From a virus: a stretch of DNA of 61,060 nt. Location of the stretch: IMG/VR virus record IMGVR_UViG_3300027857_000021, positions 1 through 61,060 of that record; one strand, 5' to 3'. Of this stretch, positions 1 to 61,060 are shown piece by piece. The position numbers and the translations under genes were made by a program. The stretch's first letter is position 1, and every line of letters starts with the position of its first letter. Under the pieces are notes generated by a model. It worked only from the letters and a program-made list of their open reading frames with translations. It was not told the DNA's origin and did no database searches.

Positions 1-410
1 GACATCTTCCAACCGGAGTTATCGTTTTCTACACCCTTCTCTATAATGGTGTTCATCCAGCAAACGCAATCATCCGCTGGTCGGTCATCGATTATTCGTG
101 GGGTGACGATACCCTCCTGTGCTAGTCGATCGGTCAGTATGTCAACAGCCCACCATATAGGGTCCTCATCGGTATAAGTCCACCAACGTGTACCAAAAGA
201 CTGCCTAACTTTAGCTTGTAGTTGTCGGTGAGCCTCACGTACTTCAGTGTCTGTCGTGTATAGTTCAGCTGTCGGTAACGCCTCGTCGGCTTGAGACGTC
301 GTCATACCGGACTCTAGCAAGTGTATAACGGTATCTACAATAGCATCCCATACGCGACGCTCGATCCTCTCCGACGTACCAAGGTAAAAGGTTGGGTGTT
401 TATACGACAT
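1..410 (-). CDS. Hypothetical protein, 3' end off the window
   Basis: The frame opens at the ATG at 410 and stays open to base 1, giving at least 136 residues; the C-terminus lies outside the window. The start overlaps the stop of the upstream gene in a TAATG junction, so it is translationally coupled. The protein is soluble-looking, rich in W, E and R (for example RWWTYTDEDPIWW near residue 85), with no signal peptide or membrane segment. I do not recognise the family. It is the last visible member of the operon driven by the promoter near 4.0 kb. Confidence 0.75.
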   Translation of the reverse strand, partial: MSYKHPTFYLGTSERIERRVWDAIVDTVIHLLESGMTTSQADEALPTAELYTTDTEVREAHRQLQAKVRQSFGTRWWTYTDEDPIWWAVDILTDRLAQEGIVTPRIIDDRPADDCVCWMNTIIEKGVENDNSGWKM

Positions 411-691
411 TAGATCTCCTCTTTTAAGCTACTGTCTATAGTAGGGGTTCCCCTTCCGGTCTGTATCCAATCCTCATTTACCCAATAAGCACCTCTTTGG
501 GTAAAGTAGTAAAAGGTCGGTCGCAACAGGGGTCTGTTCAACGGGTCCCTTTCTGAACTGATATCTGACACCCAGCAGTACGCGGGGTACTGTGCTTCCA
601 GTTGCCTAGCCCGTTCAAGCATAGCTTGAGTGTCCATCCTAACAACCATTGCCATACCCCGGTTCATAGCCGTGTCGAGTTTGCTACTCAT
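410..691 (-). CDS. Hypothetical protein
   Basis: A 93-residue protein with a clear GGAGAAC ribosome site 3 nt before the ATG. It overlaps the next gene by one base and the previous one by 8. The N-terminal third looks helical; the centre has aromatic and proline residues (YFTQRGAYWVNEDW). No known motif is visible. Function unknown. Confidence 0.75.
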   Translation of the reverse strand: MSSKLDTAMNRGMAMVVRMDTQAMLERARQLEAQYPAYCWVSDISSERDPLNRPLLRPTFYYFTQRGAYWVNEDWIQTGRGTPTIDSSLKEEI

Positions 692-953
692 TAGTTCTCC
701 TCTCTTCTGGGTTGTCGAGTTTGTACGCCTCTAAGGAGTCGTATCCACCGTAGAAGTTCTCGTTCCATATCTGCTTGAGCCATTCGAAGCTCGGGTAGTC
801 TGCTAAAAGTTCTTTCACAACCTCTAACTGTCGATCCATTCGACAGAGGTCCCTTGCTAACTCAGCACCTCCACCTCCACCTAAGTAGTTCTCCGTAAAC
901 TCAATCCGCCTCTCTAGCAACTGTTTAAGGGCTTCTAATAGGTATTCCGGCAT
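684..953 (-). CDS. Hypothetical protein
   Basis: An 89-residue, mostly helical, acidic protein with a GGGG turn near residues 25-28 (NYLGGGGGAEL). It overlaps the downstream gene by 8 bases and lies 5 bases after the upstream stop. No recognised family. Its place in the dense operon and its composition support real coding. Confidence 0.7.
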   Translation of the reverse strand: MPEYLLEALKQLLERRIEFTENYLGGGGGAELARDLCRMDRQLEVVKELLADYPSFEWLKQIWNENFYGGYDSLEAYKLDNPEERRTNE

Positions 954-958
954 AGTGA

Positions 959-1240
959 TTAGTCACCTTCGTCTTCGATAAGCTCTGCTGTACGCTCGTT
1001 CTGCTCGTACTCGTACGCCCAATCCGGTAGGTAGTGGGTTTCCTTGAAATTCTCCTCCACGAAATCTGCTATCGCCTCGTCTCTAAGCTCTTCCTCAGTG
1101 TCGTCCTCTAGCCGAAGTTTGTTTTGTTCTATATACTCTGCAACGAAGGCTTCCAATTCATCCTCATCGACTTCTACTTCATCCTCTACTGCCACTGCGA
1201 TACTCGCACTGTAGCTAAACCTTAACGTCTTACCACTCAT
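959..1240 (-). CDS. Small acidic protein, duplicated family member A
   Basis: A 93-residue, strongly acidic protein. It shares a pattern with the next gene upstream (1240-1548) and with 2686-2967: a beta-like N-terminus, V-[DE]-[VE]-[DE] then LEAF-V-x-[EK], a DxLRxEA-[IV]-x-x-F segment and P-[DN]-W near the end. Three diverged copies in under 2 kb indicate local duplication. RBS GGAGAAC; TAATG coupling with the upstream stop. The high negative charge is reminiscent of DNA-mimic inhibitors, but that is only a guess. Confidence 0.75.
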   Translation of the reverse strand: MSGKTLRFSYSASIAVAVEDEVEVDEDELEAFVAEYIEQNKLRLEDDTEEELRDEAIADFVEENFKETHYLPDWAYEYEQNERTAELIEDEGD

Positions 1241-1548
1241 TATTGGTTCTCCTTATCTTCGTCAACGACTGCAGTCGTGAACTCCTCATCTGTTGTGAGG
1301 TCGATGTCAAGCCAATTCGGTACGGTATCAGCTCCATGGTTCTTTCTAAGCCACTCTTCAATGAACGCTTCGACTGCTTCTTCTCTCAGTTCGGCATCCG
1401 TTGGATTCTGACTCTGCCACTCGTCTCGTGAGCGAGCTTTGTACTGTGCTAAGAAGTCCTCGAACTCGGTCTCGTCTACTACGAACTCATCAGCTATCGT
1501 CCCCTCCACTTTTGCGTAGTAGCCAAACCATAACTTCCTATCAGCCAT
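1240..1548 (-). CDS. Small acidic protein, duplicated family member B
   Basis: A 102-residue paralogue of 959-1240: KLWFGYYAKV aligns with TLRFSYSASI, VDETEFEDFLAQY with VDEDELEAFVAEY, and LREEAVEAFIEEW with LRDEAIADFVEEN. I chose the ATG at 1548 because GAGGAGAAC lies just upstream, while an earlier in-frame start lacks one. Acidic and soluble; function unknown. Confidence 0.75.
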   Translation of the reverse strand: MADRKLWFGYYAKVEGTIADEFVVDETEFEDFLAQYKARSRDEWQSQNPTDAELREEAVEAFIEEWLRKNHGADTVPNWLDIDLTTDEEFTTAVVDEDKENQ

Positions 1549-1550
1549 TG

Positions 1551-1874
1551 TTAGTTCTCCTCGTCTTCGCAATCGCCAAACTCGTGCTGTCTACGGACTC
1601 TACGCTCGTCCTCTAGCGATATCGAACCCAGGTCTATAACCATTACCTTAATAACGCGACCCTCGAGGCAGTACACTAGTTCTTTGGACTCGTACGCGTG
1701 AGCGTTCAGTTCTGGATGGAGTACTACGAGTACTGTTCCATCCAGTTTGTAGAGAGGTAGACTCCACTCATACCTACATTCGTCTGCTAGGTGAGCGTCT
1801 ATAGCTTCGTACACGGCTTCTTGTTGTTCCGAAGGTTTCCCTTCATGCTTGATTTTAGGTCGTTGGTTAGTCAT
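1551..1874 (-). CDS. Hypothetical protein
   Basis: A 107-residue protein with an alpha/beta look (WSLPLYKLDGTVLVVLHPE around residues 38-56) and an acidic, Arg-rich C-terminus. The ATG overlaps the stop of the upstream gene in an ATGA junction. No family recognised. Confidence 0.75.
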   Translation of the reverse strand: MTNQRPKIKHEGKPSEQQEAVYEAIDAHLADECRYEWSLPLYKLDGTVLVVLHPELNAHAYESKELVYCLEGRVIKVMVIDLGSISLEDERRVRRQHEFGDCEDEEN

Positions 1875-2209
1875 GCCATCTTACCTTTCTGTTCTAGGTC
1901 GTAGAATACGTCGTCGGGTTCTTCACCGACGAGTTCGATGTTGTGGTGCTCGAAACCGCAGTGTAAGTATATGTCTTCCCGAATTGCTTCTTCGATGGCA
2001 GAAGCAATGTTCTTATTGATGAAGTGTTGAGAGAGTGGAGCATCCCCGTCTCTCAACAAGTACTCTAGCAACTCGCGGAGTTCTTGGGGCATCTCATCCA
2101 TATCTCGGTGATACGCTCGCATAGTATCTCCGATTCCGTACAGGATCCGCATCGACAGTAGTGTGCTAAACTCCGCTACCTGCTGACGCGTGACTTCGAC
2201 TTTCTTCAT
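1871..2209 (-). CDS. Hypothetical protein
   Basis: A 112-residue, largely helical acidic protein. The ATG at 2209 was preferred over a longer reading because GAGGTGAGT precedes it and it removes an overlap with the upstream gene. The C-terminus EEPDDVFYDLEQKGKMA ends in ATGA coupling with the next gene. Function unknown. Confidence 0.75.
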   Translation of the reverse strand: MKKVEVTRQQVAEFSTLLSMRILYGIGDTMRAYHRDMDEMPQELRELLEYLLRDGDAPLSQHFINKNIASAIEEAIREDIYLHCGFEHHNIELVGEEPDDVFYDLEQKGKMA

Positions 2210-2211
2210 AC

Positions 2212-2685
2212 TCACCTCGTACCATATAACTCTTGCCCCTTGCGTAGGAAGCTGAGCACTTCCGTTGGCGTAGGACAAGAACTAGCTTCGTATACGGCTA
2301 ATGCTACCTGTCGGTAGCATACAAACATGATGCGTTCTACCGCTACAGCATCAAATCTCAGTACGTGTGGGTACTGAGGGTAGAGATGAGGTACAATACC
2401 AATCGTAGGTCCGTTACCGTACTCACACAGTGCTACTAGTACGTATAGCGGACCTACGCTGCTAAGATGTGCCCGACGGCACATCTTAGAGAGCTCAAAC
2501 GACATTACGGACTTGTGATGTGATAGACCGAACATGTGACTACCGACCTGTATCCCTTCGGTCAAAAACATGTACCCCTTAACCGCCCTAGCTACTGCAT
2601 CCTTTACGTCCTCGCTCAAGTCTACACCCCTAAATGTAGGCCACATGGGAGTACTACCTCCACGATCGTCGAATATGGAAGTCAT
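2212..2685 (-). CDS. Hypothetical protein
   Basis: A 157-residue protein with mixed alpha/beta character and several Cys and His residues (HKSVMSFELSKMCRRAH near residues 56-72), not arranged as a clear metal site. GGGAG precedes the ATG. It abuts the genes on both sides. Family not recognised. Confidence 0.75.
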   Translation of the reverse strand: MTSIFDDRGGSTPMWPTFRGVDLSEDVKDAVARAVKGYMFLTEGIQVGSHMFGLSHHKSVMSFELSKMCRRAHLSSVGPLYVLVALCEYGNGPTIGIVPHLYPQYPHVLRFDAVAVERIMFVCYRQVALAVYEASSCPTPTEVLSFLRKGQELYGTR

Positions 2686-2967
2686 TTACAACTCCCTTTC
2701 CATAAGTACTTCTTGTATGACTATCCACTCTTCCTGAGCAATCACCCAATCCGGTAACGTGTGCGTCACGTCAAACTGTGCTTGTACGAACGCCTTAACC
2801 GCGTCTCTACGTAACTTCCAATGTCTGTCTGCGTAAACTGCGTACTTATGATCTTCCGGGTGATCCTCCTTCCACTTCTCTACGAACGCTTCAAGTTGTC
2901 CTTGGTCGACTTCCACCCAGTCGGAGATCACCACCCGTCGGACATCTTTCCAAAGGTATCTAGTCAT
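2686..2967 (-). CDS. Small charged protein, duplicated family member C
   Basis: A 93-residue third paralogue of 959-1240 and 1240-1548: VEVDQGQLEAFVEKW, LRRDAVKAFVQAQFD and THTLPDWV align with the shared core. It is less acidic than the other two. RBS GGTGG. The intervening unrelated genes show the copies are dispersed within one operon rather than in strict tandem. Confidence 0.75.
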   Translation of the reverse strand: MTRYLWKDVRRVVISDWVEVDQGQLEAFVEKWKEDHPEDHKYAVYADRHWKLRRDAVKAFVQAQFDVTHTLPDWVIAQEEWIVIQEVLMEREL

Positions 2968-2968
2968 T

Positions 2969-3292
2969 TTATACCACCTGCCATTCTTTAGGTAGCTCTT
3001 TCTCTGGCAGTGTAAGAACTCCCAATATGGTTGCCATAGCCTTGCGGTCGTCTACACTCTCCCAATACAATGTCGCGTGTCGCTGATCTTCCAGTTCTAC
3101 AAACTCAGCGTCGCTTTGCAAGATTTGCTGGTCCGCAAACGTTAGGTCAAACATGTGGAAGTTGTAAAGACCCACACTCACGAATACGAACGCCCTATCT
3201 TCCCACGTCTGTGTATAAGACCTAGCACGTGCTAGGTCTTTTAACTTCTCCCAAGCAGTTTGAGCTGCTTGACGCGACTTAGTCATCCTCAT
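2969..3292 (-). CDS. Hypothetical protein
   Basis: A 107-residue protein with a basic helical N-terminus (KSRQAAQTAWEKLKDLARA) and a beta-rich middle. The start follows the upstream stop as TAAATG, with AGGAG about 9 nt upstream; an ATG six bases later is also possible. Family not recognised. Confidence 0.7.
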   Translation of the reverse strand: MRMTKSRQAAQTAWEKLKDLARARSYTQTWEDRAFVFVSVGLYNFHMFDLTFADQQILQSDAEFVELEDQRHATLYWESVDDRKAMATILGVLTLPEKELPKEWQVV

Positions 3293-3949
3293 TTACAATA
3301 CTCCTACTTTTGCTGCGCAGATCGGACCGTAGCCTGCGTGAAGGCTAGCCGGAACTGTCAGCGGCAGGTTGCATCTAGCACAACGACCAGACTGCATAGC
3401 ATACGTTTTACTAGCTTCCTTACGAGAGTCCGTTGCTATTAAGAACTCAGCAGCGGTGCGTAGCCGCGTGCTATCCTTAAATTTGGCCCACATACGTACT
3501 TTACCATTGACCAGAGACGCAAAGCCGCAGTAGTGGTCTTGGTTATCCGGTCCTACCAAGTGGGACAACACTGTACGTATATCTCCTCCCCACAGTCCGG
3601 TCCAAATGCGTATGGTAACGTAGTCAGTTTCATCACCATTCAAGACGACTGTGTAGTACCCGTCTGGCACAGTTAGCGGTGCTTCCTGAGTCTCCGGTAC
3701 TGTATCCGGGTTAGAGAAGCACAGTAACGTTGGACAATACGCTCTACCTCTTTCCCTACCATTTCCCCTAGGCACAAACGCTATCTCATCCCCCTTCTTG
3801 AAGCTACGACCGCACTTGAAGCATTCGCCACCGTAATAGGTTGACATTTTCTTCACCTCACCTAAAAGGAACACATCTCCCTTAGCTTCGTAGGTCAGGT
3901 CGTCTGGATTCGTTGGTATCGTATCTGGTTGGAATTGAAGTTGTGACAT
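3293..3949 (-). CDS. Zinc-ribbon protein with DUF6011-like C-terminus
   Basis: A 218-residue protein read from the ATG at 3949, which has a perfect AAAGGAGGT site; a longer reading would start inside the promoter. It has two Cys clusters: residues about 64-96 (CFKCGRSFKKGD ... CPTLLCF) and the C-terminal CARCNLPL ... GPICAAKVG, the layout of the DUF6011 zinc-binding domain of phage and actinobacterial proteins. Between them is a beta-rich stretch. First gene after the promoter at 3998-4027. It probably binds nucleic acid or protein; role unknown. Confidence 0.75.
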   Translation of the reverse strand: MSQLQFQPDTIPTNPDDLTYEAKGDVFLLGEVKKMSTYYGGECFKCGRSFKKGDEIAFVPRGNGRERGRAYCPTLLCFSNPDTVPETQEAPLTVPDGYYTVVLNGDETDYVTIRIWTGLWGGDIRTVLSHLVGPDNQDHYCGFASLVNGKVRMWAKFKDSTRLRTAAEFLIATDSRKEASKTYAMQSGRCARCNLPLTVPASLHAGYGPICAAKVGVL

Positions 3950-3997
3950 ATGGGGACCTCCTTTGGGTGTGTAAGAATTTTTATATTTATATAATAT

Positions 3998-4027
3998 ATT
4001 ATAAAGTATACCATCCGGTGAAAACAA
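3998..4027 (-). promoter_or_regulatory. sigma70-type promoter inside an inverted repeat
   Basis: Reading leftward, -35 TTGTTT (4022-4027), an 18-nt spacer and -10 TATAAT (3998-4003). A perfect 13-bp inverted repeat (4003-4015 with 4028-4040) encloses most of the promoter, with the -35 box in its loop; this could be an operator, or the terminator of the gene at 4095. Drives the operon 3949 to 1. Confidence 0.8.
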
Positions 4028-4094
4028 GATGGTATACTTTATACTCAATCAAGGCTCTGCGTCATCACTGCGATATACTTCGTCTTCACTAAGC

Positions 4095-4361
4095 TCAGAG
4101 GGTAGCAACCATCAGCCACGGTTTCGACCGAGGAGAGTCCTGTAGTATGACTCTATATCCATTAGCTTCGAGTACGGCTCTATACTGCTCAAGCCCCTCT
4201 ACATACTCATCCCGATCATAGTCACCGAGATGCTCGATGTTGTAGTAGAGGACTGCTACAAACGTCTTATGTACTAGCGTTACAAAACGTCTATGACCAG
4301 TTCTCACCAGTATACTGTGTATGCTAGCTTCGAACGCTGGCAGTTCTTTTATCTCATCCAT
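4095..4361 (-). CDS. Hypothetical protein
   Basis: An 88-residue alpha/beta protein (RRFVTLVHKTFVAVLYYN about residues 24-41). GAAAGGAA precedes the ATG. Last gene of the three-gene operon that starts at 5115. Family not recognised. Confidence 0.7.
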   Translation of the reverse strand: MDEIKELPAFEASIHSILVRTGHRRFVTLVHKTFVAVLYYNIEHLGDYDRDEYVEGLEQYRAVLEANGYRVILQDSPRSKPWLMVATL

Positions 4362-4376
4362 TGGACAGATTCCTTT

Positions 4377-4736
4377 CTACCAACCCGTAGAGTCGTAGAT
4401 GTGAGATGGTGCATATCCTCCACCATCACCGGCTAGAATATAGACACAATCACCTCTCTCGAACTCCATCGCTCGTAAGCGTTTGAGCGTAGCCACCAAC
4501 TCCGAGTCACCTTCATACTTCATCGCTTCCTCTTCTTTACCCCCCTCTACGTGCTCTATCTCCTCCTCAGTGTCTCTTTGTATGAGTGCGACCGTATACT
4601 CCTCCTCGCTAACTACCTGTCGAAGGTGAGTCATCACCGGGTAGCTCGGTTGGTACACAATCTTCACTTCTTGAGCTCCGTACCCGTCCTCTTGCAGTGA
4701 CAGTAACTGGTCGATCAGGTCGTCTACTGTTGTCAT
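4377..4736 (-). CDS. Hypothetical acidic protein
   Basis: A 119-residue protein. The ATG at 4736 is chosen for its GAGGAGAAC site. The N-terminus TVDDLIDQLLSLQEDGYGAQEV resembles the short helical segment found at the start of many small phage proteins. The middle is Glu-rich and the end (YILAGDGGGYAPSHIY) Gly-rich. Function unknown. Confidence 0.7.
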   Translation of the reverse strand: MTTVDDLIDQLLSLQEDGYGAQEVKIVYQPSYPVMTHLRQVVSEEEYTVALIQRDTEEEIEHVEGGKEEEAMKYEGDSELVATLKRLRAMEFERGDCVYILAGDGGGYAPSHIYDSTGW

Positions 4737-4740
4737 TGTG

Positions 4741-5115
4741 TTAGTTCTCCTCTGTTGTAGCTGGTGGATAGTCCCAAACTTGATAGTGTATTTCAGATCC
4801 CGGTACAAGTCCGTATACTCGTACCATACCACCGGCAGACCTTTGATACGGATTGCCGTAGTACTTAAGGACTAAGTCGTATAAGTACCCACTCTCGATA
4901 GAGTCAGTCAACGGGTGTTTGTTGACTATCTCTTGAGCCTCTTCCGTAAGGTCCACTTTTTCTAGTAGCGTAATGATTCCCTCATCCGCAGAGTCAGGTT
5001 CAGAAGCCTCACCCAATATACGGACGTTAGCAAGAGACTGTGCGATTTCGGCATCGTTTGCTATAGCAAACTCTAAAGCACGTTGTAGTTTGCTAATAAG
5101 GTCTTCCCTAGACAA
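4741..5115 (-). CDS. Hypothetical protein (TTG start)
   Basis: A 124-residue protein starting at TTG, supported by AAGGAGG 5 nt upstream. Helical N-terminal half (SKLQRALEFAIANDAEIAQ), then a Pro/Tyr-rich end. First gene after the promoter at 5157. Family not recognised. Confidence 0.7.
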   Translation of the reverse strand: MSREDLISKLQRALEFAIANDAEIAQSLANVRILGEASEPDSADEGIITLLEKVDLTEEAQEIVNKHPLTDSIESGYLYDLVLKYYGNPYQRSAGGMVRVYGLVPGSEIHYQVWDYPPATTEEN

Positions 5116-5156
5116 TGTATCCTCCTTGTGGAACTAGTATTTTATTTTCTATTTAT

Positions 5157-5186
5157 ATTATAAAATATTCACCCAATCGAAAACAA
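5157..5186 (-). promoter_or_regulatory. sigma70-type promoter overlapping a terminator
   Basis: Leftward -35 TTGTTT (5181-5186), 18-nt spacer, -10 TATAAT (5157-5162), followed by the common TATAATATAAATA extension. The -35 box overlaps the end of the terminator at 5182-5221. Drives 5115 to 4095. Confidence 0.85.
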
Positions 5187-5221
5187 GAGGCCGAAAGTAT
5201 AATAGCTTTCGGCCTCTTGTT
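5182..5221 (-). terminator. Intrinsic terminator of the gene at 5225
   Basis: A perfect 16-bp inverted repeat (5182-5197 with 5206-5221) with an 8-nt loop, ending in TTGTTTT on the minus strand. The same bases form the -35 box of the next promoter. Confidence 0.85.
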
Positions 5222-5224
5222 AGC

Positions 5225-5590
5225 CTACTTTGGCAAGTCTTTCAGCTCACACCACACGTAATTAGCGAGTTCGAGTCCGACGTCCATGTCGAGTGGGAAT
5301 AGTGTATCGTTGCCGGACTTAAACAGCGAGTCGAATAGCACAGCGTACTGGAGTTGCCCTCGCATTAGTTGGACCAGTGACTCTGTACAGACCTCTAGTA
5401 AGTAGTCGGCGTATGCTCTACGGACGCAGTCCCATGCCCACATGAAGCCCCACTGATACCAATCTTCAGCATCCATCTCGGATTCTAAGTCGAAAGCGTG
5501 CAGTTTGTACGACAATTCCTTAGCTCTGTCCCACACGTGTTTGGGGACTCTATACGGAAGCTCTTCCTGTGCGTATGGTGTGTGGTCCAC
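5225..5590 (-). CDS. Hypothetical protein (GTG start)
   Basis: A 121-residue helical, aromatic-rich protein (WYQWGFMWAWDCVRRAYADY). The GTG at 5590 has AGGGAGG 4 nt upstream. It ends directly before a strong terminator, so it closes the 7224 to 5225 operon. Family not recognised. Confidence 0.75.
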   Translation of the reverse strand: MDHTPYAQEELPYRVPKHVWDRAKELSYKLHAFDLESEMDAEDWYQWGFMWAWDCVRRAYADYLLEVCTESLVQLMRGQLQYAVLFDSLFKSGNDTLFPLDMDVGLELANYVWCELKDLPK

Positions 5591-5600
5591 GAAACCTCCC

Positions 5601-6053
5601 TTATGACTGTAGCATGTATAACACTATCACTGCGATGCAGACTACAAACACAACTATCCAAGTCGTATGCAGTACAATAGACTTAACAGGCAGCTTAGGC
5701 CTGGTAGTAGCAACGTTGTCATTGACAGCTTCCTGCTTGCTAGACCTAGCTAGAGTCTCACCAACGTCTCGCATCTCCCGGTGATAGAATACGTGAGCCT
5801 TCATCACTAGTTTTGCATACTCCTCCACATCCTTACCCGTACTCAGTTCAGGATGGTTCAGCGAGACGTACTCTCGTACGGAAGAGGGTTCTACGTACAC
5901 ACCCTCCTGTGCTAAGTTAGACAGGTCCTGCATAATGTTACCCATCTGTGCCATCCTAGGACCGTTAGGATGTCCGTGAAAGGGCCAGAGCTCGTGATGT
6001 AACCGATTTGCAAACTCCGTATCCGCTAAACGAGGTGCTGTTTGACTTGCCAA
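5601..6053 (-). CDS. C-tail-anchored membrane protein
   Basis: A 150-residue protein: a soluble helical domain (residues 1-120) then one hydrophobic helix at the extreme C-terminus (TTWIVVFVVCIAVIVLYML), so probably tail-anchored with the N-terminus in the cytoplasm. TTG start directly after the upstream TAG, with GGAGG inside the preceding codons. Function unknown. Confidence 0.7.
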   Translation of the reverse strand: MASQTAPRLADTEFANRLHHELWPFHGHPNGPRMAQMGNIMQDLSNLAQEGVYVEPSSVREYVSLNHPELSTGKDVEEYAKLVMKAHVFYHREMRDVGETLARSSKQEAVNDNVATTRPKLPVKSIVLHTTWIVVFVVCIAVIVLYMLQS

Positions 6054-6368
6054 CTACGTTACCTCCTCCATACTTGCTAGCCTGTAAGGGACCCAAGACT
6101 GACCGTAGTAGTAGTTGTATAGTGCTTCTACTTCATCCGAGGACTCTATACGGTAAAAGACGAGTTCTAACCCTGTATGCGTCTCCGCAGGTATAAGTGC
6201 CGCCTTTAGAAGTCCTATACTTACTAAGTGGTTTAGTACAAACCTTATATCAGCTACTTTGGACTTTGGCATACGAGATCGTAGGCTGCCAACGGTCGCA
6301 GTTAGTAGCATCTTCAACGTTTTTGGTATGGCGACCTTCAAGTCGTCTGTCGTGTAGCTCTTCTTCAC
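6054..6368 (-). CDS. Winged-helix-like small protein, paralogue 1
   Basis: A 104-residue paralogue of 8897-9187. Shared pattern: LK-x2-IP-x2-LK at the start, [AS]D-[IN]-[RH]-x3-[LN], a turn before [LV]-[LF]KAA/LRAAIP, then YxR/HxxS and A-[LF]-YN-x2-[YF]G-x2-W-x2-[YS]. Size and layout suit a winged helix-turn-helix. GTG start overlapping the upstream TGA (GTGA). Regulatory or DNA-binding role is inferred only from this fold guess. Confidence 0.65.
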   Translation of the reverse strand: MKKSYTTDDLKVAIPKTLKMLLTATVGSLRSRMPKSKVADIRFVLNHLVSIGLLKAALIPAETHTGLELVFYRIESSDEVEALYNYYYGQSWVPYRLASMEEVT

Positions 6369-6622
6369 TCAACTCTACCTATATACGCTGTCACTGTATG
6401 AGGATTACCCGGCATCCTCACCTCTATCTGGATAAGCCCTGCAGTAGCCGCAGACGGTATACGTAAGAAGGTAGCTACAAACTCCTGAATAGCTACCACC
6501 TGTTCATACGAAAACGGTAGCAGGAAACTAGCTGAAAACGACCAGTTGCTATGCACCCCGTCGCATATGAAGTCGATCGACCTACAGATACTGTCTACGT
6601 CCCTACCGGATACTAGTACCAT
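6365..6622 (-). CDS. Hypothetical protein
   Basis: An 85-residue protein coupled at both ends (TAATG with the upstream gene, GTGA with the downstream one). Mixed alpha/beta with a Ser/Phe-rich middle. No motif recognised. Confidence 0.7.
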   Translation of the reverse strand: MVLVSGRDVDSICRSIDFICDGVHSNWSFSASFLLPFSYEQVVAIQEFVATFLRIPSAATAGLIQIEVRMPGNPHTVTAYIGRVE

Positions 6623-7224
6623 TATGCTAAAAACTCCAACAGTTTCTCCTGTAGTCTACTTATAGCTCCGGGTTGCCTTAGTTTAGCTGTCAGCCACTGG
6701 TCATACGCTCTATCCGGAAAGCTGACGTAGTCTACTCGAGTCATGATCGCACTAGCCCAATAGTGCGTGATTTCAAGCAACTGACTGTCTGAGGGGTTCT
6801 CCAACTGCATACCGTCATGCAAGTAAGAGTACTTAATAGGGTCGAGGAACCAAAGCTCCTCAAAATACCTCCAAGACGTATAATGACGTTCATACAGCTC
6901 TCCTACCGCGCAACCTTCCATATGGGATACCCTTATATCCCATAGTAACTTCTTCCATGTAGCTTGTGGAAACTCTCCCCGGTTGTCGTGGAACTCCTCC
7001 CCTTCTACTGCTGCGTACGCTATTGCGTACTTAATCGGATCAGGAGATTTAGTCAGTGTCACAAAGTCTACTGCGACACTCCATCTAATACCCGCTAAGT
7101 CAGTCGCTGTTACTCCAGTCCTAAGCCGGCATAGCACAGCGTCGATGATCTGTGCCCAGCTTACCTGAATGTAAGGGGCTTGTTCCACGTACCAACGGTC
7201 GTAGTCGGGGATACCGGTCTGCAT
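6622..7224 (-). CDS. Hypothetical protein
   Basis: A 200-residue, Trp/Tyr-rich helical protein. The ATG at 7224 follows AGGAGCAC by 8 nt, whereas the longer reading begins at a TTG without a site and within the promoter leader. First gene of the operon driven from 7265. Family not recognised. Confidence 0.7.
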   Translation of the reverse strand: MQTGIPDYDRWYVEQAPYIQVSWAQIIDAVLCRLRTGVTATDLAGIRWSVAVDFVTLTKSPDPIKYAIAYAAVEGEEFHDNRGEFPQATWKKLLWDIRVSHMEGCAVGELYERHYTSWRYFEELWFLDPIKYSYLHDGMQLENPSDSQLLEITHYWASAIMTRVDYVSFPDRAYDQWLTAKLRQPGAISRLQEKLLEFLA

Positions 7225-7264
7225 ACCTGTGCTCCTATCGCGTGCCAACGATGTTTATACTATA

Positions 7265-7294
7265 ATTATAAAATATAGCCTCCTGCTTTTACAA
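7265..7294 (-). promoter_or_regulatory. sigma70-type promoter
   Basis: Leftward -35 TTGTAA (7289-7294), 18-nt spacer, -10 TATAAT (7265-7270). A 7-bp inverted repeat (TAGCCTC/GAGGCTA) flanks the -35 box. Drives 7224 to 5225. Confidence 0.75.
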
Positions 7295-7326
7295 GAGGCT
7301 ACCCCTAGGCTAACCTCACTTACTCG

Positions 7327-7659
7327 TCAGGCAGTCTCTTCATACTGCTCTTCCTCGCAATCTTCCTCTGCTGCAGTTACATACGGTGGAATCTCCTCCC
7401 TAAAAGATACTACACAGACGTACGACCCGAGGTACCAGTCGTATTCAGCAGGTAACCCATATTTGATGAGTCTGTCACAGATCCCACCGACCTTGTGCTT
7501 TCTCTCGAGCGAAGACATCTGCACGCCGGTAGGGTCGGAATAGAACACTATCACACCCCTACGACCGTACACCTGTCGGGTCACAAAGTCGCTGAACCCC
7601 CCCTTCAACAAGACGTCGTGAATCATACGTTCCAATTCATTCCCTAGAGTCATAGCCAT
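7327..7659 (-). CDS. Hypothetical protein
   Basis: A 110-residue alpha/beta protein with an acidic tail (AAEEDCEEEQYEETA). GAGGAG lies about 9 nt before the ATG. Last gene of the operon starting at 9510. Family not recognised. Confidence 0.7.
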   Translation of the reverse strand: MAMTLGNELERMIHDVLLKGGFSDFVTRQVYGRRGVIVFYSDPTGVQMSSLERKHKVGGICDRLIKYGLPAEYDWYLGSYVCVVSFREEIPPYVTAAEEDCEEEQYEETA

Positions 7660-7661
7660 CC

Positions 7662-8000
7662 CTACTCCTCATCGCTAAAGATCTTACTCTTACCGAAAAC
7701 TACTTCCGCTAGATCGCCTACGACGCCATCAAGTATGTGCTGAATAGCTATCCCTCGAAGTTCATCGTCCTTCACACTATTCCAATAGTTCTCGTCAGCT
7801 CCCTGCATAACACGTACGTACTCGTGTGCTATCTCTTGAGCTAGTACATCTTTACACTCGTCTAGGTCAGCTGCGTTCAACGTGTGCTGTAGGTTAAGAT
7901 CGGACTTAATACCCCACTCGGACTTCAACGAGTGTAGAAACCGAAGTTGAAGAGACAACGAAGGTACAAACTGCTGTATAAACTCTTGTAGCGTCATCAT
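7662..8000 (-). CDS. Hypothetical protein, tandem paralogue 1
   Basis: A 112-residue helical protein clearly related to the adjacent 7997-8380: TLQEFIQQFVP / TLQNFIWERVP, RFLHSL / RFKHEL, GIKSDL / GVKPFM, YVRVMQGADENYWNS / FIQHMQEHEAAYWSS. The pair is translationally coupled (TGATG). Function unknown. Confidence 0.75.
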   Translation of the reverse strand: MMTLQEFIQQFVPSLSLQLRFLHSLKSEWGIKSDLNLQHTLNAADLDECKDVLAQEIAHEYVRVMQGADENYWNSVKDDELRGIAIQHILDGVVGDLAEVVFGKSKIFSDEE

Positions 8001-8380
8001 TCTTCTGTCTCCTTTGTCCAGGCTCTCATCAACACGCTGTTCTGGAAGATCTCTGATAGCACAGTCGGTATGCCTAGTGCTATCGCGTATGCTGTCGCCG
8101 CTGTTACTAGCGGTGGATCGTAACCTAAAGACGACCAGTAAGCAGCTTCATGCTCTTGCATGTGTTGTATAAAGTCTGCTACTACCACTGATGACAGCAG
8201 CGTTTCGTACTGCTTAACACCGTCCTCATCTAACGAGACCGACATAAAGGGCTTTACCCCTAACTGTACTCTCAACTCATGTTTGAATCTAGCAGCAATC
8301 CTGCCAGGAGGAACTCGTTCCCAAATGAAGTTTTGCAACGTCGTCAACATCTGCTTACTCACTTTCTTTTTGGCTCCCAT
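7997..8380 (-). CDS. Hypothetical protein, tandem paralogue 2
   Basis: A 127-residue paralogue of 7662-8000. The ATG at 8380 gives ten extra basic residues (GAKKKVSKQ) ahead of the shared TLQxFI start; an internal ATG at about 8350 is an alternative. Helical and soluble. Function unknown. Confidence 0.7.
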   Translation of the reverse strand: MGAKKKVSKQMLTTLQNFIWERVPPGRIAARFKHELRVQLGVKPFMSVSLDEDGVKQYETLLSSVVVADFIQHMQEHEAAYWSSLGYDPPLVTAATAYAIALGIPTVLSEIFQNSVLMRAWTKETEE

Positions 8381-8931
8381 AACTTAGTTCCAGCTTCTCG
8401 TGTGAACTGCTTGCAGAGTAAGCACAGGTAGGTGTCGCTGTCGATACGTTCTACGTCACCGTTATGAAGGCAGACACCTCCCTGTGCTTGATAACGCTCT
8501 TCATACCCCAACCACCAAAACGGAGGTTCGTCTCTACCTTTATACACCCCATTCCAACGACATGTTAAGGCCCAACGTTCGTCCTCTAACATGTCATCGG
8601 TGATAGGATACGTTCGCTGCTCATCTACGCACACTTCATGCTCGACTGGTGTCAGATGCTTAAGTCCAGAAGGCATCTTACGTACTCGTAGCTCCTCGAC
8701 TATCATATCATGCAAGCTTACCAACTCAAACCTATACTGAGGCTCCTCCCAGCCTTTCCAACGTCTACCCCTAGCTACCATCGACAGTATCGTATGATGC
8801 TCAAAATGTTGCGCCAGCAACCGTTGGGTGTCTAACGCACGAAAACACTCCCACCAGTTACGGTCAAGCGTCCATATTTTTATAGCAACACCCCTTCTAG
8901 TATCTACTCCATCGGTCTCCGAACTGGGCAT
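8359..8931 (-). CDS. Hypothetical protein with Cys pair near the C-terminus
   Basis: A 190-residue protein, Trp-rich, ending with CLHNG ... YLCLLCKQF, which may hold one zinc ion. It overlaps the genes on both sides by 22 and 29 bases, so the exact start is uncertain. Family not recognised. Confidence 0.65.
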   Translation of the reverse strand: MPSSETDGVDTRRGVAIKIWTLDRNWWECFRALDTQRLLAQHFEHHTILSMVARGRRWKGWEEPQYRFELVSLHDMIVEELRVRKMPSGLKHLTPVEHEVCVDEQRTYPITDDMLEDERWALTCRWNGVYKGRDEPPFWWLGYEERYQAQGGVCLHNGDVERIDSDTYLCLLCKQFTREAGTKLWEPKRK

Positions 8932-9187
8932 TATAAAACGCTTCTATAAACACAGTAGAGGTTCTATGGTAGTATACTGCGACGATATCCTTACCAGTTG
9001 GTATAGCAGCCCGTAAAACTATACCATCCGCTCTAAGTCGCTCTAAAGCATAGTGGACATTATCTGCTGGTGTACCCTGAAACAACTTTAGTAAAAGTCC
9101 TGCCGCTAGAGCGGGATACGTCTTCAGCTTCAGTGGTATCAGTTCTAGTAACTCCTCCCTTGTATGTGAAACATGCTTGACCGACAT
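8897..9187 (-). CDS. Winged-helix-like small protein, paralogue 2
   Basis: A 96-residue paralogue of 6054-6368 (LIPLKLKTYP, ADNVHYALERL, LRAAIPTGKD, IEAFYNAQFGDRWSRY). ATG at 9187 with GGAGACGA upstream, overlapping the preceding TGA as TGATG. Probable DNA-binding fold; target unknown. Confidence 0.7.
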   Translation of the reverse strand: MSVKHVSHTREELLELIPLKLKTYPALAAGLLLKLFQGTPADNVHYALERLRADGIVLRAAIPTGKDIVAVYYHRTSTVFIEAFYNAQFGDRWSRY

Positions 9188-9510
9188 CACTCGTCTCCGT
9201 TCTCCGCAGTTTCGTACTCTACTGGCACAACGACAGCGTCTACGGGTTCTCTCATACCAAGGCCAGCGAATAAGGCTTGCATCATTGTATTATGAGCCTC
9301 TTGCGTCTCTCGCAACCGCATATCTAGCCACCTACTCTCAATGTCCCTACCGACTCTGTCAATTAGATCCTGTAATACGACTTCAATCATGCCTAACATA
9401 CGCGGGCCTACTACATACGTATTACAAATCTCCTCAATCTCGCCGAATGCTTCTGACACTGCACGAGCGTACACAGCTGACGGTGTGCTATTAGAGTTGT
9501 CTAGCAACAT
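9187..9510 (-). CDS. Hypothetical protein
   Basis: A 107-residue helical protein with an acidic, Val-rich C-terminus. Perfect AAAGGAGGT site. First gene after the promoter at 9550. Family not recognised. Confidence 0.75.
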   Translation of the reverse strand: MLLDNSNSTPSAVYARAVSEAFGEIEEICNTYVVGPRMLGMIEVVLQDLIDRVGRDIESRWLDMRLRETQEAHNTMMQALFAGLGMREPVDAVVVPVEYETAENGDE

Positions 9511-9549
9511 GTCCGTAACCTCCTTTGTTTATAAATTGTGGTCGTTTAT

Positions 9550-9579
9550 ATTATAATATATACAAACGTTTGAAAACAA
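9550..9579 (-). promoter_or_regulatory. sigma70-type promoter overlapping a terminator
   Basis: Leftward -35 TTGTTT (9574-9579), 18-nt spacer, -10 TATAAT (9550-9555). Its -35 box touches the end of the terminator at 9579-9602. Drives 9510 to 7327. Confidence 0.85.
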
Positions 9580-9602
9580 GTAGGCGAACATATTCGCCTA
9601 CT
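9579..9602 (-). terminator. Intrinsic terminator of the gene at 9614
   Basis: A 10-bp inverted repeat AGTAGGCGAA/TTCGCCTACT with a 4-nt loop, running into TTGTTTTC on the minus strand. Confidence 0.8.
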
Positions 9603-9613
9603 CTACTACGTAA

Positions 9614-9991
9614 CTACTCCGGTTGATCTTCACTAGGTCCCGTACTCACCCAATGTGGTGAGCTAACGTAGCCCTCATTACGCAACATTCTCAGGTCTTC
9701 CCCCATTACCTGAAGAACGTACTCTTTCTTTACGTCGTGACCTACTAGTACACTACCCGAACCCACTACAGCTCTCCACTCGTCCCAGTGTGCTACCACC
9801 CAACCTTCCATAGAAGAGTGCAACACCTCCGCAAGAGCTTCGGGTATCTTGAACTGGTTAGGATCCTCCGGCCACGCATCCTTATGAGCTCTCCACCACA
9901 TATCTGCTACCCTAATAAGGTAGAACCGAAAGTTCTCGCACAGCTTATCTAACAGTTCTTCATCTACTGGTACAGACTCCCCTTCTGACAT
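9614..9991 (-). CDS. Hypothetical protein
   Basis: A 125-residue protein with a helical, Trp-rich first half (FYLIRVADMWWRAHKDAW). GGGAGG lies 5 nt before the ATG. It ends 12 bases before a terminator and closes the long 13469 to 9614 operon. Family not recognised. Confidence 0.75.
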   Translation of the reverse strand: MSEGESVPVDEELLDKLCENFRFYLIRVADMWWRAHKDAWPEDPNQFKIPEALAEVLHSSMEGWVVAHWDEWRAVVGSGSVLVGHDVKKEYVLQVMGEDLRMLRNEGYVSSPHWVSTGPSEDQPE

Positions 9992-9994
9992 ACT

Positions 9995-10228
9995 CTACCT
10001 CCCTTGTGGGGGAAGGTACTGCCAACCCTGTTCTTCTACGGCTTCTTTAGGCTGACCCTTTAGTTGCACCTCTAACTCGAGTTGCTTTAGACGTAGCTCC
10101 TCCTGTTTAGTGTGCTCTACCTCGATGTCAACTCGCCAACTCTTAAGTTGGGAGATGATAGACGGTATCGTGAAAGTAGCAACAACAATAATTAACCCTA
10201 CAAATGTATCGATGTAGTACGGAGACAT
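9995..10228 (-). CDS. Membrane-anchored coiled-coil protein
   Basis: A 77-residue protein: N-terminal hydrophobic helix (YIDTFVGLIIVVATFTIPS) followed by a heptad-rich charged stretch (HTKQEELRLKQLELEVQL). The ATG at 10228 gives the best spacing from AAAGGG; two earlier in-frame starts are possible. Spanin-like in outline, but no lipoprotein partner overlaps it and no lysis genes are nearby. Confidence 0.65.
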   Translation of the reverse strand: MSPYYIDTFVGLIIVVATFTIPSIISQLKSWRVDIEVEHTKQEELRLKQLELEVQLKGQPKEAVEEQGWQYLPPQGR

Positions 10229-10253
10229 CATCAACCCTTTCTAGTCTTGAAAC

Positions 10254-10502
10254 CTAACGCATACCCATATCCTTAAAGGGACCCTCGTCATCGTCTTCTG
10301 ACTCTTCCTCGTCTTCTTCACCGTACTCGTACTCTGCCTTTCGAGCTAGAGCATCCGCTATTTGTACTGCGTACGGCAGCTGTTTAGTACGTTCCTGACT
10401 TACGCTTACAAAGGCTTCTGCCACCAACTTTGTGGCCAAAAGTGTCATGTACGTTATAAGTACTGTAGTTAAGCAGACTAGACCAACTATTAGTAGACTC
10501 AT
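10254..10502 (-). CDS. Small membrane protein with acidic tail
   Basis: An 82-residue protein: one long N-terminal membrane helix (residues 3-30) then a very acidic tail (EYGEEDEEESEDDDEG). ATG at 10502 with GAAGGAGAAC. Coupled to the upstream gene by a 4-base overlap. Function unknown. Confidence 0.7.
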   Translation of the reverse strand: MSLLIVGLVCLTTVLITYMTLLATKLVAEAFVSVSQERTKQLPYAVQIADALARKAEYEYGEEDEEESEDDDEGPFKDMGMR

Positions 10503-10912
10503 ACGTTCTCCTTCTTTCTTGTTGGTATCCACACCAACAACTCTTGACTACCGAGCTCGGCATTCGCCCGCGTATTTGCGACTAGTTTAGCACAGTAGCC
10601 TACTCGCTCTAGCTCCGCTTGCACTTGATAGAACCAAGCGAGACGTTCAGTTTCTCCTAGACCGTGGTAGTACAGCCGAAACGCTAACGTTCCTACCCCA
10701 GACTTAGGAGCGGGTGACATCGTATAGCCTGTATCCCATACCAAACCATGTCCTGAATGATTGTCAGCAACCGCTGACTTTGCACCGGTCGACTCAATAA
10801 CGTCTTCCAATAACTCACGTTCGGTCTTCCTACTCTCGTCTGGCGGCGTATACGTCCTGACCGAGGACGCACCATCTCCAACCAGCCTACTACCGATAGG
10901 GTCTTTAGTCAC
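10499..10912 (-). CDS. Hypothetical protein (GTG start)
   Basis: A 137-residue soluble protein with GAGGTGG upstream of the GTG and a GTGA overlap with the preceding gene. The C-terminal half looks alpha/beta (LAWFYQVQAELERVGYCAKL). Family not recognised. Confidence 0.7.
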   Translation of the reverse strand: MTKDPIGSRLVGDGASSVRTYTPPDESRKTERELLEDVIESTGAKSAVADNHSGHGLVWDTGYTMSPAPKSGVGTLAFRLYYHGLGETERLAWFYQVQAELERVGYCAKLVANTRANAELGSQELLVWIPTRKKENV

Positions 10913-11136
10913 GATACCACCTCATCAATCCACAAACGATAGTCCAGCACACGAAGACCACACATCATACAAGTACACCGACAAGCACAGCGTAAAAAAG
11001 TGTGCCACGTCGCTGGGTACAAACCCACCGTTAGGAGGTCTCTACTAGTATACGTAAGCCATACTACTAGCGTTGTAAGAACTACAACTCCTAACCAAAA
11101 ACGCCAGTTCTTAGGCAAATGCCTACCCTTAAACAC
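10909..11136 (-). CDS. Small Cys-rich membrane protein
   Basis: A 75-residue protein with one membrane helix (WLGVVVLTTLVVWLTY) and a C-terminal Cys cluster (FLRCACRCTCMMCG), which may bind metal or form disulphides. GTG start with AAAGGGG. It lies between other small membrane genes. Function unknown. Confidence 0.6.
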   Translation of the reverse strand: MFKGRHLPKNWRFWLGVVVLTTLVVWLTYTSRDLLTVGLYPATWHTFLRCACRCTCMMCGLRVLDYRLWIDEVVS

Positions 11137-11329
11137 TATACCACCCCTTTCGCTTGCAAAGTTCTATCCAAACGATGTTACTGGCAGATACCAGTATGGT
11201 ACAAACGGCTACTACTAGTAACATCACCCAATCTATACCGATGTACCAGAACGTCCAACCTAGCAAACCTCCTGCAGACGCAGATGCTACACCTATTACG
11301 AGTTGGCCGACCCAGTACTGCCACTTCAT
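11129..11329 (-). CDS. Small two-helix membrane protein
   Basis: A 66-residue protein with two hydrophobic segments (residues 8-30 and 34-53) and a short basic tail. AAGGAG about 11 nt upstream. Function unknown. Confidence 0.65.
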   Translation of the reverse strand: MKWQYWVGQLVIGVASASAGGLLGWTFWYIGIDWVMLLVVAVCTILVSASNIVWIELCKRKGWYSV

Positions 11330-11343
11330 ACTTTACCCACTCC

Positions 11344-12102
11344 TTAATTCAGTTGCTTTGGTTTCGGAGTAGCTCCGCTTAGGCCTTTGTTAATCTGTAT
11401 ACGGTTGCCGGCCTGTACACCGGCATTGAAAGCGTCCGCACTGGTTGCATTAGTTATTGGTCCAGCAACCAATTTCGGGTGAAACTTTTTGACTGCGGTC
11501 GCAAGAGCTTGGTCCTTCACGACCATCAACGCTTGCATGTTTCTGTCAGCAGAGCTAGTAACTGACTGCTGACTCCTCAACCGACGCGCAACAGTTAATA
11601 CAGCTCCTTTGTAGAAGCTGTCCATGTACTGCATTTTCGGCATGCGGACACGATATCTATTGCCTAACCAACTCGCTTCCCCCAAAGAGGAGATAGCTCC
11701 AGTTAAGTACGTAAAGAGGTACTTAACGACCTCTATGTTATGAGGTTGACCTACTAGCATAGAGATCTGTGGGGGTTGCTTAGTCGCAGGTTGATGCATA
11801 GCACTAGCAGCGTACTTAATACCGACAGTCTGGCAGAAGTTACAGCCGGCTATCTCGGCTAGTAGCTGTCTACGCCAAGCGGTAGGTACACCGAAAGGAA
11901 CACCCAGGTCTACGGGTGTTTCTGTGTAGTCATCCGTAGAACCGAACTGCTCCACCTGTGCTACCTCTAGATTGTACTTAGCTAGTAACTCCTGTACTTT
12001 AGCTGCGGCGGATGCAGCTTCTTCTGGCGTACCCGGGTGGTCTCTTAAAGCCATTAACGCTTTAAGTCGTCTAAATGTCGCGCTAGTAGGGTTATCCGAC
12101 AT
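11344..12102 (-). CDS. DUF2786-type protein
   Basis: A 252-residue protein. Residues about 8-55 (RRLKALMALRDHPGTPEEA, then AAAKVQELLAKYNLEVAQV) match the DUF2786 helical signature [IL]xKLLALA...EA..A..kAQeLL.kY.Ls. The rest (residues 70-235) fits the C-terminal region usually attached in phage and bacterial members. The family's biochemical role is not established. AAGGAG upstream of the ATG. Confidence 0.75.
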   Translation of the reverse strand: MSDNPTSATFRRLKALMALRDHPGTPEEAASAAAKVQELLAKYNLEVAQVEQFGSTDDYTETPVDLGVPFGVPTAWRRQLLAEIAGCNFCQTVGIKYAASAMHQPATKQPPQISMLVGQPHNIEVVKYLFTYLTGAISSLGEASWLGNRYRVRMPKMQYMDSFYKGAVLTVARRLRSQQSVTSSADRNMQALMVVKDQALATAVKKFHPKLVAGPITNATSADAFNAGVQAGNRIQINKGLSGATPKPKQLN

Positions 12103-12112
12103 ATATTTCTCC

Positions 12113-12454
12113 TTAGTTTCGTACTAGTTGCATCCACTCGTTCGCCTCAGTAAACACTGCTAACTGTGCTTGCGTTAGCTCAGGTCGTACCATTCTGTCT
12201 GTAAAAGCACGTCGTCTGTGATGGCCGTGATTCTGCATAGTTTTTGACTGACAGACAGCTACAACTTCGCAACATGCCAGTCTTACGTCTTCCGGCAGTC
12301 TACGGTCTCTTGACTTGACCGCGTATAGCCACATAACCTCATGTAGAAACGGCCTTTCTGTCAAGTCTACATCGATAGGGCCGAACTGAAACAACCAACC
12401 GGTTGTCGTTAGTCCTGCTGTTGGGTGAGTATTAGTTACCCCATTGTTACACAT
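12113..12454 (-). CDS. Hypothetical protein
   Basis: A 113-residue protein with helical C-terminal half (LTQAQLAVFTEANEWMQLV). GAGGTAATAT precedes the ATG. It sits directly after the TIR-like pair and may belong with it. Family not recognised. Confidence 0.65.
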   Translation of the reverse strand: MCNNGVTNTHPTAGLTTTGWLFQFGPIDVDLTERPFLHEVMWLYAVKSRDRRLPEDVRLACCEVVAVCQSKTMQNHGHHRRRAFTDRMVRPELTQAQLAVFTEANEWMQLVRN

Positions 12455-12457
12455 ATA

Positions 12458-12919
12458 TTACCTCAGATCGGATAGCAACTTTCTCATAAAGAGGTTCCAC
12501 GACACATCCCGTTCTTGAGTATTAGCATTCAACCAAAAGTCACCGCTGGCGGTAAGTTCCCGTCTCAGGTAAGAAAGCTCCGAGAAGTCCAGGAGACAGT
12601 CACTCGCCATCACAGCGTAGCTCCCACTAGCCTTCTCACTAGGCATAGCCTCTGCAAAGCACTTCCGTACCATTCTCCCAATGACAGTACTCTCCCTGGA
12701 AGCCTCTGAGAGTAAGCTACTTGACATGATCAGTATTCCTAACGTCGACTCCTTCCAGAAGCGATCCAGTTCCGTCCGCAACTCGGTACCTGCTATGAGT
12801 GACGTACTCATATCGTAATACGGAATACCACACAACTCTAGACTAACCCCCAACTCATCAGCTAGTTTACGGTCTGCCTTCTGCTTCTCAGCACAGAACA
12901 CTGACACAATTTTTGGCAT
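12458..12919 (-). CDS. TIR-like domain protein 2
   Basis: A 153-residue protein whose layout fits a TIR fold: first strand IVSVFCAEKQKADRKLADEL, then GIPYYDMSTSLIAGTELRTE (bent-loop region), strand LGILIMSSSLLSEAS, and a later strand GSYAVMASDCLLDFSEL. An acidic residue follows the SSxLL strand (SEASRES), where TIR NADases carry the catalytic Glu. ATG at 12919 with AGAAGGGGG. It follows a second TIR-like gene by 16 nt. TIR assignment is by pattern only. Confidence 0.55.
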   Translation of the reverse strand: MPKIVSVFCAEKQKADRKLADELGVSLELCGIPYYDMSTSLIAGTELRTELDRFWKESTLGILIMSSSLLSEASRESTVIGRMVRKCFAEAMPSEKASGSYAVMASDCLLDFSELSYLRRELTASGDFWLNANTQERDVSWNLFMRKLLSDLR

Positions 12920-12935
12920 ATGTAACCCCCTTCTT

Positions 12936-13469
12936 TTAGACTTCAGCCCCACAATCGGAGCAATATTTGAAGCCAGTCGGTACATCAGTACCACACCTAG
13001 AGCAAATCCTCAAGTAGTGCTTGATAGTACGCTCAACTTCAGTCACGACAGCTCTCCAAGCAGAATCCCTTCCACCGGGGAACTTCTTCACTCCCGCAAG
13101 ATTGGGTACGGGATACAAACCTTCGAAGGCTGCTTCCTCATCCCAAGAGCAGTGAGAAAGCGCTACTAGTATCACCATAGCACCCGTACTACGCTTGTTC
13201 ACAATCTCATCCCGGACTAAGTTACGCCCGGACTGATAATCGGTCAATGAGTCCAACACGTACAGAAAGTCCGCACTCACGTGTGCTATGACGATATCAG
13301 CACTCTGCACGTTCGACCACGCATCTATTACGTCGACCGGATCTAGTAGGTTTACGGTACGAAGTAGTACCCTTCCGGCAAACTTCCTCCTCAAGTGGAC
13401 AGCGTGAGTCTCGAACTCCCTAAGGTAGAGTTTGTCAGTCTCCACACCCAACTGAGTAATAGTAAGCAC
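12936..13469 (-). CDS. TIR-like protein with C-terminal zinc ribbon
   Basis: A 177-residue protein. Residues 1-150 follow the bacterial TIR pattern closely: YLREFETHAVHLRRKF, a segment corresponding to the BB loop, NVQSADIVIAHVSADFLYVL, RDEIVNKR (candidate catalytic Glu), GAMVILVALSHCSWDEEAAF, then LAGVKKFPGGRDSAWRAV, the usual end block. Residues 156-175 form a zinc ribbon (CSRCG ... CSDCG). GTG start with AGGGAGG. First gene of its operon. TIR domains typically cleave NAD or make cyclic ADP-ribose signals; the phage role (defence, counter-defence or signalling) is unknown. Confidence 0.65.
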   Translation of the reverse strand: MLTITQLGVETDKLYLREFETHAVHLRRKFAGRVLLRTVNLLDPVDVIDAWSNVQSADIVIAHVSADFLYVLDSLTDYQSGRNLVRDEIVNKRSTGAMVILVALSHCSWDEEAAFEGLYPVPNLAGVKKFPGGRDSAWRAVVTEVERTIKHYLRICSRCGTDVPTGFKYCSDCGAEV

Positions 13470-13511
13470 TTTCCCTCCCTTTAGTGGTGTAGTATTTTAT
13501 TTATTATTTAT

Positions 13512-13541
13512 ATTATAATAAATTCCACCGGTTGAAAACAA
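13512..13541 (-). promoter_or_regulatory. sigma70-type promoter
   Basis: Leftward -35 TTGTTT (13536-13541), 18-nt spacer, -10 TATAAT (13512-13517). The 41-nt core is nearly identical to the promoter at 18746. Drives 13469 to 9614, beginning with the TIR-like pair. Confidence 0.85.
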
Positions 13542-13577
13542 GAGGTAACTATCTCAAAAACAAGCGCACTCGCCCGC

Positions 13578-14036
13578 CTAGTCGGTATCATCGACTATGA
13601 TGAAACCTAACCGGTCTCGAGTGACACGCTTCAAGTCCCGCTCGAACCCTACACTGTAAGTAGCTATACTCTCCCGTGAGAGTCCTCGATGGTTATAGAC
13701 TCCCAACAGTCCGTCTACTGGAGCATCTACTAGTTCTGCTAGCAGACTTTCATATTTTGACCTAGGCCATAAGTGTAGGGCTACGCTACTTAGAAGTGCG
13801 ATACGCTTAACCTGACTCAATCTTACGAAGCGAACTCCAGAGACTAAACCCGTACTATACTGCTCCCTACGTAACACATCCTCCATAACGTAGAGTATTT
13901 CATGCCACCGCTCAGCAAAGGGGCCTTTCCTACGTCGCTCTACGGCTCGTTTCGCAGCGCATTCTCTACAGTAGGTGGTGTTCTCGGAGTCTAGTGGTTT
14001 CCTACAGTCTCTGCAAGTCGCTCGCTTACTCCTCAT
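13578..14036 (-). CDS. Zinc-ribbon protein
   Basis: A 152-residue protein with an N-terminal ribbon (residues 8-27: CRDCRKPL ... YCREC) followed by a basic stretch (AAKRAVERRRKG), then a helical domain. GGAAGGAC precedes the ATG. Last gene of the operon from 16726. Nucleic-acid binding is plausible; otherwise unknown. Confidence 0.7.
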   Translation of the reverse strand: MRSKRATCRDCRKPLDSENTTYCRECAAKRAVERRRKGPFAERWHEILYVMEDVLRREQYSTGLVSGVRFVRLSQVKRIALLSSVALHLWPRSKYESLLAELVDAPVDGLLGVYNHRGLSRESIATYSVGFERDLKRVTRDRLGFIIVDDTD

Positions 14037-15027
14037 AATAGTCCTTCCGATCTATGAGCAGAAATGGAGCGTTGAGGTTGCCGTTTAGTAGACTATTCCA
14101 GTAGTGTTCTGCAAGTGGATATCTATGATGTGTACTGAATACCCCCGTAGATACGTGCCGCAGTTCGTCGGTCGCTAGGCTCACATAGTGAAGCACAACC
14201 ATATCGATAGGTGGTAAGTAACAGTCCTCCGGCTGTATGCAGAGGAACCCAATGATACCTCGCTCGCGTACTCGGACCGAAAACGCATGCTGCAGCACAT
14301 CTCCACCGATAGCATACTCAATGTCAGGCCAGATCGTACTGGGTATCACTATCTCAAACGTATGTCTATCCTCTCGCTGTAAGTCATCGAACAGCTTTTG
14401 AGACACCGAAGCTGGCAGCGTCTCCTGTGCTAACAGCAACGACCTCATCAAAGGCATATATCCGTCAATCTCCGAAGTACTCCAACCGGTAGTACGAATG
14501 TCTCCAGTCATCAACGTAACTTCGTCCTCGAGTGCCTCGAATATCACTGACGCTAGCTCATATTCGCTATACAGTCGGGACACCCACTCGTCCTTCCAGA
14601 CGTACAGGGTTCGGTAGTGACCCTCGTAACGGTCAGCTACGTCTCGTGAGATGAGTCGGATCCAAGGCTCCCCTTTTAGGACTTGTAGTTGTAGTTCATC
14701 CGTAAACTTGCTATTCACACGTAAGGACCCAGTTGCCTTGAATAGCTGCCACTGATGTTCATTCAATACCGATGGTCGGTCTAACGTAAGGTCATTCTCC
14801 CAACCATCTGATCTAGCACACTTGCATGTCGGCAAGTCCGGTGGTCGGTTCGACTGAAACCTAGTTGGGTCTCTATACTCGAGGGTATAGGTACTAGCTA
14901 CTGCATTATGTGTAACATACACCGTTGATACCCCGGAACTTACATACGCTACCGTGCCGTTCGAAAGAGTCGTCACGACCCAACCACCGACACTGAAGGT
15001 ACCGCTCATGAATACATTGTCGTCCAA
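14026..15027 (-). CDS. Large hypothetical protein
   Basis: A 333-residue protein starting at TTG 15027, chosen because GGAGG lies 8 nt upstream and this removes a 60-base overlap with the upstream gene. The first 70 residues are beta-rich and Ser/Thr/Val-rich; a CKC follows, and the C-terminal half is alpha/beta. No signal peptide is evident. Family not recognised. Confidence 0.65.
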   Translation of the reverse strand: MDDNVFMSGTFSVGGWVVTTLSNGTVAYVSSGVSTVYVTHNAVASTYTLEYRDPTRFQSNRPPDLPTCKCARSDGWENDLTLDRPSVLNEHQWQLFKATGSLRVNSKFTDELQLQVLKGEPWIRLISRDVADRYEGHYRTLYVWKDEWVSRLYSEYELASVIFEALEDEVTLMTGDIRTTGWSTSEIDGYMPLMRSLLLAQETLPASVSQKLFDDLQREDRHTFEIVIPSTIWPDIEYAIGGDVLQHAFSVRVRERGIIGFLCIQPEDCYLPPIDMVVLHYVSLATDELRHVSTGVFSTHHRYPLAEHYWNSLLNGNLNAPFLLIDRKDYYEE

Positions 15028-15044
15028 AGTGACAACCTCCAAAA

Positions 15045-15824
15045 CTATACTACTTGTGCTTGCTCTTCTCCCTCTTCGTAAAAGAACGGTGCAAGCACCT
15101 CTTCCCACGTTCTTTTACACCTTAACTGTACCTCTTCAGGTAGGTTAGGCTGTCCAATTAAACGAGCTCGCCTAACAAAGGCGAGCTCGTCCCGACGGAA
15201 CAGCTCCAAGTACGCGCCCAGCTGTGCTAGACGGTCTTCCGGTAGCCTATCGTGTCTACGCACTTTCAACATCCCCAGGGGAATACGTTCTTCCGTACTT
15301 GTCGACAGAAAGACCAGCATCGGCGTGTGAGTCTCTAGGGACATAGTAAAGTCATACTCCACATCCGGCGTGAGCGAACTCACGTACGTCGTACACTGCG
15401 TGCTAAAGTCGGCAATCGTCAACTCCTCTAGTACGTCTTGTACGAACGTACTATCTATTCCCTCTGCTTCTTCTATACTCTCGATACAATCCAACTGATG
15501 TATAAGACGTTTAACGGTCTTGCCTGATCTTAGGTCCTGCTCGACCCGACAGCCTTTCTGCAAGAACTCGATTTCGTCGGCGAGTAAGCTTCGGACTGTT
15601 CGTAGGGCGCGTTCTGCTGCACCTGACTCATCAATCTCGTGGGGGAACAGACGAGTTAGTGAGGCATGAGTCCTCCTTTGGAAGACTGTCACTGAACCTA
15701 CCGCCTTAGTGATACGGTAGTCCCAAGGAAAGTACTCGCTTTGGATAGTGACAGCAGTCCTATACTTCCACTCCAGCCATTGGAGTGGAGTTAATAACTG
15801 TTGCATCTCAGTGTCTACGTGCAT
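15045..15824 (-). CDS. Large hypothetical protein
   Basis: A 259-residue, mainly helical and acidic protein ending in EEGEEQAQVV. AAGGAG about 11 nt before the ATG. Always followed by 14026-15027 in this layout, so the two may act together. Family not recognised. Confidence 0.7.
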   Translation of the reverse strand: MHVDTEMQQLLTPLQWLEWKYRTAVTIQSEYFPWDYRITKAVGSVTVFQRRTHASLTRLFPHEIDESGAAERALRTVRSLLADEIEFLQKGCRVEQDLRSGKTVKRLIHQLDCIESIEEAEGIDSTFVQDVLEELTIADFSTQCTTYVSSLTPDVEYDFTMSLETHTPMLVFLSTSTEERIPLGMLKVRRHDRLPEDRLAQLGAYLELFRRDELAFVRRARLIGQPNLPEEVQLRCKRTWEEVLAPFFYEEGEEQAQVV

Positions 15825-15848
15825 AAGGGGGTCAACTCCTTTTAACTA

Positions 15849-16139
15849 CTACTGCATTGGACAGTCCGGATCCCGAAAAAATTTCTCGACGGTATCCATA
15901 GATACCTCTAAGTACAAGTCTGGCAACCCCTCAGGATCGTCGTGAGGGACCTGTAACTCATGCTGTAACGCCTTAAAAGCCTCTTCAGCTAGCTTTGTTA
16001 GGTCTAGCTCGACTCCGTCCATATAGTCTCTCCAATTCTGAAACAGCTCCTCCCACATCCAATCCCTGATCCGGCGTGCTTTCGGATCTCGGCTGTAGTT
16101 GAATGACGACACTGTTTCGGTTCCTTCCCTGCGGCTCAT
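15849..16139 (-). CDS. Hypothetical protein
   Basis: A 96-residue helical acidic protein. No good ribosome site is seen before the ATG, so the start is uncertain. About 105 bases separate it from the upstream gene; that gap contains a small hairpin (CGGCTAG/CTAGCCG near 16170). Family not recognised. Confidence 0.6.
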   Translation of the reverse strand: MSRREGTETVSSFNYSRDPKARRIRDWMWEELFQNWRDYMDGVELDLTKLAEEAFKALQHELQVPHDDPEGLPDLYLEVSMDTVEKFFRDPDCPMQ

Positions 16140-16245
16140 CGCAAATGTTAGCAGTTACTCGAGAAATACGGCTAGCACTCGCTAGCCGTCCAAATCGATA
16201 TACTCCTTTCGCACTACATATTACTTAACATGCACCATCTCTCAA

Positions 16246-16458
16246 TCAAAGTGGGATATGGTGCGTGTACAGTGAGAGTAGATAGATCGCCCACACCGGT
16301 AACATCGTCGCTTGAACAGTTAATACGAGTTCAGCCAACTGCGAACCCTTTACCGGGTCCGAGTCAGTGTGACTCCATAGTGCTAGACGTAGTACGAACA
16401 GTTGCAGAGCGACATTAAAAGCTACAACTGCTATGTATGTTGGTATGTGAGGGTGCAT
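16246..16458 (-). CDS. Small two-helix membrane protein
   Basis: A 70-residue protein with two hydrophobic segments (TYIAVVAFNVALQLFVLRLA and LPVWAIYLLSLYT). ATG at 16458 with GAGGTG 7 nt upstream. Function unknown. Confidence 0.65.
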   Translation of the reverse strand: MHPHIPTYIAVVAFNVALQLFVLRLALWSHTDSDPVKGSQLAELVLTVQATMLPVWAIYLLSLYTHHIPL

Positions 16459-16462
16459 ACAG

Positions 16463-16726
16463 TTACACCTCATCTACCAACAGCTCTAGAGGTTCCCTGT
16501 CAGAGTTTAGCACAGGTGTGTCTCGTTCCACTCGAGAGACCTCGACCCGAAAGTCCTCCCCACCTAGGGATACTATAATCTGCGCACTCGACTCTGAGTG
16601 GATCATAGGGCCTACGTCTGAAAAGACGTGTTGCTTGTTGAGGGCTTCCAACAACAACTCTATAAGTACGTCTGCGGGTGTAAACCCACTTGGACGGGTT
16701 ATCTGTACCACTATGTCAAGGTCCAT
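16463..16726 (-). CDS. Hypothetical protein
   Basis: An 87-residue alpha/beta protein (IVVQITRPSGFTPADVLIEL). ATG at 16726 with GGAGG 9 nt upstream; the longer reading starts in the promoter leader. First gene of its operon. Family not recognised. Confidence 0.7.
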   Translation of the reverse strand: MDLDIVVQITRPSGFTPADVLIELLLEALNKQHVFSDVGPMIHSESSAQIIVSLGGEDFRVEVSRVERDTPVLNSDREPLELLVDEV

Positions 16727-16763
16727 CTTGGGGAACCTCCTTAGTATTTTATACACTGTTTAT

Positions 16764-16793
16764 ATTATAAGTGAACCCTCATATGTAAATCAA
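16764..16793 (-). promoter_or_regulatory. sigma70-type promoter
   Basis: Leftward -35 TTGATT (16788-16793), 18-nt spacer, -10 TATAAT (16764-16769). Drives 16726 to 13578. Confidence 0.85.
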
Positions 16794-16823
16794 GAGGGTA
16801 ATTATTGCGACAACCACCAAAAC

Positions 16824-16857
16824 TATATGGCGTTGAGTTCGAACTCAACGCCATATA
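16824..16857 (-). terminator. Terminator hairpin of the gene at 16875
   Basis: A perfect 17-bp palindrome (TATATGGCGTTGAGTTC and its complement) with no added loop, 17 bases after the stop codon. T-tract is weak, so release may be inefficient. Confidence 0.7.
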
Positions 16858-16874
16858 CATGTAGGCAGGAAAGC

Positions 16875-17150
16875 TTAACTGTCAGCAGTCACTGCCTCGG
16901 GCTCAGCCTGAGCAGCCGGAGCTTTCTGACCGCGTTTGATTCCGGTCATCTTTTTTGCCTGTTCGAGTTGATTGGCAATCTGCGTCTGCAACTGACGCAC
17001 GCCAGAGGCAAATCGAGCACCCTCACCGGCAGGTACTCCGTATTTGGCAGCCAGTACTTCCCACTCAGGAAGTGTTGTCTCCTCCAACACCTTTTCGAAC
17101 ACATCGATTGCGTAGTGTTTAGCCGCTCTTGCAGCTTCCTCTCGAGTCAT
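16875..17150 (-). CDS. Small helical protein
   Basis: A 91-residue protein: helical core (residues 1-70) and an Ala/Glu/Pro-rich tail (QKAPAAQAEPEAVTADS). It has its own promoter and terminator, so it is a single-gene unit. GGAAAGGA precedes the ATG. Small, abundant-looking helical phage protein; possibly nucleoid- or DNA-associated, but no motif proves this. Confidence 0.7.
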   Translation of the reverse strand: MTREEAARAAKHYAIDVFEKVLEETTLPEWEVLAAKYGVPAGEGARFASGVRQLQTQIANQLEQAKKMTGIKRGQKAPAAQAEPEAVTADS

Positions 17151-17212
17151 ATCTCAAATCCTTTCCGTAATGGAACTGCTGTAGGTGTGAACTGTTCACC
17201 TCCTATATTTAT

Positions 17213-17241
17213 ATTATAATGTGTTTACATAACTAAATCAA
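17213..17241 (-). promoter_or_regulatory. sigma70-type promoter
   Basis: Leftward -35 TTGATT (17236-17241), 17-nt spacer, -10 TATAAT (17213-17218). Drives 17150 to 16875. Confidence 0.85.
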
Positions 17242-17291
17242 GAGAGAGCTGCTTTGGAGCGTTTAGCTCCGCTATTATACTTGCGGTGACC

Positions 17292-17516
17292 CTATCGTTC
17301 ATGCTGTCCCCTTCCTGGGTGAGGTAACTGAGCTCTCATCACCTCTTTGTCGTTAGTTGGGTTGTATAGTATCCAACCAACAGTTCGATTTTGTTCTACG
17401 AGTACACCGATAAGGCAACCGTAGAACAGATTCCTGGGGTCTACGGTCTGAGCTAGTAGCACGTTATATAAAAACTGCAAACGTCCTTTATACGCCGCGT
17501 AATCTTCCATCGACAT
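17292..17516 (-). CDS. Hypothetical protein
   Basis: A 74-residue protein. ATG at 17516 follows AGAGGAT by 6 nt. Helical start (EDYAAYKGRLQFLYNVLLAQ), basic end. Family not recognised. Confidence 0.65.
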   Translation of the reverse strand: MSMEDYAAYKGRLQFLYNVLLAQTVDPRNLFYGCLIGVLVEQNRTVGWILYNPTNDKEVMRAQLPHPGRGQHER

Positions 17517-17520
17517 AGCA

Positions 17521-17925
17521 CTATCCTCTCGGGTCATCTACAAACAAAGTCTTGCGCATCGACTCCCAAAACGCAGCTACGTTACTCGGACTCTTATCTA
17601 CTTCCTGAGTCCACAACTTGTGGGCTAGCAGTAGCCGGTATTCGTGGTACCAAGTACCGCTACCGCCAATGATACGTAGTGCGTTAGTGCTAGCGTGTAC
17701 AGTTAGTTTCCCCCTATCTGGATGTCGGTCATCTTCATCTAGAGCCCTCCACAACACTTCATCCTTAACTAACACCCATATCCGACTGGACAGCATCAAC
17801 AACAGTTCGGGATTGTCATGTTCTTGTAAGGAGAACCCAAGGATGCAAAAGTCATCCAGCCACTCCAACTGTCCATTGTAGTCGCAACTAGCATCCAACT
17901 CCCTAAAGCACAGGTGTGTGTGCAT
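17521..17925 (-). CDS. Hypothetical protein
   Basis: A 134-residue protein. ATG at 17925 has AAAGGAGG 5 nt upstream. Leu- and Asp-rich with a possible beta-sheet core (SRIWVLVKDEVLWRAL). Family not recognised. Confidence 0.7.
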   Translation of the reverse strand: MHTHLCFRELDASCDYNGQLEWLDDFCILGFSLQEHDNPELLLMLSSRIWVLVKDEVLWRALDEDDRHPDRGKLTVHASTNALRIIGGSGTWYHEYRLLLAHKLWTQEVDKSPSNVAAFWESMRKTLFVDDPRG

Positions 17926-17935
17926 AGTTCCTCCT

Positions 17936-18316
17936 TTAGAACTGAAACATCGGTCCTTCTGTCGCATCGAACAGCAGTTCGTTAAGTGCCTGCAAGTTTT
18001 GAGGCTCAGTTAAGTCCCCCAAACCTAAAGCGTTAGTGTCTTGCAATACAACCGCAAGAGCTTCTCTCAGTTCTCGAGTCCAAGCGTGCTTAAGGTAGTA
18101 GAGCACCTCTTCACTTATGACTAAGTCCGTAATACGACGTTGTCGCAGAAAGTGCATCCTTACATTCGCTGCGAACTCGGGCTCTCTAATTAGTCGCCAG
18201 TTATCAGTACTGACTAGTAGTGTGACGAAGTCTACGCCAGTCAGTTTAACTGCGTAGACTTGCATTCGTGTGAGTGATGCAAAACATAACAGTTCTGTAT
18301 GTTGTGGCGTTAGCAT
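17936..18316 (-). CDS. Hypothetical protein, tandem paralogue 1
   Basis: A 126-residue protein closely related to the adjacent 18325-18702: ELLCFxxL, YAVK-[LI]-[TA]-GV, WTRExREAL, AVVLQDTNALGLG / AAVLQDTNALDVG, and a common MFQF/LFHF end. GGAGG precedes the ATG. Recent tandem duplication; function unknown. Confidence 0.75.
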   Translation of the reverse strand: MLTPQHTELLCFASLTRMQVYAVKLTGVDFVTLLVSTDNWRLIREPEFAANVRMHFLRQRRITDLVISEEVLYYLKHAWTRELREALAVVLQDTNALGLGDLTEPQNLQALNELLFDATEGPMFQF

Positions 18317-18324
18317 GTTACCTC

Positions 18325-18702
18325 CTAAAAGTGGAACAGACGTTCTTCGCTAAACAAAGCTGCGTTAAGATCTAGTAAGTTGTCTTCGGGTTCGAGGTTA
18401 CCGACATCTAGTGCGTTGGTGTCTTGGAGCACAGCTGCTAGTGCTTCCCGTTCCATACGAGTCCAAAGTGTACGTATAAGTCTTAAAGTCTCCCAATCGA
18501 TAATGAGACCAGTAATCTTAGGGCCTTCTAACCAGTACGACCTACCTACGGCGTCCCGAAACTGACGTTGGGCAACGAGCTCCCAACTACCGGTAGTTAG
18601 GTCTTCTATACAGTTCACTCCTGCGATCTTGACGGCATACTCTAACTCGTCGGTGTGCAACCGCTTGAAACACAGTAGCTCGCTTCTCCACGGTCGTATC
18701 AT
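18325..18702 (-). CDS. Hypothetical protein, tandem paralogue 2
   Basis: A 125-residue paralogue of 17936-18316 sharing the LQDTNAL block near residue 92 and the flanking helices. GGAGGG upstream. First gene of the operon from 18746. Function unknown. Confidence 0.75.
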   Translation of the reverse strand: MIRPWRSELLCFKRLHTDELEYAVKIAGVNCIEDLTTGSWELVAQRQFRDAVGRSYWLEGPKITGLIIDWETLRLIRTLWTRMEREALAAVLQDTNALDVGNLEPEDNLLDLNAALFSEERLFHF

Positions 18703-18745
18703 GCCTTGTACCCTCCCTTGTTTATTAATTGTGAACTCTATTTAT

Positions 18746-18775
18746 ATTATAATAAATTCCACCGGTTGAAAACAA
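18746..18775 (-). promoter_or_regulatory. sigma70-type promoter
   Basis: Leftward -35 TTGTTT (18770-18775), 18-nt spacer, -10 TATAAT (18746-18751). Drives 18702 to 17292. Confidence 0.85.
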
Positions 18776-19260
18776 GAGGTAACGTTACGCCGTATACTTG
18801 TATACCCTATTAGCGAGTAAGAGTACTCTAACGACTAATTATCCTCGAGAGCTGAGAGAACTCGGATTTTTTTTTAAGCTCCCCCCTATATATATTATAA
18901 CCGCGGCGGTACTAAAAAATTATAGGTGCTATCGATCTCTACCTTAGAAATACGTACCAAACATGTATAAGTGCTAGGGATTTCGAAAGCAAATCCAGAA
19001 AACACTCATGATTTCTAAAGTGCGTGCAAAACATACCCTGTACCCGTATACCGTATATTTTTCGGCCAGCAGCAGCAGGGCTGCAGGATGTATACGGGCC
19101 TACCGTATACTTGTATAGTACTAATACATGTGTTTCATCGCGTTTTATATTGAAATTTTTTGTGGGCAATATATTTCTATATTATTTATTTTAGTCCGGG
19201 TAAAAACTAACTATAGCGTTAAATAATATATAATTTAAGGGGTATATTTTTAGCGTATAA
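18776..19260. other. AT-rich gene-free region with repeats and hairpins
   Basis: About 480 bases with no credible gene. Contents: a 15-bp direct repeat CCGTATACTTGTATA at 18790-18804 and 19103-19117; a plus-strand hairpin followed by nine T residues (18851-18886), looking like a rightward terminator; an 8-bp inverted repeat CCCGTATA/TATACGGG (19043-19050, 19091-19098) enclosing a CAG-repeat loop; very AT-rich stretches at 19141-19195 and 19221-19260; and a 24-nt element repeated at 59.6 kb. Candidate replication origin or regulatory RNA locus. Confidence 0.5.
19197..19220. repeat. 24-nt dispersed element, copy 1
   Basis: CGGGTAAAAACTAACTA followed by TAGCGTT; 23 of 24 bases match 59624-59647. 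Both copies lie in gene-free AT-rich DNA. Confidence 0.7.
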
Positions 19261-19296
19261 AAAACGCTTGTGTGAATGCATTCACACAAGCGTTTT
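19261..19296. terminator. Terminator hairpin, likely bidirectional
   Basis: A perfect 18-bp palindrome (AAAACGCTTGTGTGAATG and its complement) with A and T tracts at both ends, 15 bases after the stop of the gene at 19311. Confidence 0.85.
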
Positions 19297-19310
19297 TGAG
19301 AGAGGTTACA

Positions 19311-19595
19311 CTACCACTGTGTTATCGATGACAGCAGTTCGTCCATAGCGTGGTAGCTTTGTGACAGTAGATCTAGAGGTTGCTTCTTAGAGAGTGCTAG
19401 CATAGTGAGGTCTGCTAGTAACTGCACAGCACGAAACGCTATTGGGTCCTTCCCGTCTCGAGCTATGGTGAACAGCAAGTCCAGCTGTGCTAAACGAGAC
19501 TCCAGTGCAGGTCTAAGCAAGTCCTCAGTAGGTAAGAGAGTAAGTACGCTGTGCAACCTTTGCACTGATTGAGCTGCTTGTTCGAGTGGACTCAT
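19311..19595 (-). CDS. Hypothetical helical protein
   Basis: A 94-residue, Leu-rich helical protein (LEQAAQSVQRLHSVLTLLP). ATGA overlap with the upstream membrane protein gene. Function unknown, but its fixed coupling suggests it works with that membrane protein. Confidence 0.7.
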   Translation of the reverse strand: MSPLEQAAQSVQRLHSVLTLLPTEDLLRPALESRLAQLDLLFTIARDGKDPIAFRAVQLLADLTMLALSKKQPLDLLSQSYHAMDELLSSITQW

Positions 19596-20194
19596 TGGTC
19601 ATCTCCGTCTACCCAACGGGGTTGCTGTTGCTGTTGTTGGTATCCACGAGCCCGCTGTGCTTGTAACGTACGTGGGTCTTCGTATTCGTCGTCGAACAGT
19701 TCGTCTAGCCGACGTGCTTGCTGCTTGTTACCCGGGGGTAACATTTTCTGGTCCCCCCGAGGTCCGTTAATGACGGGAGAGTTCATTGGGTTGCTAGCAT
19801 ATGCTGCTCCCTGCTGACGATCCTTTTTAGATGGTTGCTGCTGACTAGGGCGGTCATCTCTCGGGCGTGGGATCGTCTGCTGGTTGGGTACTCTACTGTC
19901 CTTAACGGTTGGTAGGTTAGGTCCACCGTAACCAAACTTCGGCACACCGGGTGTTGGTCTCTTTTGCATCCGGAATGACTTTACTTTGAAGATCAGGTAC
20001 GTGATGATGAAGCCTCCAGCGATAATCATACCGACTAGCAACCAGTGCTCTAGCGGGTACTTACCTCTGATGTCGCGGTCTACAATGTGGTTAATGACCC
20101 AGTCTAACCAGTTGTAGAGTAGTAGACTCAAGCTCAAGCCCGCACAAGTCAGGAACCACTCTAGTACGAATACAACTGCCGGGTGTTTTTTCAA
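19592..20194 (-). CDS. Two-helix membrane protein with Gln/Pro-rich tail
   Basis: A 200-residue protein. TTG start at 20194 with GAAGGAGGG. Two membrane helices (about residues 8-30 and 48-70) precede a long polar tail with Pro, Gln and Arg (QQQPSKKDRQQG; five consecutive Gln near the end), probably disordered and cytoplasmic. Could anchor a phage complex at the membrane; no family recognised. Confidence 0.65.
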   Translation of the reverse strand: MKKHPAVVFVLEWFLTCAGLSLSLLLYNWLDWVINHIVDRDIRGKYPLEHWLLVGMIIAGGFIITYLIFKVKSFRMQKRPTPGVPKFGYGGPNLPTVKDSRVPNQQTIPRPRDDRPSQQQPSKKDRQQGAAYASNPMNSPVINGPRGDQKMLPPGNKQQARRLDELFDDEYEDPRTLQAQRARGYQQQQQQPRWVDGDDQ

Positions 20195-20236
20195 TAGTTG
20201 CCCTCCTTCTGTGTAGTATACGACGCCTTTATTAAT

Positions 20237-20266
20237 ATTATAACGTATTATAAGACAAAAAATAAA
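20237..20266 (-). promoter_or_regulatory. Weaker promoter candidate
   Basis: Leftward -10 TATAAT (20237-20242) with a poor -35 (TTTATT, 20261-20266) at 18-nt spacing, overlapping the T-tract of the terminator at 20266-20287. Placed to drive 20194 to 19311. Confidence 0.5.
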
Positions 20267-20287
20267 GGGTGGCCTTTCGACCACCCT
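20266..20287 (-). terminator. Intrinsic terminator of the gene at 20313
   Basis: 7-bp stem AGGGTGG/CCACCCT, followed on the minus strand by TTTATTTTTT. Confidence 0.85.
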
Positions 20288-20312
20288 CGACAACTTTGGG
20301 TTGGTGTCCCTG

Positions 20313-20678
20313 CTACGCAAACCAGTGTGCTAATGCTCGAACGATGACTTGCTGCTGCGTATCCGATAGCTCGTTGAAATCACTGGCGTTGAGTATCCAA
20401 GCTATCATACTACGTACCGCATCGAGGGGACTATTCCCTCGGTACACTGTCTGAGTCTCACACGGGTATAGATCTGACTTCGGATCCCCCTGCATCCGCC
20501 AACCTTCTACAGTCACTGACCACTCGTCATTATTGAGTGACAGTGACTGTCCTACATCCGTATACACGCTTCCGTCGGCAATATGTACGTCCATTGGTTT
20601 GAGTAGCTCGGATAACGTATATGAGATGCATATCGCCACCCTTTCTAGTTGTTTGTCTTTGTCAGTTAGTTGTGTCAA
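20313..20678 (-). CDS. Hypothetical protein
   Basis: A 121-residue protein with TTG start and GGAGAAG upstream. Single-gene unit with its own promoter and terminator. Beta-rich middle (NDEWSVTVEGWRMQG), helical end (LSDTQQQVIVRALAHWFA). Family not recognised. Confidence 0.7.
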   Translation of the reverse strand: MTQLTDKDKQLERVAICISYTLSELLKPMDVHIADGSVYTDVGQSLSLNNDEWSVTVEGWRMQGDPKSDLYPCETQTVYRGNSPLDAVRSMIAWILNASDFNELSDTQQQVIVRALAHWFA

Positions 20679-20729
20679 AAAAGCTTCTCCTGTTCACTTC
20701 GGTCGTTACGACGTTGTTTTTATAATTTA

Positions 20730-20759
20730 ATTATAATATAAACGACCGATTGTTTACAA
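20730..20759 (-). promoter_or_regulatory. sigma70-type promoter
   Basis: Leftward -35 TTGTAA (20754-20759), 18-nt spacer, -10 TATAAT (20730-20735). An inverted repeat CGGTCGTT/AACGACCG (20700-20707, 20741-20748) brackets the -10 and could bind a regulator. Drives 20678 to 20313. Confidence 0.8.
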
Positions 20760-20981
20760 GTTGCCTATAGCGACTAAGCGTAGCAACGAGACTCCAACAG
20801 CGACGGATGCTGCTCCTAACAACATTGTCCAAAACGCATCCTCCCGAGTCTTGGGGGAAGGTATCCAACTCGAAAGGCATCCGCTCCCGAAGTATAGGCA
20901 GATGAGGCATACAACTGTGCTATATAATCCTGAAGTCGTCAGTATGACCGCTAAGTACTCTAGCGCAATACGGATAGACAC
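20754..20981 (-). CDS. Small two-helix membrane protein
   Basis: A 75-residue protein from the GTG at 20981, which overlaps the upstream TAG (TAGTG). Two membrane helices (about residues 5-33 and 49-70). A longer reading to 21041 is possible but would overlap the upstream gene by 60 bases. Function unknown. Confidence 0.65.
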   Translation of the reverse strand: MSIRIALEYLAVILTTSGLYSTVVCLICLYFGSGCLSSWIPSPKTREDAFWTMLLGAASVAVGVSLLRLVAIGNL

Positions 20982-21193
20982 TATTGTCGCCCGTCCTTCG
21001 TAATAGTTAGTGTAAACGAACCTAGACCGGTATGTACCCATAGAGTCGAGTTACCTGAACAGCTCTCGCTGGATATACCGACTTGGTGTACGGAGAGCAG
21101 TCGTTGTATATTCGGGTCTGTACTCGTGAACAGCAACTGTAAAATCTCCGCGAACTCATCTGTTGTGAGTTCAATACTCTCCCCGCGTTGCAC
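20981..21193 (-). CDS. Hypothetical protein (GTG start)
   Basis: A 70-residue protein. GTG at 21193 has TGGAGG 6 nt upstream, better than the ATG at 21208. Coupled to neighbours on both sides. Family not recognised. Confidence 0.65.
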   Translation of the reverse strand: MQRGESIELTTDEFAEILQLLFTSTDPNIQRLLSVHQVGISSESCSGNSTLWVHTGLGSFTLTITKDGRQ

Positions 21194-21587
21194 CGATAAC
21201 CTCCACATCTATGTCGTACTCCGATCCGGTTAGTTGTACATAGACAACTTCGCCATCGAGAGCTATCATAACCTTTGCGAACTGTTGATGGAACTTCGTC
21301 GACTCATTTCCCATACTTCGTTTGGGTTCGATAATACGAAGACACATCACTTCAGCTCTCGAGCCTCCTAGTGATATGAGTTCGAAGTCGAACCTGACAC
21401 AGTCCGGGTACTCTCTCGTGGGCTCCATTCGGACCTCGCGACCGTACCATTCGAAGTACACCTCCGGATCGTAGTTGTTCAGTCGAGTCCACAAAGGTCC
21501 CTGTGTAAACACCTCCAGCGTTGCGTTAGGAGACTGACTAAAGTCTACTGTAAGCGACGCGCTAAACTTGTCATCAGTCTGTGACAT
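21171..21587 (-). CDS. Hypothetical beta-rich protein
   Basis: A 138-residue protein from the ATG at 21587 (GGAGGG about 10 nt upstream). Alternating hydrophobic pattern suggests a beta barrel or sandwich. Family not recognised. Confidence 0.7.
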   Translation of the reverse strand: MSQTDDKFSASLTVDFSQSPNATLEVFTQGPLWTRLNNYDPEVYFEWYGREVRMEPTREYPDCVRFDFELISLGGSRAEVMCLRIIEPKRSMGNESTKFHQQFAKVMIALDGEVVYVQLTGSEYDIDVEVIGATRGEY

Positions 21588-21840
21588 TACTGCTACCCTC
21601 CTGGAATAGTTTGTTAACAAACAATATCATACAAGGCCCCTCTTTAGCAGTCGCAGTTGTCGGTTTGCCATTCAACTCTAGCACGCAGTCTGTACACAGA
21701 CGACCGATAATAGACGTTTTACCCGGCTTGTATGTATAGTCACCTATAGCAGGCCTTGTATTACAAAAGTGACATAAGTTGTCTGTACTTGCATGTACGT
21801 GCTCCTGCAGCTCGCGCATTTTAGCCTGACCTTTTCTCAT
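21574..21840 (-). CDS. ClpX-type zinc-finger protein
   Basis: An 88-residue protein with a four-Cys site (CHFCNTRPAIGDYTY ... LCTDCVLEL, residues 23-54), the spacing of the ClpX N-terminal zinc-binding domain found in many small phage proteins. No ATPase domain is attached. It could dock onto partner proteins; otherwise unknown. Four-base overlap with the upstream gene. Confidence 0.7.
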   Translation of the reverse strand: MRKGQAKMRELQEHVHASTDNLCHFCNTRPAIGDYTYKPGKTSIIGRLCTDCVLELNGKPTTATAKEGPCMILFVNKLFQEGSSNVTD

Positions 21841-22319
21841 TGTCCTCCTCCGTTGGAACTCTCTTCCCAGTAGGGAAACCAGACTGCATCAGAAAGTTCT
21901 AGGCCGAACATCGCTCTCATAGCTAGTTCCAGTTGGTTGCTCTCATTTGCTTTCCAAATGCAGACTACTCCCTGTTCAGTTGACCTTAAGACGCTGTAGG
22001 AGATACGTAAACAGTACGCTCTCCCCCTTACTCGAGTGACACCTATGAGGGTCAAACCTTTCGACGTCGCTCCACACGTTGATGCTCCGATGCCTACATC
22101 TAAGGCATCCCACAACGTGAACAGTTGGTACTCATACGCGTGCATTAGTACTTGATCCAGTTGAAATTTAGTGAGGTCGTCGGGATAGGAGACGCTTATC
22201 GTATCCTCTGTCCGACTTACGATATCGCAGTCTAATGCTGCGATACGCTCCTCCATAACCCGTTGCGCCCTCCTGCTCTTAGGGCGAGGGTATTCCGCTA
22301 CATTGTTGTCATAGCTCAA
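21837..22319 (-). CDS. Hypothetical protein (TTG start)
   Basis: A 160-residue protein with GGAGGACGCAA before the TTG. N-terminus is basic (RPKSRRAQRVMEERIAALDC). First gene leftward from the divergent promoter pair at 22.38 kb. Family not recognised. Confidence 0.7.
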   Translation of the reverse strand: MSYDNNVAEYPRPKSRRAQRVMEERIAALDCDIVSRTEDTISVSYPDDLTKFQLDQVLMHAYEYQLFTLWDALDVGIGASTCGATSKGLTLIGVTRVRGRAYCLRISYSVLRSTEQGVVCIWKANESNQLELAMRAMFGLELSDAVWFPYWEESSNGGGQ

Positions 22320-22358
22320 TTGCGTCCTCCGTTGCTCGTACCAAAGATACAGCGATCC

Positions 22359-22388
22359 TTGTTTTTACTCTTCTATTTATATTATAAT
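22359..22388 (+). promoter_or_regulatory. Rightward promoter of a divergent overlapping pair
   Basis: Plus-strand -35 TTGTTT (22359-22364), 18-nt spacer, -10 TATAAT (22383-22388). Its -10 box shares four bases with the -10 of the leftward promoter at 22381-22410, so the two cannot be occupied together. Drives the only plus-strand gene. Confidence 0.75.
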
Positions 22389-22410
22389 AAATTACATAAA
22401 CTAAATTCAA
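22381..22410 (-). promoter_or_regulatory. Leftward promoter of a divergent overlapping pair
   Basis: Leftward -35 TTGAAT (22405-22410), 18-nt spacer, -10 TATAAT (22381-22386). Drives 22319 to 20754. Confidence 0.8.
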
Positions 22411-22446
22411 GAGGGCTGTGTTTACTACGAAGGAGAACAGGTATCC

Positions 22447-22728
22447 ATGTCAGAGGGGAAAGCCAATGAACGTCCGTTTTCTCTGTTGAGAGCTCGGACA
22501 AACGAACCGACCTACAATGCAACTGTGCTAGTCCGAAGGGGTAGCCTAGTACGCTATTACCTAGCAAAGGCCTCTAATGATGGCACTGTGCTATACACGT
22601 CAGACTCTACAATTGAGATGGCTCTACATCTCATCGGAACCCCAAACTATGATAGAGCGTACCGAAACCACTACGAACGCGTGATAGTATGCTTCGACAA
22701 CGGTTCCGCATACTATCACGCGCTGTAA
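22447..22728 (+). CDS. Hypothetical protein, the only plus-strand gene
   Basis: A 93-residue protein with AAGGAG before its ATG and a matching promoter. Beta-rich with a repeated TVL-[VY] pattern (NATVLVRRGSLVRYYLAKAS, DGTVLYTSDS). No helix-turn-helix is obvious. It faces the whole minus-strand cluster and is followed by the C-rich block. Each of its two ACTGTGCTA segments contains the dispersed octamer. A regulatory role fits its position, but that is inference. Confidence 0.7.
   Translation: MSEGKANERPFSLLRARTNEPTYNATVLVRRGSLVRYYLAKASNDGTVLYTSDSTIEMALHLIGTPNYDRAYRNHYERVIVCFDNGSAYYHAL
22678..22722 (+). other. Perfect 15-bp hairpin at the end of the plus-strand gene
   Basis: CGCGTGATAGTATGC (22678-22692) pairs with 22708-22722 across a 15-nt loop; it ends just before the stop codon. 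No T-tract follows, so it is not a standard terminator. It may stabilise the mRNA 3' end. Confidence 0.65.
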
Positions 22729-23920
22729 AACCGTACCTTACGCAAGCGCAACTTGACATGCCTTACCTAGCATTTCCCCACTATACCGTACCACGCCTGT
22801 TCTTAGCATCCGAACCTCACCGCGCGTTGCAGTACCTTACCTCACGTTACCGGGACACAGCCCTACCTCACCACGCACTGCCAAACTGCACCTCACCTTT
22901 CCTGGACTTCCATACCCCAGCCTAACAAACCTTCGCTCACACCGACTCACCGTACAATGGCTTCCCATACCATACCTCGACGTTCCAGACCTTAGCTTCC
23001 TCTCCGCAGCTTACCGAACTCCACCTCGACTTAGCGTGCCAGACAAAAGACTACCAAAGCATGCCATTACGTACCATACCTAGGCTTCCGAACCGTTCTG
23101 TACCACGACCTACCATACCTCTGTGAGCCTCGACTTACCCTAGCAAACCTTTCCAAACAGCGCCGATCCATACCGAAGCATCCTCACCTGAACATACCAC
23201 ACATCGACACGCCTGTCATTACCGCGACAGACCATTGCAGTCCTAACCTCTCCTTAGCATCCGTACCATACGACACCACTCCTAGCCGCATGCAACCTCG
23301 CCTCTCAGACCTGTCCCTACGGCGCCTTACCACTACTGATCTAACCGAACCCTATAAAAACATACCCGACCATTGCAATCCTAGCCTCAACTCACCGTAC
23401 CGAAGCTTCCTAACCGAGCCGAACGAAACCAATCCGTAGCAAGCTATACCGGACCACCCCTTAACTGTCCCGACCAGTCCAAACCAAAGCGTCCTTACCA
23501 TATCTCAGCATAGCCAACCTATACATAACGTAGCAAGCCAAACAGAACCTTAACACACCGTAACAAACTCGAGCATACCTAACCTGACCAAAGCTTCCGG
23601 ACCGTACCTTAACCCGCCTAGCAGTACCCGAGCAAACTCTGCCATGCTCGACCTCACCATAGCTTCCTCACCTGACGCCAGCTAGACAAACCAAACTCTA
23701 CCAGTGTCAACCTCGCACTAGCAAACCGATCCGTACCTGGGCATCCACACCGCGCGATACCGGAACGTGACTTACCCCACGGCTCCAAGTCGCACTAGTC
23801 CAAACCACGCCATCCTTACCCTACAACACCCTACCGTGACTTACTATAGCTCACCAATCCGAGCCGAAGCGTCCTTACCTTGCCGTGACCCACCATAGCC
23901 TAACTTGACAAACCAAACCT
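22729..23920. repeat. 1.2-kb C-rich / G-poor block with about 5-nt phased C-boxes
   Basis: No credible gene on either strand. On the plus strand a short box ending in CC, AC or GC recurs every 4-6 nt: 20 boxes in 23821-23920. C greatly exceeds G (26 C and 10 G in 23281-23340; 23 and 8 in 23821-23880). A longer, looser motif CNNAGCNTCCNNACC recurs about every 70-110 nt (near 22803, 22992, 23081, 23173, 23254, 23402, 23483, 23591, 23661, 23868). It lies between the convergent ends of the plus-strand gene and the gene at 23921. Not CRISPR: no fixed repeat or spacer. Confidence 0.7.
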
Positions 23921-24484
23921 TTATGAGTGGTTGCTTAAACGTTCCCAACTGTCTACACGGAATCTGCCGTAGGGGCCTTTCTTAGTGGGTCTGAAGTCTC
24001 CTACCCCTACGAATCTACCGCTGTCGTCTAGCACAGCTCGTACTAGCTTTTCGTCGACGAGGTCAGTTTCGACTTGCAATCGAAAACCCTTCACGGACCA
24101 GGTTTCGAACATCGGCCTGTGTCTGAGAATACGTCCTTGAGTGGCAGGTATAACGACTGGACGAGTGTCTACGTGCCACTCACCTTCGAGCTTCATAGCG
24201 AACGGTTCGATGTACACAGCGGCAGCAATGTCTGTAGTAGCGGCCCGTCTACCAATTTTGTGTCTCTTAGCTGCTTCAATAACAGACTGACGGACCCACT
24301 CGGCCGGCATGTAGACTCCGAGTTCTTCGTTTTGGTAGAGTCTACCTTTGGCGTCGTCTTCCGGAGAGAGCGTTTCCTTACGTGAGTGTACGCGGGAGGT
24401 AGCTTCTGCCTGTGCTTCCTCGTGGAAGCGGTTCATAATAAGTGGGGTCATCCCCGTAATGGAGACGATGATAACTGCAGCCAT
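23921..24484 (-). CDS. Conserved-looking phage protein of unknown function
   Basis: A 187-residue protein. Features: VSITGMTPLIMNRF near the start, ELGVYMPAEWVRQSVIEAAK with an adjoining basic KIGRR, AAVYIEPF, and an end block GVGDFRPTKKGPYGRF followed by VDSWE. This set of blocks recalls a family of phage/prophage proteins of unknown role, but I cannot name it. ATG start with a modest AAGGGA site. Last gene before the C-rich block. Confidence 0.65.
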   Translation of the reverse strand: MAAVIIVSITGMTPLIMNRFHEEAQAEATSRVHSRKETLSPEDDAKGRLYQNEELGVYMPAEWVRQSVIEAAKRHKIGRRAATTDIAAAVYIEPFAMKLEGEWHVDTRPVVIPATQGRILRHRPMFETWSVKGFRLQVETDLVDEKLVRAVLDDSGRFVGVGDFRPTKKGPYGRFRVDSWERLSNHS

Positions 24485-24505
24485 ATTCGTGGTATTCCCT
24501 TCTAC

Positions 24506-25069
24506 TTAACTACGTTTGACGTGTAGATATTTACACGACGTCTTGTCAACTTGTACGACGATTGCTTGGCATTGCTCAGTTAGCACATGGGGTTGTGTCT
24601 CGTTGGACAGTGCGGAGAGTAGTAGTTTCACGAGTGTGAGTGAACTTACATCTGAGGTGCGACTGACAACTGGGAGGGGCAATCGAAGTTTGGACGTTAT
24701 CCTACCTCCGTTACATGCGACTTTCAACAAGTCGATAACCGTCGTCTCGTCGATCGTGCAAACAGAAGTAGGTCCGCTGTGCCAATCAATATCTGCCGCT
24801 GACATATCCGTTAGGATATGTAAGCATAGCGGCGGTTGGTTTGCTTGGATGTGTACTCCGGCGACGGGTACATCATCTAAATAGATGCCAATCGGCTGGT
24901 TATCCTGTACTCCACGAGCGAAGCTTTGAATAGCTTCAAGTACGCTCGTTCCAACTGACAGTAGCTTCCGATCCCCCTTCGGATCTGCTACTACCCTCCA
25001 AGTATGAGTTGGTCGCACTACTGGTAACTCTGACGTAGGCTGATCTACAATAGGTGTATCTGCTGACAT
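24506..25069 (-). CDS. Hypothetical protein
   Basis: A 187-residue mixed alpha/beta protein with GGAG 4 nt before the ATG. No signal peptide, motif or membrane helix. Followed closely by 23921-24484 and probably co-expressed. Family not recognised. Confidence 0.65.
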   Translation of the reverse strand: MSADTPIVDQPTSELPVVRPTHTWRVVADPKGDRKLLSVGTSVLEAIQSFARGVQDNQPIGIYLDDVPVAGVHIQANQPPLCLHILTDMSAADIDWHSGPTSVCTIDETTVIDLLKVACNGGRITSKLRLPLPVVSRTSDVSSLTLVKLLLSALSNETQPHVLTEQCQAIVVQVDKTSCKYLHVKRS

Positions 25070-25087
25070 AAGACTCCATATAAGTAG

Positions 25088-25372
25088 CTAGCCTCGGAAG
25101 TACGCAAAAAGACTTCCGAGGCATATACAAGCACAGCAGAATGCAACGATCCAAGTTGCAACTGCGTCTACAAAGAACGCATGCTCTGCACTGTACAGTA
25201 CAGTGAATGCACTAGCAACTAGTGCTAACAATAGCACTAGAAAGAACGATCCACATCCGATACTGAAGATGAGATGGTTGCTTTTCCACCTGCTTCTACG
25301 TTTTCTGTACCTACCGGATAGTATTACTAATAGCGCCACAGAAAGTATCGCCGCAGACGTAACTGCCGCCAT
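25088..25372 (-). CDS. Small multi-helix membrane protein
   Basis: A 94-residue protein with three membrane helices (about residues 3-20, 34-58, 66-90) and a basic loop RYRKRRSRWK, consistent with the positive-inside rule placing that loop in the cytoplasm. AGAGGATGA precedes the ATG. Function unknown. Confidence 0.7.
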   Translation of the reverse strand: MAAVTSAAILSVALLVILSGRYRKRRSRWKSNHLIFSIGCGSFFLVLLLALVASAFTVLYSAEHAFFVDAVATWIVAFCCACICLGSLFAYFRG

Positions 25373-25375
25373 TAC

Positions 25376-25477
25376 TCATCCTCTCGCTAGAGATAGCACA
25401 ACGAAGTAGATGCCTCCAAGCGAGCTACCAGCGATAGCGAGGTATAGTAGTATGTCTTGACACAGGGCTACTGACAT
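25376..25477 (-). CDS. 33-residue single-helix membrane peptide
   Basis: Short frame from ATG 25477 with a strong GGAGG 5 nt upstream. One hydrophobic helix covers most of it (DILLYLAIAGSSLGGIYFVV). It lies in an otherwise empty 114-base gap between 25088-25372 and 25487-26065, with 9 and 3 base spacers. Size and operon fit support a real small membrane peptide. Confidence 0.65.
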   Translation of the reverse strand: MSVALCQDILLYLAIAGSSLGGIYFVVLSLARG

Positions 25478-25486
25478 TGCTACCTC

Positions 25487-26065
25487 CTAGTCGAAGCGGT
25501 ACTCTACGCTTCTACCGATGACTGACATCGCCTCTGACTTCGGTAAGTCATTGGGGTCAGCGGACCACTTCCCATTAATAAGAGCGTAGCTGAAGTGCGC
25601 TCCGATACGCGCGAGTTCTACGTCTGGGTTTTTATCTCGCTGCCGTAGTTCGTACTTAATGAGTGCCGCTGCCAAGAAACCGTCATAGGTGCAACCTGAG
25701 TTCGCAAAACAGTCCTTTGCGAAACGTAGTTCATCTTTACTACCTCTATAGTAACAGCATACGGCATCGTACAGTAAGTCTGAACCCTCTAGATAGACGT
25801 TCAGCCAAGCCCGTATCTTTTGGTCCTCAGTTGCGTTCGGATCTGCTACAATACGTCTACCCTCTTCTTCGGCTGCTTGGGACTCTGAAAGTTCTTCCGC
25901 GAAGTATTTCTGCCACTCTTTTAGAGGTAGTAGGTCGCTCTCGTGGAAGAAGTTCCTACTGATGGTGAAAGCGTACTTTAGTAGTCGCTTTTCGTCAGCA
26001 CTCAACCCGAACGTTGTTGGCGAAATGGAAAGTCGGAGGTCCAGTAGTATGTCCTCAGTTCTCAC
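25487..26065 (-). CDS. Hypothetical protein (GTG start)
   Basis: A 192-residue helical protein, AAAGGAG 4 nt before the GTG. Helical repeats and Cys pair CANSGC near residues 122-127 of an otherwise acidic protein. First gene after the promoter at 26113. Family not recognised. Confidence 0.7.
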   Translation of the reverse strand: MRTEDILLDLRLSISPTTFGLSADEKRLLKYAFTISRNFFHESDLLPLKEWQKYFAEELSESQAAEEEGRRIVADPNATEDQKIRAWLNVYLEGSDLLYDAVCCYYRGSKDELRFAKDCFANSGCTYDGFLAAALIKYELRQRDKNPDVELARIGAHFSYALINGKWSADPNDLPKSEAMSVIGRSVEYRFD

Positions 26066-26112
26066 GTGGCTCCTTTCAGAAGGCGTGCTAACCTTCTACT
26101 ATATATAAACTA

Positions 26113-26141
26113 ATTATAATATATGGCGCTTGGAAAATCAA
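26113..26141 (-). promoter_or_regulatory. sigma70-type promoter overlapping a stop codon
   Basis: Leftward -35 TTGATT (26136-26141), 17-nt spacer, -10 TATAAT (26113-26118). The TGA stop of the intein-like gene lies inside the -35 box. Drives 26065 to 23921. Confidence 0.85.
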
Positions 26142-27151
26142 GTAGGCATCACTAAGTACGGAACTGCGTAGGGTAGCGAGCCTACAGTGTGGATAGTCCC
26201 TACCTCCATACGTTTATTCGAGGGCGTAATCCGTTCTATAGCACACTCGAAGTGGTCTTTATAAGCGCCGACGAATTTCTGAGACTGCCTTCTATGCCAC
26301 CCGTAGTACAGTACGTACTCCCATTGATGGAGTGTGGGGTACCCGTACGTGTTATCTTTAGTGATGACCCGTATGCACTTCCCAAGTTTATTGAGCAAGC
26401 GTTGCAAGCCGTAAGCTAGGTCAATTGACACTGTGCTAACTAGCCACTCACGACCCGCAATACCGTCGGCATGCGAATACGAGGCTAGCAGTTGGTCAAT
26501 AAACTTAGGAGACGTTCTATACACCCACGGAGGAATGTGTTTGTTAGCCGAAGCGTTGCCGAAGTTCAGTTTCAGCCAGTCAGACATACGCTTACTCCCG
26601 AACTTAACCAGTATGCCATTGATGCCCGTGTGCTGCATACGAGGCATACCGATTCTATTGTGCGATGATTCCGTAACGAAGAATGCACGCACGACTAGCA
26701 GGTCTGACATGAGTTGTGCGGCGTATTCCTCCTCTGCTCGAGTAAAGTTCCAGTACACCATACCTGTGCTAGGTATAGCATTTCCTACAGCTAAGTACCA
26801 GCCAATAACGTTGGCAAGCTCTCGAGTTAGTGCAACACTTCGATAGTCAGTGTTCCAAGACGTGGCTGTCAGACGAGGAACCCAAATAAAATCTTCCGTA
26901 TCTAGCTCAGCCGCTATACGCCACGTACATTCGACATCTTTAGGCTTACGACTATACACTTGCTGGTCGAGTGACATACACACATCCTGCACACCTGCTG
27001 CACGTATAGTAAGCGTCCTATCTACTTCAGTCCGTTCGACCGTTCGAACCTGCTTAAGTTGAGCGTTGGAAACGACCTTGTCTCCAACGCTCAACTGCGC
27101 TAACGTTTTCACGCTAGCATCCGTCCACACTAACGTGTTTGTAGCAATCAC
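26138..27151 (-). CDS. Stand-alone degenerate intein (HINT plus LAGLIDADG)
   Basis: A 337-residue protein from GTG 27151 (GAGGAG 7 nt upstream). Residues 1-22 read as an intein start, IATNTLVWTDASVKTLAQLS then VGDKVV, with the start Met where the splicing Cys1 should be. A block-B-like segment MSLDQQVY follows, then homing-endonuclease blocks: NVIGWYLAVGN (acidic residue replaced by Val) and LLASYSHADGIAG (Asp kept). The end TIHTVGSLPYAVPYLVMPT resembles blocks F/G but has MP in place of the terminal HN, followed by Thr. So it is splice-dead and free of any host protein. It may still cut DNA weakly or be a fossil. Confidence 0.7.
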   Translation of the reverse strand: MIATNTLVWTDASVKTLAQLSVGDKVVSNAQLKQVRTVERTEVDRTLTIRAAGVQDVCMSLDQQVYSRKPKDVECTWRIAAELDTEDFIWVPRLTATSWNTDYRSVALTRELANVIGWYLAVGNAIPSTGMVYWNFTRAEEEYAAQLMSDLLVVRAFFVTESSHNRIGMPRMQHTGINGILVKFGSKRMSDWLKLNFGNASANKHIPPWVYRTSPKFIDQLLASYSHADGIAGREWLVSTVSIDLAYGLQRLLNKLGKCIRVITKDNTYGYPTLHQWEYVLYYGWHRRQSQKFVGAYKDHFECAIERITPSNKRMEVGTIHTVGSLPYAVPYLVMPT

Positions 27152-27162
27152 GAACCAACTCC

Positions 27163-27738
27163 TCAAAATCTAGCACTACGAGCTGCTTTATAGGCCCTTA
27201 CTAATCGATCGGAGTTTGTACCTCCTCCTTTAAGCCTACGTTCAGTCTGTTTACAAGAGCAGCGCTCTACTCGACCCTCAAACTGTAGTTGGAGTTTGCC
27301 ACAATAGTCGCATTGGCACCACCAGTATGCTAGGTCCCAACCTCCACTACCGAAGAAGACGTGAGCGCTACAATAGTCTGTATTTGTACCTTCTTCTGGG
27401 AGCCATATGTCACCGAAGCTGATGAATACATCTTTACCTGACCCGTAAGCTAGTCTCTTCGCACGAATGTTTTCCATTCTTGCGGGTTCTACCCCCTTTA
27501 CTTCCCAATAGCAGTCTTGTTGCGGCAGCCAAAAGTCGGGTAAGTACCATAGAGTTTCCTCTATGTCGTCAGAGTCAGTGAAACTGTAGTCTTTCTGCGA
27601 AGCATCGAATGATAGCTTGAAGCCCTCCGGTTCATAGAGGAAAGGTATTTGGGCTGTGTCGAAAAACACAGCCCAACGGGCCTCCTTTCGGGAACGAAAT
27701 CTGAAACCGTTGTGTGTTGTCTCTATCGATTCTAGCAT
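27163..27738 (-). CDS. PD-(D/E)XK-like nuclease with C-terminal zinc cluster
   Basis: A 191-residue protein. Residues 10-90 show the layout of a small restriction-like nuclease: FRFRSRKEARWAVFFD (conserved Glu), then PEGFKL, then WYLPDFWLP ... CYWEVKG, giving E-Xn-D-Xn-ExK. The C-terminal part has CQCDYCG ... CSCKQ, likely zinc-binding. Such proteins are common beside phage homing genes; this one directly precedes the intein-like gene. Substrate unknown. Confidence 0.65.
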   Translation of the reverse strand: MLESIETTHNGFRFRSRKEARWAVFFDTAQIPFLYEPEGFKLSFDASQKDYSFTDSDDIEETLWYLPDFWLPQQDCYWEVKGVEPARMENIRAKRLAYGSGKDVFISFGDIWLPEEGTNTDYCSAHVFFGSGGWDLAYWWCQCDYCGKLQLQFEGRVERCSCKQTERRLKGGGTNSDRLVRAYKAARSARF

Positions 27739-27739
27739 G

Positions 27740-28018
27740 TCATACTTCGTCTTTCTGAGGTTTCATAGCGAGTGCCGTCGCTATAGAGTCACATGGCATA
27801 AGTTTGCCTAACCTCCCATCGTTTAGTCTACACGTCCAAGCTCCGTACGGTCCACTGTAATATACTATGTTAGGCTTACCTGTTACCCCGTCAACTGTAC
27901 CCTGTTCTACCACAAAGTCGTCACCCTCATACGAGACCTGTTTGTTATCGTAAAGACGTTCTAGACCGTAGAGCATGTCCTCCCGAATCTGTCTACGTAC
28001 CTTTTTGACACTAGTCAA
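27740..28018 (-). CDS. Hypothetical protein (TTG start)
   Basis: A 92-residue protein; TTG 28018 has a perfect AAGGAGG 5 nt upstream, and this start removes an overlap with the upstream gene. Basic helical start (VKKVRRQIREDMLYGLERL). Family not recognised. Confidence 0.65.
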   Translation of the reverse strand: MTSVKKVRRQIREDMLYGLERLYDNKQVSYEGDDFVVEQGTVDGVTGKPNIVYYSGPYGAWTCRLNDGRLGKLMPCDSIATALAMKPQKDEV

Positions 28019-28028
28019 GTGAACCTCC

Positions 28029-28523
28029 TTAAGATCGAGTATACCAGTCGTATATAGTCCTATCTCCACGTTTGGGCCTTTCGTATGGGTAGTTCGGCGC
28101 TCTCCAATGAGGAGCGAAAGTTATGGTAAGAGTTTCTGTACCGTGAATATGATACTGAAAGACGTGCCAGCTATCTTCCCACTGATCGTTGTATATACCC
28201 GTGTCAGGGTCGAATGATGCTTCGTTACCCTCTTCGAGTTGGCTCTGAGTACTGAAAGCTTGGAGGATCGTTTCAAAGAGTATCTCTTCTCCGTGCCAGA
28301 AAGTCATTACGACATCGTTTCTTGTGAGACTGTCTGCAATCCACTGACAAATGTTCTTTTTGACCCAGTCTAGTCTGCGACGACTCTCGCAGTTTACTAC
28401 TACTGCGAAGGCCCTCCATTGGATGTTCGCATGTTCATATCCCTTTCCGTCGTTGGAAAAGATTAGCGATGGTACTTGAACGTACAACATATCCGTATCC
28501 TTATCCCTAAAGTTTAGGGGCAT
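28029..28523 (-). CDS. Hypothetical protein
   Basis: A 164-residue alpha/beta protein rich in Trp and Asp. AAAGGA precedes the ATG. Family not recognised. Confidence 0.7.
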   Translation of the reverse strand: MPLNFRDKDTDMLYVQVPSLIFSNDGKGYEHANIQWRAFAVVVNCESRRRLDWVKKNICQWIADSLTRNDVVMTFWHGEEILFETILQAFSTQSQLEEGNEASFDPDTGIYNDQWEDSWHVFQYHIHGTETLTITFAPHWRAPNYPYERPKRGDRTIYDWYTRS

Positions 28524-28539
28524 TGTTGAGTCCTTTCTA

Positions 28540-29028
28540 CTATTGTTGAGGCATATTCCATAGTGGGAATATGCATGCTTTGCGGTCGATCTTGTTTGCT
28601 TTGTCTGCCATTCGAACGGTCATCCAAGTCCCCTCTCGACTTAGTGTACCGCCAGGCCAACGTTCGGGGGTGCATGGAAAGGCGATGAGCGAGTCAGCAG
28701 CGTCAACCATAGCTTGGTTACGTAGCCTGTACGGCTCAGGACCGTCACCCACTTCTGTGTGCTCCGTACAGTGTAGGTTCCAGTAAGGGTCTACTTTCGA
28801 TCGGTTAGCAGGTAGGAAAGTGTGTACGTAGAAGCCGGCCCCGTGCGCTATTTCAGCGACGATAGCGTCTACGCCAACACAGGCTCCAGTAATGACCCGA
28901 ACTTCTACGCCAGGCGGGAGTTTAGATTGGAATTTAGTTAAGATCTCCGTAGTGATCTCCCTTACACTCGCTTCTTGATATGGTAGTAGCGAAGCCCCAC
29001 CGGAGAACGCAATTTTCCACTCTGCCAT
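28540..29028 (-). CDS. SLOG-fold (DUF2493-like) protein
   Basis: A 162-residue Rossmann-like protein: IAFSGGAS at the first strand, then VITGACVGVDAIVAEIAHG, VHTFLPANRSKVD, and YRLRNQAMVDAADSLIAF followed by PGGT. This matches SLOG-superfamily proteins (DprA, LOG, DUF2493), which bind nucleotides or nucleotide-derived ligands. No DprA winged helix is present. Single-domain copies are frequent in phages; the ligand is unknown. It could relate to the TIR-like genes at 12.5-13.5 kb, but nothing in the sequence links them. Confidence 0.75.
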   Translation of the reverse strand: MAEWKIAFSGGASLLPYQEASVREITTEILTKFQSKLPPGVEVRVITGACVGVDAIVAEIAHGAGFYVHTFLPANRSKVDPYWNLHCTEHTEVGDGPEPYRLRNQAMVDAADSLIAFPCTPERWPGGTLSREGTWMTVRMADKANKIDRKACIFPLWNMPQQ

Positions 29029-29030
29029 GT

Positions 29031-29465
29031 TTACTCACTCACACCTTCTGTTGATGCGAGCGACCGGTCGAGTAGACTCTTACCCTCGAGGTTAAAGCGC
29101 CGACCGGCCCAAGCGTCTTTGTTATACGTTGTCATCAACGGCAGGTGATACAACGCCACGACGGCTTTATAGAACGTGTTCTTGCCTAGTGTCGTAACGA
29201 TGTCATGATTGTTCTCTGTTGCCCACTGTATAAACGCTCTCCAACCATCCTGTCGGATGATGGTGTCACTCCGACGTTTACTATGCTCCTCCGGATTACG
29301 TCGATACCGAACAGTACAACTCTCCATAAACTCCTTTACACGCTGCTCTAACTCTGAAGCTGGTGTATCTGTCTCTAACGGAGCTCCGATGTCGTCTTGA
29401 TACACGGCTCTCTCCAAACGCGCTAAGCGGTCCTCAACTGACTCCCTAAATTCTCGTGCATTCAC
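29031..29465 (-). CDS. Possible DNA-binding protein
   Basis: A 144-residue protein from GTG 29465 (AAAGG at a long spacing, so the start is uncertain). The N-terminus is a short coiled coil (FRESVEDRLARLERAVYQ). The C-terminal half WRAFIQWATENNHDIVTTLG then TFYKAVVALY resembles the small DNA-binding domain that follows phage primase-helicases. First gene of the operon from 29515. Weak assignment. Confidence 0.5.
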   Translation of the reverse strand: MNAREFRESVEDRLARLERAVYQDDIGAPLETDTPASELEQRVKEFMESCTVRYRRNPEEHSKRRSDTIIRQDGWRAFIQWATENNHDIVTTLGKNTFYKAVVALYHLPLMTTYNKDAWAGRRFNLEGKSLLDRSLASTEGVSE

Positions 29466-29514
29466 TGTCTTTGTTGACCTTTCTCGATATAAATGACTTT
29501 CTACCTCTAATAAT

Positions 29515-29544
29515 ATTATATATGAATTAATAACCAAAAAACAA
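29515..29544 (-). promoter_or_regulatory. sigma70-type promoter overlapping a terminator
   Basis: Leftward -35 TTGTTT (29539-29544), 18-nt spacer, -10 TATAAT (29515-29520). The -35 shares bases with the end of the terminator at 29542-29579. Drives 29465 to 26138. Confidence 0.85.
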
Positions 29545-29579
29545 GTGGGCACCTAGTTTATAAACTAGGTGCCCACTTG
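29542..29579 (-). terminator. Intrinsic terminator of the UDG-polymerase gene
   Basis: A perfect 19-bp palindrome followed on the minus strand by TTTTTTGG, directly after the stop at 29582. Confidence 0.9.
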
Positions 29580-29581
29580 AA

Positions 29582-32500
29582 TTACGCTAGCACAGTTGCC
29601 TGTCTGTCTTCAACCGGTACTGAACATAGCGGGACTCGTTTCGTTTTGGGTAAGCCTGTTTCGCTGTCAGTGTACGTGTACAACACGTACTGGAAACAGT
29701 CACTGGAAATCTCGTGGTGTGCAGTTTTAGTATGGTGGTGTACTAGTTCGTGCTCCACTTCTATGTCGACTGCGTCACCCCAATTCTTACCGACTTTAGT
29801 CTCAACCCTAAAGTCAACTGGCGACTTTAGTTTCTGTGTGACTCCTTCCATGATCGACTTCATAAGAGCAATACCTTCATGCATATGCTCCTCTTTTAGT
29901 TGCATCATGATAGCGTCGTGTACAATGAAGAGCACGTAACCCCAACCTCTAGCAACTAGCTCTTTCTGTAGGTCTATACAGGCCCCTAAGCAAATGTCAC
30001 TTGCACCTCCCTGAATAGGCGAGTTCCAACTCTGACGTTCAATTTGGGACCGATTGTCTCTAGTGATGAACGGATACTTCGCTCGTCTACCGCTAGGCAT
30101 CTCTTGCCAACCACGTTCGAGTGCGTACTTTGTTTGTTGTTGCAAGAATCTGTACAAGCCATTATACTTAGCGAAGAACTTACGTAAGTACTCCTCAGCC
30201 TGTTCGAGAGAGACGTGCATACCATCATCATCAAACGCTAGCGAGTGAGCCGAACGTCCGTACAAAATGCCGAAGGTACAGAATTTTGCCATAAAGCGTG
30301 CGTGCTTCAGCATTAGTGAAGCTACTTCCTCCGGATCGGTTCGCTTATCTCGCTCCTGCTCGATGCGCTTCTCCGTCATGATAACTTCTTCACGCATGAT
30401 CTGTTCGAGCGCCGATAGACTACGTTTGTTCGCTCGGATCTTCGCTAGTAGCTCTGCGAACGCTTCTTCAGCAAAGGCTTGGTGGATATCGCCAGCTACG
30501 TCCTGTGCTAAAGTCGGATCGTGGAATGCTGGATTGACGTGAGCGTTACAGTACCACGCAATGACAGTGAACTCAAGTCCGCTATAGTCACTTTCGACAA
30601 AAACGTATCCCTTTGGAACGGTAAACATACGTTTGATGAGTCCATCCCTTGGGATGTTCTGACTATTAGGATTAGAACTCGACAATCGTCCTGTACGAGT
30701 TGCATGAATGTTAAATCGTGGGTGACACCGGTCATACGGATCTAATCTAGCTAGCATCCCTTTGATGAAGATGCCATATAGCCGGTTCACGTTCTTGTAT
30801 TCCATTATGAGTGGAATAATGAGGTGAGCATGCTTGTATCGTTCTAGTTGATCTTTGTCAGTGACTTCTTTACCTTCAACTGGCGGTAAGCCTAAGTGGT
30901 CGTAGAGAATGTGTCGTAAGTGTAAAGCAGAGCGTACGTTGAACTCGTTCGCTAGGTGTTCAACGGCTTCTTCACCCCTAAGCACAACGTCATAGTACCT
31001 CTTAACTACCCTAGTTATGTACTCGTATTCGTACAGCTGTCTCACTCCGTCCGGTACAGGAGTGTCCGGCACCCAAGCCTTAGCTGACTTGTCATATCGC
31101 TTACGTGCTTTCCACCGGACTTCTGTACCTACGAGCTTACGTTTACGCTCGGTTACTTCTTCGTCTCTCGACTTACGTAACGTAATCTCTTGACCGTCTC
31201 GTCTGAAGAATTCTTTAGTGGCCTCTCGGATCTTCTCGTTAGAGACCCGCATCTGCTCTTCCATCTTGTCTCTCAGTTCCTCCACGTACTTACGGTCGAT
31301 GAGGATACCGTGAGACTCAATGTCCGCTAGCATGTTAGCCGCGGGTATGAGCAGATTGTAGTGGCACTCAAGTGGAGTTGGGTAACCTTCAGCGGAGGGA
31401 TCTTCCTTTTCTAACAGCTCTGTTAGTCTCCTAAAGAGCCGTAACGTGTACACCAAGTCGAAGCTCATATACCTCTGTCGGACATCTGCCGGTATGAGTT
31501 CGAAGCTCGCTTCTTTATTCGGAAGGTACGCATGAATGTCATCTTCCCAAGCTGGTGCTTGACAGTGTTTGCGGCTTAATGGCTTTAGGCCGTGTGTCGT
31601 TCCAACCCCCTGCACTTCATCTCCTTCTCCACCGCCTCTACCTCTTGGATCATAGAGTGAAGACATCAACATCGTGTCCGCACCAATCCAAGCCTGTTTA
31701 GCTCCCAACTTGTAGCGCAACCACGCAATGTCGAACATCCCGTTGTGGTATACAAACCGCACACTCTTCTTTTCCAGGAAGCGTATCAGTACTACCTTCA
31801 CTTGACTGTCGTTGAAGATGTGGTGAGGTAAGATGTACGCCTTTCCATCCTCCCAAGAGAAGCCGATCTCGAGAATGAAGTTAGTTGGCTGTGCTAACTC
31901 CAAGTTGGTCGTTTCGATGTCACAAGCGACATCACCTTCGACGTGATCAAGCAAGTGTAGCAATCGCTTAATCGCCATATCGATGGAGTCTTCTACGATA
32001 TACTTCGGCGGCTGAAATTGGATAGGCCCTTTAGGCGTATCCAGAATGCTCGGTATCTGACTCATGACGTAGTCAAGGTCAGGAAAGTCATTCGGAGTCC
32101 TCAATATGTACGCTGGGTGCCACGTATACGTAATGAAGCACTGAAACTCAGCACTCCACTCAATCTTACCGTGCATGGCGTTCATACTCTGGTGCTTGCC
32201 AGTTACAGCCTTGATCGCACTACTACCCAACACTACAATCAAGTGTCGGTTAGGAAGAGATTTGATCTCCGCCTTCAAACGCTCGTTGCAAGCCACGATT
32301 TCTGCAGCTGACGGTGTACGATTGTCTTCTGGTCGACACAGACAAGCGTTCGTAAGGTAGACGTCATCTCTTTGCAGGTAACTTCCATCTGACAGCTGTA
32401 CCCTTTGGAGCACAGCTGTCAAGAGCCTACCGGACTCTCCTACAAACGGGATACCCTGGATATGTTCATTACGGCCGGCTGCTTCCCCTACGAATATAAC

Positions 32501-32632
32501 TCTAGCTCCACTATTTCCGTAACCCATTACTGGTTTGAAGTCATTCTGATTGCATAGACCACAAGTTGAGCACTTGCATAGTGCTAGCAGACTTCTGTCT
32601 GCTGAACCCACCCATGAAGTTTCTACTACCAT
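29582..32632 (-). CDS. Uracil-DNA glycosylase / family A DNA polymerase fusion
   Basis: A 1016-residue protein. Residues 1-180 are a family 4-type uracil-DNA glycosylase with a 4Fe-4S site (C21, C24, C99 or C97, C115), VGEAAG (48-53), GIPFVG (60-65) and HPAYILR (172-178). Residues 230-400 are a 3'-5' exonuclease (D238, E240, YHNGMFD 295-301, YxxxD ending at D392). The polymerase domain has motif A ESDYSGLEF (D682), motif B with K783, F787, Y791, and motif C VHDAI (D906), where Ala replaces the usual Glu. No 5'-3' exonuclease domain. It may remove uracil while copying, or mark uracil-containing DNA. A second family A polymerase is at 55966-58755. TGG-TAG of the upstream HNH gene overlaps its ATG. 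Confidence 0.9.
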   Translation of the reverse strand: MVVETSWVGSADRSLLALCKCSTCGLCNQNDFKPVMGYGNSGARVIFVGEAAGRNEHIQGIPFVGESGRLLTAVLQRVQLSDGSYLQRDDVYLTNACLCRPEDNRTPSAAEIVACNERLKAEIKSLPNRHLIVVLGSSAIKAVTGKHQSMNAMHGKIEWSAEFQCFITYTWHPAYILRTPNDFPDLDYVMSQIPSILDTPKGPIQFQPPKYIVEDSIDMAIKRLLHLLDHVEGDVACDIETTNLELAQPTNFILEIGFSWEDGKAYILPHHIFNDSQVKVVLIRFLEKKSVRFVYHNGMFDIAWLRYKLGAKQAWIGADTMLMSSLYDPRGRGGGEGDEVQGVGTTHGLKPLSRKHCQAPAWEDDIHAYLPNKEASFELIPADVRQRYMSFDLVYTLRLFRRLTELLEKEDPSAEGYPTPLECHYNLLIPAANMLADIESHGILIDRKYVEELRDKMEEQMRVSNEKIREATKEFFRRDGQEITLRKSRDEEVTERKRKLVGTEVRWKARKRYDKSAKAWVPDTPVPDGVRQLYEYEYITRVVKRYYDVVLRGEEAVEHLANEFNVRSALHLRHILYDHLGLPPVEGKEVTDKDQLERYKHAHLIIPLIMEYKNVNRLYGIFIKGMLARLDPYDRCHPRFNIHATRTGRLSSSNPNSQNIPRDGLIKRMFTVPKGYVFVESDYSGLEFTVIAWYCNAHVNPAFHDPTLAQDVAGDIHQAFAEEAFAELLAKIRANKRSLSALEQIMREEVIMTEKRIEQERDKRTDPEEVASLMLKHARFMAKFCTFGILYGRSAHSLAFDDDGMHVSLEQAEEYLRKFFAKYNGLYRFLQQQTKYALERGWQEMPSGRRAKYPFITRDNRSQIERQSWNSPIQGGASDICLGACIDLQKELVARGWGYVLFIVHDAIMMQLKEEHMHEGIALMKSIMEGVTQKLKSPVDFRVETKVGKNWGDAVDIEVEHELVHHHTKTAHHEISSDCFQYVLYTYTDSETGLPKTKRVPLCSVPVEDRQATVLA

Positions 32633-33335
32633 TGATACCCCCTACTCTCAGTACGTTTAGCGTGGCAGTTTACGCAGACTACTTCGCACTTAGCGATTTC
32701 GTCGACTGTAGCCTCCCAGTTTTGGTATCGTTGTCGATTAGTATACTTACGTCTGCTAACTTCTCTCCGAAGACGTGATCGAACTCCAAACAGTCTACAT
32801 CTTGTAAACCGCAGTCTATACACCCCCACAGTTGGAGATAGCGCCTAAACACATCTCTCCTAGCGTTCGCTGCTTTCGAGAGATGTTTACTAGGTCCGTA
32901 CTTTGTAGTACCTTTAGTTAGGAAGTGTCTTTTGACGTGACAGTTCCCACATCGCACTACACATTTTTGAAGTTCCTTTTCTACGCTTGGCCACCCGTAC
33001 GTTCGTAAGTGGGTGATATCCATACGTTTTTCACCGGTTACATGATCGAAGTGTAGACATATAGGATTAGTCTCTCCACAATCGATGCACGGGTGTTCTA
33101 GTCTGTATTCGAGTAACTTCTGTCGAACTTTTGCTTCTCCTCTTCTACCGGATTCTCTTTCACGTTCGCGCTGACCTTCTGTCATATTCGCACGCCACTG
33201 TTTGTATTGGTGGTTAATCTTCTCTCTATTTTTCTCTCGCCACAGCCTCTCGTACTCACGTTGACAGGTTACGCATAGAGACTGGCCCTTCTGCCTTTCG
33301 GGAGCGCTACACTTCGTACAAGGTTTAGAGAACAT
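32626..33335 (-). pseudogene. Double HNH endonuclease gene with an internal frameshift
   Basis: ATG at 33335 with GAGGTGAT just upstream. Two HNH modules: first CIDCGETNPICLHFDHVTGE with CGNCH later; second CIDCGLQDVDCLEFDHVFGE. The frame then breaks near 32740-32760: the first frame runs into LILIDNDT-type sequence ending at 32679, while the expected C-terminus (NWEATVDEIAKCEVVCVNCH) continues in another frame to 32626. So the second module is split by a 1-2 base change, from mutation, sequencing error, or programmed shift. N-terminal zinc ribbon CTKC ... CVTC. It sits between two copies of the 5' end of the UDG-polymerase gene. Confidence 0.75.
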
Positions 33336-33486
33336 GATCACCTCTATATCTAGAAATGACCCTTGCGTTGGGGTTGCCGTACCCATGTACGGGTTTGAAG
33401 TCGTTTTGGTCGCAGAGTCCGCAAGTGGAGCACTTCGCCAGCATAAGCAGCGAGTGCCTTTGTGAAGTGTCTGCAGTAACAGTCAT
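33325..33486 (-). pseudogene. Truncated duplicate of the UDG-polymerase N-terminus
   Basis: A 53-codon frame from ATG 33486 (AAAGGTG upstream). Residues 13-44 match the start of the UDG-polymerase at 26 of 32 positions (shared AKCSTCGLC, QNDFKPV, GYGN, ARVI), then diverge into SRYRGDHVL and stop. The HNH gene starts inside this divergent tail. It holds the first Fe-S cysteines only, so it cannot be an active glycosylase. Confidence 0.75.
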
Positions 33487-33545
33487 CGGTGTTCACCTTT
33501 CTGTCTGCACTTCTGGGGTGCAATATGCAGTTGTATGTGAGGGTC

Positions 33546-33749
33546 TTAGTTCAAGTACGGACGTCTCGTAGAAGTAAGCTTCCGTTTAGCCCGTTCGATA
33601 GCTGGTTCTAGTAGCTCGATAGCTACGTGGATGCCCTCAACTAAGTCTGCGAGTGGGCCTTGGTAGGCTAGTACGCAATCTTCACACCACCAGCCTCTCT
33701 TCGTATTCCACTTTGCATCCCCTGCACCGCACTTTACACATCTATGCAT
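33546..33749 (-). CDS. Small zinc-ribbon protein
   Basis: A 67-residue protein from ATG 33749 with GGAGG 4 nt upstream. CVKCGAG ... WWCEDC (residues 4-25) forms a zinc ribbon; the rest is one or two helices ending in a basic stretch (ERAKRKLTSTRR). First gene after the promoter at 33802. Function unknown. Confidence 0.7.
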   Translation of the reverse strand: MHRCVKCGAGDAKWNTKRGWWCEDCVLAYQGPLADLVEGIHVAIELLEPAIERAKRKLTSTRRPYLN

Positions 33750-33801
33750 ATAACCTCCAAGGTCTGTTCGCATAAGAAGTAGTATTTACTTCTTATTATA
33801 T

Positions 33802-33831
33802 ATTATAAATGTTCGACATGGTGTTTTACAA
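33802..33831 (-). promoter_or_regulatory. sigma70-type promoter
   Basis: Leftward -35 TTGTAA (33826-33831), 18-nt spacer, -10 TATAAT (33802-33807). Drives 33749 to 29582, that is, the UDG-polymerase. Confidence 0.8.
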
Positions 33832-33863
33832 GAGCACAAAAATGGGTGCCCACTAATACATAT

Positions 33864-34397
33864 TTAACCGTTTTGCTTTCGAGAATTACAACTGCGATGG
33901 GCGAGTTGTACGTTATCTGGACCGTGTAAGCCACCTTCCGACAGGGGTACGATGTGGTCGATAGAGGCTTCTGACCGGTTGACTGGCTCCCCACATAAAG
34001 CACAGACTCCTTTGTCTCTAGCGTACAGTACGTCCAATGAGACCGGAGCTACGTACTGACCTCTCAGACGTGCCTGGTACGCAGACGTACTAGCTTGCGT
34101 GCTCGCCCTATGCTTTAAGCGAGACCTCTTGTCAATCGCCCGTATATGCTCTCGCTGTGTCTCCCGACGCATAGCAGCCTGTGCTACTAACAGCTCTCGG
34201 TGGTCTCGATAGTACTGCTTCTGGTACTCTGACGCTCTCTCATACTGCTCGCTAGTCTGCTTCGCACGGCTGATTGCGGCTCTAGCATTGATGCAAGCCT
34301 TACACTTAGCGTTGAGACCATCCTTAGTCGACTTGTCTTTACCAAACTCATGTAGCGACAGCCATTTTTGACATCCGCAACAATACTTAGTCGTCAT
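33864..34397 (-). CDS. HNH homing-type endonuclease
   Basis: A 177-residue protein: N-terminal zinc ribbon with KYCCGCQKWLSLHEFGKDKS and CKAC, a central Arg/Gln-rich helical arm (residues 50-120), and a full C-terminal HNH motif CALCGEP ... ASIDHIVPLSEGG ... NVQLAHRSCNSRK. Intact HNH residues suggest activity. It lies 10 bases after the stop of a methyltransferase-like gene; no intron is apparent around it. Confidence 0.85.
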   Translation of the reverse strand: MTTKYCCGCQKWLSLHEFGKDKSTKDGLNAKCKACINARAAISRAKQTSEQYERASEYQKQYYRDHRELLVAQAAMRRETQREHIRAIDKRSRLKHRASTQASTSAYQARLRGQYVAPVSLDVLYARDKGVCALCGEPVNRSEASIDHIVPLSEGGLHGPDNVQLAHRSCNSRKQNG

Positions 34398-34406
34398 AGG
34401 CAGCTC

Positions 34407-35471
34407 CTAATGGATAACAAGCATGCAACCAGCAATCGACTGCTCCCAACTAGCAGTAGGGAGCAACGACGTAAGATACCTAGCAGTCTCAAGTACAGTC
34501 GGAGTGGGATACCCAAACGTCACTACGATTGTAGCTTCCGTACGATCCTTTAGTCGACGTAGCCTCTCACCAAACCAAGCTAACCAAAGTGTCAGGTCGG
34601 TTGAGATAGTAGAGGGCCAGTACGAAGGTGACCGAACTGACGCTGATTCCGACTGCACTAGGATACTGTCGATAGCTGACATACAGAAGTAGTGATGAGA
34701 GCGTTCATATAGTGAGGTCTCCCAAGGATACACCGGATCAATGTGTACGAGTGTGTTTGGGTATATAGAGTCTCTGAAGTCTGACAGTAGGTCATCAAAT
34801 AGGCTGTGCTGGAACAGGTTATGCTCGAGGTGGTGATCCAAACTGTCTGAGAACATCTTCGTACGCCAGGTGCTCCTAGCTATCGAGTGAAAGGCTTCTT
34901 CCGGTGTAAGTTCCCTAGTCGATCTACCGTCTGGCATTAAGTTCGACCAGCGTACACCCCGATTGGAGCACAGTTGTAGTAGCGTTCTGCCAATCGAACT
35001 CATCAATAGAGGCCAGTAGTTCTTGCAGATGAGTAAGGTGTCTAGGTACTTAGCAGTCTCGAGCGAAAGGTGTGGAGCTAACTGTGTCGTATGTCTGGCA
35101 ACTAGTACGCCTTCTTGTGCTACGTTGGTGGTACTAGGTGTAATAGGAGAACACCAACGTTCGAACCACTCGTTGGTAGGCAGGTCATAGGATAGTTGAG
35201 GTAGCGTATCTCGGTTGAGTACGTCGTCTAGCGAGAGTATCGTGTACACCGAACGGTCGTATGCCGCAACCTTAAGTCCTTTACTCGCAGCCTCGTATGC
35301 AACTCCACCGTTTCCAGCAGAGAGCGTTATAAACTGTGTGTGCTGTTCGACTAGGGGCCAGAACTTAGTATGTAGGGTCTTACAAGAGGGGGATTGGTAG
35401 TATGATGTGATGTAGGGTAGAGACCCTACCGTAGAGGGTACTCTAACGATTTGACTGAATGGCTTTAACAC
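34407..35471 (-). CDS. Methyltransferase-like protein, paralogue 1
   Basis: A 354-residue protein with GTG start (GGAG 10 nt upstream). It is one of three diverged paralogues (also 43525-44610 and 54661-55737). Residues about 45-75 hold an AdoMet-binding-like motif I (FITLSAGNGG, then AYDRS), and residues near 245 hold a motif IV variant HIDPVYPW in place of the usual DPPY of Dam-class N6-adenine enzymes. A C-terminal strand IVVTFGYPTP follows. Possible DNA adenine methylase; substrate not shown. Neighbours are an HNH gene and a HINT-fold gene. Confidence 0.6.
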   Translation of the reverse strand: MLKPFSQIVRVPSTVGSLPYITSYYQSPSCKTLHTKFWPLVEQHTQFITLSAGNGGVAYEAASKGLKVAAYDRSVYTILSLDDVLNRDTLPQLSYDLPTNEWFERWCSPITPSTTNVAQEGVLVARHTTQLAPHLSLETAKYLDTLLICKNYWPLLMSSIGRTLLQLCSNRGVRWSNLMPDGRSTRELTPEEAFHSIARSTWRTKMFSDSLDHHLEHNLFQHSLFDDLLSDFRDSIYPNTLVHIDPVYPWETSLYERSHHYFCMSAIDSILVQSESASVRSPSYWPSTISTDLTLWLAWFGERLRRLKDRTEATIVVTFGYPTPTVLETARYLTSLLPTASWEQSIAGCMLVIH

Positions 35472-35486
35472 GACAGTGCATCTCCT

Positions 35487-36092
35487 CTATAGAATGTCTG
35501 TGGGCGAGTCGAGTATCTCAGCCATAGCTATTCGCTTCGGTATGGGATAACCGGCTACGAATTGTGGCGACCTGCTAATAAAGTCGTTGCTTACAAAGTT
35601 TCTACAGTCTAAGTTATAGCCCGTACGAGACGAGACTCTCTTGATCTGAGAGATACGAGCGTACTGTGCTCTACCGCGTACAGTGTTCATCATAATGTAC
35701 TGTCGGGGCTTCAGCTGGTCTAGGGGTATCCAACCTATGTCCGGAGTGATGAACTCTTGATCGTCGCTGCAGATAAGTGACAGATTTCCTACCTGTATTT
35801 CCACACAGGGTTGGAGTACAGGGTCGTACACGACCCTGTTTAGCTTCTCCCAGCTTACTAGGGGCATAAGCAGCCGTAAGTACTTCTTATCATACTGAGC
35901 GTTTGGAGCGGGAGGAGGTTCTCCGACGAGGGATTTGAACACTTGAACAGACCAACTCACTATGTCACTATCCTGCAGTCCACTGTATATGGTTGCTATC
36001 GGTAGCACGTGTTCGTGCCATCCTTTTTCCGGACCCAAATGAGTCTTCGAGTGTTTATGCTTCACTACGAGCTTAGCGTGACTGTCTATCAT
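35487..36092 (-). CDS. HINT-fold-like protein without splice residues
   Basis: A 201-residue protein. Residues 105-165 resemble a HINT domain: LSLICSDDQEFITPDIGWIP, then LDQLKPRQYIMM (block B, with D in place of the conserved His) and GYNLDCRNFVSNDFISR (block F/G-like). No Cys1 or terminal His-Asn is present, so protein splicing is not expected. The N-terminal 100 residues are not recognised. It directly precedes a methyltransferase-like gene. Alternative: an unrelated beta-rich domain. Confidence 0.5.
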   Translation of the reverse strand: MIDSHAKLVVKHKHSKTHLGPEKGWHEHVLPIATIYSGLQDSDIVSWSVQVFKSLVGEPPPAPNAQYDKKYLRLLMPLVSWEKLNRVVYDPVLQPCVEIQVGNLSLICSDDQEFITPDIGWIPLDQLKPRQYIMMNTVRGRAQYARISQIKRVSSRTGYNLDCRNFVSNDFISRSPQFVAGYPIPKRIAMAEILDSPTDIL

Positions 36093-36108
36093 ACAAATAT
36101 GTAAGCGT

Positions 36109-36432
36109 TCAACTTTGAACGCTTACAGCCTCCTCGACTGATTGAGCTTTTGGTCGGAAGAAGTTGATCAAACTCGTTTCCTCGACGTAAGGAGTACCAT
36201 CTGGCCTTCTCAGTGCGAGAGCCCGCTTACGCTGGCTCTCGTTGAGGTCGTAATGTGGGAAGTAGGGTCGGTCTCTAAAGTACTGACGTACCCTTAGTAG
36301 TCCTGCTACTTCATGCAACTCCAACAAGCCTTCTGGAGTGTTTAGCTCGCTCGACCACATGTTACAGCTTTTAGTTGGTGGTTTTCCTCCGCCTGCTGTA
36401 CTACGGTTGATGAGGAAGTCGACGTAGATCAT
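36109..36432 (-). CDS. Hypothetical protein
   Basis: A 107-residue protein, ATGA overlap with the upstream gene. Basic, Pro- and Arg-rich middle (YFRDRPYFPHYDLNESQRKR). Family not recognised. Confidence 0.7.
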   Translation of the reverse strand: MIYVDFLINRSTAGGGKPPTKSCNMWSSELNTPEGLLELHEVAGLLRVRQYFRDRPYFPHYDLNESQRKRALALRRPDGTPYVEETSLINFFRPKAQSVEEAVSVQS

Positions 36433-36935
36433 GCAGTAGCAACCTTTCTCGCGCCTGCAGGTACTTTGACACCGGCATCTGCAATCGACTTGCGAATAGC
36501 GGCTTCTTGTGAGTTAGCCATTCGCAGAATTTCAGTTTTGGTGACGCTGAACCCGCTCGTTCTTGTTCGTCTGGATAGATACTCCCTAACGAAGTATTCT
36601 AGGTATCGCTTCGATTTCGAGCGGTTACCTAGATACTTACCTGTCCCATAGGCTTTATCGTAACAGGTAAACTTCTGTCCGGTCTTAACGTTCGAGACGA
36701 CCTGTTCGGTCTCCTCAAACAAGTGCGCTAGTATCATCATACCTAGCAGGGTCGTACCGTCGGATATCATACCGTCTGAGGTTCTGCCCCAGTCGATACC
36801 GATTCTAGAGTTCGGCGGTAGCTCCACTTTCGTAGGGTTACCACCATTGACTGCTGCCAGCAACACTTTTACTGGATTTACCATTCCCTTTGCTGGCGGC
36901 CTGATTTCGACTGTGTACGTAACTGTGCTTTCCAC
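36429..36935 (-). CDS. Hypothetical protein (GTG start)
   Basis: A 168-residue protein with AAAGGAG 9 nt before the GTG. Beta-rich start, helical and basic C-terminal half (KSKRYLEYFVREYLSRRTRT) ending in Ala/Lys-rich sequence. Family not recognised. Confidence 0.7.
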   Translation of the reverse strand: MESTVTYTVEIRPPAKGMVNPVKVLLAAVNGGNPTKVELPPNSRIGIDWGRTSDGMISDGTTLLGMMILAHLFEETEQVVSNVKTGQKFTCYDKAYGTGKYLGNRSKSKRYLEYFVREYLSRRTRTSGFSVTKTEILRMANSQEAAIRKSIADAGVKVPAGARKVATA

Positions 36936-36962
36936 TAAGGGCGCTCCTTTCGGGCTAGATTA

Positions 36963-37346
36963 TTACGGTCGTCTGAATCCATTCCCCATACCCCTACACT
37001 CACCAGTTTCGTCTGCGATCCACGTAACACCGTCATGGACCACGGCATCGAGTCTGCCAACTCTCTTTCCATCCGACTTACTCTCAATCTCGATGTCGAA
37101 CGGAGTATCTTTTTGGGAGTGAGTGATATCGAAGTAGATTGCATCCTCTCGTACCCTATCACTCGACCACTGAGGCTCCGCACCAGCTACACGTTCCGTA
37201 CTAACTGGGGTGCGGTTGTCTCCCTGACCTGCGTGTACCTTTACTCTATGGTTCGGATCCACACCGGATACTCTGTACTTGTTACAAGTATCAGTTTGTG
37301 GGTCACTTTCTCTGTCGTATGCATAGTCCAAGTCTAAATCTGACAC
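36963..37346 (-). CDS. Hypothetical acidic protein (GTG start)
   Basis: A 127-residue protein with AAAGGAG 9 nt upstream. Beta-rich and highly charged. Its leader carries an 8-bp hairpin (TCGAGGGA/TCCCTCGA, 37375-37393) between promoter and start, which on the opposite strand is followed by TTTGTTTTT. Family not recognised. Confidence 0.7.
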   Translation of the reverse strand: MSDLDLDYAYDRESDPQTDTCNKYRVSGVDPNHRVKVHAGQGDNRTPVSTERVAGAEPQWSSDRVREDAIYFDITHSQKDTPFDIEIESKSDGKRVGRLDAVVHDGVTWIADETGECRGMGNGFRRP

Positions 37347-37374
37347 TGCTGACTGCTCCTTTACTACTGGACGC

Positions 37375-37403
37375 TCGAGGGATTATCCCTCGATTTGTTT
37401 TTG
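37375..37403 (+). terminator. Hairpin with plus-strand T-tract in a minus-strand leader
   Basis: 8-bp stem, 3-nt loop, then TTTGTTTTT on the plus strand. It would stop rightward transcripts; in the leftward mRNA it is a leader hairpin. Confidence 0.5.
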
Positions 37404-37420
37404 TGATATACATTATTTAT

Positions 37421-37450
37421 ATTATAATTGTTCCAGTCGGTTGAAATCAA
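37421..37450 (-). promoter_or_regulatory. sigma70-type promoter
   Basis: Leftward -35 TTGATT (37445-37450), 18-nt spacer, -10 TATAAT (37421-37426). Its -35 touches the stop region of the GtrA-GT2 gene. Drives 37346 to 33864. Confidence 0.85.
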
Positions 37451-38694
37451 GAGGTACGTATCGCAGCGTTCGAGTGTAGGTGGTGCCCGTAACTACTGAT
37501 TTTCCGTTCCTTAACATACTTTCGTAGTGCAGACGCGTTCTTAACCAAGCTCAGCAGGCTTGTGTCTCTCTTACGTTCTAGTACAGTTGGTGTTTGTAGT
37601 ACGCCCATTTCGGTATACGACCTATCCGACTGTGCTAACTGATACAACATGTCTACATACACTAAGCGAGAGTCAGTGACAGTCAGTTCATAGTCCGTAA
37701 AGAAGTCAGTTCTAAATAGTTTGAATTCGCAGTCGACGTCTCTTACGTTAAGTCCGAACGTCCGACTGACTAACGTACTCCAACTCCACGTACAGAATCT
37801 CTCGAAACGACTGCCAGTCTCGCCGAAGGGGTAACCGAAAACCGCGTCGTACTCACACATATACGGAAGGAAGAACGCTAGATCCTGTATGTCGAACTGG
37901 TCGTCTGAAGAGGTAATGAATGTCAGTTCCTTACACGCTAGTTTGAGTCCGGTCGCTAAAGCTGTAGAGTATCCTCGAGGTTTGGCGTAATTCACTACCC
38001 TAACTCGCGGGGTCATGATAGATATAGCCTCTAACAGCACACCTGTATGATCGGCACTACCGTCGTTGACTACGATGACTTCGAAGTCATCGACCATGTA
38101 CGTTAGGGACTCGTACATTTGATGTACAGTATGCTGAATATAATCCGCATTGTCCTGTGCTACCATTACGACTGACAACGTGTAGTGTTGTCTACGTATA
38201 GACGCTCGAGAAGGTTTCATGATGCACTCATATACAGGCTTCTTACCCATCCATTGTTTAAGTAGCACAGTGGACAGGATGAACGTCCCTATAACCGCAA
38301 TTAGTTTCATAGTAGTAGTGGGTAATAAGTCTCCCACTAGCATAATACTAGCGAACTGGCTTAGTACAGCTAACATCGTGTCCACCAAAGACTCGAAAGT
38401 GAGTATAGATAGACATTTACCGAACTCCTCTGCTGTTAGCATACGGTATCTCCCCAATACCCACAATCGATACCCTACCATGCCGCATATCGAAGCGATA
38501 GCTGACACCAGCGTATTCCACACTACTAGCTGACTCAGACTCTGTAAGGGGTATATCCATAATGCGACATCTAATAATGCTGCATTCAACAACATGCTAG
38601 CACATGCCACGACTACCCACCGTACTATAGCATCGTACTTAGTATATAGTTTGCGTGACCGTCTCTTCTTGACGGTTGCTGTATACGGACTCAA
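37447..38694 (-). CDS. GtrA-like / family 2 glycosyltransferase fusion
   Basis: A 415-residue membrane protein. TTG start with AAAGGAGG 8 nt upstream. Residues 20-150 contain four hydrophobic helices in the GtrA pattern (flippase-like, moves undecaprenyl-linked sugar). Residues 170-380 are a GT2 domain: LSVVMVAQDNADYI, FEVIVVNDGSADHT (nucleotide-sugar site), and SSDDQFD in the DxD position, as in dolichol/polyprenyl-phosphate sugar synthases. It should load a sugar on a lipid carrier and help flip it, feeding envelope glycosylation. Part of the surface module. Confidence 0.8.
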   Translation of the reverse strand: MSPYTATVKKRRSRKLYTKYDAIVRWVVVACASMLLNAALLDVALWIYPLQSLSQLVVWNTLVSAIASICGMVGYRLWVLGRYRMLTAEEFGKCLSILTFESLVDTMLAVLSQFASIMLVGDLLPTTTMKLIAVIGTFILSTVLLKQWMGKKPVYECIMKPSRASIRRQHYTLSVVMVAQDNADYIQHTVHQMYESLTYMVDDFEVIVVNDGSADHTGVLLEAISIMTPRVRVVNYAKPRGYSTALATGLKLACKELTFITSSDDQFDIQDLAFFLPYMCEYDAVFGYPFGETGSRFERFCTWSWSTLVSRTFGLNVRDVDCEFKLFRTDFFTDYELTVTDSRLVYVDMLYQLAQSDRSYTEMGVLQTPTVLERKRDTSLLSLVKNASALRKYVKERKISSYGHHLHSNAAIRTS

Positions 38695-38720
38695 TCCGTA
38701 TGCCTCCTTTTTTTTGGTTG

Positions 38721-39596
38721 TTACAGCCTATCTCCCTTTTGCAAATTACATCTCCTACAAAGAAGTTGTATATTATCTACCGTATTCGACCCTCCCTTAC
38801 TCCGAGGTATGATGTGGTCATACTCGATGTAGTCCCCACTGTAGCCGCATTGTTGACAGCATCCCTTATCTCGTTTATACACATCAGACTTTACGTGATT
38901 AGGTACGTCTCCGTATGTGCCTAACTCTCTACGAATGATTAGTTGTCTCTTCCAAATACGTACAAGAGTGTCGATGTAGATACAAGCCTTAAACGGGTCT
39001 CTTACGTAGTAATCCCCTCCACCGGAACTGGCAGATACGGAGATTCTTAAAACCCTCTTGACTACCAACTGTTCTGTAACACCTCGTAGAGGTCTGGGAT
39101 GGGTGTATACTCGTACGGACTCCTCCTTCACTTGGCTTATATTACCCCAATTGATATGTACTCCACCTACGCCAGATATGGGGTGGAAGTAGCACTTCTT
39201 GTTAGTACCTACCAATATACCCTCGACGGGTCTTAGCTGTTTATTATAGTACGTAGTCTCGAACGAGAAGTAGGCGTACTCATCTGAGTCTAGATGCCTA
39301 TCTATACGAATGGTTGGTACATTACCCCACTGCACTTCCGAAAGTTCTCTAAAGTATCTCATCTTTTCTATGACAGGGATGCCTTCATACTCAGGCATAT
39401 GTATACTTTGGAAGTGTTGATACATTTGGGTCTCCAACTCTAAGGATACACCTCCTCTAGAAAAGTCCCTCTCGATCGCAGACAGCCACCTATAACGTTC
39501 GTTCTGAAAGTATTCACCACATTCACTGCATATGGTCTGTCTCACAAGTCTGTTCCATAGAGAAAGTCCTTTTCCACAATTTATACACACCGCCAT
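38721..39596 (-). CDS. Zinc ribbon / PH-like / HNH endonuclease fusion
   Basis: A 291-residue protein from ATG 39596; a start at 39623 (overlapping the upstream TGA) adds nine residues. N-terminal ribbon CINCGKG ... CSECG (residues 4-27). The middle (residues 105-230, for example VEGILVGTNKKCYFHP) resembles a bacterial PH or GRAM-like domain. The C-terminus is an intact HNH: CCQQCGYSGDYIEYDHIIPR, then NIQLLCRRCN. It sits between two glycosyltransferase genes, as mobile HNH genes often do. The PH-like middle is unusual. Confidence 0.75.
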   Translation of the reverse strand: MAVCINCGKGLSLWNRLVRQTICSECGEYFQNERYRWLSAIERDFSRGGVSLELETQMYQHFQSIHMPEYEGIPVIEKMRYFRELSEVQWGNVPTIRIDRHLDSDEYAYFSFETTYYNKQLRPVEGILVGTNKKCYFHPISGVGGVHINWGNISQVKEESVRVYTHPRPLRGVTEQLVVKRVLRISVSASSGGGDYYVRDPFKACIYIDTLVRIWKRQLIIRRELGTYGDVPNHVKSDVYKRDKGCCQQCGYSGDYIEYDHIIPRSKGGSNTVDNIQLLCRRCNLQKGDRL

Positions 39597-39619
39597 AGTG
39601 AACCCTTTTTCTTTGTTTG

Positions 39620-40966
39620 TCATTGTACACCGGTTCGTTTCCACTTCTGCCACTGTACGTCGCGTTTGCGGATTAGATTCCATATACTCCGGATAAGTGC
39701 GTACACCTCGACGTAGGTGGTGACGTAGAATAGTAGCCACCCTATAGGTGCTAGCAGTAGAGTGCTGATGTTGAACTCTCCACTGTCGTGTGCTTGTACG
39801 CCGAACATGAGAGAGACTACAAATACACCACTCAGAAATGCCGAGAAGTCACCCGATAGGAGTGCGAATACGTATAGCATAGTGATAAATAGTAACTCAA
39901 GTCCGAGTTGCACCTCCCCAAATATCGCTAGCGGTAGTATCACCCAGCACAGCAACTTGTTATGCCTACGCTCAGTCGAGAAGAACAAGTTGCGATGCTG
40001 CATAAACGTTTGGAACCGACCGTACTTCCAACGGTAGCGTTGCTTCTTCAAGCCTGTGAGTGTAGACGCTCCCTCAGTTAGTACGAGTGCTCCAGGACAG
40101 TAAACGATTTTCCAACCTTGTTCCTGTATTCGGACGGATAGCTCAATGTCTTCCGTAATGTTCTTGGTATTATACCCACCAATCACTTGAAACACTTCCC
40201 GCCGGAATGCACCAGCCGCTCCACCGATAATATAGATGGTGTTGAGCAAGCTGTCCGCTTTCTTAAAGTAGAATCCGAAGATATATTCTAGGTACTGGAT
40301 TGTACCCACGAGTGACTTTGTATTGCCTACCCTCACGTTACCGACGGCAGCCATAACTTTAGGGTTACGGAATGCGTTCACGAACTCCTCAATACAGCGG
40401 GCGTGAACGTGACAGTCAGCGTCAATGGACAGTAGTATAGCTCCGTGAGACAGTTGGATCGCTGTGTTTAGTGCGCTTCCCTTGCCTCCGTTTGGTTGGT
40501 AGTGGTAGAGTATACGTATGCGCTTGTACTCGGGTACGTCAGTCATCTGCTCGTTATACTTACTGACGAAGTTGAGCATCATTGCGTGCGAGCCATCTGT
40601 GCTACCATCGTTCACAATGACGAGCTCCACATGTCTGTAGGTGGAGTCTAGTAGCGTCTTGACCGTACCTAGTAGACCTACCTCTTCGTTCCAGGCAGGT
40701 ATCATCACTGACACTAACGGGTAGTAGTCCGCCATAAGCGTAGTAACGACTCTGCGACTCTCTATTACGTCGTAGAATGGAGCTACTACCATATAGAAGA
40801 AGTATTTCGCTAGTAGTATAGACGCAAAGAAGACTATAACGTGTCTCATCGTATCGAGAAACGGCGTATCGAATGGATGCGGTTGTATAAACCTAGTTGA
40901 AGCTGCTATAGCAGCCGTAACCATCCACAATGCACTATACGTAATACTTTTATAAACAGATCTCAC
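39620..40966 (-). CDS. Processive family 2 glycosyltransferase (PgaC/IcaA-like)
   Basis: A 448-residue membrane protein, GTG start overlapping the upstream TGA. N-terminal helices, then a GT2 catalytic core: VSVMIPAWNEE, IVNDGSTDGS, LLSIDADCH (DxD), TEDIELS and QRYRWKYGR (QxxRW), the full set seen in processive beta-glycan synthases such as poly-N-acetylglucosamine, hyaluronan and cellulose synthases. Several C-terminal helices form the export channel. With the small membrane partner and GH18 protein upstream it looks like a Pga/Ica-type polysaccharide machine. Confidence 0.85.
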   Translation of the reverse strand: MRSVYKSITYSALWMVTAAIAASTRFIQPHPFDTPFLDTMRHVIVFFASILLAKYFFYMVVAPFYDVIESRRVVTTLMADYYPLVSVMIPAWNEEVGLLGTVKTLLDSTYRHVELVIVNDGSTDGSHAMMLNFVSKYNEQMTDVPEYKRIRILYHYQPNGGKGSALNTAIQLSHGAILLSIDADCHVHARCIEEFVNAFRNPKVMAAVGNVRVGNTKSLVGTIQYLEYIFGFYFKKADSLLNTIYIIGGAAGAFRREVFQVIGGYNTKNITEDIELSVRIQEQGWKIVYCPGALVLTEGASTLTGLKKQRYRWKYGRFQTFMQHRNLFFSTERRHNKLLCWVILPLAIFGEVQLGLELLFITMLYVFALLSGDFSAFLSGVFVVSLMFGVQAHDSGEFNISTLLLAPIGWLLFYVTTYVEVYALIRSIWNLIRKRDVQWQKWKRTGVQ

Positions 40967-41430
40967 GTTAGCTTCCGCTTAATGGCTCTTAAGTAGGTAG
41001 TGGTATCCTCGTTTGGTATAACCTTTGGGAAAGAGATTTTCCGACCGCGTGCCAGCTTAGAGATCGAGACTGCTTTCATACTTAGTGTCGTAGCCATCTC
41101 TACAACCTGCCGTCTAGTCGGCCGTATACGTAGGGTTCCGCTAACGAAGTTAGCCCATACTATCATAACTGCTATCCACAGCACGACTCGAAAGGTCCAC
41201 GTTTCGATGTTCCAGTAAACTATACTATCTATGTCGAACGCAACCACGCTATACGTCAGCAGATATAGCACAGTGATCATGCTATACCCCTTCCTACGCC
41301 TCTTAGCGTACGGGTCGCTTACACACTGTGCCATCGATAACGCTTCCGGTAGAGTCATCTGTCCAACCTGTTTAGCTGGTAATGTAAATGGTGGAGGTAT
41401 TACATAGTCCTCGTAATACGTTGATGGCAC
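40963..41430 (-). CDS. Two-helix membrane protein, possible synthase partner
   Basis: A 155-residue protein with two adjacent membrane helices (about residues 49-68 and 80-100) and a basic C-terminal tail. GTG start coupled to the GH18 stop (TAGTG) and GTGA coupling to the synthase. Size, helices and position recall PgaD/IcaD accessory subunits, but sequence identity is not evident. Confidence 0.6.
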   Translation of the reverse strand: MPSTYYEDYVIPPPFTLPAKQVGQMTLPEALSMAQCVSDPYAKRRRKGYSMITVLYLLTYSVVAFDIDSIVYWNIETWTFRVVLWIAVMIVWANFVSGTLRIRPTRRQVVEMATTLSMKAVSISKLARGRKISFPKVIPNEDTTTYLRAIKRKLT

Positions 41431-42635
41431 TAGTGACTACCTCCAATATACTTTCCAGTCGAGTCGAAGTTAGCTGCGTACCAACTCGGTAGTTCGGCTT
41501 CCATCCACTTCAGTAGAGAAGAGAGTGCTGGAGACACGTCACTCGTAACTGTTGGTGTGGACACCGGTGTAGGTGGAGGAGTAACCGTTGGCCACTTGTT
41601 TCCTCCACCTAAGTGGAAGATGGCAATGTTGTTGATACCCGTACCAGAGTTTAGCACAGCGGTCACTTTCTGGTTCAACGTTTCGCTGTCCGTATAGTAG
41701 TAGACCTCGCCCCCTACAGACCAAGTCATCTCACCAGAAGAAGCATCCCTTGAAGCTGTATTAAAACCGTAGTAGGCTTTTGACTGGCTGTATGTATCTC
41801 GATTAGCGGCGTACTTATTTCTCACTCCGTGGTACCCGTAAGAGTTGAGTATGATAGTGATCCTACTAGGATCAGTGATTTGAGACCTAGTCCACTTACA
41901 AATGTTGGTGATCCAGTCTATAGGCGCTATCGGATTACCTGCACCCTGGTCGTATTCGTAGTCGTACGCCATCACGCGTAACTCTACTTGAACCCCGTCG
42001 AAGTCTTTATATGACCAGTGAGGATAGTAGCTCTGATAGGTTTGGTCGGATATCGCTGGGCAGTCGATAGCTAGTAAGTGCCCTGTGCTATGCAACTCAG
42101 TACTAAGACGTTTGACGAACGCTACATAACTGGCATACTGAGAGGAAGTCCAAGAACCGAAGTCCTCAAAGTCCAACTCAACTCCGGTAAACCCTATCTT
42201 CGAGAGAAATGCTTGTACCGTACTGATAAAGGTGTTTGTAAGCTGAGTATCGCTTATGAGTACTTGAAACCCACCACTATCCCCACTGACAGTTACGAAC
42301 TGCCTGTTGCTGTGTGCTTTGACAGAAGCTACATTCGAGTCGTTATACGCGTTACACCCACTAGTCAGGGTTACAAGTGCTCCACCAGAATCAACATGTA
42401 GATACTCGACGTTAAGAGTATTGATAACCCTTCCGTCGGAGTACTGACTAGGTGCGTCGCAAACTGCGTCGTCCGGAAATACATAGCCACCCATAGTATT
42501 AAGAGTCATATGATGTTTTACCTCCGTAGGTTTGAGTAGTAAGTTCCATAATAGTAGCGACATCACCACTATGAACAGCACCATCACTACTATGAGACTA
42601 ATACCTAAAAGTCGTACCCTCCTTTTTTCGCTCAA
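41430..42635 (-). CDS. Membrane-anchored GH18-family glycoside hydrolase
   Basis: A 401-residue protein. TTG start at 42635 (GGAG 7 nt upstream) places it just after the upstream stop. One N-terminal membrane anchor (residues 9-31), then an extracytoplasmic TIM barrel: FTGVELDFEDFG near residues 149-160 contains the GH18 DxE catalytic pair (D155, E157), and VMAYDYEYDQG supplies the conserved Tyr. A Pro/Thr-rich linker (TPPPTPVSTPTVTSDV) and a short C-terminal domain end it. Likely cuts or trims a GlcNAc-containing polymer, peptidoglycan or the product of the neighbouring synthase. Confidence 0.8.
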   Translation of the reverse strand: MSEKRRVRLLGISLIVVMVLFIVVMSLLLWNLLLKPTEVKHHMTLNTMGGYVFPDDAVCDAPSQYSDGRVINTLNVEYLHVDSGGALVTLTSGCNAYNDSNVASVKAHSNRQFVTVSGDSGGFQVLISDTQLTNTFISTVQAFLSKIGFTGVELDFEDFGSWTSSQYASYVAFVKRLSTELHSTGHLLAIDCPAISDQTYQSYYPHWSYKDFDGVQVELRVMAYDYEYDQGAGNPIAPIDWITNICKWTRSQITDPSRITIILNSYGYHGVRNKYAANRDTYSQSKAYYGFNTASRDASSGEMTWSVGGEVYYYTDSETLNQKVTAVLNSGTGINNIAIFHLGGGNKWPTVTPPPTPVSTPTVTSDVSPALSSLLKWMEAELPSWYAANFDSTGKYIGGSH

Positions 42636-42649
42636 ACACAAGCTCCGTT

Positions 42650-42865
42650 CTAGTCGTGCGAGGTACTCTGTATATCGAATAAAGCGTCGCACATAGCTTG
42701 AGCTACGATAGTGTGAAATGGATACTCGTGGCTCTCAGACATCCACGAGTCATCTGGTATATCTTCTCGCTCGAGTCTCTTACAAACTGCCTGTGACAGA
42801 AACTCAGCCGCGATTTGCCTACCAATAAGTAGGAAAGCTATGCGAAGGGTTGATTTTACATCCAT
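42650..42865 (-). CDS. Hypothetical protein
   Basis: A 71-residue helical protein with AAAAGGTAAC before the ATG. Two His and two Cys residues, no clear site. Family not recognised. Confidence 0.65.
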   Translation of the reverse strand: MDVKSTLRIAFLLIGRQIAAEFLSQAVCKRLEREDIPDDSWMSESHEYPFHTIVAQAMCDALFDIQSTSHD

Positions 42866-42883
42866 ATAAAGTTACCTTTTGAG

Positions 42884-43132
42884 TTATTTGTGGTGAAGTA
42901 GGAGGAAGAGTATGACAGTGATAAGTACTATGTTAATAAGTAATAGCCCGGACACGAAAACAAGTACCATAATCCACACCTTGTAGCTGCAGACGACCGG
43001 TACTTGTTCGTCGTACTCTCGTACTGCTTCTTCGCACGAGAGTACAATCGCTGTCTTAGTATCGTAAAACGTCACAAGCACCCTCTCACGTGTGCTTGTC
43101 ACCGTGATTTGCACTACGTCGTACGACCGCAC
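42884..43132 (-). CDS. Small membrane protein
   Basis: An 82-residue protein: beta-like N-terminal half (VVQITVTSTRERVLVTFYD) and a strong C-terminal membrane helix (residues 52-79). GTG start without a good site, so the start is uncertain. First gene after the promoter at 43175. Confidence 0.55.
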   Translation of the reverse strand: MRSYDVVQITVTSTRERVLVTFYDTKTAIVLSCEEAVREYDEQVPVVCSYKVWIMVLVFVSGLLLINIVLITVILFLLLHHK

Positions 43133-43174
43133 GGGACTGAACTGCTGATTTCCTACAAGACCACTTATAGTTAT

Positions 43175-43203
43175 ATTATATGTGACGCTCTACGATATTA
43201 CAA
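43175..43203 (-). promoter_or_regulatory. sigma70-type promoter
   Basis: Leftward -35 TTGTAA (43198-43203), 17-nt spacer, -10 TATAAT (43175-43180). Drives 43132 to 37447, the surface-module operon. Confidence 0.8.
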
Positions 43204-43217
43204 GAGGGCCTCTCCTG

Positions 43218-43508
43218 TCACTGAACAGGGTATACGAAGGTCACCCACATAGTAGCTTTTGCATCCGCAAGTCGAGCGATAGTTACTATAAAGCGGAACC
43301 ACGTAACGGTCCACCACTCGAAGTCTACAGCTTTTTCTCCGTATACGTTGCGGACCTCCTGCATTTGATGTGGAGGTATATCAGTGAGGGTTATTTGAAT
43401 AGCGACAGCTTCTCCATTTAAGTTGGCTAATGGGTATCGCAGACGTACTAGCACAGCGGCTAGTGCTTTAAGTGACTCTGCTGTCACTGGGGGGATTGTC
43501 GACAACAT
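43218..43508 (-). CDS. Hypothetical protein
   Basis: A 96-residue alpha/beta protein from ATG 43508 (AAAGGGTG upstream). Ends 15 bases before the next promoter. Family not recognised. Confidence 0.65.
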   Translation of the reverse strand: MLSTIPPVTAESLKALAAVLVRLRYPLANLNGEAVAIQITLTDIPPHQMQEVRNVYGEKAVDFEWWTVTWFRFIVTIARLADAKATMWVTFVYPVQ

Positions 43509-43524
43509 TAACACCCTTTCTCGG

Positions 43525-44610
43525 TTATAGTGTCGGATTCCGGATAGTTCCAAACCACTCAGAAAACGGCTGTTGGGCGCTAATTTGGGTAGCTACTTCT
43601 TCGACAAGTAGCAGATGACGACCGTATCTAGTTCTCAACCAACTATATAGGTCGTCAGGTTGTGGAAAGTTAGAGCTTTGCGTGTTGAGTATGAAGAATC
43701 CGGCGCCTCTTGCAAAGGATTCTTCAATCCAACTAGTCACCTCCTTGTAGATAGTATCAAGGCTCCTATTGTCACTCCAGTTGGAAGTCTTGACCGGACA
43801 TTGCATAAGTATGGAGTTCAGGTCAGCGGTAAACTGACTATACGCGGACCAGTCGTCTGTGGACATCCACGGCCACAGAGGGTTTGCATACACGACTGCA
43901 CCCGTATAGATGTCGAAGGTTCGTATAGCCTGTAGAACGCTAGTCTCCGATATTTGATGTAGCCTTCTCGTGGGAGTCTTTGCAAACTCTTCCGCTGCCA
44001 GTCGTAGAGACCAAGCTCGTCTACAAATCGGCTCCCATAGTTTGTGTGGCCTCCTCCCTTGTATAAGCTTGCCCTGTTTAGACAGTCTACTCCAACTCAC
44101 TTCTCGCCAAGTATACGTACGCAGTATAGCGTACCCCACACAAGCTCTCATAAGTGAAGTAGGGTATCGTTGCAGTAGAGTGTCTAAGTACACAGCTGTC
44201 TTTCGTAGCATGTGAGGCCTAGACTTCGCAGGAGAGTACACGAACCGGTCCGTAATGTAGCCGGGTTCGTAATTGAGGTTGTCTGGATGGACGTTAGCAC
44301 AGAAGCGTTCGAACCAGTCGTCTCTAGGCACGTTCAAGTCGGTAGTACACTGCAAAACCGACTTTAAGGACTCGATAGCGAAGATGTTCTGGTCATTGCT
44401 TGCAGTAGGTTGAGAAGCAAGTGCACGAGAGAAGACCATCGACCCACTATTGACAGCTACGTCAACGAACTGGGGAGATGACGTAATTACGTCCATAGTC
44501 GACTTAGGAAATACTGTAGGCCTCTGAGTACGCCACATGGGTGTGGCGTACTCAACTGCTTCCTGCAACTTGGGTCTCCTAGTCACGAACGGACTAAATG
44601 TGTACCTCAC
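43525..44610 (-). CDS. Methyltransferase-like protein, paralogue 2 (degenerate)
   Basis: A 361-residue protein read from GTG 44610, which lies after the promoter; its start YTFSPFVTRRP aligns with KPFSQIVRVP of paralogue 1. Motif I has decayed (FVDVAVNSGSMVFSRA), and motif IV is YANPLWPWMS. The downstream block STDDWSAYSQFTADLNSILM aligns with paralogue 3. Loss of the Gly-rich loop suggests poor AdoMet binding; it could be an inactive partner. Substrate unknown. Confidence 0.55.
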   Translation of the reverse strand: MRYTFSPFVTRRPKLQEAVEYATPMWRTQRPTVFPKSTMDVITSSPQFVDVAVNSGSMVFSRALASQPTASNDQNIFAIESLKSVLQCTTDLNVPRDDWFERFCANVHPDNLNYEPGYITDRFVYSPAKSRPHMLRKTAVYLDTLLQRYPTSLMRACVGYAILRTYTWREVSWSRLSKQGKLIQGRRPHKLWEPICRRAWSLRLAAEEFAKTPTRRLHQISETSVLQAIRTFDIYTGAVVYANPLWPWMSTDDWSAYSQFTADLNSILMQCPVKTSNWSDNRSLDTIYKEVTSWIEESFARGAGFFILNTQSSNFPQPDDLYSWLRTRYGRHLLLVEEVATQISAQQPFSEWFGTIRNPTL

Positions 44611-44652
44611 TGTGCTAAAAACCTCGTATACGCTTGAATACTTATACAATAT

Positions 44653-44681
44653 ATTATAGTGTACTATACTCAAGTATACAA
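44653..44681 (-). promoter_or_regulatory. sigma70-type promoter
   Basis: Leftward -35 TTGTAT (44676-44681), 17-nt spacer, -10 TATAAT (44653-44658). GTATAC hexamers lie on both sides. Drives 44610 to 43218. Confidence 0.8.
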
Positions 44682-44685
44682 GAGG

Positions 44686-45291
44686 TTACCTGAGCCAAGG
44701 ACCCAAGTTGTCTGTCGTCGAGGAAGGTTGCTGTCCAGTCTTGATAACTACTTCATGCATTCTGCGAGCCTTCGCACTGTGGGGACATTCATTGCAGGTG
44801 GCGTACAATCTACACTCACAGGCGAGTCCCGAAGAGTTCCAGTGAATGTTATACCACTTACCGAAGGTGCTCTGTACTTGATACCTACCCGGTGATACTA
44901 CGCGTGCTTGTAGGTTAGTTCCCTGCCGATCTTGCGTATACGCCTCCTTTAGCAAACTAGCAAACTCCTGCTGCTCCCTCTCCAACTTATCGTTACGTTT
45001 CAGCAGAGCCTCGTAACGTTGTTGTTCTTCGTTAACGTCTTGGAGTAGCCCTTCTATACGACCTTCTAATAAGTATGAAGATGCGTTGTAGAGCCAAAGA
45101 TCAGCTACCAATAGCAGTACGACTAACCCAGCTAGTAACGTCGTGGCGAACGTGTACTGCTTGCCGAAGGCCTCGCCAACCCCAATAGCTGCGAGTACTA
45201 AACCCCCTACCGTAACCCAAGGGCGAACAGTTTGAGGTCTCAGTTTCGTTCGCCAATTGTTAGGCATGCCTGAACTATCCAACTTACGCAT
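44686..45291 (-). CDS. Membrane protein with coiled coil and SWIM zinc finger
   Basis: A 201-residue protein from ATG 45291 (AAGGA 8 nt upstream). Two membrane helices (about residues 25-68), a coiled coil (EEQQRYEALLKRNDKLEREQ), and a C-terminal SWIM motif LACECRLYATCNECPHSAKA (CxC...CxH, near residue 165). SWIM fingers bind DNA or proteins. A longer frame to 45528 exists but runs through the operator-like repeats and lacks a ribosome site. Role unknown. Confidence 0.7.
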   Translation of the reverse strand: MRKLDSSGMPNNWRTKLRPQTVRPWVTVGGLVLAAIGVGEAFGKQYTFATTLLAGLVVLLLVADLWLYNASSYLLEGRIEGLLQDVNEEQQRYEALLKRNDKLEREQQEFASLLKEAYTQDRQGTNLQARVVSPGRYQVQSTFGKWYNIHWNSSGLACECRLYATCNECPHSAKARRMHEVVIKTGQQPSSTTDNLGPWLR

Positions 45292-45343
45292 GAGCGTATT
45301 CCTTTCTATGAAAGGTGCTCGTATCAGCGCAATGCGGGTACCT

Positions 45344-45491
45344 TTCGATATGATCCACCAACACATCGATAGTGGATCCACCCGGTATGATCTACTCGAC
45401 CTCTCTTTAGCACGTTCCACACTTGAAAATATGCGAGAGCCCACCGATTCGATATGATCCACTATTGTTTGGAATAGTGGATCATATCGAA
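45344..45491. promoter_or_regulatory. Three copies of a 15-bp operator-like repeat
   Basis: TTCGATATGATCCAC at 45344-45358 and 45448-45462, and its complement at 45477-45491. The last two form a 19-bp perfect hairpin across about 6 nt. The cluster lies between the QueC terminator and the SWIM-protein start, in a stretch where I see no standard promoter, so it may be where a phage or host regulator acts. Confidence 0.6.
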
Positions 45492-45549
45492 AGACGTACC
45501 TTTCTCCCCTTTCGGAAGACTCTCGCAACTAAACAACAACAGACCTAGT

Positions 45550-45596
45550 CAAACGATCGGATCCACTAACGAACTATGGCTGGATCCGATCGTTTG
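45550..45596 (-). terminator. Hairpin overlapping the end of the GAT-QueC gene
   Basis: A perfect 16-bp inverted repeat CAAACGATCGGATCCA (45550-45565) with 45581-45596; it straddles the stop codon. No strong T-tract. Confidence 0.65.
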
Positions 45597-47140
45597 GAGT
45601 AGGGAACGCACCCACTCCAAAACTCGTCCTCAGACAGATGCTCGAACACTGGATCCACTGTCCCGTTCATCTTAAACGCCGTCTTACGTAAGAAGCAAGG
45701 ACCGCAGTTGTTACAGTGGTGCTCTCCGTACTCATAGCACGAGTACGAATGCTCCATCGGCGCACCATTTTTCAGGCCCAATGCTACGATTTCGTGCTTC
45801 ATCAGGTTGACGAGAGGTGCCTCCAGTCGTACGTAGTGGTGTAGATTGAGTGCATACGGTAGTACTGCATCCAACTTACGTATGAATGGGAGAGTATTAT
45901 CTGCATAACTTCCGGCCTCTTCTAAATTTGCTCCTAACACAATACACTCAAAGTCGTGCACTTCGGCTATAGCTGCAGCCATAGCTAGAAAGACAGTGTT
46001 TCTTGCGGGACACCACTCCCAAGCTAGTTCTGCTCCTGCTATTCCACCACCTTCTCGGTTGATCTCTCCGTGTGTGTTAGTGAGTCTAGACCCACCTACC
46101 TTGGTGAAGAAGTCTGTCTCCCAGAATAGGTAGGGTACGTTCATGGCAGCTGCTATCTTACGTACAGCCTCTACCTCACCCTCCTGTGCCCTGCACTTGT
46201 ACAGGAAGTGCAGCAGTGTAACATCGTACCCACGTACCTGCATCTCCCTAGCAGCTACTGTACTGTCTAGTCCACCACTACAGACCACCAGGGCCTTATG
46301 TACATCCCTGGACTGCCTTAAGGACCTGCCCTGTATCTGTACTGTACCCTGCATGGCTGTACTACTACCCTGCCCTGTATCTGTACTGTACCCTGCATGC
46401 AGGGTAGTACTGCTACCCATGACAGATGTACTACCCCTATGGGATGGAAGATGTACTACCTGCATGGAGTATGCAGGTACTTCTACTACCCCTCCCTGTA
46501 CGAGTCTGCGGTGTATATCTGTATCATCGTACAGGTGTTCTTCCATAGAGGTGAAGAACAACGCACCCGCCTGCTGATCATACGCGATGTATAGTTGTTG
46601 ATAGTTCACGGCTAGGATAAGCGTATCCGGATGTCGTCTATTCACAAGCGCAAGAGCATACGAACCCTCGATCTCGTCTCGTAGGAACTCCTGTATACGA
46701 TCCAGATCGAGTTCGTCGGGACATATCTTGTCCAACACGGCCGGTATAACCGCTGTATCTATAGACGTACCCAACGATAGTCCATACCGCTGTACCAACT
46801 CTTTATCGTTGGCTATGCATCCATTATGAGCACAAGCCCAATTCCCATGTACGAATGGTGGTATATCGTATATACCTTTCTCCCGTACCCACTCTGTAGT
46901 TGGCTCCGCCCTACATGTCGATATACATATCCTAGCGCTACTAGGTAGATACGTACCAGCGACCCCTGTCTCGATCGGACTACCAGTATAGCGTACGCTG
47001 CTGTATGTATGATCTGTATGCAGCGTGACAGTACCCCAACTGTCACGACCTCTCTCACATGCCTGATCTATGATATGCCGTAGCCTCGTACTCAGGTACG
47101 AAGTACCCTCGGGCATAATCACACCGGATATACTACACAC
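45566..47140 (-). CDS. gat-queC: Glutamine amidotransferase / QueC fusion (GAT-QueC)
   Basis: A 524-residue protein, GTG start with GGGAG 7 nt upstream. Residues 2-220 are a class II (Ntn) amidotransferase: Cys2 nucleophile, STCRAEPTTEW, HNGCIAN and DTAVI. Residues 280-524 are QueC: VVCSGGLDST (PP-loop, 286-295), EWCPARNTVF, and the C-terminal four-Cys zinc site SYSCYEY ... HCNNCGPC. QueC makes preQ0 from carboxy-deazaguanine. In archaea and in phage 9g the fusion is linked to archaeosine formation, the GAT domain adding ammonia to the nitrile. Last gene of the 50619 to 45566 operon. The linker (about 235-280) is encoded by repetitive DNA. Confidence 0.9.
   Translation of the reverse strand: MCSISGVIMPEGTSYLSTRLRHIIDQACERGRDSWGTVTLHTDHTYSSVRYTGSPIETGVAGTYLPSSARICISTCRAEPTTEWVREKGIYDIPPFVHGNWACAHNGCIANDKELVQRYGLSLGTSIDTAVIPAVLDKICPDELDLDRIQEFLRDEIEGSYALALVNRRHPDTLILAVNYQQLYIAYDQQAGALFFTSMEEHLYDDTDIHRRLVQGGVVEVPAYSMQVVHLPSHRGSTSVMGSSTTLHAGYSTDTGQGSSTAMQGTVQIQGRSLRQSRDVHKALVVCSGGLDSTVAAREMQVRGYDVTLLHFLYKCRAQEGEVEAVRKIAAAMNVPYLFWETDFFTKVGGSRLTNTHGEINREGGGIAGAELAWEWCPARNTVFLAMAAAIAEVHDFECIVLGANLEEAGSYADNTLPFIRKLDAVLPYALNLHHYVRLEAPLVNLMKHEIVALGLKNGAPMEHSYSCYEYGEHHCNNCGPCFLRKTAFKMNGTVDPVFEHLSEDEFWSGCVPYSKRSDPAIVR
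46325..46399. repeat. 31-bp direct repeat inside the GAT-QueC linker
   Basis: The 31 bases at 46325-46355 recur exactly at 46369-46399, 44 bases apart. The spacing is not a multiple of three, so the copies are read in different frames. Related CCTGCATG and TACTACCC words crowd 46310-46500. Confidence 0.8.
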
Positions 47141-47262
47141 TGTGCTGCTCCCTCCATATATGGATTGGTATGCATGGTAGTATGCATACCCATATGTCTA
47201 TACGACTAGGGGTGTCTCTCCAGTACACCCCTATCCACATGTCCTCGAGTTTGAACTCGAGT

Positions 47263-48066
47263 CTACAGTACCACACACTTCACCCTCGACTCATCAGTTA
47301 ACCACCCGTGCAGTACATCCACATTATGCAGTACCGCTTCACGTTGTGTGGGTGATACAGTACACTCGAAGAAGTCCTTCGATCTACCAGGATACTTCAC
47401 ACCCCTAGGACCGTACTGTGCATCTAACTTCACACCCCCTAGACCATAGCACACTGGTTTTGATGAGTCCGTACTACGCACCCAACTACAGACCGTAGGT
47501 CCACCTACCCTCAACTCTACTAGGTCTTCATCCATGCCTAAGAGATGTACGTCGACCTTACCCAGCACATCGGACTTGATACGTTCGAGTAGCGAAAGTC
47601 TACCCCCGTAAGGGAACCAGTCGGCACTTTCCTCATAAGGTCCGATACACGTAATCTGGGGTATAGACAGCATAATATGCAAGCACATCATCCACTCTTG
47701 CAAGTTTTTCCCTTGAGGCACTGCCATACACTTAATCGGGTAGTCTATCAACGGTAAGACGTGCTGTATGAAGTCGGTTGTGCGACTAAGCGTAGCAAAG
47801 GAATCCTCGCGTACATCCGGTAACACAATTTCATCCGGATGCAGCAATCGTACCCATTTGAGGAGTAGTTCAGCACTAGCAGCTTCTCCTAGCTCGAACG
47901 CGCCATTATCTAGAATAAGGTAGTCACCTCTAGGCCGTATAACGTTCGTATAGAAGTCTGCATACGCCTTGCTTCTCTCCAGCTCCTGTACTAAGACTAG
48001 ATGCAGTTTCTGTCGTAATGAAACTGCATCTAGTAAAGATACAGGACTGATGATTGACGCTTGCAT
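47263..48066 (-). CDS. dpdA: DpdA-like DNA 7-deazaguanine transglycosylase
   Basis: A 267-residue TIM-barrel-like protein of the tRNA-guanine transglycosylase superfamily, phage DpdA type: YLILDNGAFELGE (residues 49-61), DEIVLPDVREDS, IKCMAVPQGKNLQEW, ITCIGPYEE, VHLLGMDEDL and VCYGLGGVKLDA. The Asp residues in DNGAF and PDVRED are the likely catalytic or binding acids. It should exchange guanine in phage DNA for preQ0. AAAGGTG precedes the ATG. The operon context (preQ0 synthesis plus GAT-QueC) strongly supports the call. Confidence 0.8.
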   Translation of the reverse strand: MQASIISPVSLLDAVSLRQKLHLVLVQELERSKAYADFYTNVIRPRGDYLILDNGAFELGEAASAELLLKWVRLLHPDEIVLPDVREDSFATLSRTTDFIQHVLPLIDYPIKCMAVPQGKNLQEWMMCLHIMLSIPQITCIGPYEESADWFPYGGRLSLLERIKSDVLGKVDVHLLGMDEDLVELRVGGPTVCSWVRSTDSSKPVCYGLGGVKLDAQYGPRGVKYPGRSKDFFECTVSPTQREAVLHNVDVLHGWLTDESRVKCVVL

Positions 48067-48083
48067 CAGCCTGCACCTTTCGT

Positions 48084-48551
48084 TTAGTGGTGTCCGTTCA
48101 CAACGGGAACTTGTTGATCTACGTCAATCTCTGGAGCTTGATCATAGATAGCTTGAGGCGTACGTAGTTGGGACTGTACCCACTTGTAGTGCAGTCGTAG
48201 AATGACTGCCTCAAATGCGGCGTAGTTGACTAAGTCTCGTATGCTATCTTCCGCTCGTTCGTAACTAACTCGAGTGTCAGCAACGAGTTCTACCTTTGCG
48301 ATGTAGTTCTTCAGGCAGTTTGCGAACCGACTGAACTTATGTTTAACGTACATGTAGCACGCTGCAAAGTGGTTTGGGATCACCACATCCGGCTCAAAGT
48401 ACTCTAACATCGACGTACTAGCCGCTGCGTTATTGTACTCTTGAGCTCGTTCTCGATACGTTTCCATACACTCCTGCATGAAATGCAGGAACTCTTCATT
48501 AAACTCGTGGTCTGTGTACGTAAACGTACCCGCTGGTCTAGGTTGATTCAC
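48084..48551 (-). CDS. Nucleotide-modification-associated (Nmad1/DUF1599-like) protein
   Basis: A 155-residue helical protein from GTG 48551 (AGAAAGG upstream). The block KHKFSRFANCLKNYI ... EDSIRDLVNYAAFEAVIL fits the DUF1599 / MazG-like helical signature [DK]KxxRxxNL...E[DS]xxDxxxYA. Proteins of this kind accompany DNA-modification genes and may act on nucleotides. Catalytic acids are only partly identifiable. It lies between folE and dpdA. Confidence 0.6.
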   Translation of the reverse strand: MNQPRPAGTFTYTDHEFNEEFLHFMQECMETYRERAQEYNNAAASTSMLEYFEPDVVIPNHFAACYMYVKHKFSRFANCLKNYIAKVELVADTRVSYERAEDSIRDLVNYAAFEAVILRLHYKWVQSQLRTPQAIYDQAPEIDVDQQVPVVNGHH

Positions 48552-48585
48552 AAAAGTGTACCTTTCTTCTTGCACTACCACATCC

Positions 48586-49377
48586 CTAGTCGGTGAGCGC
48601 TAGGAATTCGCGGTGAGAATTAGTTTCTTCTAGGAAGTGACCTAGAAGCACTGTAGTTGTAGTATCCGACTTACGTTGACGGACGCCCCTAATCTCCATA
48701 CAACTGTGCTTCCCCACAATTTGCACAGCTACGTGAGGAGTTTCTGCAGCTAGCGAAACCTCTTCCGCTATCCACATCGTGATATCTTCTTGTAATCGAG
48801 GTATGCTGGCACATAACTCAACTACCCTCGGCAGCTTAGACAGGCCGATTGCTCTACCTTCGTAGGGGAGATACCCTACTTTAATAGTATATCGTACAGG
48901 TAGCAGATGGTGAGGACAGAGACCGTCCGCTTGAATGCCGGATACAGCTACCATACCACTATATCCTGTCGAGAACTTCGCCTGTCGTAGTTGTTCTAAC
49001 TCGTACTCAACAGAATCCGGAGACTTAAAGTGTCCTAAGTAGTATGTAGCCACTCTCCTAGCAGTTTCTCTGAAGTCGCCGTGTGTTAGGTCTACCCCTA
49101 AGGATTCCAGCCAATTACGAGTAGAAGCTAGCACAGTTTGATATCGTGCTCGGTCCACTTCCGGGTCATTATGCTGGCGGAAGTGACAGTCGTGGCACAT
49201 TACAATGTCCTCTGTCACTTCCCCACTCTTAACCCTATGTGTCTGCAAACCTCTACCCGTTAACTCCAACGACTGGGCTTCCGTTACGCCACACTGCAGA
49301 CAAGCTCGTACGGATTGCTTACGAAGACCGGCAACAAGTTCCGCACTTAAGTTGAACGGCATACGCTGCGTTGTCAA
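48586..49377 (-). CDS. folE: GTP cyclohydrolase I with N-terminal HNH-like zinc domain
   Basis: A 263-residue protein. TTG 49377 has AGAGGAA 7 nt upstream, fitting the queE stop at 49380. Residues 90-263 are FolE: GLCPHHLLPV (zinc Cys and His), GYLPYEGRAIGLSKL, and HSCMEIRGVRQ (second zinc Cys). It makes dihydroneopterin triphosphate, the first precursor of preQ0. Residues 15-75 add a Cys4 module CLQCGV ... QTHRV ... VMCHDCHFRQH resembling a degenerate HNH finger, which ordinary FolE lacks. Confidence 0.85.
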   Translation of the reverse strand: MTTQRMPFNLSAELVAGLRKQSVRACLQCGVTEAQSLELTGRGLQTHRVKSGEVTEDIVMCHDCHFRQHNDPEVDRARYQTVLASTRNWLESLGVDLTHGDFRETARRVATYYLGHFKSPDSVEYELEQLRQAKFSTGYSGMVAVSGIQADGLCPHHLLPVRYTIKVGYLPYEGRAIGLSKLPRVVELCASIPRLQEDITMWIAEEVSLAAETPHVAVQIVGKHSCMEIRGVRQRKSDTTTTVLLGHFLEETNSHREFLALTD

Positions 49378-49379
49378 TG

Positions 49380-50159
49380 TCAGATTCCTCTCTTGTGGCC
49401 GTACATCAGTACATGCTGTTGACAACTAGGTCTAGCATACTGCATGTCACCGTCCGCTAGTACTCGTTCGGTCAACTCTCTATATCGTTGGGTTAGAGTA
49501 TAAACTGTATCCCCATTCGGATTCTCTGTAGTTGGCAGTATCGTACCAGTTTGTAGGTAGAATGGTGTACTCCCATCATCGCATCTGTATCTATGGTACA
49601 CCGTCCGTGCGTACTCGTAGTCATCATCAGTGAAGACGACTACCTTTAAGCACAGTTGTGTGTTGGCAAGTCTTGACTTGGCGATGAAATTGTCCAGTAA
49701 CGACCAATTGGTCGTCATACCTGAGCTAGGTGGTTTAGGAGAGCAAGTGATACACTCGCACTGTCCTACCCAGTCTTTCCAAAGCGTTCCCTGAGTCTCG
49801 ACTGCCACACAATAATTTGCAGCGTGCAATGCATCAACTACGTCATCTAGTTTGTGCATTACCGGATTACCCCCACTAATGGTAACGTATGGAGCTCTAG
49901 GTAGACTAAGTATTCTTGTAACGATCTCCTTTGCGGATAACCGTTCCAACTTACGTACCTCTTCTGGGAGAACTGCGTACAAACTATCACACCAACTGCA
50001 ATGTTGGTAGTCGCAGCCACCCATCCGTAAGAAATGGGTGCGTACGTAAGTCATAGTTCCTTCCCCCTGAACTACGTCTCCATAAATCTCACTGACAGTA
50101 AACTTCCGTTCAACGACGTTTGGTTCAACTTCGGAGACTGTCTGAGTGTCAATACTCAA
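49380..50159 (-). CDS. queE: 7-carboxy-7-deazaguanine synthase
   Basis: A 259-residue radical SAM enzyme; TTG start with GGAGG 7 nt upstream. It has QGEGTM, then GGCDYQHCSWCDS, so the three Fe-S cysteines are spaced CX4CX2C, one residue longer than the common CX3CX2C, VTISGGNPV and ITCSPKPPSSG, all typical of QueE. It converts carboxy-tetrahydropterin to 7-carboxy-7-deazaguanine. Three bases separate it from folE. Confidence 0.85.
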   Translation of the reverse strand: MSIDTQTVSEVEPNVVERKFTVSEIYGDVVQGEGTMTYVRTHFLRMGGCDYQHCSWCDSLYAVLPEEVRKLERLSAKEIVTRILSLPRAPYVTISGGNPVMHKLDDVVDALHAANYCVAVETQGTLWKDWVGQCECITCSPKPPSSGMTTNWSLLDNFIAKSRLANTQLCLKVVVFTDDDYEYARTVYHRYRCDDGSTPFYLQTGTILPTTENPNGDTVYTLTQRYRELTERVLADGDMQYARPSCQQHVLMYGHKRGI

Positions 50160-50208
50160 AGGTTTTCCTCCTTCAACATGTTAGGCGCCTTTCTCTATAC
50201 GTTACGCA

Positions 50209-50619
50209 CTACGGCAACAACTTGAAGTTTGCTCCGCCTACGTACACTTCAGCGTAGCCGTCTTCGGTCTCCCAAAGACGTATGGCAAACAAATTTGGCA
50301 CGTAGGGGAGCAATGTATCTCGAATCCAGCAAGCGACTAACTCTGCAGTCGTTACTGGAACGGGAACCACGTCATTCAGATTGTAGTGGTCGAGTCTAGT
50401 AATAATGTGTTCCTTTACTACCGCACTTATATCACCAAAGTCCATTACCATGCCCTCACTACTGTCAGGTGCGTCTTCGACTACTTCTTGTATCGGACCG
50501 TACACAAAAACCTCTAACCGGTAAGAATGTCCATGGAGTCTAGCACACTGACCTCTATGATGTGGTAATTGATGTGCAGACTCAAACTTGAAGGCCTTTC
50601 GAATTAATGCCTGTTCCAT
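50209..50619 (-). CDS. queD: 6-carboxy-5,6,7,8-tetrahydropterin synthase
   Basis: A 136-residue QueD: FESAHQLPHH (zinc His), QCARLHGHSY (catalytic Cys and two zinc His), LDHYNLND (catalytic Asp-His) and LWETEDGYAEV (substrate Glu). Length is normal. AAAGGAAG precedes the ATG. First gene of the deazaguanine operon; no standard promoter was found in the 41 bases after the upstream terminator. Confidence 0.9.
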   Translation of the reverse strand: MEQALIRKAFKFESAHQLPHHRGQCARLHGHSYRLEVFVYGPIQEVVEDAPDSSEGMVMDFGDISAVVKEHIITRLDHYNLNDVVPVPVTTAELVACWIRDTLLPYVPNLFAIRLWETEDGYAEVYVGGANFKLLP

Positions 50620-50660
50620 CAGCTTCCTTTCCTGTTTAGTATTAGCGCGTCTTAAATAGT

Positions 50661-50704
50661 ACTAATGGATGCAGAGTTAGGAGTCTAACTCTGCATCCAT
50701 TAGT
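50661..50704 (-). terminator. Strong hairpin after the DUF669-like gene
   Basis: A perfect 20-bp inverted repeat (50661-50680 with 50685-50704) and a 4-nt loop, 8 bases after the stop at 50713. Separates the recombination operon from the deazaguanine operon. Confidence 0.85.
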
Positions 50705-50712
50705 GGGAACGA

Positions 50713-51204
50713 CTACATACTAAACAGTGAGCTAGCCCCTACCGGAGCTTGTGCTCCGTTCTCTGGCATGCTCGGAACGCTCTTCGGATCAGGAACGTTA
50801 CGTGCTAACACTTCCTGACCTTTCTCGTTAGCGGGCCAATACGCTTCGATACGTTCAGACAACTTACCGTTATAGACCTCGTGCTTAACCAAAGCTACGA
50901 CCTGTCGGCCTTGATCCCCATTCTCGACCCAGTCGTAGGTCTTCCCAATCTCTTCCTCCGGGTGAAGTGCTTGCAGAAATGCTTGCAGTTTCCACATCGA
51001 GTTCAGTTGGAGACTGAAATTATCCCACAACCGGCGCTGTGCATAAATCGGTCCTTGAATGACGAACTCCACTGAATACATTGGCTTACCGCTAGAGTTA
51101 GACATTTTCTGTTCCACCTTAGCAAGAGCTACCGTATAAGCTCCCGTAGGAAGAGTATTAAAACCTTCTCTCTCCTCGACTTGACTGAAATCTAATGTTG
51201 CCAT
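50713..51204 (-). CDS. DUF669-like ssDNA-binding protein
   Basis: A 163-residue protein beginning with FSQVEEREGFNTLPTGAYTV, then PMYSVEFVIQG and WKLQAFLQAL, the pattern of the DUF669 phage family, thought to bind single-stranded DNA. A flexible Pro/Gly/Ala tail ends in SLFSM, similar to an SSB C-terminal tip. It follows a Sak4-like gene, the usual pairing. Confidence 0.75.
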   Translation of the reverse strand: MATLDFSQVEEREGFNTLPTGAYTVALAKVEQKMSNSSGKPMYSVEFVIQGPIYAQRRLWDNFSLQLNSMWKLQAFLQALHPEEEIGKTYDWVENGDQGRQVVALVKHEVYNGKLSERIEAYWPANEKGQEVLARNVPDPKSVPSMPENGAQAPVGASSLFSM

Positions 51205-51222
51205 TGTTGCTGTCCCTTTCTG

Positions 51223-52059
51223 TTACTTAACTTTGGTGGTAGTAGTGGGTTTTACCGCTAACGCGGCTGTAACCCGATCGTGAATGTATCCCATTGTAGG
51301 GTCCTCAATAACAGACCCCAACCTTCCGGACCTATCCTTAGCTACGTACTGTCCATCTGGCTGGCACTGAGCAAGTCTAGTCGTTATCGACTTACCATCT
51401 ACCATCTTTACAGCTACGTCTAGATGTAGCACTACATCGAATAGACCTGGAATCAATAGAGCAAGCGACTCCTGTAGGTGAGGACGAGTTGACATCTTCA
51501 TCGTCAACTGGTTCTGCATCGACTGCTCCTGACACGTCATGATAACGTTCATCGGCAGACTAACAAATCGTTGCAGAACCAACTTCATACGAGAAGCAAC
51601 TCGACCGTAGTCTTGTTGCTGGGGTACTTCAGGGTCACGCCTTTCTCGAGCTGCCGCCTCTTTCATGACTTGTTCGTGACATAGCTCCTGCATCGCTCGA
51701 ACCCCGTCAATGACGATAGTCTTATACTCGTGAGGCTGTTCTGTTAGGAACTTGTATATGTCCGTTATACCCGGAATATACTCTGTTCCCTTCCAGTAAC
51801 CGCTGAACGCCTCTAGTTGAACTGTCTTTAGGTGCGAACCTCGCCCTAAAGCAGCTAGGGTCATCATACCCTTGTCGTAGTCGGCGATGAAGACGTTCCT
51901 CATCGACGGAACGTCTTCGGCAGTCCCTACAAAGTAGGTCTTACCCATACCTTGTATACCGTACACCAATACTTTGATGTACTCCGCCGCTTGTTGGGGA
52001 CTCTCAATTCGTAGTGGGGGTATCGTGAGCGTCGGTTGTACCCCCTGTGTTACTGCCAT
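51223..52059 (-). CDS. Sak4-like RecA-family recombination ATPase
   Basis: A 278-residue protein with Walker A YGIQGMGKTY (residues 33-42), VFIADYDKG, Walker B TIVIDGVRAMQE and a Gln-rich sensor region MTCQEQSMQN. This is the phage nucleotide-binding / Sak4 group of single-strand annealing ATPases. Partner of the DUF669-like protein; probably loads onto ssDNA during recombination. Confidence 0.8.
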   Translation of the reverse strand: MAVTQGVQPTLTIPPLRIESPQQAAEYIKVLVYGIQGMGKTYFVGTAEDVPSMRNVFIADYDKGMMTLAALGRGSHLKTVQLEAFSGYWKGTEYIPGITDIYKFLTEQPHEYKTIVIDGVRAMQELCHEQVMKEAAARERRDPEVPQQQDYGRVASRMKLVLQRFVSLPMNVIMTCQEQSMQNQLTMKMSTRPHLQESLALLIPGLFDVVLHLDVAVKMVDGKSITTRLAQCQPDGQYVAKDRSGRLGSVIEDPTMGYIHDRVTAALAVKPTTTTKVK

Positions 52060-52121
52060 TACTGTTTCCCTTGTTAGATGTTTGTGTTTTGAGGTTTTAG
52101 TTTGTTCGAGATGTTAGGTGG

Positions 52122-53273
52122 CTAGCCTAACTCTTGGCCGTCGTATCCTCCTTCTCGTGGCTGTTGGTAGACTCCTCCCCTTGGTGGACGCTGCACAAAC
52201 TCGTTACGTATGCGGAAGTCTACCTCACCCCCGAGATTTCCAGTTATATTTTCCGTCACACACAGCGCATGATACGGACAACTCCACGCGCAAGAGCCGT
52301 CCCATTTGGGACTAGGATAAATAGGTAGGTTCTCTCTCGACATCTCCCTCACTTCCAACATTAGCCTGTGTGCATGACCCTGCATCTCGTCCTTACTCCT
52401 CAACACATACTCTCTACGCACAAATATCGTACCAGTTGGGTACGTGTTCTGCAGCTTATCTAGCACAGCTGCATAGTCGCTTTCGTTAAAGCCATTGTCC
52501 TGTATCGCTTTCAGATACAGCTCGTACGTAGTTGGGTTGGTGACTATATCCTTACTCAACCCTTTTCCGTTTTTGAGTAGTAGTGGGGGTTTAACTATCT
52601 TTTTAAGCAGTGCCGTGTAAATAACCCCACTTAGTATAGCATCACTAGGTATACCCGGTACTTTACCATTGCGTATCAACCACTGAGCCGCTAACTGGTA
52701 TCTAGCTGTCTGCTCATCTAGTAGCATGACGTCACTGGCCAAATGTGTACCAGCCGTCTTGTACTCGATTAAATAATACAGGCCGTCATTAGTACGGACG
52801 ATACCGTCAATACGCCCCACAAAATAGACCCCTAAGTCTGTTCCGTCATAGTCGACTAGCGGGATTTCAAATTCAAACTCGGTGTGCAGCATCTTGAAGT
52901 CGTCGTGAGTGCTAGCCCAGTTCTCGTAATACGTCAGCATTTGCACACCCAATTCACGCATAGCTTCGTACTTGCTATAGTCATCTCCCATCATCCCCAC
53001 TTCTACCATACGAGTTACATCACTATCAAATACTTCTACAAACGCATCGGATGCATGCACACCATCCCGATAGTGTCGCTCTAACGCATGATGAATCTTT
53101 CTCCCAAAGTCGTACGCAACTGTCCCACGTTTAGGCTCCAAATTCAACTGGGACTCGTTAGAGTAGTACCATCTCCTCCTACATTCCTTAAATTCGCTTA
53201 TACCAGTGGCACTTATGCGTCTTACGGGTAGGGCAACGACTCTAAACGGGTTGCGTTTGTTGTCTTGGGTCAC
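52122..53273 (-). CDS. RecB/Cas4-like PD-(D/E)XK nuclease, copy 1
   Basis: A 383-residue protein from GTG 53273 (AGGAGG 6 nt upstream). RRISATGISEFKECRRRWYY at the start, HHALERHY (His), FVGRIDGIVR (Asp), LIEYKTAG (ExK), DEQTARYQLAAQW (Gln motif), and Fe-S cysteines in CRRRW and CAWSCPYHALC. A 4Fe-4S single-strand exonuclease of the AddB/Cas4 type. Related to 53368-54432. Confidence 0.85.
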   Translation of the reverse strand: MTQDNKRNPFRVVALPVRRISATGISEFKECRRRWYYSNESQLNLEPKRGTVAYDFGRKIHHALERHYRDGVHASDAFVEVFDSDVTRMVEVGMMGDDYSKYEAMRELGVQMLTYYENWASTHDDFKMLHTEFEFEIPLVDYDGTDLGVYFVGRIDGIVRTNDGLYYLIEYKTAGTHLASDVMLLDEQTARYQLAAQWLIRNGKVPGIPSDAILSGVIYTALLKKIVKPPLLLKNGKGLSKDIVTNPTTYELYLKAIQDNGFNESDYAAVLDKLQNTYPTGTIFVRREYVLRSKDEMQGHAHRLMLEVREMSRENLPIYPSPKWDGSCAWSCPYHALCVTENITGNLGGEVDFRIRNEFVQRPPRGGVYQQPREGGYDGQELG

Positions 53274-53309
53274 TTGTTGCCTCCTCATTTATTAAATCTT
53301 CTTATTTAT

Positions 53310-53338
53310 ATTATAAAGGATTACATAAACAAAATCAA
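53310..53338 (-). promoter_or_regulatory. sigma70-type promoter
   Basis: Leftward -35 TTGATT (53333-53338), 17-nt spacer, -10 TATAAT (53310-53315). Drives 53273 to 50713. Confidence 0.85.
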
Positions 53339-53367
53339 GAGGGCGGAGTCTAACACCAAGGCAGCGC

Positions 53368-54432
53368 CTACAGGAAATCGTCAGTCGTTGACGGTGTTTT
53401 CTCTCTAGACCATACCCTAGGAGCGTACTGCGTCCTTTTGATCTCGTCATAATCCTTCCCAGTGTTTTCAGCGACACACAACGAGAAGTACGGACACCGC
53501 CAGTAGCAATCCCACGTAGGCGACGGAAGTAGGGCAACTTCCGGGTTAGACATGGCCCTAAATTGCGAGGTCAGTCTCCGCTCTAGTCTAGTCAGCTCCT
53601 CTGCTGACCTTTGTATCCACTCTCGATAGAAATAGCGGTTACCACGTAGTTTCAACTTCACTAGCACATCAGCATAGTCACTCGGCGAAAAGTCGTGCTC
53701 CCGTATAGAAGCTAAATACAACTCATACGTTGTAGCAATACGCGCGTCCCTTAGTAAACTCTTACCGTCGTCAGCAAGCGGGGGAGTAGTTGGAACGGCT
53801 TTCCTCAACCCGTTATACAACACACCCTTAACAGTGGCGGTTTCAGGTACACCGTACTGTGCTAAATCTCCACTTGCAAGTAGTTTTGTAGCTGCCCACT
53901 GATACACGTTAGTCTGTTCGTCGAGTAGCAGGAAGTATTGTGGGGGTTTGATACTGTAGCTCTTGTGTTCGAGTAAATACACGTCGTTTGGTCTGCGCCA
54001 TAGTCGTATAATGCCGTCGAACCTGCCAACTAAGTGACCTTCGGTTTCGGGAATGGGTACCCGAAAGTCCGCCTCTGTTGCTAGTACCTCGAAGTCGTCC
54101 TGCAGACGAGCCCATTCCCGATAGTGTGATAGCATGCCTATACCTAACTGACGTAACTCAAGCCACTTCTGTTCAATATCCCGTTCACCCAACAGCGAAC
54201 GTTGACCTGCCTGTTGCTTGGTAGTCTCAGTAGACCACCACGTATCAAAGCTTACAGAAGGGTCGAAGCCTAAGGAATAAAATCGATCTAGTGCGTGGTG
54301 TACCCCGATGCCGAACCATAAAGCATACGACTGTCTCCGGCTATCCAAATGTTCTAGGGCACTATAGCCCCAGCGTCGTCTGCAAGTAGAGAACTCTTGC
54401 AGTTGTGAAGCAGAAATAGTACGAACAGGCAC
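53368..54432 (-). CDS. RecB/Cas4-like PD-(D/E)XK nuclease, copy 2
   Basis: A 354-residue paralogue of 52122-53273; GTG start with AGGAA 7 nt upstream. Conserved: ISASQLQEFSTCRRRWGY, HHALDRFY, LVGRFDGII, LLEHKSYS (ExK), DEQTNVYQWAA, and CYWRCPYFSLC. All catalytic and Fe-S residues are kept, so both copies look active. It has its own structured leader and promoter. Confidence 0.85.
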   Translation of the reverse strand: MPVRTISASQLQEFSTCRRRWGYSALEHLDSRRQSYALWFGIGVHHALDRFYSLGFDPSVSFDTWWSTETTKQQAGQRSLLGERDIEQKWLELRQLGIGMLSHYREWARLQDDFEVLATEADFRVPIPETEGHLVGRFDGIIRLWRRPNDVYLLEHKSYSIKPPQYFLLLDEQTNVYQWAATKLLASGDLAQYGVPETATVKGVLYNGLRKAVPTTPPLADDGKSLLRDARIATTYELYLASIREHDFSPSDYADVLVKLKLRGNRYFYREWIQRSAEELTRLERRLTSQFRAMSNPEVALLPSPTWDCYWRCPYFSLCVAENTGKDYDEIKRTQYAPRVWSREKTPSTTDDFL

Positions 54433-54510
54433 TGACAGTTCCTAGCACTGTATACAGTATAAGTATGAATAATTATAATGTACTGCCAGTGACTTTTAAG
54501 AGTGTCCCCT

Positions 54511-54583
54511 AAGTATAGAGCGGTCCGCTGTATGAGTTGGGTGAGAACTCATCGGAGCCAACACTCCGAACCGCTCTATACTT
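54511..54583 (-). ncRNA. Predicted three-way-junction leader RNA
   Basis: Outer stem of 14 bp (54511-54524 with 54570-54583), enclosing two hairpins: TGAGTT/AACTCA (54533-54538, 54546-54551) and TCGGAG/CTCCGA (54552-54557, 54564-54569). Lies in the leader of the second nuclease gene, just downstream of a candidate promoter. No known riboswitch class recognised. Could also be an operator. Confidence 0.5.
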
Positions 54584-54584
54584 T

Positions 54585-54613
54585 AGTATATGTTATATAT
54601 GTATACAAATCAA
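54585..54613 (-). promoter_or_regulatory. Promoter candidate for the second nuclease gene
   Basis: Leftward -35 TTGATT (54608-54613), 17-nt spacer, -10 TATACT (54585-54590), beginning at the end of the terminator 54613-54640. A second TATAAT (54472-54477) nearer the gene lacks a good -35. Confidence 0.65.
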
Positions 54614-54640
54614 TACTGCAGAGCTCCAGCTCTGCAGTAT
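54613..54640 (-). terminator. Terminator hairpin of the methyltransferase-like gene
   Basis: 13-bp perfect stem ATACTGCAGAGCT/AGCTCTGCAGTAT with a 2-nt loop, then TTGATTTG on the minus strand. Confidence 0.75.
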
Positions 54641-54660
54641 AACGTAGATATGGTATTAGG

Positions 54661-55737
54661 CTACGACGCTTTCACTATACCATACCACTCTACGAATTCT
54701 TTACCGGTGCGGGAACTCTTCGCCACCACGTTCTCTACGTGTGTAAGATCAAACTCTGTACCCAACCAATCGTACAGATCGTTTGGCGGAGGCGAGTTCG
54801 TACCCTGTGTGCTTACGATAAAGTAGGCCGCACCCTTCTCGAACGCTCGGTTGATCCAGGTCCCAATCTCCGCGTACACAGCTTCGGGTTCATGTCTACT
54901 CCAGAACGGTACTTGCAGATCACTTTGCGCTAGCACAGCTGATATTTGAGTGCTGAAGAACGTATACGGGTTAGCTCCGTCTGTACTCATCCAAGGCCAA
55001 GCCGGATCGATATAGCAGACAGCTCCTCCTTCGATATGTAGGTTGTCGAGTGACTCGAGTGCGTCCATATTCGTAACCTGATGCACATACCCGTGCATAG
55101 GCATACTGTCAATAGTACAGCGTATACGTACAGCTTCACGTACAAAACTACGCCAAAACACGTCCGTCGTTACGGAACTGACATCTTGCAACCAACTCAG
55201 CCCGTTGTGCGAACAGTCCTCAACTAAAGTTGCACCTACAGCAGCCAGCACTAACGAGTCTCGCTCGAATTGACTCACCAACCCGTCGATGTACGAGGCT
55301 GTTGCCTCGAAACCTTCTAGTACATCACCTTTCGCTGCACGTCTATGCAGCCAACCCTTTCGAGAAGCTACGTAGATCGGATGTGTAGCTTGAGCGAATG
55401 CCTCTAGCCACTCTTCGAATCCGAGTGTATGCGTCGTTTTACTACACAGCACTGCGTCCAACGACACTGCAGCATATACACAGCGGTCGTTACAAGCGAC
55501 TCGCTGACCTTGCTGTGCTCGATGCACCGGATACCTACCACCACCAGCAGTCAAGTCTACGTACTGTGGAGCTATCTCCACAAGTTGGGTTACAACTTGT
55601 GGATAGCTCGTAATCTGCTGAGTCCCCCAATACGGCGTACTGTACGCACCCTGCTTTGCAAATTCGGTTGGGCCTCCGTACGACTCGATTAAGTTGCTAT
55701 AAGCAACCACCATTTCCTTAATACGTGTGTCTAACAT
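54661..55737 (-). CDS. Methyltransferase-like protein, paralogue 3
   Basis: A 358-residue protein, ATG with AAGGAG 5 nt upstream. Best-preserved of the three paralogues: motif I PQYVDLTAGGGRYP then VACNDR (residues about 55-83), motif IV VCYIDPAWPWMS (near 236), and a C-terminal strand AYFIVSTQGTN. This is the order of motifs in D12/Dam-class N6-adenine methyltransferases, but with DPAW in place of DPPY. Upstream of the nuclease pair and downstream of polymerase I. Confidence 0.65.
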   Translation of the reverse strand: MLDTRIKEMVVAYSNLIESYGGPTEFAKQGAYSTPYWGTQQITSYPQVVTQLVEIAPQYVDLTAGGGRYPVHRAQQGQRVACNDRCVYAAVSLDAVLCSKTTHTLGFEEWLEAFAQATHPIYVASRKGWLHRRAAKGDVLEGFEATASYIDGLVSQFERDSLVLAAVGATLVEDCSHNGLSWLQDVSSVTTDVFWRSFVREAVRIRCTIDSMPMHGYVHQVTNMDALESLDNLHIEGGAVCYIDPAWPWMSTDGANPYTFFSTQISAVLAQSDLQVPFWSRHEPEAVYAEIGTWINRAFEKGAAYFIVSTQGTNSPPPNDLYDWLGTEFDLTHVENVVAKSSRTGKEFVEWYGIVKAS

Positions 55738-55750
55738 GTATACTCCTTGT

Positions 55751-55966
55751 TTAATAGTGTACGTGTAGTAGTGGGCCTACTACACCAGTCACTCTTAGCA
55801 CAGTGACTACACTCGCTACTACGAACAAGCTGGTTGTAACGATACAACCAGCTAACTGCCACCTTTCTCTTTGGGATGTCGTCGACAATAAAGTCCACAA
55901 CATTCCAACTAACAGACTCCATACTCCCCAAGTTAAGCATAGGTCTGCTACTAGCTGTTCTGCCAC
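55751..55966 (-). CDS. Small two-helix membrane protein
   Basis: A 71-residue protein. Its GTG overlaps the polymerase stop (TAGTG). Two membrane helices (about residues 12-32 and 38-62). A different frame in the same stretch (55731-55940) lacks these features and is less likely. Function unknown. Confidence 0.6.
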   Translation of the reverse strand: MAEQLVADLCLTWGVWSLLVGMLWTLLSTTSQRERWQLAGCIVTTSLFVVASVVTVLRVTGVVGPLLHVHY

Positions 55967-58755
55967 TAATCTAGCTCTACCTGTTCCAGCCAATTCGAAC
56001 CAACCGATACACTAGACTCCATTGGCACATCTAACTTGACCACATTCGACATAATACGCCATACGAGTCGAGCAATATCTAATGCCTCCTCGTTAGGTAC
56101 TTCTAACAGCACTTCGTCGTGTACGGTCAGTACAATACGAGCGTCACTACTACGAGCTTTCAACTCTCGGTTGATAGCGATCAGTGACAGCTTCATCAAG
56201 TCAGCGCACCCACCTTGGATTGGGCTGTTGATAGCCTCACGCTCGTGTGCTGCTAAATCCCCACTTAGATCCGTAAAGAAACGTTTCCTTCCAAAGAACG
56301 TGTTTACGAATCCCTGCTTGTGTAATTGCTCCGTTACGGAGGCAATATACCCCTTAACGGTCTTATACGTCATATGGTACCGCTTGATAAACGTAGCTGC
56401 ATCTATTTCAGGGATGCCTAACATCTCAGCTAGTCCGTGTGGAGACTGACCGTACAAGATCGCAAAACTCACGTTTTTGGCGATCTTACGCTGCAACCAA
56501 GTTACTTCACTTTCGGGTACTTGGTACAATTGACTAGCGGTAATGGTATGCACGTCCACACCTTCTGCAAACAAACGTAGGTAGACTGGGTCTTGTGTAA
56601 CGTGAGTAAGGATACGCAGTTCGGCTTGACTAAAGTCCGCTTTCACCAGCTTGTAACCAGGTCTAGCAATGAAAGCTCTACGTATCAGCTTGCCCACCTC
56701 ACTCTTGATAGGGATATTTTGTAAGTTCGGGTGCGAACTCGACAGTCGCCCGCTAGCAGTCACAATTTGGTTGAAGCTCGTGTGTACTCTACCAGTCACC
56801 GGATGTATCAGTTTGAGCAGACCGTCGATGTACGTGCTTCTTAACTTGGTGAGTTGCCTCCATTCCTGTACGAGTGGTATGATCGGATGCAGTTCCTGTA
56901 AACTCGCTAACTCGTATTTGCCAACTGCATAGCCACGTTTAGTTCTACGAGTGGGTGTAAGTTTGAGGTCACCGAATAAAATCTGTGCTAACTGTTGGTC
57001 AGAGGATAGGTTGAACGATCGACCAGCACTCTCGTAAATGGCTAGCTCTAATTCTGAAATCTTTGCAGACACCTTCACGCCATACTCTCGAATGAACTCA
57101 CCATCTACTAACACACCCTCCCGTTCCATGTCCCGTAAGATCGGTATAATAGGCTGTTCGATCTGCTGGTACAGGTCCATCAACTTCCATCTTGAGAGCT
57201 CTTGCACAATCGGTTGGACTAAACGCAACGTCATGTCAGCGTCAGCACCTGCATATGGAGCAGCGATGTCAATGCCTACGTCGGCCATTGTCATACCTTT
57301 ACGGAAGTTGACAATGTCAGTAATCTCAGTCATCACTATCCCAAGCCTTGTTTTGGTTTGCTCCTTTAGACCCTTCCCAGAAATACCCGGGTCTAACAAG
57401 TACGCACCGACCATCGTATCCATAGCTAAGCCTTGTACCTCGATACCGTACTTTGCCATCACTGCCATGTCATACTTAGCGTTGTGCATATACTTACGGA
57501 CGTGTGGGTCTTCTAGCACAGGTTGTAGTACGCAAAGTACATCCGTCAGAGGTAACTGACGCTCCCGTTCGAGCTTGTGCCCAACTGGTATGTACCAAGC
57601 AGTACCCTCTTGAGTTGACAGCGATATGCCTACTAGTTCGAGTGTAGGCATATCTAAGCCAGTCGTCTCTGTGTCGAAAGACAGCTCCTTCGAGCTCCAA
57701 ATGGCTGTCATACAGGCTTGTAAGTCCCCTAGTGTCTCTACAACCTGTACTAACGTTTCGGGACCTACATCTACCGACTGGCGTCGAGGATCAGGTGCTT
57801 TCCGATAGATGTTAGTAGGTATAGGCAGTACCTGCACCATACCGATTGGAGTCGTCGGGTCGTACATCGGTGCTACGCTAGTACCCGTTAGTATAGCTAG
57901 CTTCTTTATAAAACCCCTGAACTCCAACATTTCGAACAAGGCTTGTAACTTGGGGACGTCGTACTGACCTACTCTAGCCTCCTCTAAGCACAGCTGGATA
58001 GGAGCATTCGTATCAATCGTACCCAACTTCCTACTTAGAAACGCTATGTCTCGATTATCCACAAGCAACTGTGCTATACGAGGCTTGAGTTCGGGCAGAT
58101 GCTCGTAGATGCCTTCCAAACTACCGTACTGTGCTAATAGTTTAGATGTAGTTACTTCACCAAATCCCCTGACACCGGGAATAGCGTCAGTTACATCCCC
58201 AACCAGACCCTTATAGCAAGGGATTTGATCGGGACGCACCTTCATCTTCTCTAGCACAGCTGGGCTGTCATATCGGATCATCTCGGATACACCTCTTTTG
58301 AAGATGTACGCTGAGACGGAGTCGTTGACTAACTGTAGAGTGTCGTGGTCTCCCGTTAGTAATATGGTCTCTACACCCTGTGCTGTCGCCTGCACCGCTA
58401 GAGTACCCAGAATATCGTCCCCTTCGTACCCCAAGCAAGTCACGATTGGGAATCCGAACGCTTGTACGATCTCCTGTATACGTGGATACTGCATCCACAA
58501 GTCGTCTACTGCTTCCGCGGTTCGGTTGCTCTTATAGTCGTTGTAGAGATCGTGTCGTCGTAGACGTCCACCAGGATCGAATGCCACAACGACATAATCG
58601 GGTCGCAAATCTATCACGGCCTTTAACAGCATGCTCGTGAACGCAAACGTCGCTGACGTCAACTCACCTGAACTAGTTATCAGCGTCGTCCCGTACATCG
58701 CGTGATATCCCCGGTAGAGAAGGCTATGGCCATCTACTATTGCGAGTTTAGGCAT
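55966..58755 (-). CDS. polA: DNA polymerase I, full-length
   Basis: A 929-residue family A polymerase from ATG 58755 (GAGGA upstream). Residues 1-290: 5'-3' exonuclease (VDGHSLLYRGY, YKSNR, YEGDDILGTLA, LTGDHDTLQLV, GDVTDAIPGVRGFG). Residues 350-520: 3'-5' proofreading exonuclease (SFDTETTG with D361 and E363, MHNAKYDMAVM, GADADMTLRL). Polymerase: motif A KADFSQAELR (D707), motif B with K760, F764 and Y768, motif C TVHDEVLLEV. All catalytic residues present. It probably completes lagging-strand or repair synthesis, or is the main replicase; the UDG-polymerase at 29582 is the other candidate. Confidence 0.95.
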   Translation of the reverse strand: MPKLAIVDGHSLLYRGYHAMYGTTLITSSGELTSATFAFTSMLLKAVIDLRPDYVVVAFDPGGRLRRHDLYNDYKSNRTAEAVDDLWMQYPRIQEIVQAFGFPIVTCLGYEGDDILGTLAVQATAQGVETILLTGDHDTLQLVNDSVSAYIFKRGVSEMIRYDSPAVLEKMKVRPDQIPCYKGLVGDVTDAIPGVRGFGEVTTSKLLAQYGSLEGIYEHLPELKPRIAQLLVDNRDIAFLSRKLGTIDTNAPIQLCLEEARVGQYDVPKLQALFEMLEFRGFIKKLAILTGTSVAPMYDPTTPIGMVQVLPIPTNIYRKAPDPRRQSVDVGPETLVQVVETLGDLQACMTAIWSSKELSFDTETTGLDMPTLELVGISLSTQEGTAWYIPVGHKLERERQLPLTDVLCVLQPVLEDPHVRKYMHNAKYDMAVMAKYGIEVQGLAMDTMVGAYLLDPGISGKGLKEQTKTRLGIVMTEITDIVNFRKGMTMADVGIDIAAPYAGADADMTLRLVQPIVQELSRWKLMDLYQQIEQPIIPILRDMEREGVLVDGEFIREYGVKVSAKISELELAIYESAGRSFNLSSDQQLAQILFGDLKLTPTRRTKRGYAVGKYELASLQELHPIIPLVQEWRQLTKLRSTYIDGLLKLIHPVTGRVHTSFNQIVTASGRLSSSHPNLQNIPIKSEVGKLIRRAFIARPGYKLVKADFSQAELRILTHVTQDPVYLRLFAEGVDVHTITASQLYQVPESEVTWLQRKIAKNVSFAILYGQSPHGLAEMLGIPEIDAATFIKRYHMTYKTVKGYIASVTEQLHKQGFVNTFFGRKRFFTDLSGDLAAHEREAINSPIQGGCADLMKLSLIAINRELKARSSDARIVLTVHDEVLLEVPNEEALDIARLVWRIMSNVVKLDVPMESSVSVGSNWLEQVELD

Positions 58756-58954
58756 TAGAATCCTCGTCTGCGTCAAGTATCGACTCCATCTCGAGGTCGA
58801 ACACGACGCTATGCATAATATGGGATATTTCTATCGGGGAGTAGCCCAACTCTATGTAGTCCTTGAATATACTGTGAAGGGCTCTACCTACGTTCGCGCT
58901 AAGACCAGTTGCGTCTGGTGTGTACCTGTGGTTCTCGTCGTATAGTGTTTTCAT
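58748..58954 (-). CDS. Hypothetical protein
   Basis: A 68-residue helical acidic protein whose end overlaps the polymerase start by 8 bases. Weak ribosome site. Its helices (VGRALHSIFKDYIELG) could be a protein-interaction module. Family not recognised. Confidence 0.65.
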   Translation of the reverse strand: MKTLYDENHRYTPDATGLSANVGRALHSIFKDYIELGYSPIEISHIMHSVVFDLEMESILDADEDSNA

Positions 58955-58977
58955 TCGCGTAGTCTACTTCCTCCGCG

Positions 58978-59520
58978 CTAGTTTAGGTATGGCTGTTGAT
59001 TGCGGGCTATGCCATACTTACAGGAACAACTAGTTGTGTGGATCATAACACAGTCGAAGAATAAGGCTTCGTCCGTGTAGGTAATGCAATGCACTATGCC
59101 AGTCGGCCTGTACTCCGTGTACAGTACCCTAGCTGGAAGTGTACACGGAAATCCTAACGTGTTCACTCCGACACCGAGCATCTCTATACACATAGACAGA
59201 CTCAACAGGTACGTACCTTTATACTGCTCTTCTGTAAGGATAGACTTCGTACACACATCCTCAAAACCAACCCTACGTTTAGACTCGACGTCAGGCGAAT
59301 ACGATCTCTCCGGACGTAGATAGAGTACGATTGTTGGGTCATATGGATCCATAACCCACTTCTCGACAGCGACTGAAACGATCTCAAGTGCATCACCCTC
59401 ACACAGTACTTCTTCATCCTCCATACTCACTACGCCATGCACTAGCGTAGCCGATGGTCTCTGTATCATATCCAGTCCGTAGATGTCCTCCAACGTCAAC
59501 CTAAGATCCTCTGAACGCAT
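58978..59520 (-). CDS. Hypothetical protein
   Basis: A 180-residue beta-rich protein; AGGAGAAGGAG precedes the ATG. Cys residues near the end (HTTSCSCKYG). A weak TATAAT lies at 59548-59553 without a clear -35. Family not recognised. Confidence 0.7.
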   Translation of the reverse strand: MRSEDLRLTLEDIYGLDMIQRPSATLVHGVVSMEDEEVLCEGDALEIVSVAVEKWVMDPYDPTIVLYLRPERSYSPDVESKRRVGFEDVCTKSILTEEQYKGTYLLSLSMCIEMLGVGVNTLGFPCTLPARVLYTEYRPTGIVHCITYTDEALFFDCVMIHTTSCSCKYGIARNQQPYLN

Positions 59521-59623
59521 GCTGACTCCTTCTCCTCGGATGTATATATTATACTATACATCCGCACGGTTTATGTAGTGTTTTCTACTCCCCAACAGTT
59601 TTTAGTTAGTTGCGTGCTAATAA

Positions 59624-59647
59624 CGGGTAAAAACTAACTAGAGCGTT
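59624..59647. repeat. 24-nt dispersed element, copy 2
   Basis: Matches 19197-19220 at 23 of 24 bases. Here it follows a hairpin (AGAGCGTT/AACGCTCT, 59639-59671) downstream of the lipoprotein-like gene; on the minus strand it supplies the T-rich TAGTTAGTTTTTACCC, so it may be part of a terminator. Confidence 0.65.
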
Positions 59648-59685
59648 ATATACACGTATTATACAACGCTCTGTTTTCAACCACT

Positions 59686-59916
59686 CTAGCAACTAGAAGT
59701 CGTCTTGCTTTTCGACTTTACCGTCACGGACCCATTGGACTTCATCTTGGTCGTCGCCCTACTTTTGGTGTAGTACGAACACCCGGACGAACCACCTACA
59801 ACAATGACTGGTTGCCTACGTACCGGCTGAGAGTAGTAATAGTTAGACGACTGACCGCACGCGATAGTAGCCCCAATAAGCAACGACAGTAACAATACTG
59901 ATAGCGCCTTTTTCAT
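59686..59916 (-). CDS. Small secreted or lipoprotein-like protein
   Basis: A 76-residue protein with a signal peptide: MKKA, hydrophobic core LSVLLLSLLIGATIA, then Cys20 in a weak lipobox (TIAC). The mature part is Tyr/Gly-rich then Ser/Thr/Lys-rich, with Cys near the end. AAGGGG before the ATG. Would sit on the outer face of the membrane; possible superinfection-exclusion role is speculation. Confidence 0.65.
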   Translation of the reverse strand: MKKALSVLLLSLLIGATIACGQSSNYYYSQPVRRQPVIVVGGSSGCSYYTKSRATTKMKSNGSVTVKSKSKTTSSC

Positions 59917-59919
59917 ATG

Positions 59920-60411
59920 TTAGTCCCCTTCTTCTGTTCTATAGAACGTACGTAAGACATATAACTTTATGGAGTCTGGGTCTACATATCGATGGTTGCC
60001 AACGTAGTCAGGCTCACCATTCCATGCACGCCCAACGCCCCACGTATCTAGTTCATGTTGAGCTAGATGCAAAGCCTGTTCCGTACTCAACTCCCTACAA
60101 CTATGTATCCAAGCACTAGCATGCATAACGCTCTCCGGATAGTATCGGTGTATATGCGTAAAATCCACCTTCCACCGCCTCATAGGAAAGCCTAAATCAG
60201 CAAGTCGATTCCTAAGTGCAGTGATTTTGCATCCACGTTCGTGCCCTTCGTCATAGGCATCCGACAGGTCAAGATTACACCAAGAACACTTGTCTATGTT
60301 ACCACTCCTATCGGTGTCTTTGAGTAACACTACATCATCACCTGCAAAGGGTTCGAGTAGTGCAACCTCTTCCTCAACGGTGAGTTTTGGAACGCTTCTA
60401 TCTAGCGTCAT
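59920..60411 (-). CDS. Hypothetical protein with CxxC motif
   Basis: A 163-residue protein with GGAGGAG before the ATG. KCSWCNLDLSDAYDEGHERG then C gives a possible CxxC...HxxxC zinc site (residues 42-61). C-terminal half helical. Family not recognised. Confidence 0.65.
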   Translation of the reverse strand: MTLDRSVPKLTVEEEVALLEPFAGDDVVLLKDTDRSGNIDKCSWCNLDLSDAYDEGHERGCKITALRNRLADLGFPMRRWKVDFTHIHRYYPESVMHASAWIHSCRELSTEQALHLAQHELDTWGVGRAWNGEPDYVGNHRYVDPDSIKLYVLRTFYRTEEGD

Positions 60412-60425
60412 GTAAGAACTCCTCC

Positions 60426-60656
60426 TTAACTTATGGGCTCATGATCGTGCGTGCGAAAGATCCAAAAACTCAGTTCTGGATGATACTTCTCCTTTATGAG
60501 TCTAATCTCAGACAATTCGTCGTACGTCCCACAACCCTCATAGGAGCCGAATTCGTACTTGTCTCCTTCCTTAACTGTTGTACCTATGCACTTACTACTT
60601 AATAAGTAGTAAGGTTGAGTAACGTTTACTGTGTATGTCAACCTACTTTGCTGCAT
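60426..60656 (-). CDS. Hypothetical protein
   Basis: A 76-residue beta-rich protein; GGAG 9 nt before the ATG, which overlaps the end of the helicase gene by 14 bases. Family not recognised. Confidence 0.65.
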   Translation of the reverse strand: MQQSRLTYTVNVTQPYYLLSSKCIGTTVKEGDKYEFGSYEGCGTYDELSEIRLIKEKYHPELSFWIFRTHDHEPIS

Positions 60657-61060
60657 GTGTTAATACTCCTTTTGTAGCTGTACTCCACCATTCACGAACT
60701 TGGCTAGTCTGGACAGCAAAGTTCGTGAATGGCAACGAACTTACTAGTTTCTGTCCGTAGTTGCTTTGTTTGGTAAAAATGCGTGCGTCCAAGCACGCTA
60801 CGACGCCAATGTCGTTAGTCGTCCTAATCAAACGGCCTAACGACTGCTGTGTATTCGTGATCAGTCTCGGTAAGTATAAGTCAGTCCACCACTTACCAAA
60901 ACCAAGCTTCGCATCGCTTTGCAGGATTTTGTCGATCACTGTCTGCTGCTCGAACGGAAGTTTGGAGAGTACCACCAGCGACAGTTGCTCTCCTTGGATA
61001 TCAACTCCCTCCCAGAAACTTTTCAAGCCGAATAGCACAGGCGGTCTGTTCGCAGTCATA
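60643..61060 (-). CDS. DinG-type superfamily 2 helicase, C-terminal end
   Basis: The last 138 or so residues of a helicase whose 5' part lies off the right edge. FGLKSFWEGVDIQGEQLSLV then VLSKLPF is the motif V region of DinG/XPD-like helicases, and QSLGRLIRTTNDIGVVACLD is motif VI with its arginine finger. DinG enzymes unwind DNA 5' to 3' and resolve R-loops; phage copies may help replication restart. The Walker A and Fe-S regions cannot be seen here. Confidence 0.8.
   Translation of the reverse strand, partial: MTANRPPVLFGLKSFWEGVDIQGEQLSLVVLSKLPFEQQTVIDKILQSDAKLGFGKWWTDLYLPRLITNTQQSLGRLIRTTNDIGVVACLDARIFTKQSNYGQKLVSSLPFTNFAVQTSQVREWWSTATKGVLTHAAK

Follow-up and report, generated by a model that had tools for sequence, protein, structure and literature searches.

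A dense asymmetric octamer in a soil phage genome, probably a start word for the phage's own primase

The octamer CTGTGCTA recurs across a soil phage genome beyond what chance, peptide and codon needs would produce, and its status as a selected DNA-recognition element is strongly supported. With moderate confidence, and because of a comparison with other phages (their word TGTGGTYA and the phage NrS-1), we consider the best explanation to be that the phage's own primase recognizes this word in its template. The window is the whole stretch of DNA analysed (61,060 nucleotides), and it forms part of the phage's 177,637-bp record (G001).

Within the window CTGTGCTA is the top-ranked 8-mer by count, with 24 exact copies on the plus strand, as the initial annotation had it, and 19 rather than 18 on the other (Table 1). 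The whole of G001 holds 125 copies (66/59 by strand), about one per 1.4 kb over both strands (0.70/kb, 704 per Mb) and one per 2.7–3.0 kb of each strand. Synonymous-codon shuffling of the window genes (our own ORF calling) gave 3.4 expected copies against 42 observed, with a z-score exceeding that of every other 8-mer; the reported over-representation is thus real, although the codon-aware figure is about 12-fold, not about 20-fold. Synonymous codons are indeed bent toward the octamer in all G001 genes (116 observed, 7.4 expected in codon-preserving shuffles), and intergenic DNA is equally enriched (9 against 0.68). Of 319 positions in G001 where the proteins permit the word, 116, about a third, carry it, compared with at most 7.1% of permissible positions for 60 scrambled control octamers. 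Codon shuffles and permissible-position use together rule out a peptide or codon artefact and uphold the earlier remark that no one peptide explains the word. The Markov background suggested as a check gave a divided answer: order 3 expects 12 copies in the whole of G001 against the 125 observed, whereas the maximal-order model of the window does not flag CTGTGCTA, because the octamer's own copies raise the counts of its sub-words. Overall, the excess in G001 is ~10–16 times expectation.

Table 1. Copies of CTGTGCTA and replication genes (window coordinates unless stated)
Feature	Position	Strand	Remark
CTGTGCTA	117..124	+	exact copy; intergenic by own ORF calling
CTGTGCTA	1444..1451	+	exact copy
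CTGTGCTA	5336..5343	-	exact copy
CTGTGCTA	5907..5914	+	exact copy
CTGTGCTA	7132..7139	-	exact copy
CTGTGCTA	8057..8064	-	exact copy
CTGTGCTA	10588..10595	-	exact copy
CTGTGCTA	11956..11963	+	exact copy
CTGTGCTA	14425..14432	+	exact copy
CTGTGCTA	15222..15229	+	exact copy
CTGTGCTA	16508..16515	-	exact copy
CTGTGCTA	19485..19492	+	exact copy
CTGTGCTA	20915..20922	+	exact copy
CTGTGCTA	22523..22530	+	exact copy
CTGTGCTA	22586..22593	+	exact copy
CTGTGCTA	24029..24036	-	exact copy
CTGTGCTA	26431..26438	+	exact copy
CTGTGCTA	26764..26771	+	exact copy
CTGTGCTA	29588..29595	-	exact copy
CTGTGCTA	30503..30510	+	exact copy
CTGTGCTA	31889..31896	+	exact copy
CTGTGCTA	34179..34186	+	exact copy
CTGTGCTA	37630..37637	+	exact copy
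CTGTGCTA	38155..38162	+	exact copy
CTGTGCTA	38263..38270	-	exact copy
CTGTGCTA	40597..40604	+	exact copy
CTGTGCTA	41266..41273	-	exact copy
CTGTGCTA	41652..41659	-	exact copy
CTGTGCTA	42083..42090	+	exact copy
CTGTGCTA	43449..43456	-	exact copy
CTGTGCTA	44295..44302	-	exact copy
CTGTGCTA	44610..44617	+	exact copy
CTGTGCTA	49129..49136	-	exact copy
CTGTGCTA	52461..52468	-	exact copy
CTGTGCTA	53857..53864	+	exact copy
CTGTGCTA	54931..54938	-	exact copy
CTGTGCTA	55796..55803	-	exact copy
CTGTGCTA	56983..56990	+	exact copy
CTGTGCTA	57514..57521	-	exact copy
CTGTGCTA	58069..58076	+	exact copy
CTGTGCTA	58129..58136	+	exact copy
CTGTGCTA	58252..58259	-	exact copy
CTGTGCTA	61033..61040	-	exact copy
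DNA polymerase I-like protein, 936 aa (5'-3' exonuclease, 3'-5' exonuclease, polymerase domains)	55966..58776	-	
candidate primase-helicase, 777 aa	G001 record 42287-44620, outside window	-	7ola match

With up to one mismatch allowed, the window contains 126 matches, compared with 64.5±8.3 in dinucleotide shuffles. Variants altered at positions 1, 5, 7 and 8 are enriched (167 against 59 expected) and those altered at positions 2, 3, 4 and 6 are not (54 against 63), as for a protein-read site with graded specificity. Near-misses had been called common, and in the genes of the whole phage they are (CTGTGCTT, 38 against 6.2 expected; GTGTGCTA, 17 against 4.3). Neighbouring words are enriched rather than depleted, which rules out their conversion as the source of CTGTGCTA. 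After codon correction the 5' flank in G001 is biased at positions -2 (chi-square 17) and -6 (chi-square 12); the flanks of TGTGGTYA in Queuovirinae-like phages were examined without this correction, and no inference is drawn from flank bias.

The window copies fall in same-strand phases 1 (18) and 2 (2) and opposite-strand phases 1 (15) and 2 (7), with one intergenic; the claim that all three frames are used thus comes close, both strands having copies in phases 1 and 2 and neither in phase 0, where the reverse complement would be a stop codon. Gene strand has no clear link with orientation in G001 (64 same, 52 opposite), the order of orientations is random (70 runs against 63.3±5.5) with no strand switch at ~98 kb in the full data, and 9 of the 125 copies are intergenic, which is no preference. 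Stoperators are intergenic and oriented with transcription, and the proposed repressor role is disfavoured on both counts. Gaps between copies fit random (exponential) spacing (P = 0.24), and the octamer-free stretch at 44.6–49.1 kb, although real, is not unusual beside a G001 maximum of 5.7 kb. As regards the C-rich block, also described as lacking the word, there are copies at 22,523, 22,586 and 24,029. The gaps are also slightly evener than chance (coefficient of variation 0.86 against 0.99±0.085, P = 0.036; largest gap, P = 0.027), and spacing on each strand is weakly even (P = 0.05 and 0.17). Between 40 and 60 kb of G001, 24 of 42 permissible positions hold the word, against 92 of 277 elsewhere (P = 0.003, uncorrected over nine bins); a scan across all 20-kb stretches gives P = 0.09 only.

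The comparison behind the primase reading involves ten records of Queuovirinae and similar phages with different hosts, which are rich in TGTGGTYA (56, 52, 46, 47, 57, 56, 43, 35, 62 and 18 copies, against 8, 6, 4, 9, 6, 6, 5, 9, 9 and 1 of the reversed word, respectively). These records were found via shared genes (Gat-QueC or a Cas4-like exonuclease), with which other shared genes are confounded. In five pieces of 37–41 kb, all 10 strand series showed greater regularity than copies placed uniformly at random (P from 0.029 to <0.00025), and the mean interval per strand was 1.7–2.9 kb in five phages of different hosts; one strand of the whole MiCath record is without this regularity (P = 0.31). 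That regular per-strand spacing marks lagging-strand starts is our own expectation, not a published criterion. An alignment of five Queuovirinae-like primases matches the AEP 'Primase' structure 6a9w (E 5.5e-16), which we take to be that of NrS-1, and the primase-helicase 7ola (E 4e-23). A model of the NrS-1 HBD, the template-reading domain, matches 8 of the 10 TGTGGTYA-rich records, five above the curated cut-off, and none of six other records; of 14 bacterial and archaeal genomes used as controls, it also matches 9 at the lenient limit applied (E up to 5), one above the cut-off. JenP2 and BcepGomr are rich in the word with no match to this model, and Nicole72, a sixth Gat-QueC phage, is not enriched in TGTGGTYA.

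The accessible text of PMC8718748 gives TTTGGTTA as the biochemically proven start site of the NrS-1 primase-polymerase and GTG(G/A) as a second site, and, taken with that of PMC7102993, describes the reader of this site as a phage AEP primase that carries a helix bundle domain. The TGTGGTTA form of TGTGGTYA agrees with TTTGGTTA, as given there, at 7 of 8 letters and the TGTGGTCA form at 6 of 8, whereas CTGTGCTA differs from NrS-1-type sites and has only the GTG core in common. Like the NrS-1 site as described in these excerpts, CTGTGCTA is an asymmetric 8-base word found on either strand; unlike it, since the available part of PMC7102993 reports two copies only in the NrS-1 genome, it is dense, with 125 copies in G001, as TGTGGTYA is in the ten Queuovirinae-like records (18–62).

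The candidate reader in G001 is a 777-aa protein whose C-terminal half matches 7ola (E 2.4e-8). Its N-terminus reads CDLD...SGHG...RTPGTRNYK, which looks AEP-like by eye; no model or profile used matched an AEP or HBD domain in it, an alignment-free fold reached pLDDT 35, and a scan for homologues of the N-terminus returned the same phage only. Against this N-terminus, 58 of 60 shuffles scored equal to or better than the HBD of the Queuovirinae-like primases and 5 of 60 equal to or better than their AEP part, and direct homology is unsupported by this comparison.

Under the primase reading, the 777-aa protein would recognize CTGTGCTA in single-stranded template and, on either strand, begin primer synthesis immediately 5' of the word, giving G001 about one potential start site per 2.7–3.0 kb of each strand; the DNA polymerase I-like protein would presumably extend the primers, the sites may serve lagging-strand or re-priming starts, and selection on synonymous codons and intergenic DNA would hold them dense. 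A primase start site was absent from the roles offered by the initial annotation. Usual primases read three- or four-base signals, and their start points look random. Whether some phages write strand starts as a dense, regular 8-base word that co-evolves with the domain by which their own AEP primase reads it (TGTGGTYA there, CTGTGCTA here) seems to us evenly balanced. If so, sequence would programme strand initiation across the whole genome, in place of nearly random starts, initiation could be read directly from the sequence, strand-start maps of such phages could be predicted, and primase specificity could be read from word statistics. On this reading, CTGTGCTA would also illustrate how far replication signals spread over a genome can bend synonymous codon choice. 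The model would be directly testable in two phages that grow on laboratory strains, JenP2 (host E. coli K-12) and MiCath (host P. putida S12).

It is unlikely that CTGTGCTA instead steers a processive helicase-nuclease, either host RecBCD/AddAB or a phage enzyme assembled around the RecB-like PDDEXK nucleases, for DNA protection or recombinase loading. In favour, CTGTGCTA is an asymmetric octamer scattered through genes, the window encodes two PDDEXK proteins along with one AAA_24 protein, presumably Sak4-like, and permissible positions are used more at 40–60 kb of G001, where these and other replication genes sit. However, Chi has an orientation bias along the replicon, and CTGTGCTA is equal on both strands with none. 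No genome counted is rich in CTGTGCTA: 438 genomes from the phylum of Alicyclobacillus (398 + 41, one common to both sets) carry, by our own reading, at most ~44 per Mb against 704 in the phage, and none turned up in the opening 50 kb of a Granulicella plasmid. TGTGGTYA is identical across hosts of different genera, which makes a host-read Chi unlikely in Queuovirinae-like phages, and distant relatives of the Cas4-like Queuovirinae exonuclease occur in SE13 and CGphi29, which are without the word; this speaks, though not decisively, against the RecB-like/Sak4 recombination hotspot put forward by the initial annotation. In the accessible portion of Bobay et al. 2013 (PMC3784561), Chi in lambdoid phages is likewise a dispersed asymmetric octamer under selection, over-represented where RecBCD inhibitors are lacking, but it is the host's word and in Rec- phages reaches 0.2/kb and an observed/expected ratio of ~2–5, compared with 0.70/kb and ~10–16 for CTGTGCTA.

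Slightly less likely again is that some other DNA-binding protein of the phage lands on the word throughout the genome, for packaging, segregation, compaction or silencing. Any bound protein would suit the graded specificity and the slight evenness, and HTH proteins occur among the G001 proteins scanned, but the word has no dyad symmetry, no intergenic preference and no clear orientation with transcription, and the regular per-strand TGTGGTYA series would be left unexplained. That CTGTGCTA is the target of the deazaguanine transglycosylase (DpdA) or of another DNA-modifying or nicking enzyme appears very improbable. As the initial annotation proposed, deazaguanine genes are present, with the full pathway at 45.6–50.6 kb of the window (the DpdA-like gene was located by tblastn; a PF01702 (TGT) search gave no match) and such genes in all five Queuovirinae-like phages read; immuto, CP220 and Nicole72, however, carry them, yet the portions read of these three contain no strong octamer, and dG+ in phage 9g replaces 25–27% of G according to the accessible text of PMC5567051, far above the capacity of an octamer. 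For the suggested methyltransferase, a Pfam scan of ~64 window proteins gave no candidate enzyme among them. Nick motifs known from Pseudomonas phages are of similar length, and the localized motifs of phages tf and Rembedalsseter (TACTRTGMC, WACTRTGAC) are likewise short, asymmetric, repeated and conserved among relatives, but they number 14 and 13 copies on a single strand, whereas CTGTGCTA occupies both. That the word arose without function, from mutation, codon use or biased gene conversion, is scarcely credible: codon and low-order Markov nulls fail, neighbours are enriched and at some positions only, and intergenic copies are as enriched as genic ones. DNA uptake sequences and HIP1, the latter palindromic, are dense short words within genes of cellular genomes; CTGTGCTA is similarly dense and genic, but no cellular genome among those counted is rich in it.

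The expectation of enrichment beyond the window holds for the rest of G001 but finds little echo in the sister phage G003/G004 (66% TerL), whose genes contain just 4 copies against 0.68 expected; in four genes aligned between the two, 2 of 4 G001 sites are kept. Beyond G003/G004, no relative by TerL, portal, polymerase or other genes is rich in CTGTGCTA. A repeat in G006 was excluded as the same phenomenon, being a longer element with conserved flanks. The word CTAGGAWT of Tunturi_4 resembled the CTGTGCTA phenomenon at first sight; its per-strand spacing is no more regular than random, and the Tunturi_4 primase-helicase is of the Toprim-DnaB type. A mild excess of CTGTGCTA over the reversed word was seen in G021 (11 against 1), G010 (9 against 2) and G011 (7 against 2).

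By exact count, CTGTGCTA occurs 24 times on the plus strand and 19 times on the minus strand of the window, the whole of which is found, reversed and fully identical, at bases 50,554-111,613 of the 177,637-bp IMG/VR record 3300005537_000002 (G001). The two ends of the G001 record share a 110-base overlap, and their join is covered, with 0 mismatches and 1 gap, by another assembly of this phage (3300027857_000014); the genome therefore maps as a circle of ~177.5 kb. The whole phage carries 125 copies of CTGTGCTA (66 and 59 on the two strands), together with 2 and 6 copies by strand of the same word read backwards. The enrichment that the initial annotation reported for the window is thus not confined to it.

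We used a null in which synonymous codons were shuffled while preserving each protein and the overall codon use, with ORFs called in this analysis. Under such a codon-aware model, which the initial annotation had named as a possible way to explain the excess, the expectation for window genes was 3.4 copies, far below ~40, compared with 42 observed; for all phage genes it was 7.4, compared with 116 observed, and the z-score of CTGTGCTA topped those of all octamers in both gene sets. The octamer occupies 116 of the 319 places (36%) that the proteins permit without an amino-acid change, whereas 60 scrambled octamers occupied a median of 2.9% and a maximum of 7.1% of theirs; the peptide L/V/I-Ala-Gln is encoded with CTGTGCTA in 33 of 55 cases, and A/S/P/T-Val-Leu in 53 of 139. 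Intergenic sequence showed an enrichment like that in genes (9 copies vs 0.68 expected). The synonymous-corrected z of the top octamer was 40 in G001 and 23 in Tunturi_4; in the other phage sequences compared (n = 12, several of them incomplete, comprising relatives as well as phages of Acidobacteriota or Thermus) the best octamer had a z of 7-12, save in the viral record G006, where the top octamer (z = 16) belongs to a longer dispersed element. This element of G006 (L023-L028), GTGGGCAGGAAACGG, has ~43 copies with conserved flanks. Tunturi_4 (PP885687, L020-L022) carries a different asymmetric word scattered along its sequence, CTAGGA(A/T)T, with 67 copies in 88 kb, and the core CTAGGA occurs 204 times in its genes vs 37 expected; CTAGGATT has only 2 copies in a 476-kb Granulicella plasmid.

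The orientation of CTGTGCTA is random (70 runs vs 63.3±5.5) and shows no clear link with the direction of the genes (64 copies run with the gene and 52 against it). Compared with random placement over the permitted places, the copies are spaced slightly more evenly (P = 0.036; for the largest gap, P = 0.027). One-letter variants at positions 1, 5, 7, and 8 are 2.8-fold enriched (167 vs 59), and those at positions 2, 3, 4, and 6 are not enriched (54 vs 63). Mutation or conversion would either remove such neighbours or affect all positions alike, and was rejected because variants are instead enriched at some positions; the pattern is that left by a reader strict at some positions and tolerant at others.

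The sister phage G003/G004, a single species with a TerL 66% identical to that of G001, has an excess in its genes of both CTGTGCTA (4 vs 0.68 expected) and CTGTGCTT (4 vs 0.65 expected), and an alignment of four genes shows exact conservation of 2 of the 4 octamers that G001 has there. Other relatives, counted in four sets of 5 (those beyond G002-G004), 6, 14 (viral), and 8 records, were not rich in CTGTGCTA; only G021 (11 vs 1 for the reversed word), G010 (9 vs 2), and G011 (7 vs 2) showed a mild excess. G001's TerL shares 54-57% identity with the TerL proteins of contigs L051, L057, and L058. One of these contigs belongs to an Alicyclobacillus contaminans genome (TerL 57% identical), which hints at a Bacillota host. 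Among 398 genomes of the phylum of this Alicyclobacillus genome and 41 of its family, none was rich in CTGTGCTA (at most ~44 per Mb as read here, whereas the phage has 704 per Mb).

Starting from the deazaguanine genes found in the window, we examined six further phages that have the same Gat-QueC fusion. In five of these, JenP2 (host E. coli), MiCath (P. putida), R7M (Alteromonas), JG054 (P. aeruginosa), and Vid5 (Pantoea), the top octamer is TGTGGTCA or TGTGGTTA, which form one word family, TGTGGTYA; in the 24 kb examined of the sixth, Nicole72 (host Microbacterium), this word is not the top octamer. Whole records of the five contain 56, 52, 46, 47, and 57 copies of TGTGGTYA, and those of CAjan, Yut1, Kpn2-P2, AL-2, and BcepGomr, picked via a Cas4-like exonuclease, contain 56, 43, 35, 62, and 18, while the reversed word occurs 1 to 9 times in these ten enriched records. 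No clear enrichment was seen in CGphi29 (4), SE13 (1), immuto (5), Nicole72 (1), G001 (7), or Tunturi_4 (4). As the hosts come from different genera, the reader of TGTGGTYA is most likely phage-encoded. Its per-strand spacing is regular, with means of 1.7-2.9 kb; in five 37-41-kb pieces all 10 strand series were more regular than uniform random (P 0.029 to <0.00025); over the complete MiCath record, one of the two strands was not regular (P = 0.31) and had a 13-kb gap. In JG054 (L183), GGCTTGCC is over-represented too (15 vs 1.9), alongside TGTGGTYA.

When aligned, these phages' primases match 'Primase' structures of the AEP type, among them 6a9w (E 5.5e-16), which we take to be the NrS-1 enzyme. 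The NrS-1 helix bundle domain (Pfam PF22763) was found in four of the five primases scanned, two above the curated cut-off, with JenP2, whose primase is 30% identical to that of MiCath, giving no match. Counted by record, the domain model gives a match in 8 of the 10 that are enriched (5 above cut-off) vs 0 of the 6 others; at this loose limit it also matches 9 of 14 control genomes (1 above cut-off). As described in PMC8718748, the NrS-1 primase-polymerase starts primers at 5'-TTTGGTTA-3' and GTG(G/A), just 5' of the site, via its helix bundle domain. TGTGGTTA is 1 base and TGTGGTCA 2 bases off TTTGGTTA. From the helix bundle domain, the AEP structure match, and this nearness we draw the tight inference that TGTGGTYA is where the primases of these phages start.

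The proteins of G001 that were scanned include one primase-helicase candidate (777 aa), which contains a DUF5906 domain and gives a D5_N match just below cut-off. Its C-terminal half matches the primase-helicase 7ola (E 2.4e-8), a structure also matched by the N-terminal part of the Queuovirinae-like primases (E 4e-23). At the N-terminus of the 777-aa protein lie CDLD, SGHG, and RTPGTRNYK, in the order typical of AEP primases; profiles and fold gave no confirmation of an AEP nature, and this identity is the weak link in reading CTGTGCTA as a start word. CTGTGCTA has only a GTG core in common with NrS-1-type sites. The best single explanation, which we hold to be somewhat probable, is that the octamer is the start word of this predicted primase-helicase. 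It seems unlikely that the copies are Chi-like sites, and slightly less likely again that they are the site of another binding protein; that they are the target of DpdA or another DNA-modifying or nicking enzyme we regard as quite improbable. Titles and abstract openings on phage over-represented octamers, Chi and uptake words, nick motifs, deazaguanine motifs, and Queuovirinae primase sites, from an incomplete range of journals, yielded no report of CTGTGCTA or TGTGGTYA as a genome-wide signal.

The window holds a complete deazaguanine pathway (45566-50619), whose Gat-QueC is 36-39% identical to other-phage proteins annotated as archaeosine or queuosine synthases.

Locations of genes and repeats in the window, in pieces of G001 (L004, L008, L010), and in a further sequence piece (L073)
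Feature	Location	Remark
Gat-QueC	window 45566-47140	
DpdA-like transglycosylase	window 47263-48066	29% to DpdA of Flavobacterium phage immuto
FolE	window 48586-49425	
QueE	window 49380-50159	
QueD	window 50209-50619	
Family A DNA polymerase	window 29582-32632	
Family A DNA polymerase	window 55966-58776	
Inverted repeat of two octamers, TAGCACAG-CT-CTGTGCTA	L004:7172-7189	within SNF2 helicase gene
Inverted repeat of two octamers, CTGTGCTA-TATTAT-TAGCACAG	L008:12328-12349	between genes
Ten clustered tRNA genes	L010:5349-8142	
Terminator-like hairpin, TCACTGTCG-TTTC-CGACAGTGA	L073, e.g. 2045-2065	five copies

One of the two family A DNA polymerases of this phage is fused to a uracil-DNA glycosylase domain. 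A second repeated motif of G001 (L002-L010) consists of CTCTTG(A/T), ~18 bases by eye after CTTGAT, and then TATAATATAAA; it lies mostly between genes, for instance at 58299, 89228, and 98097 of the record, and forms sigma-70-like promoters repeated many times.
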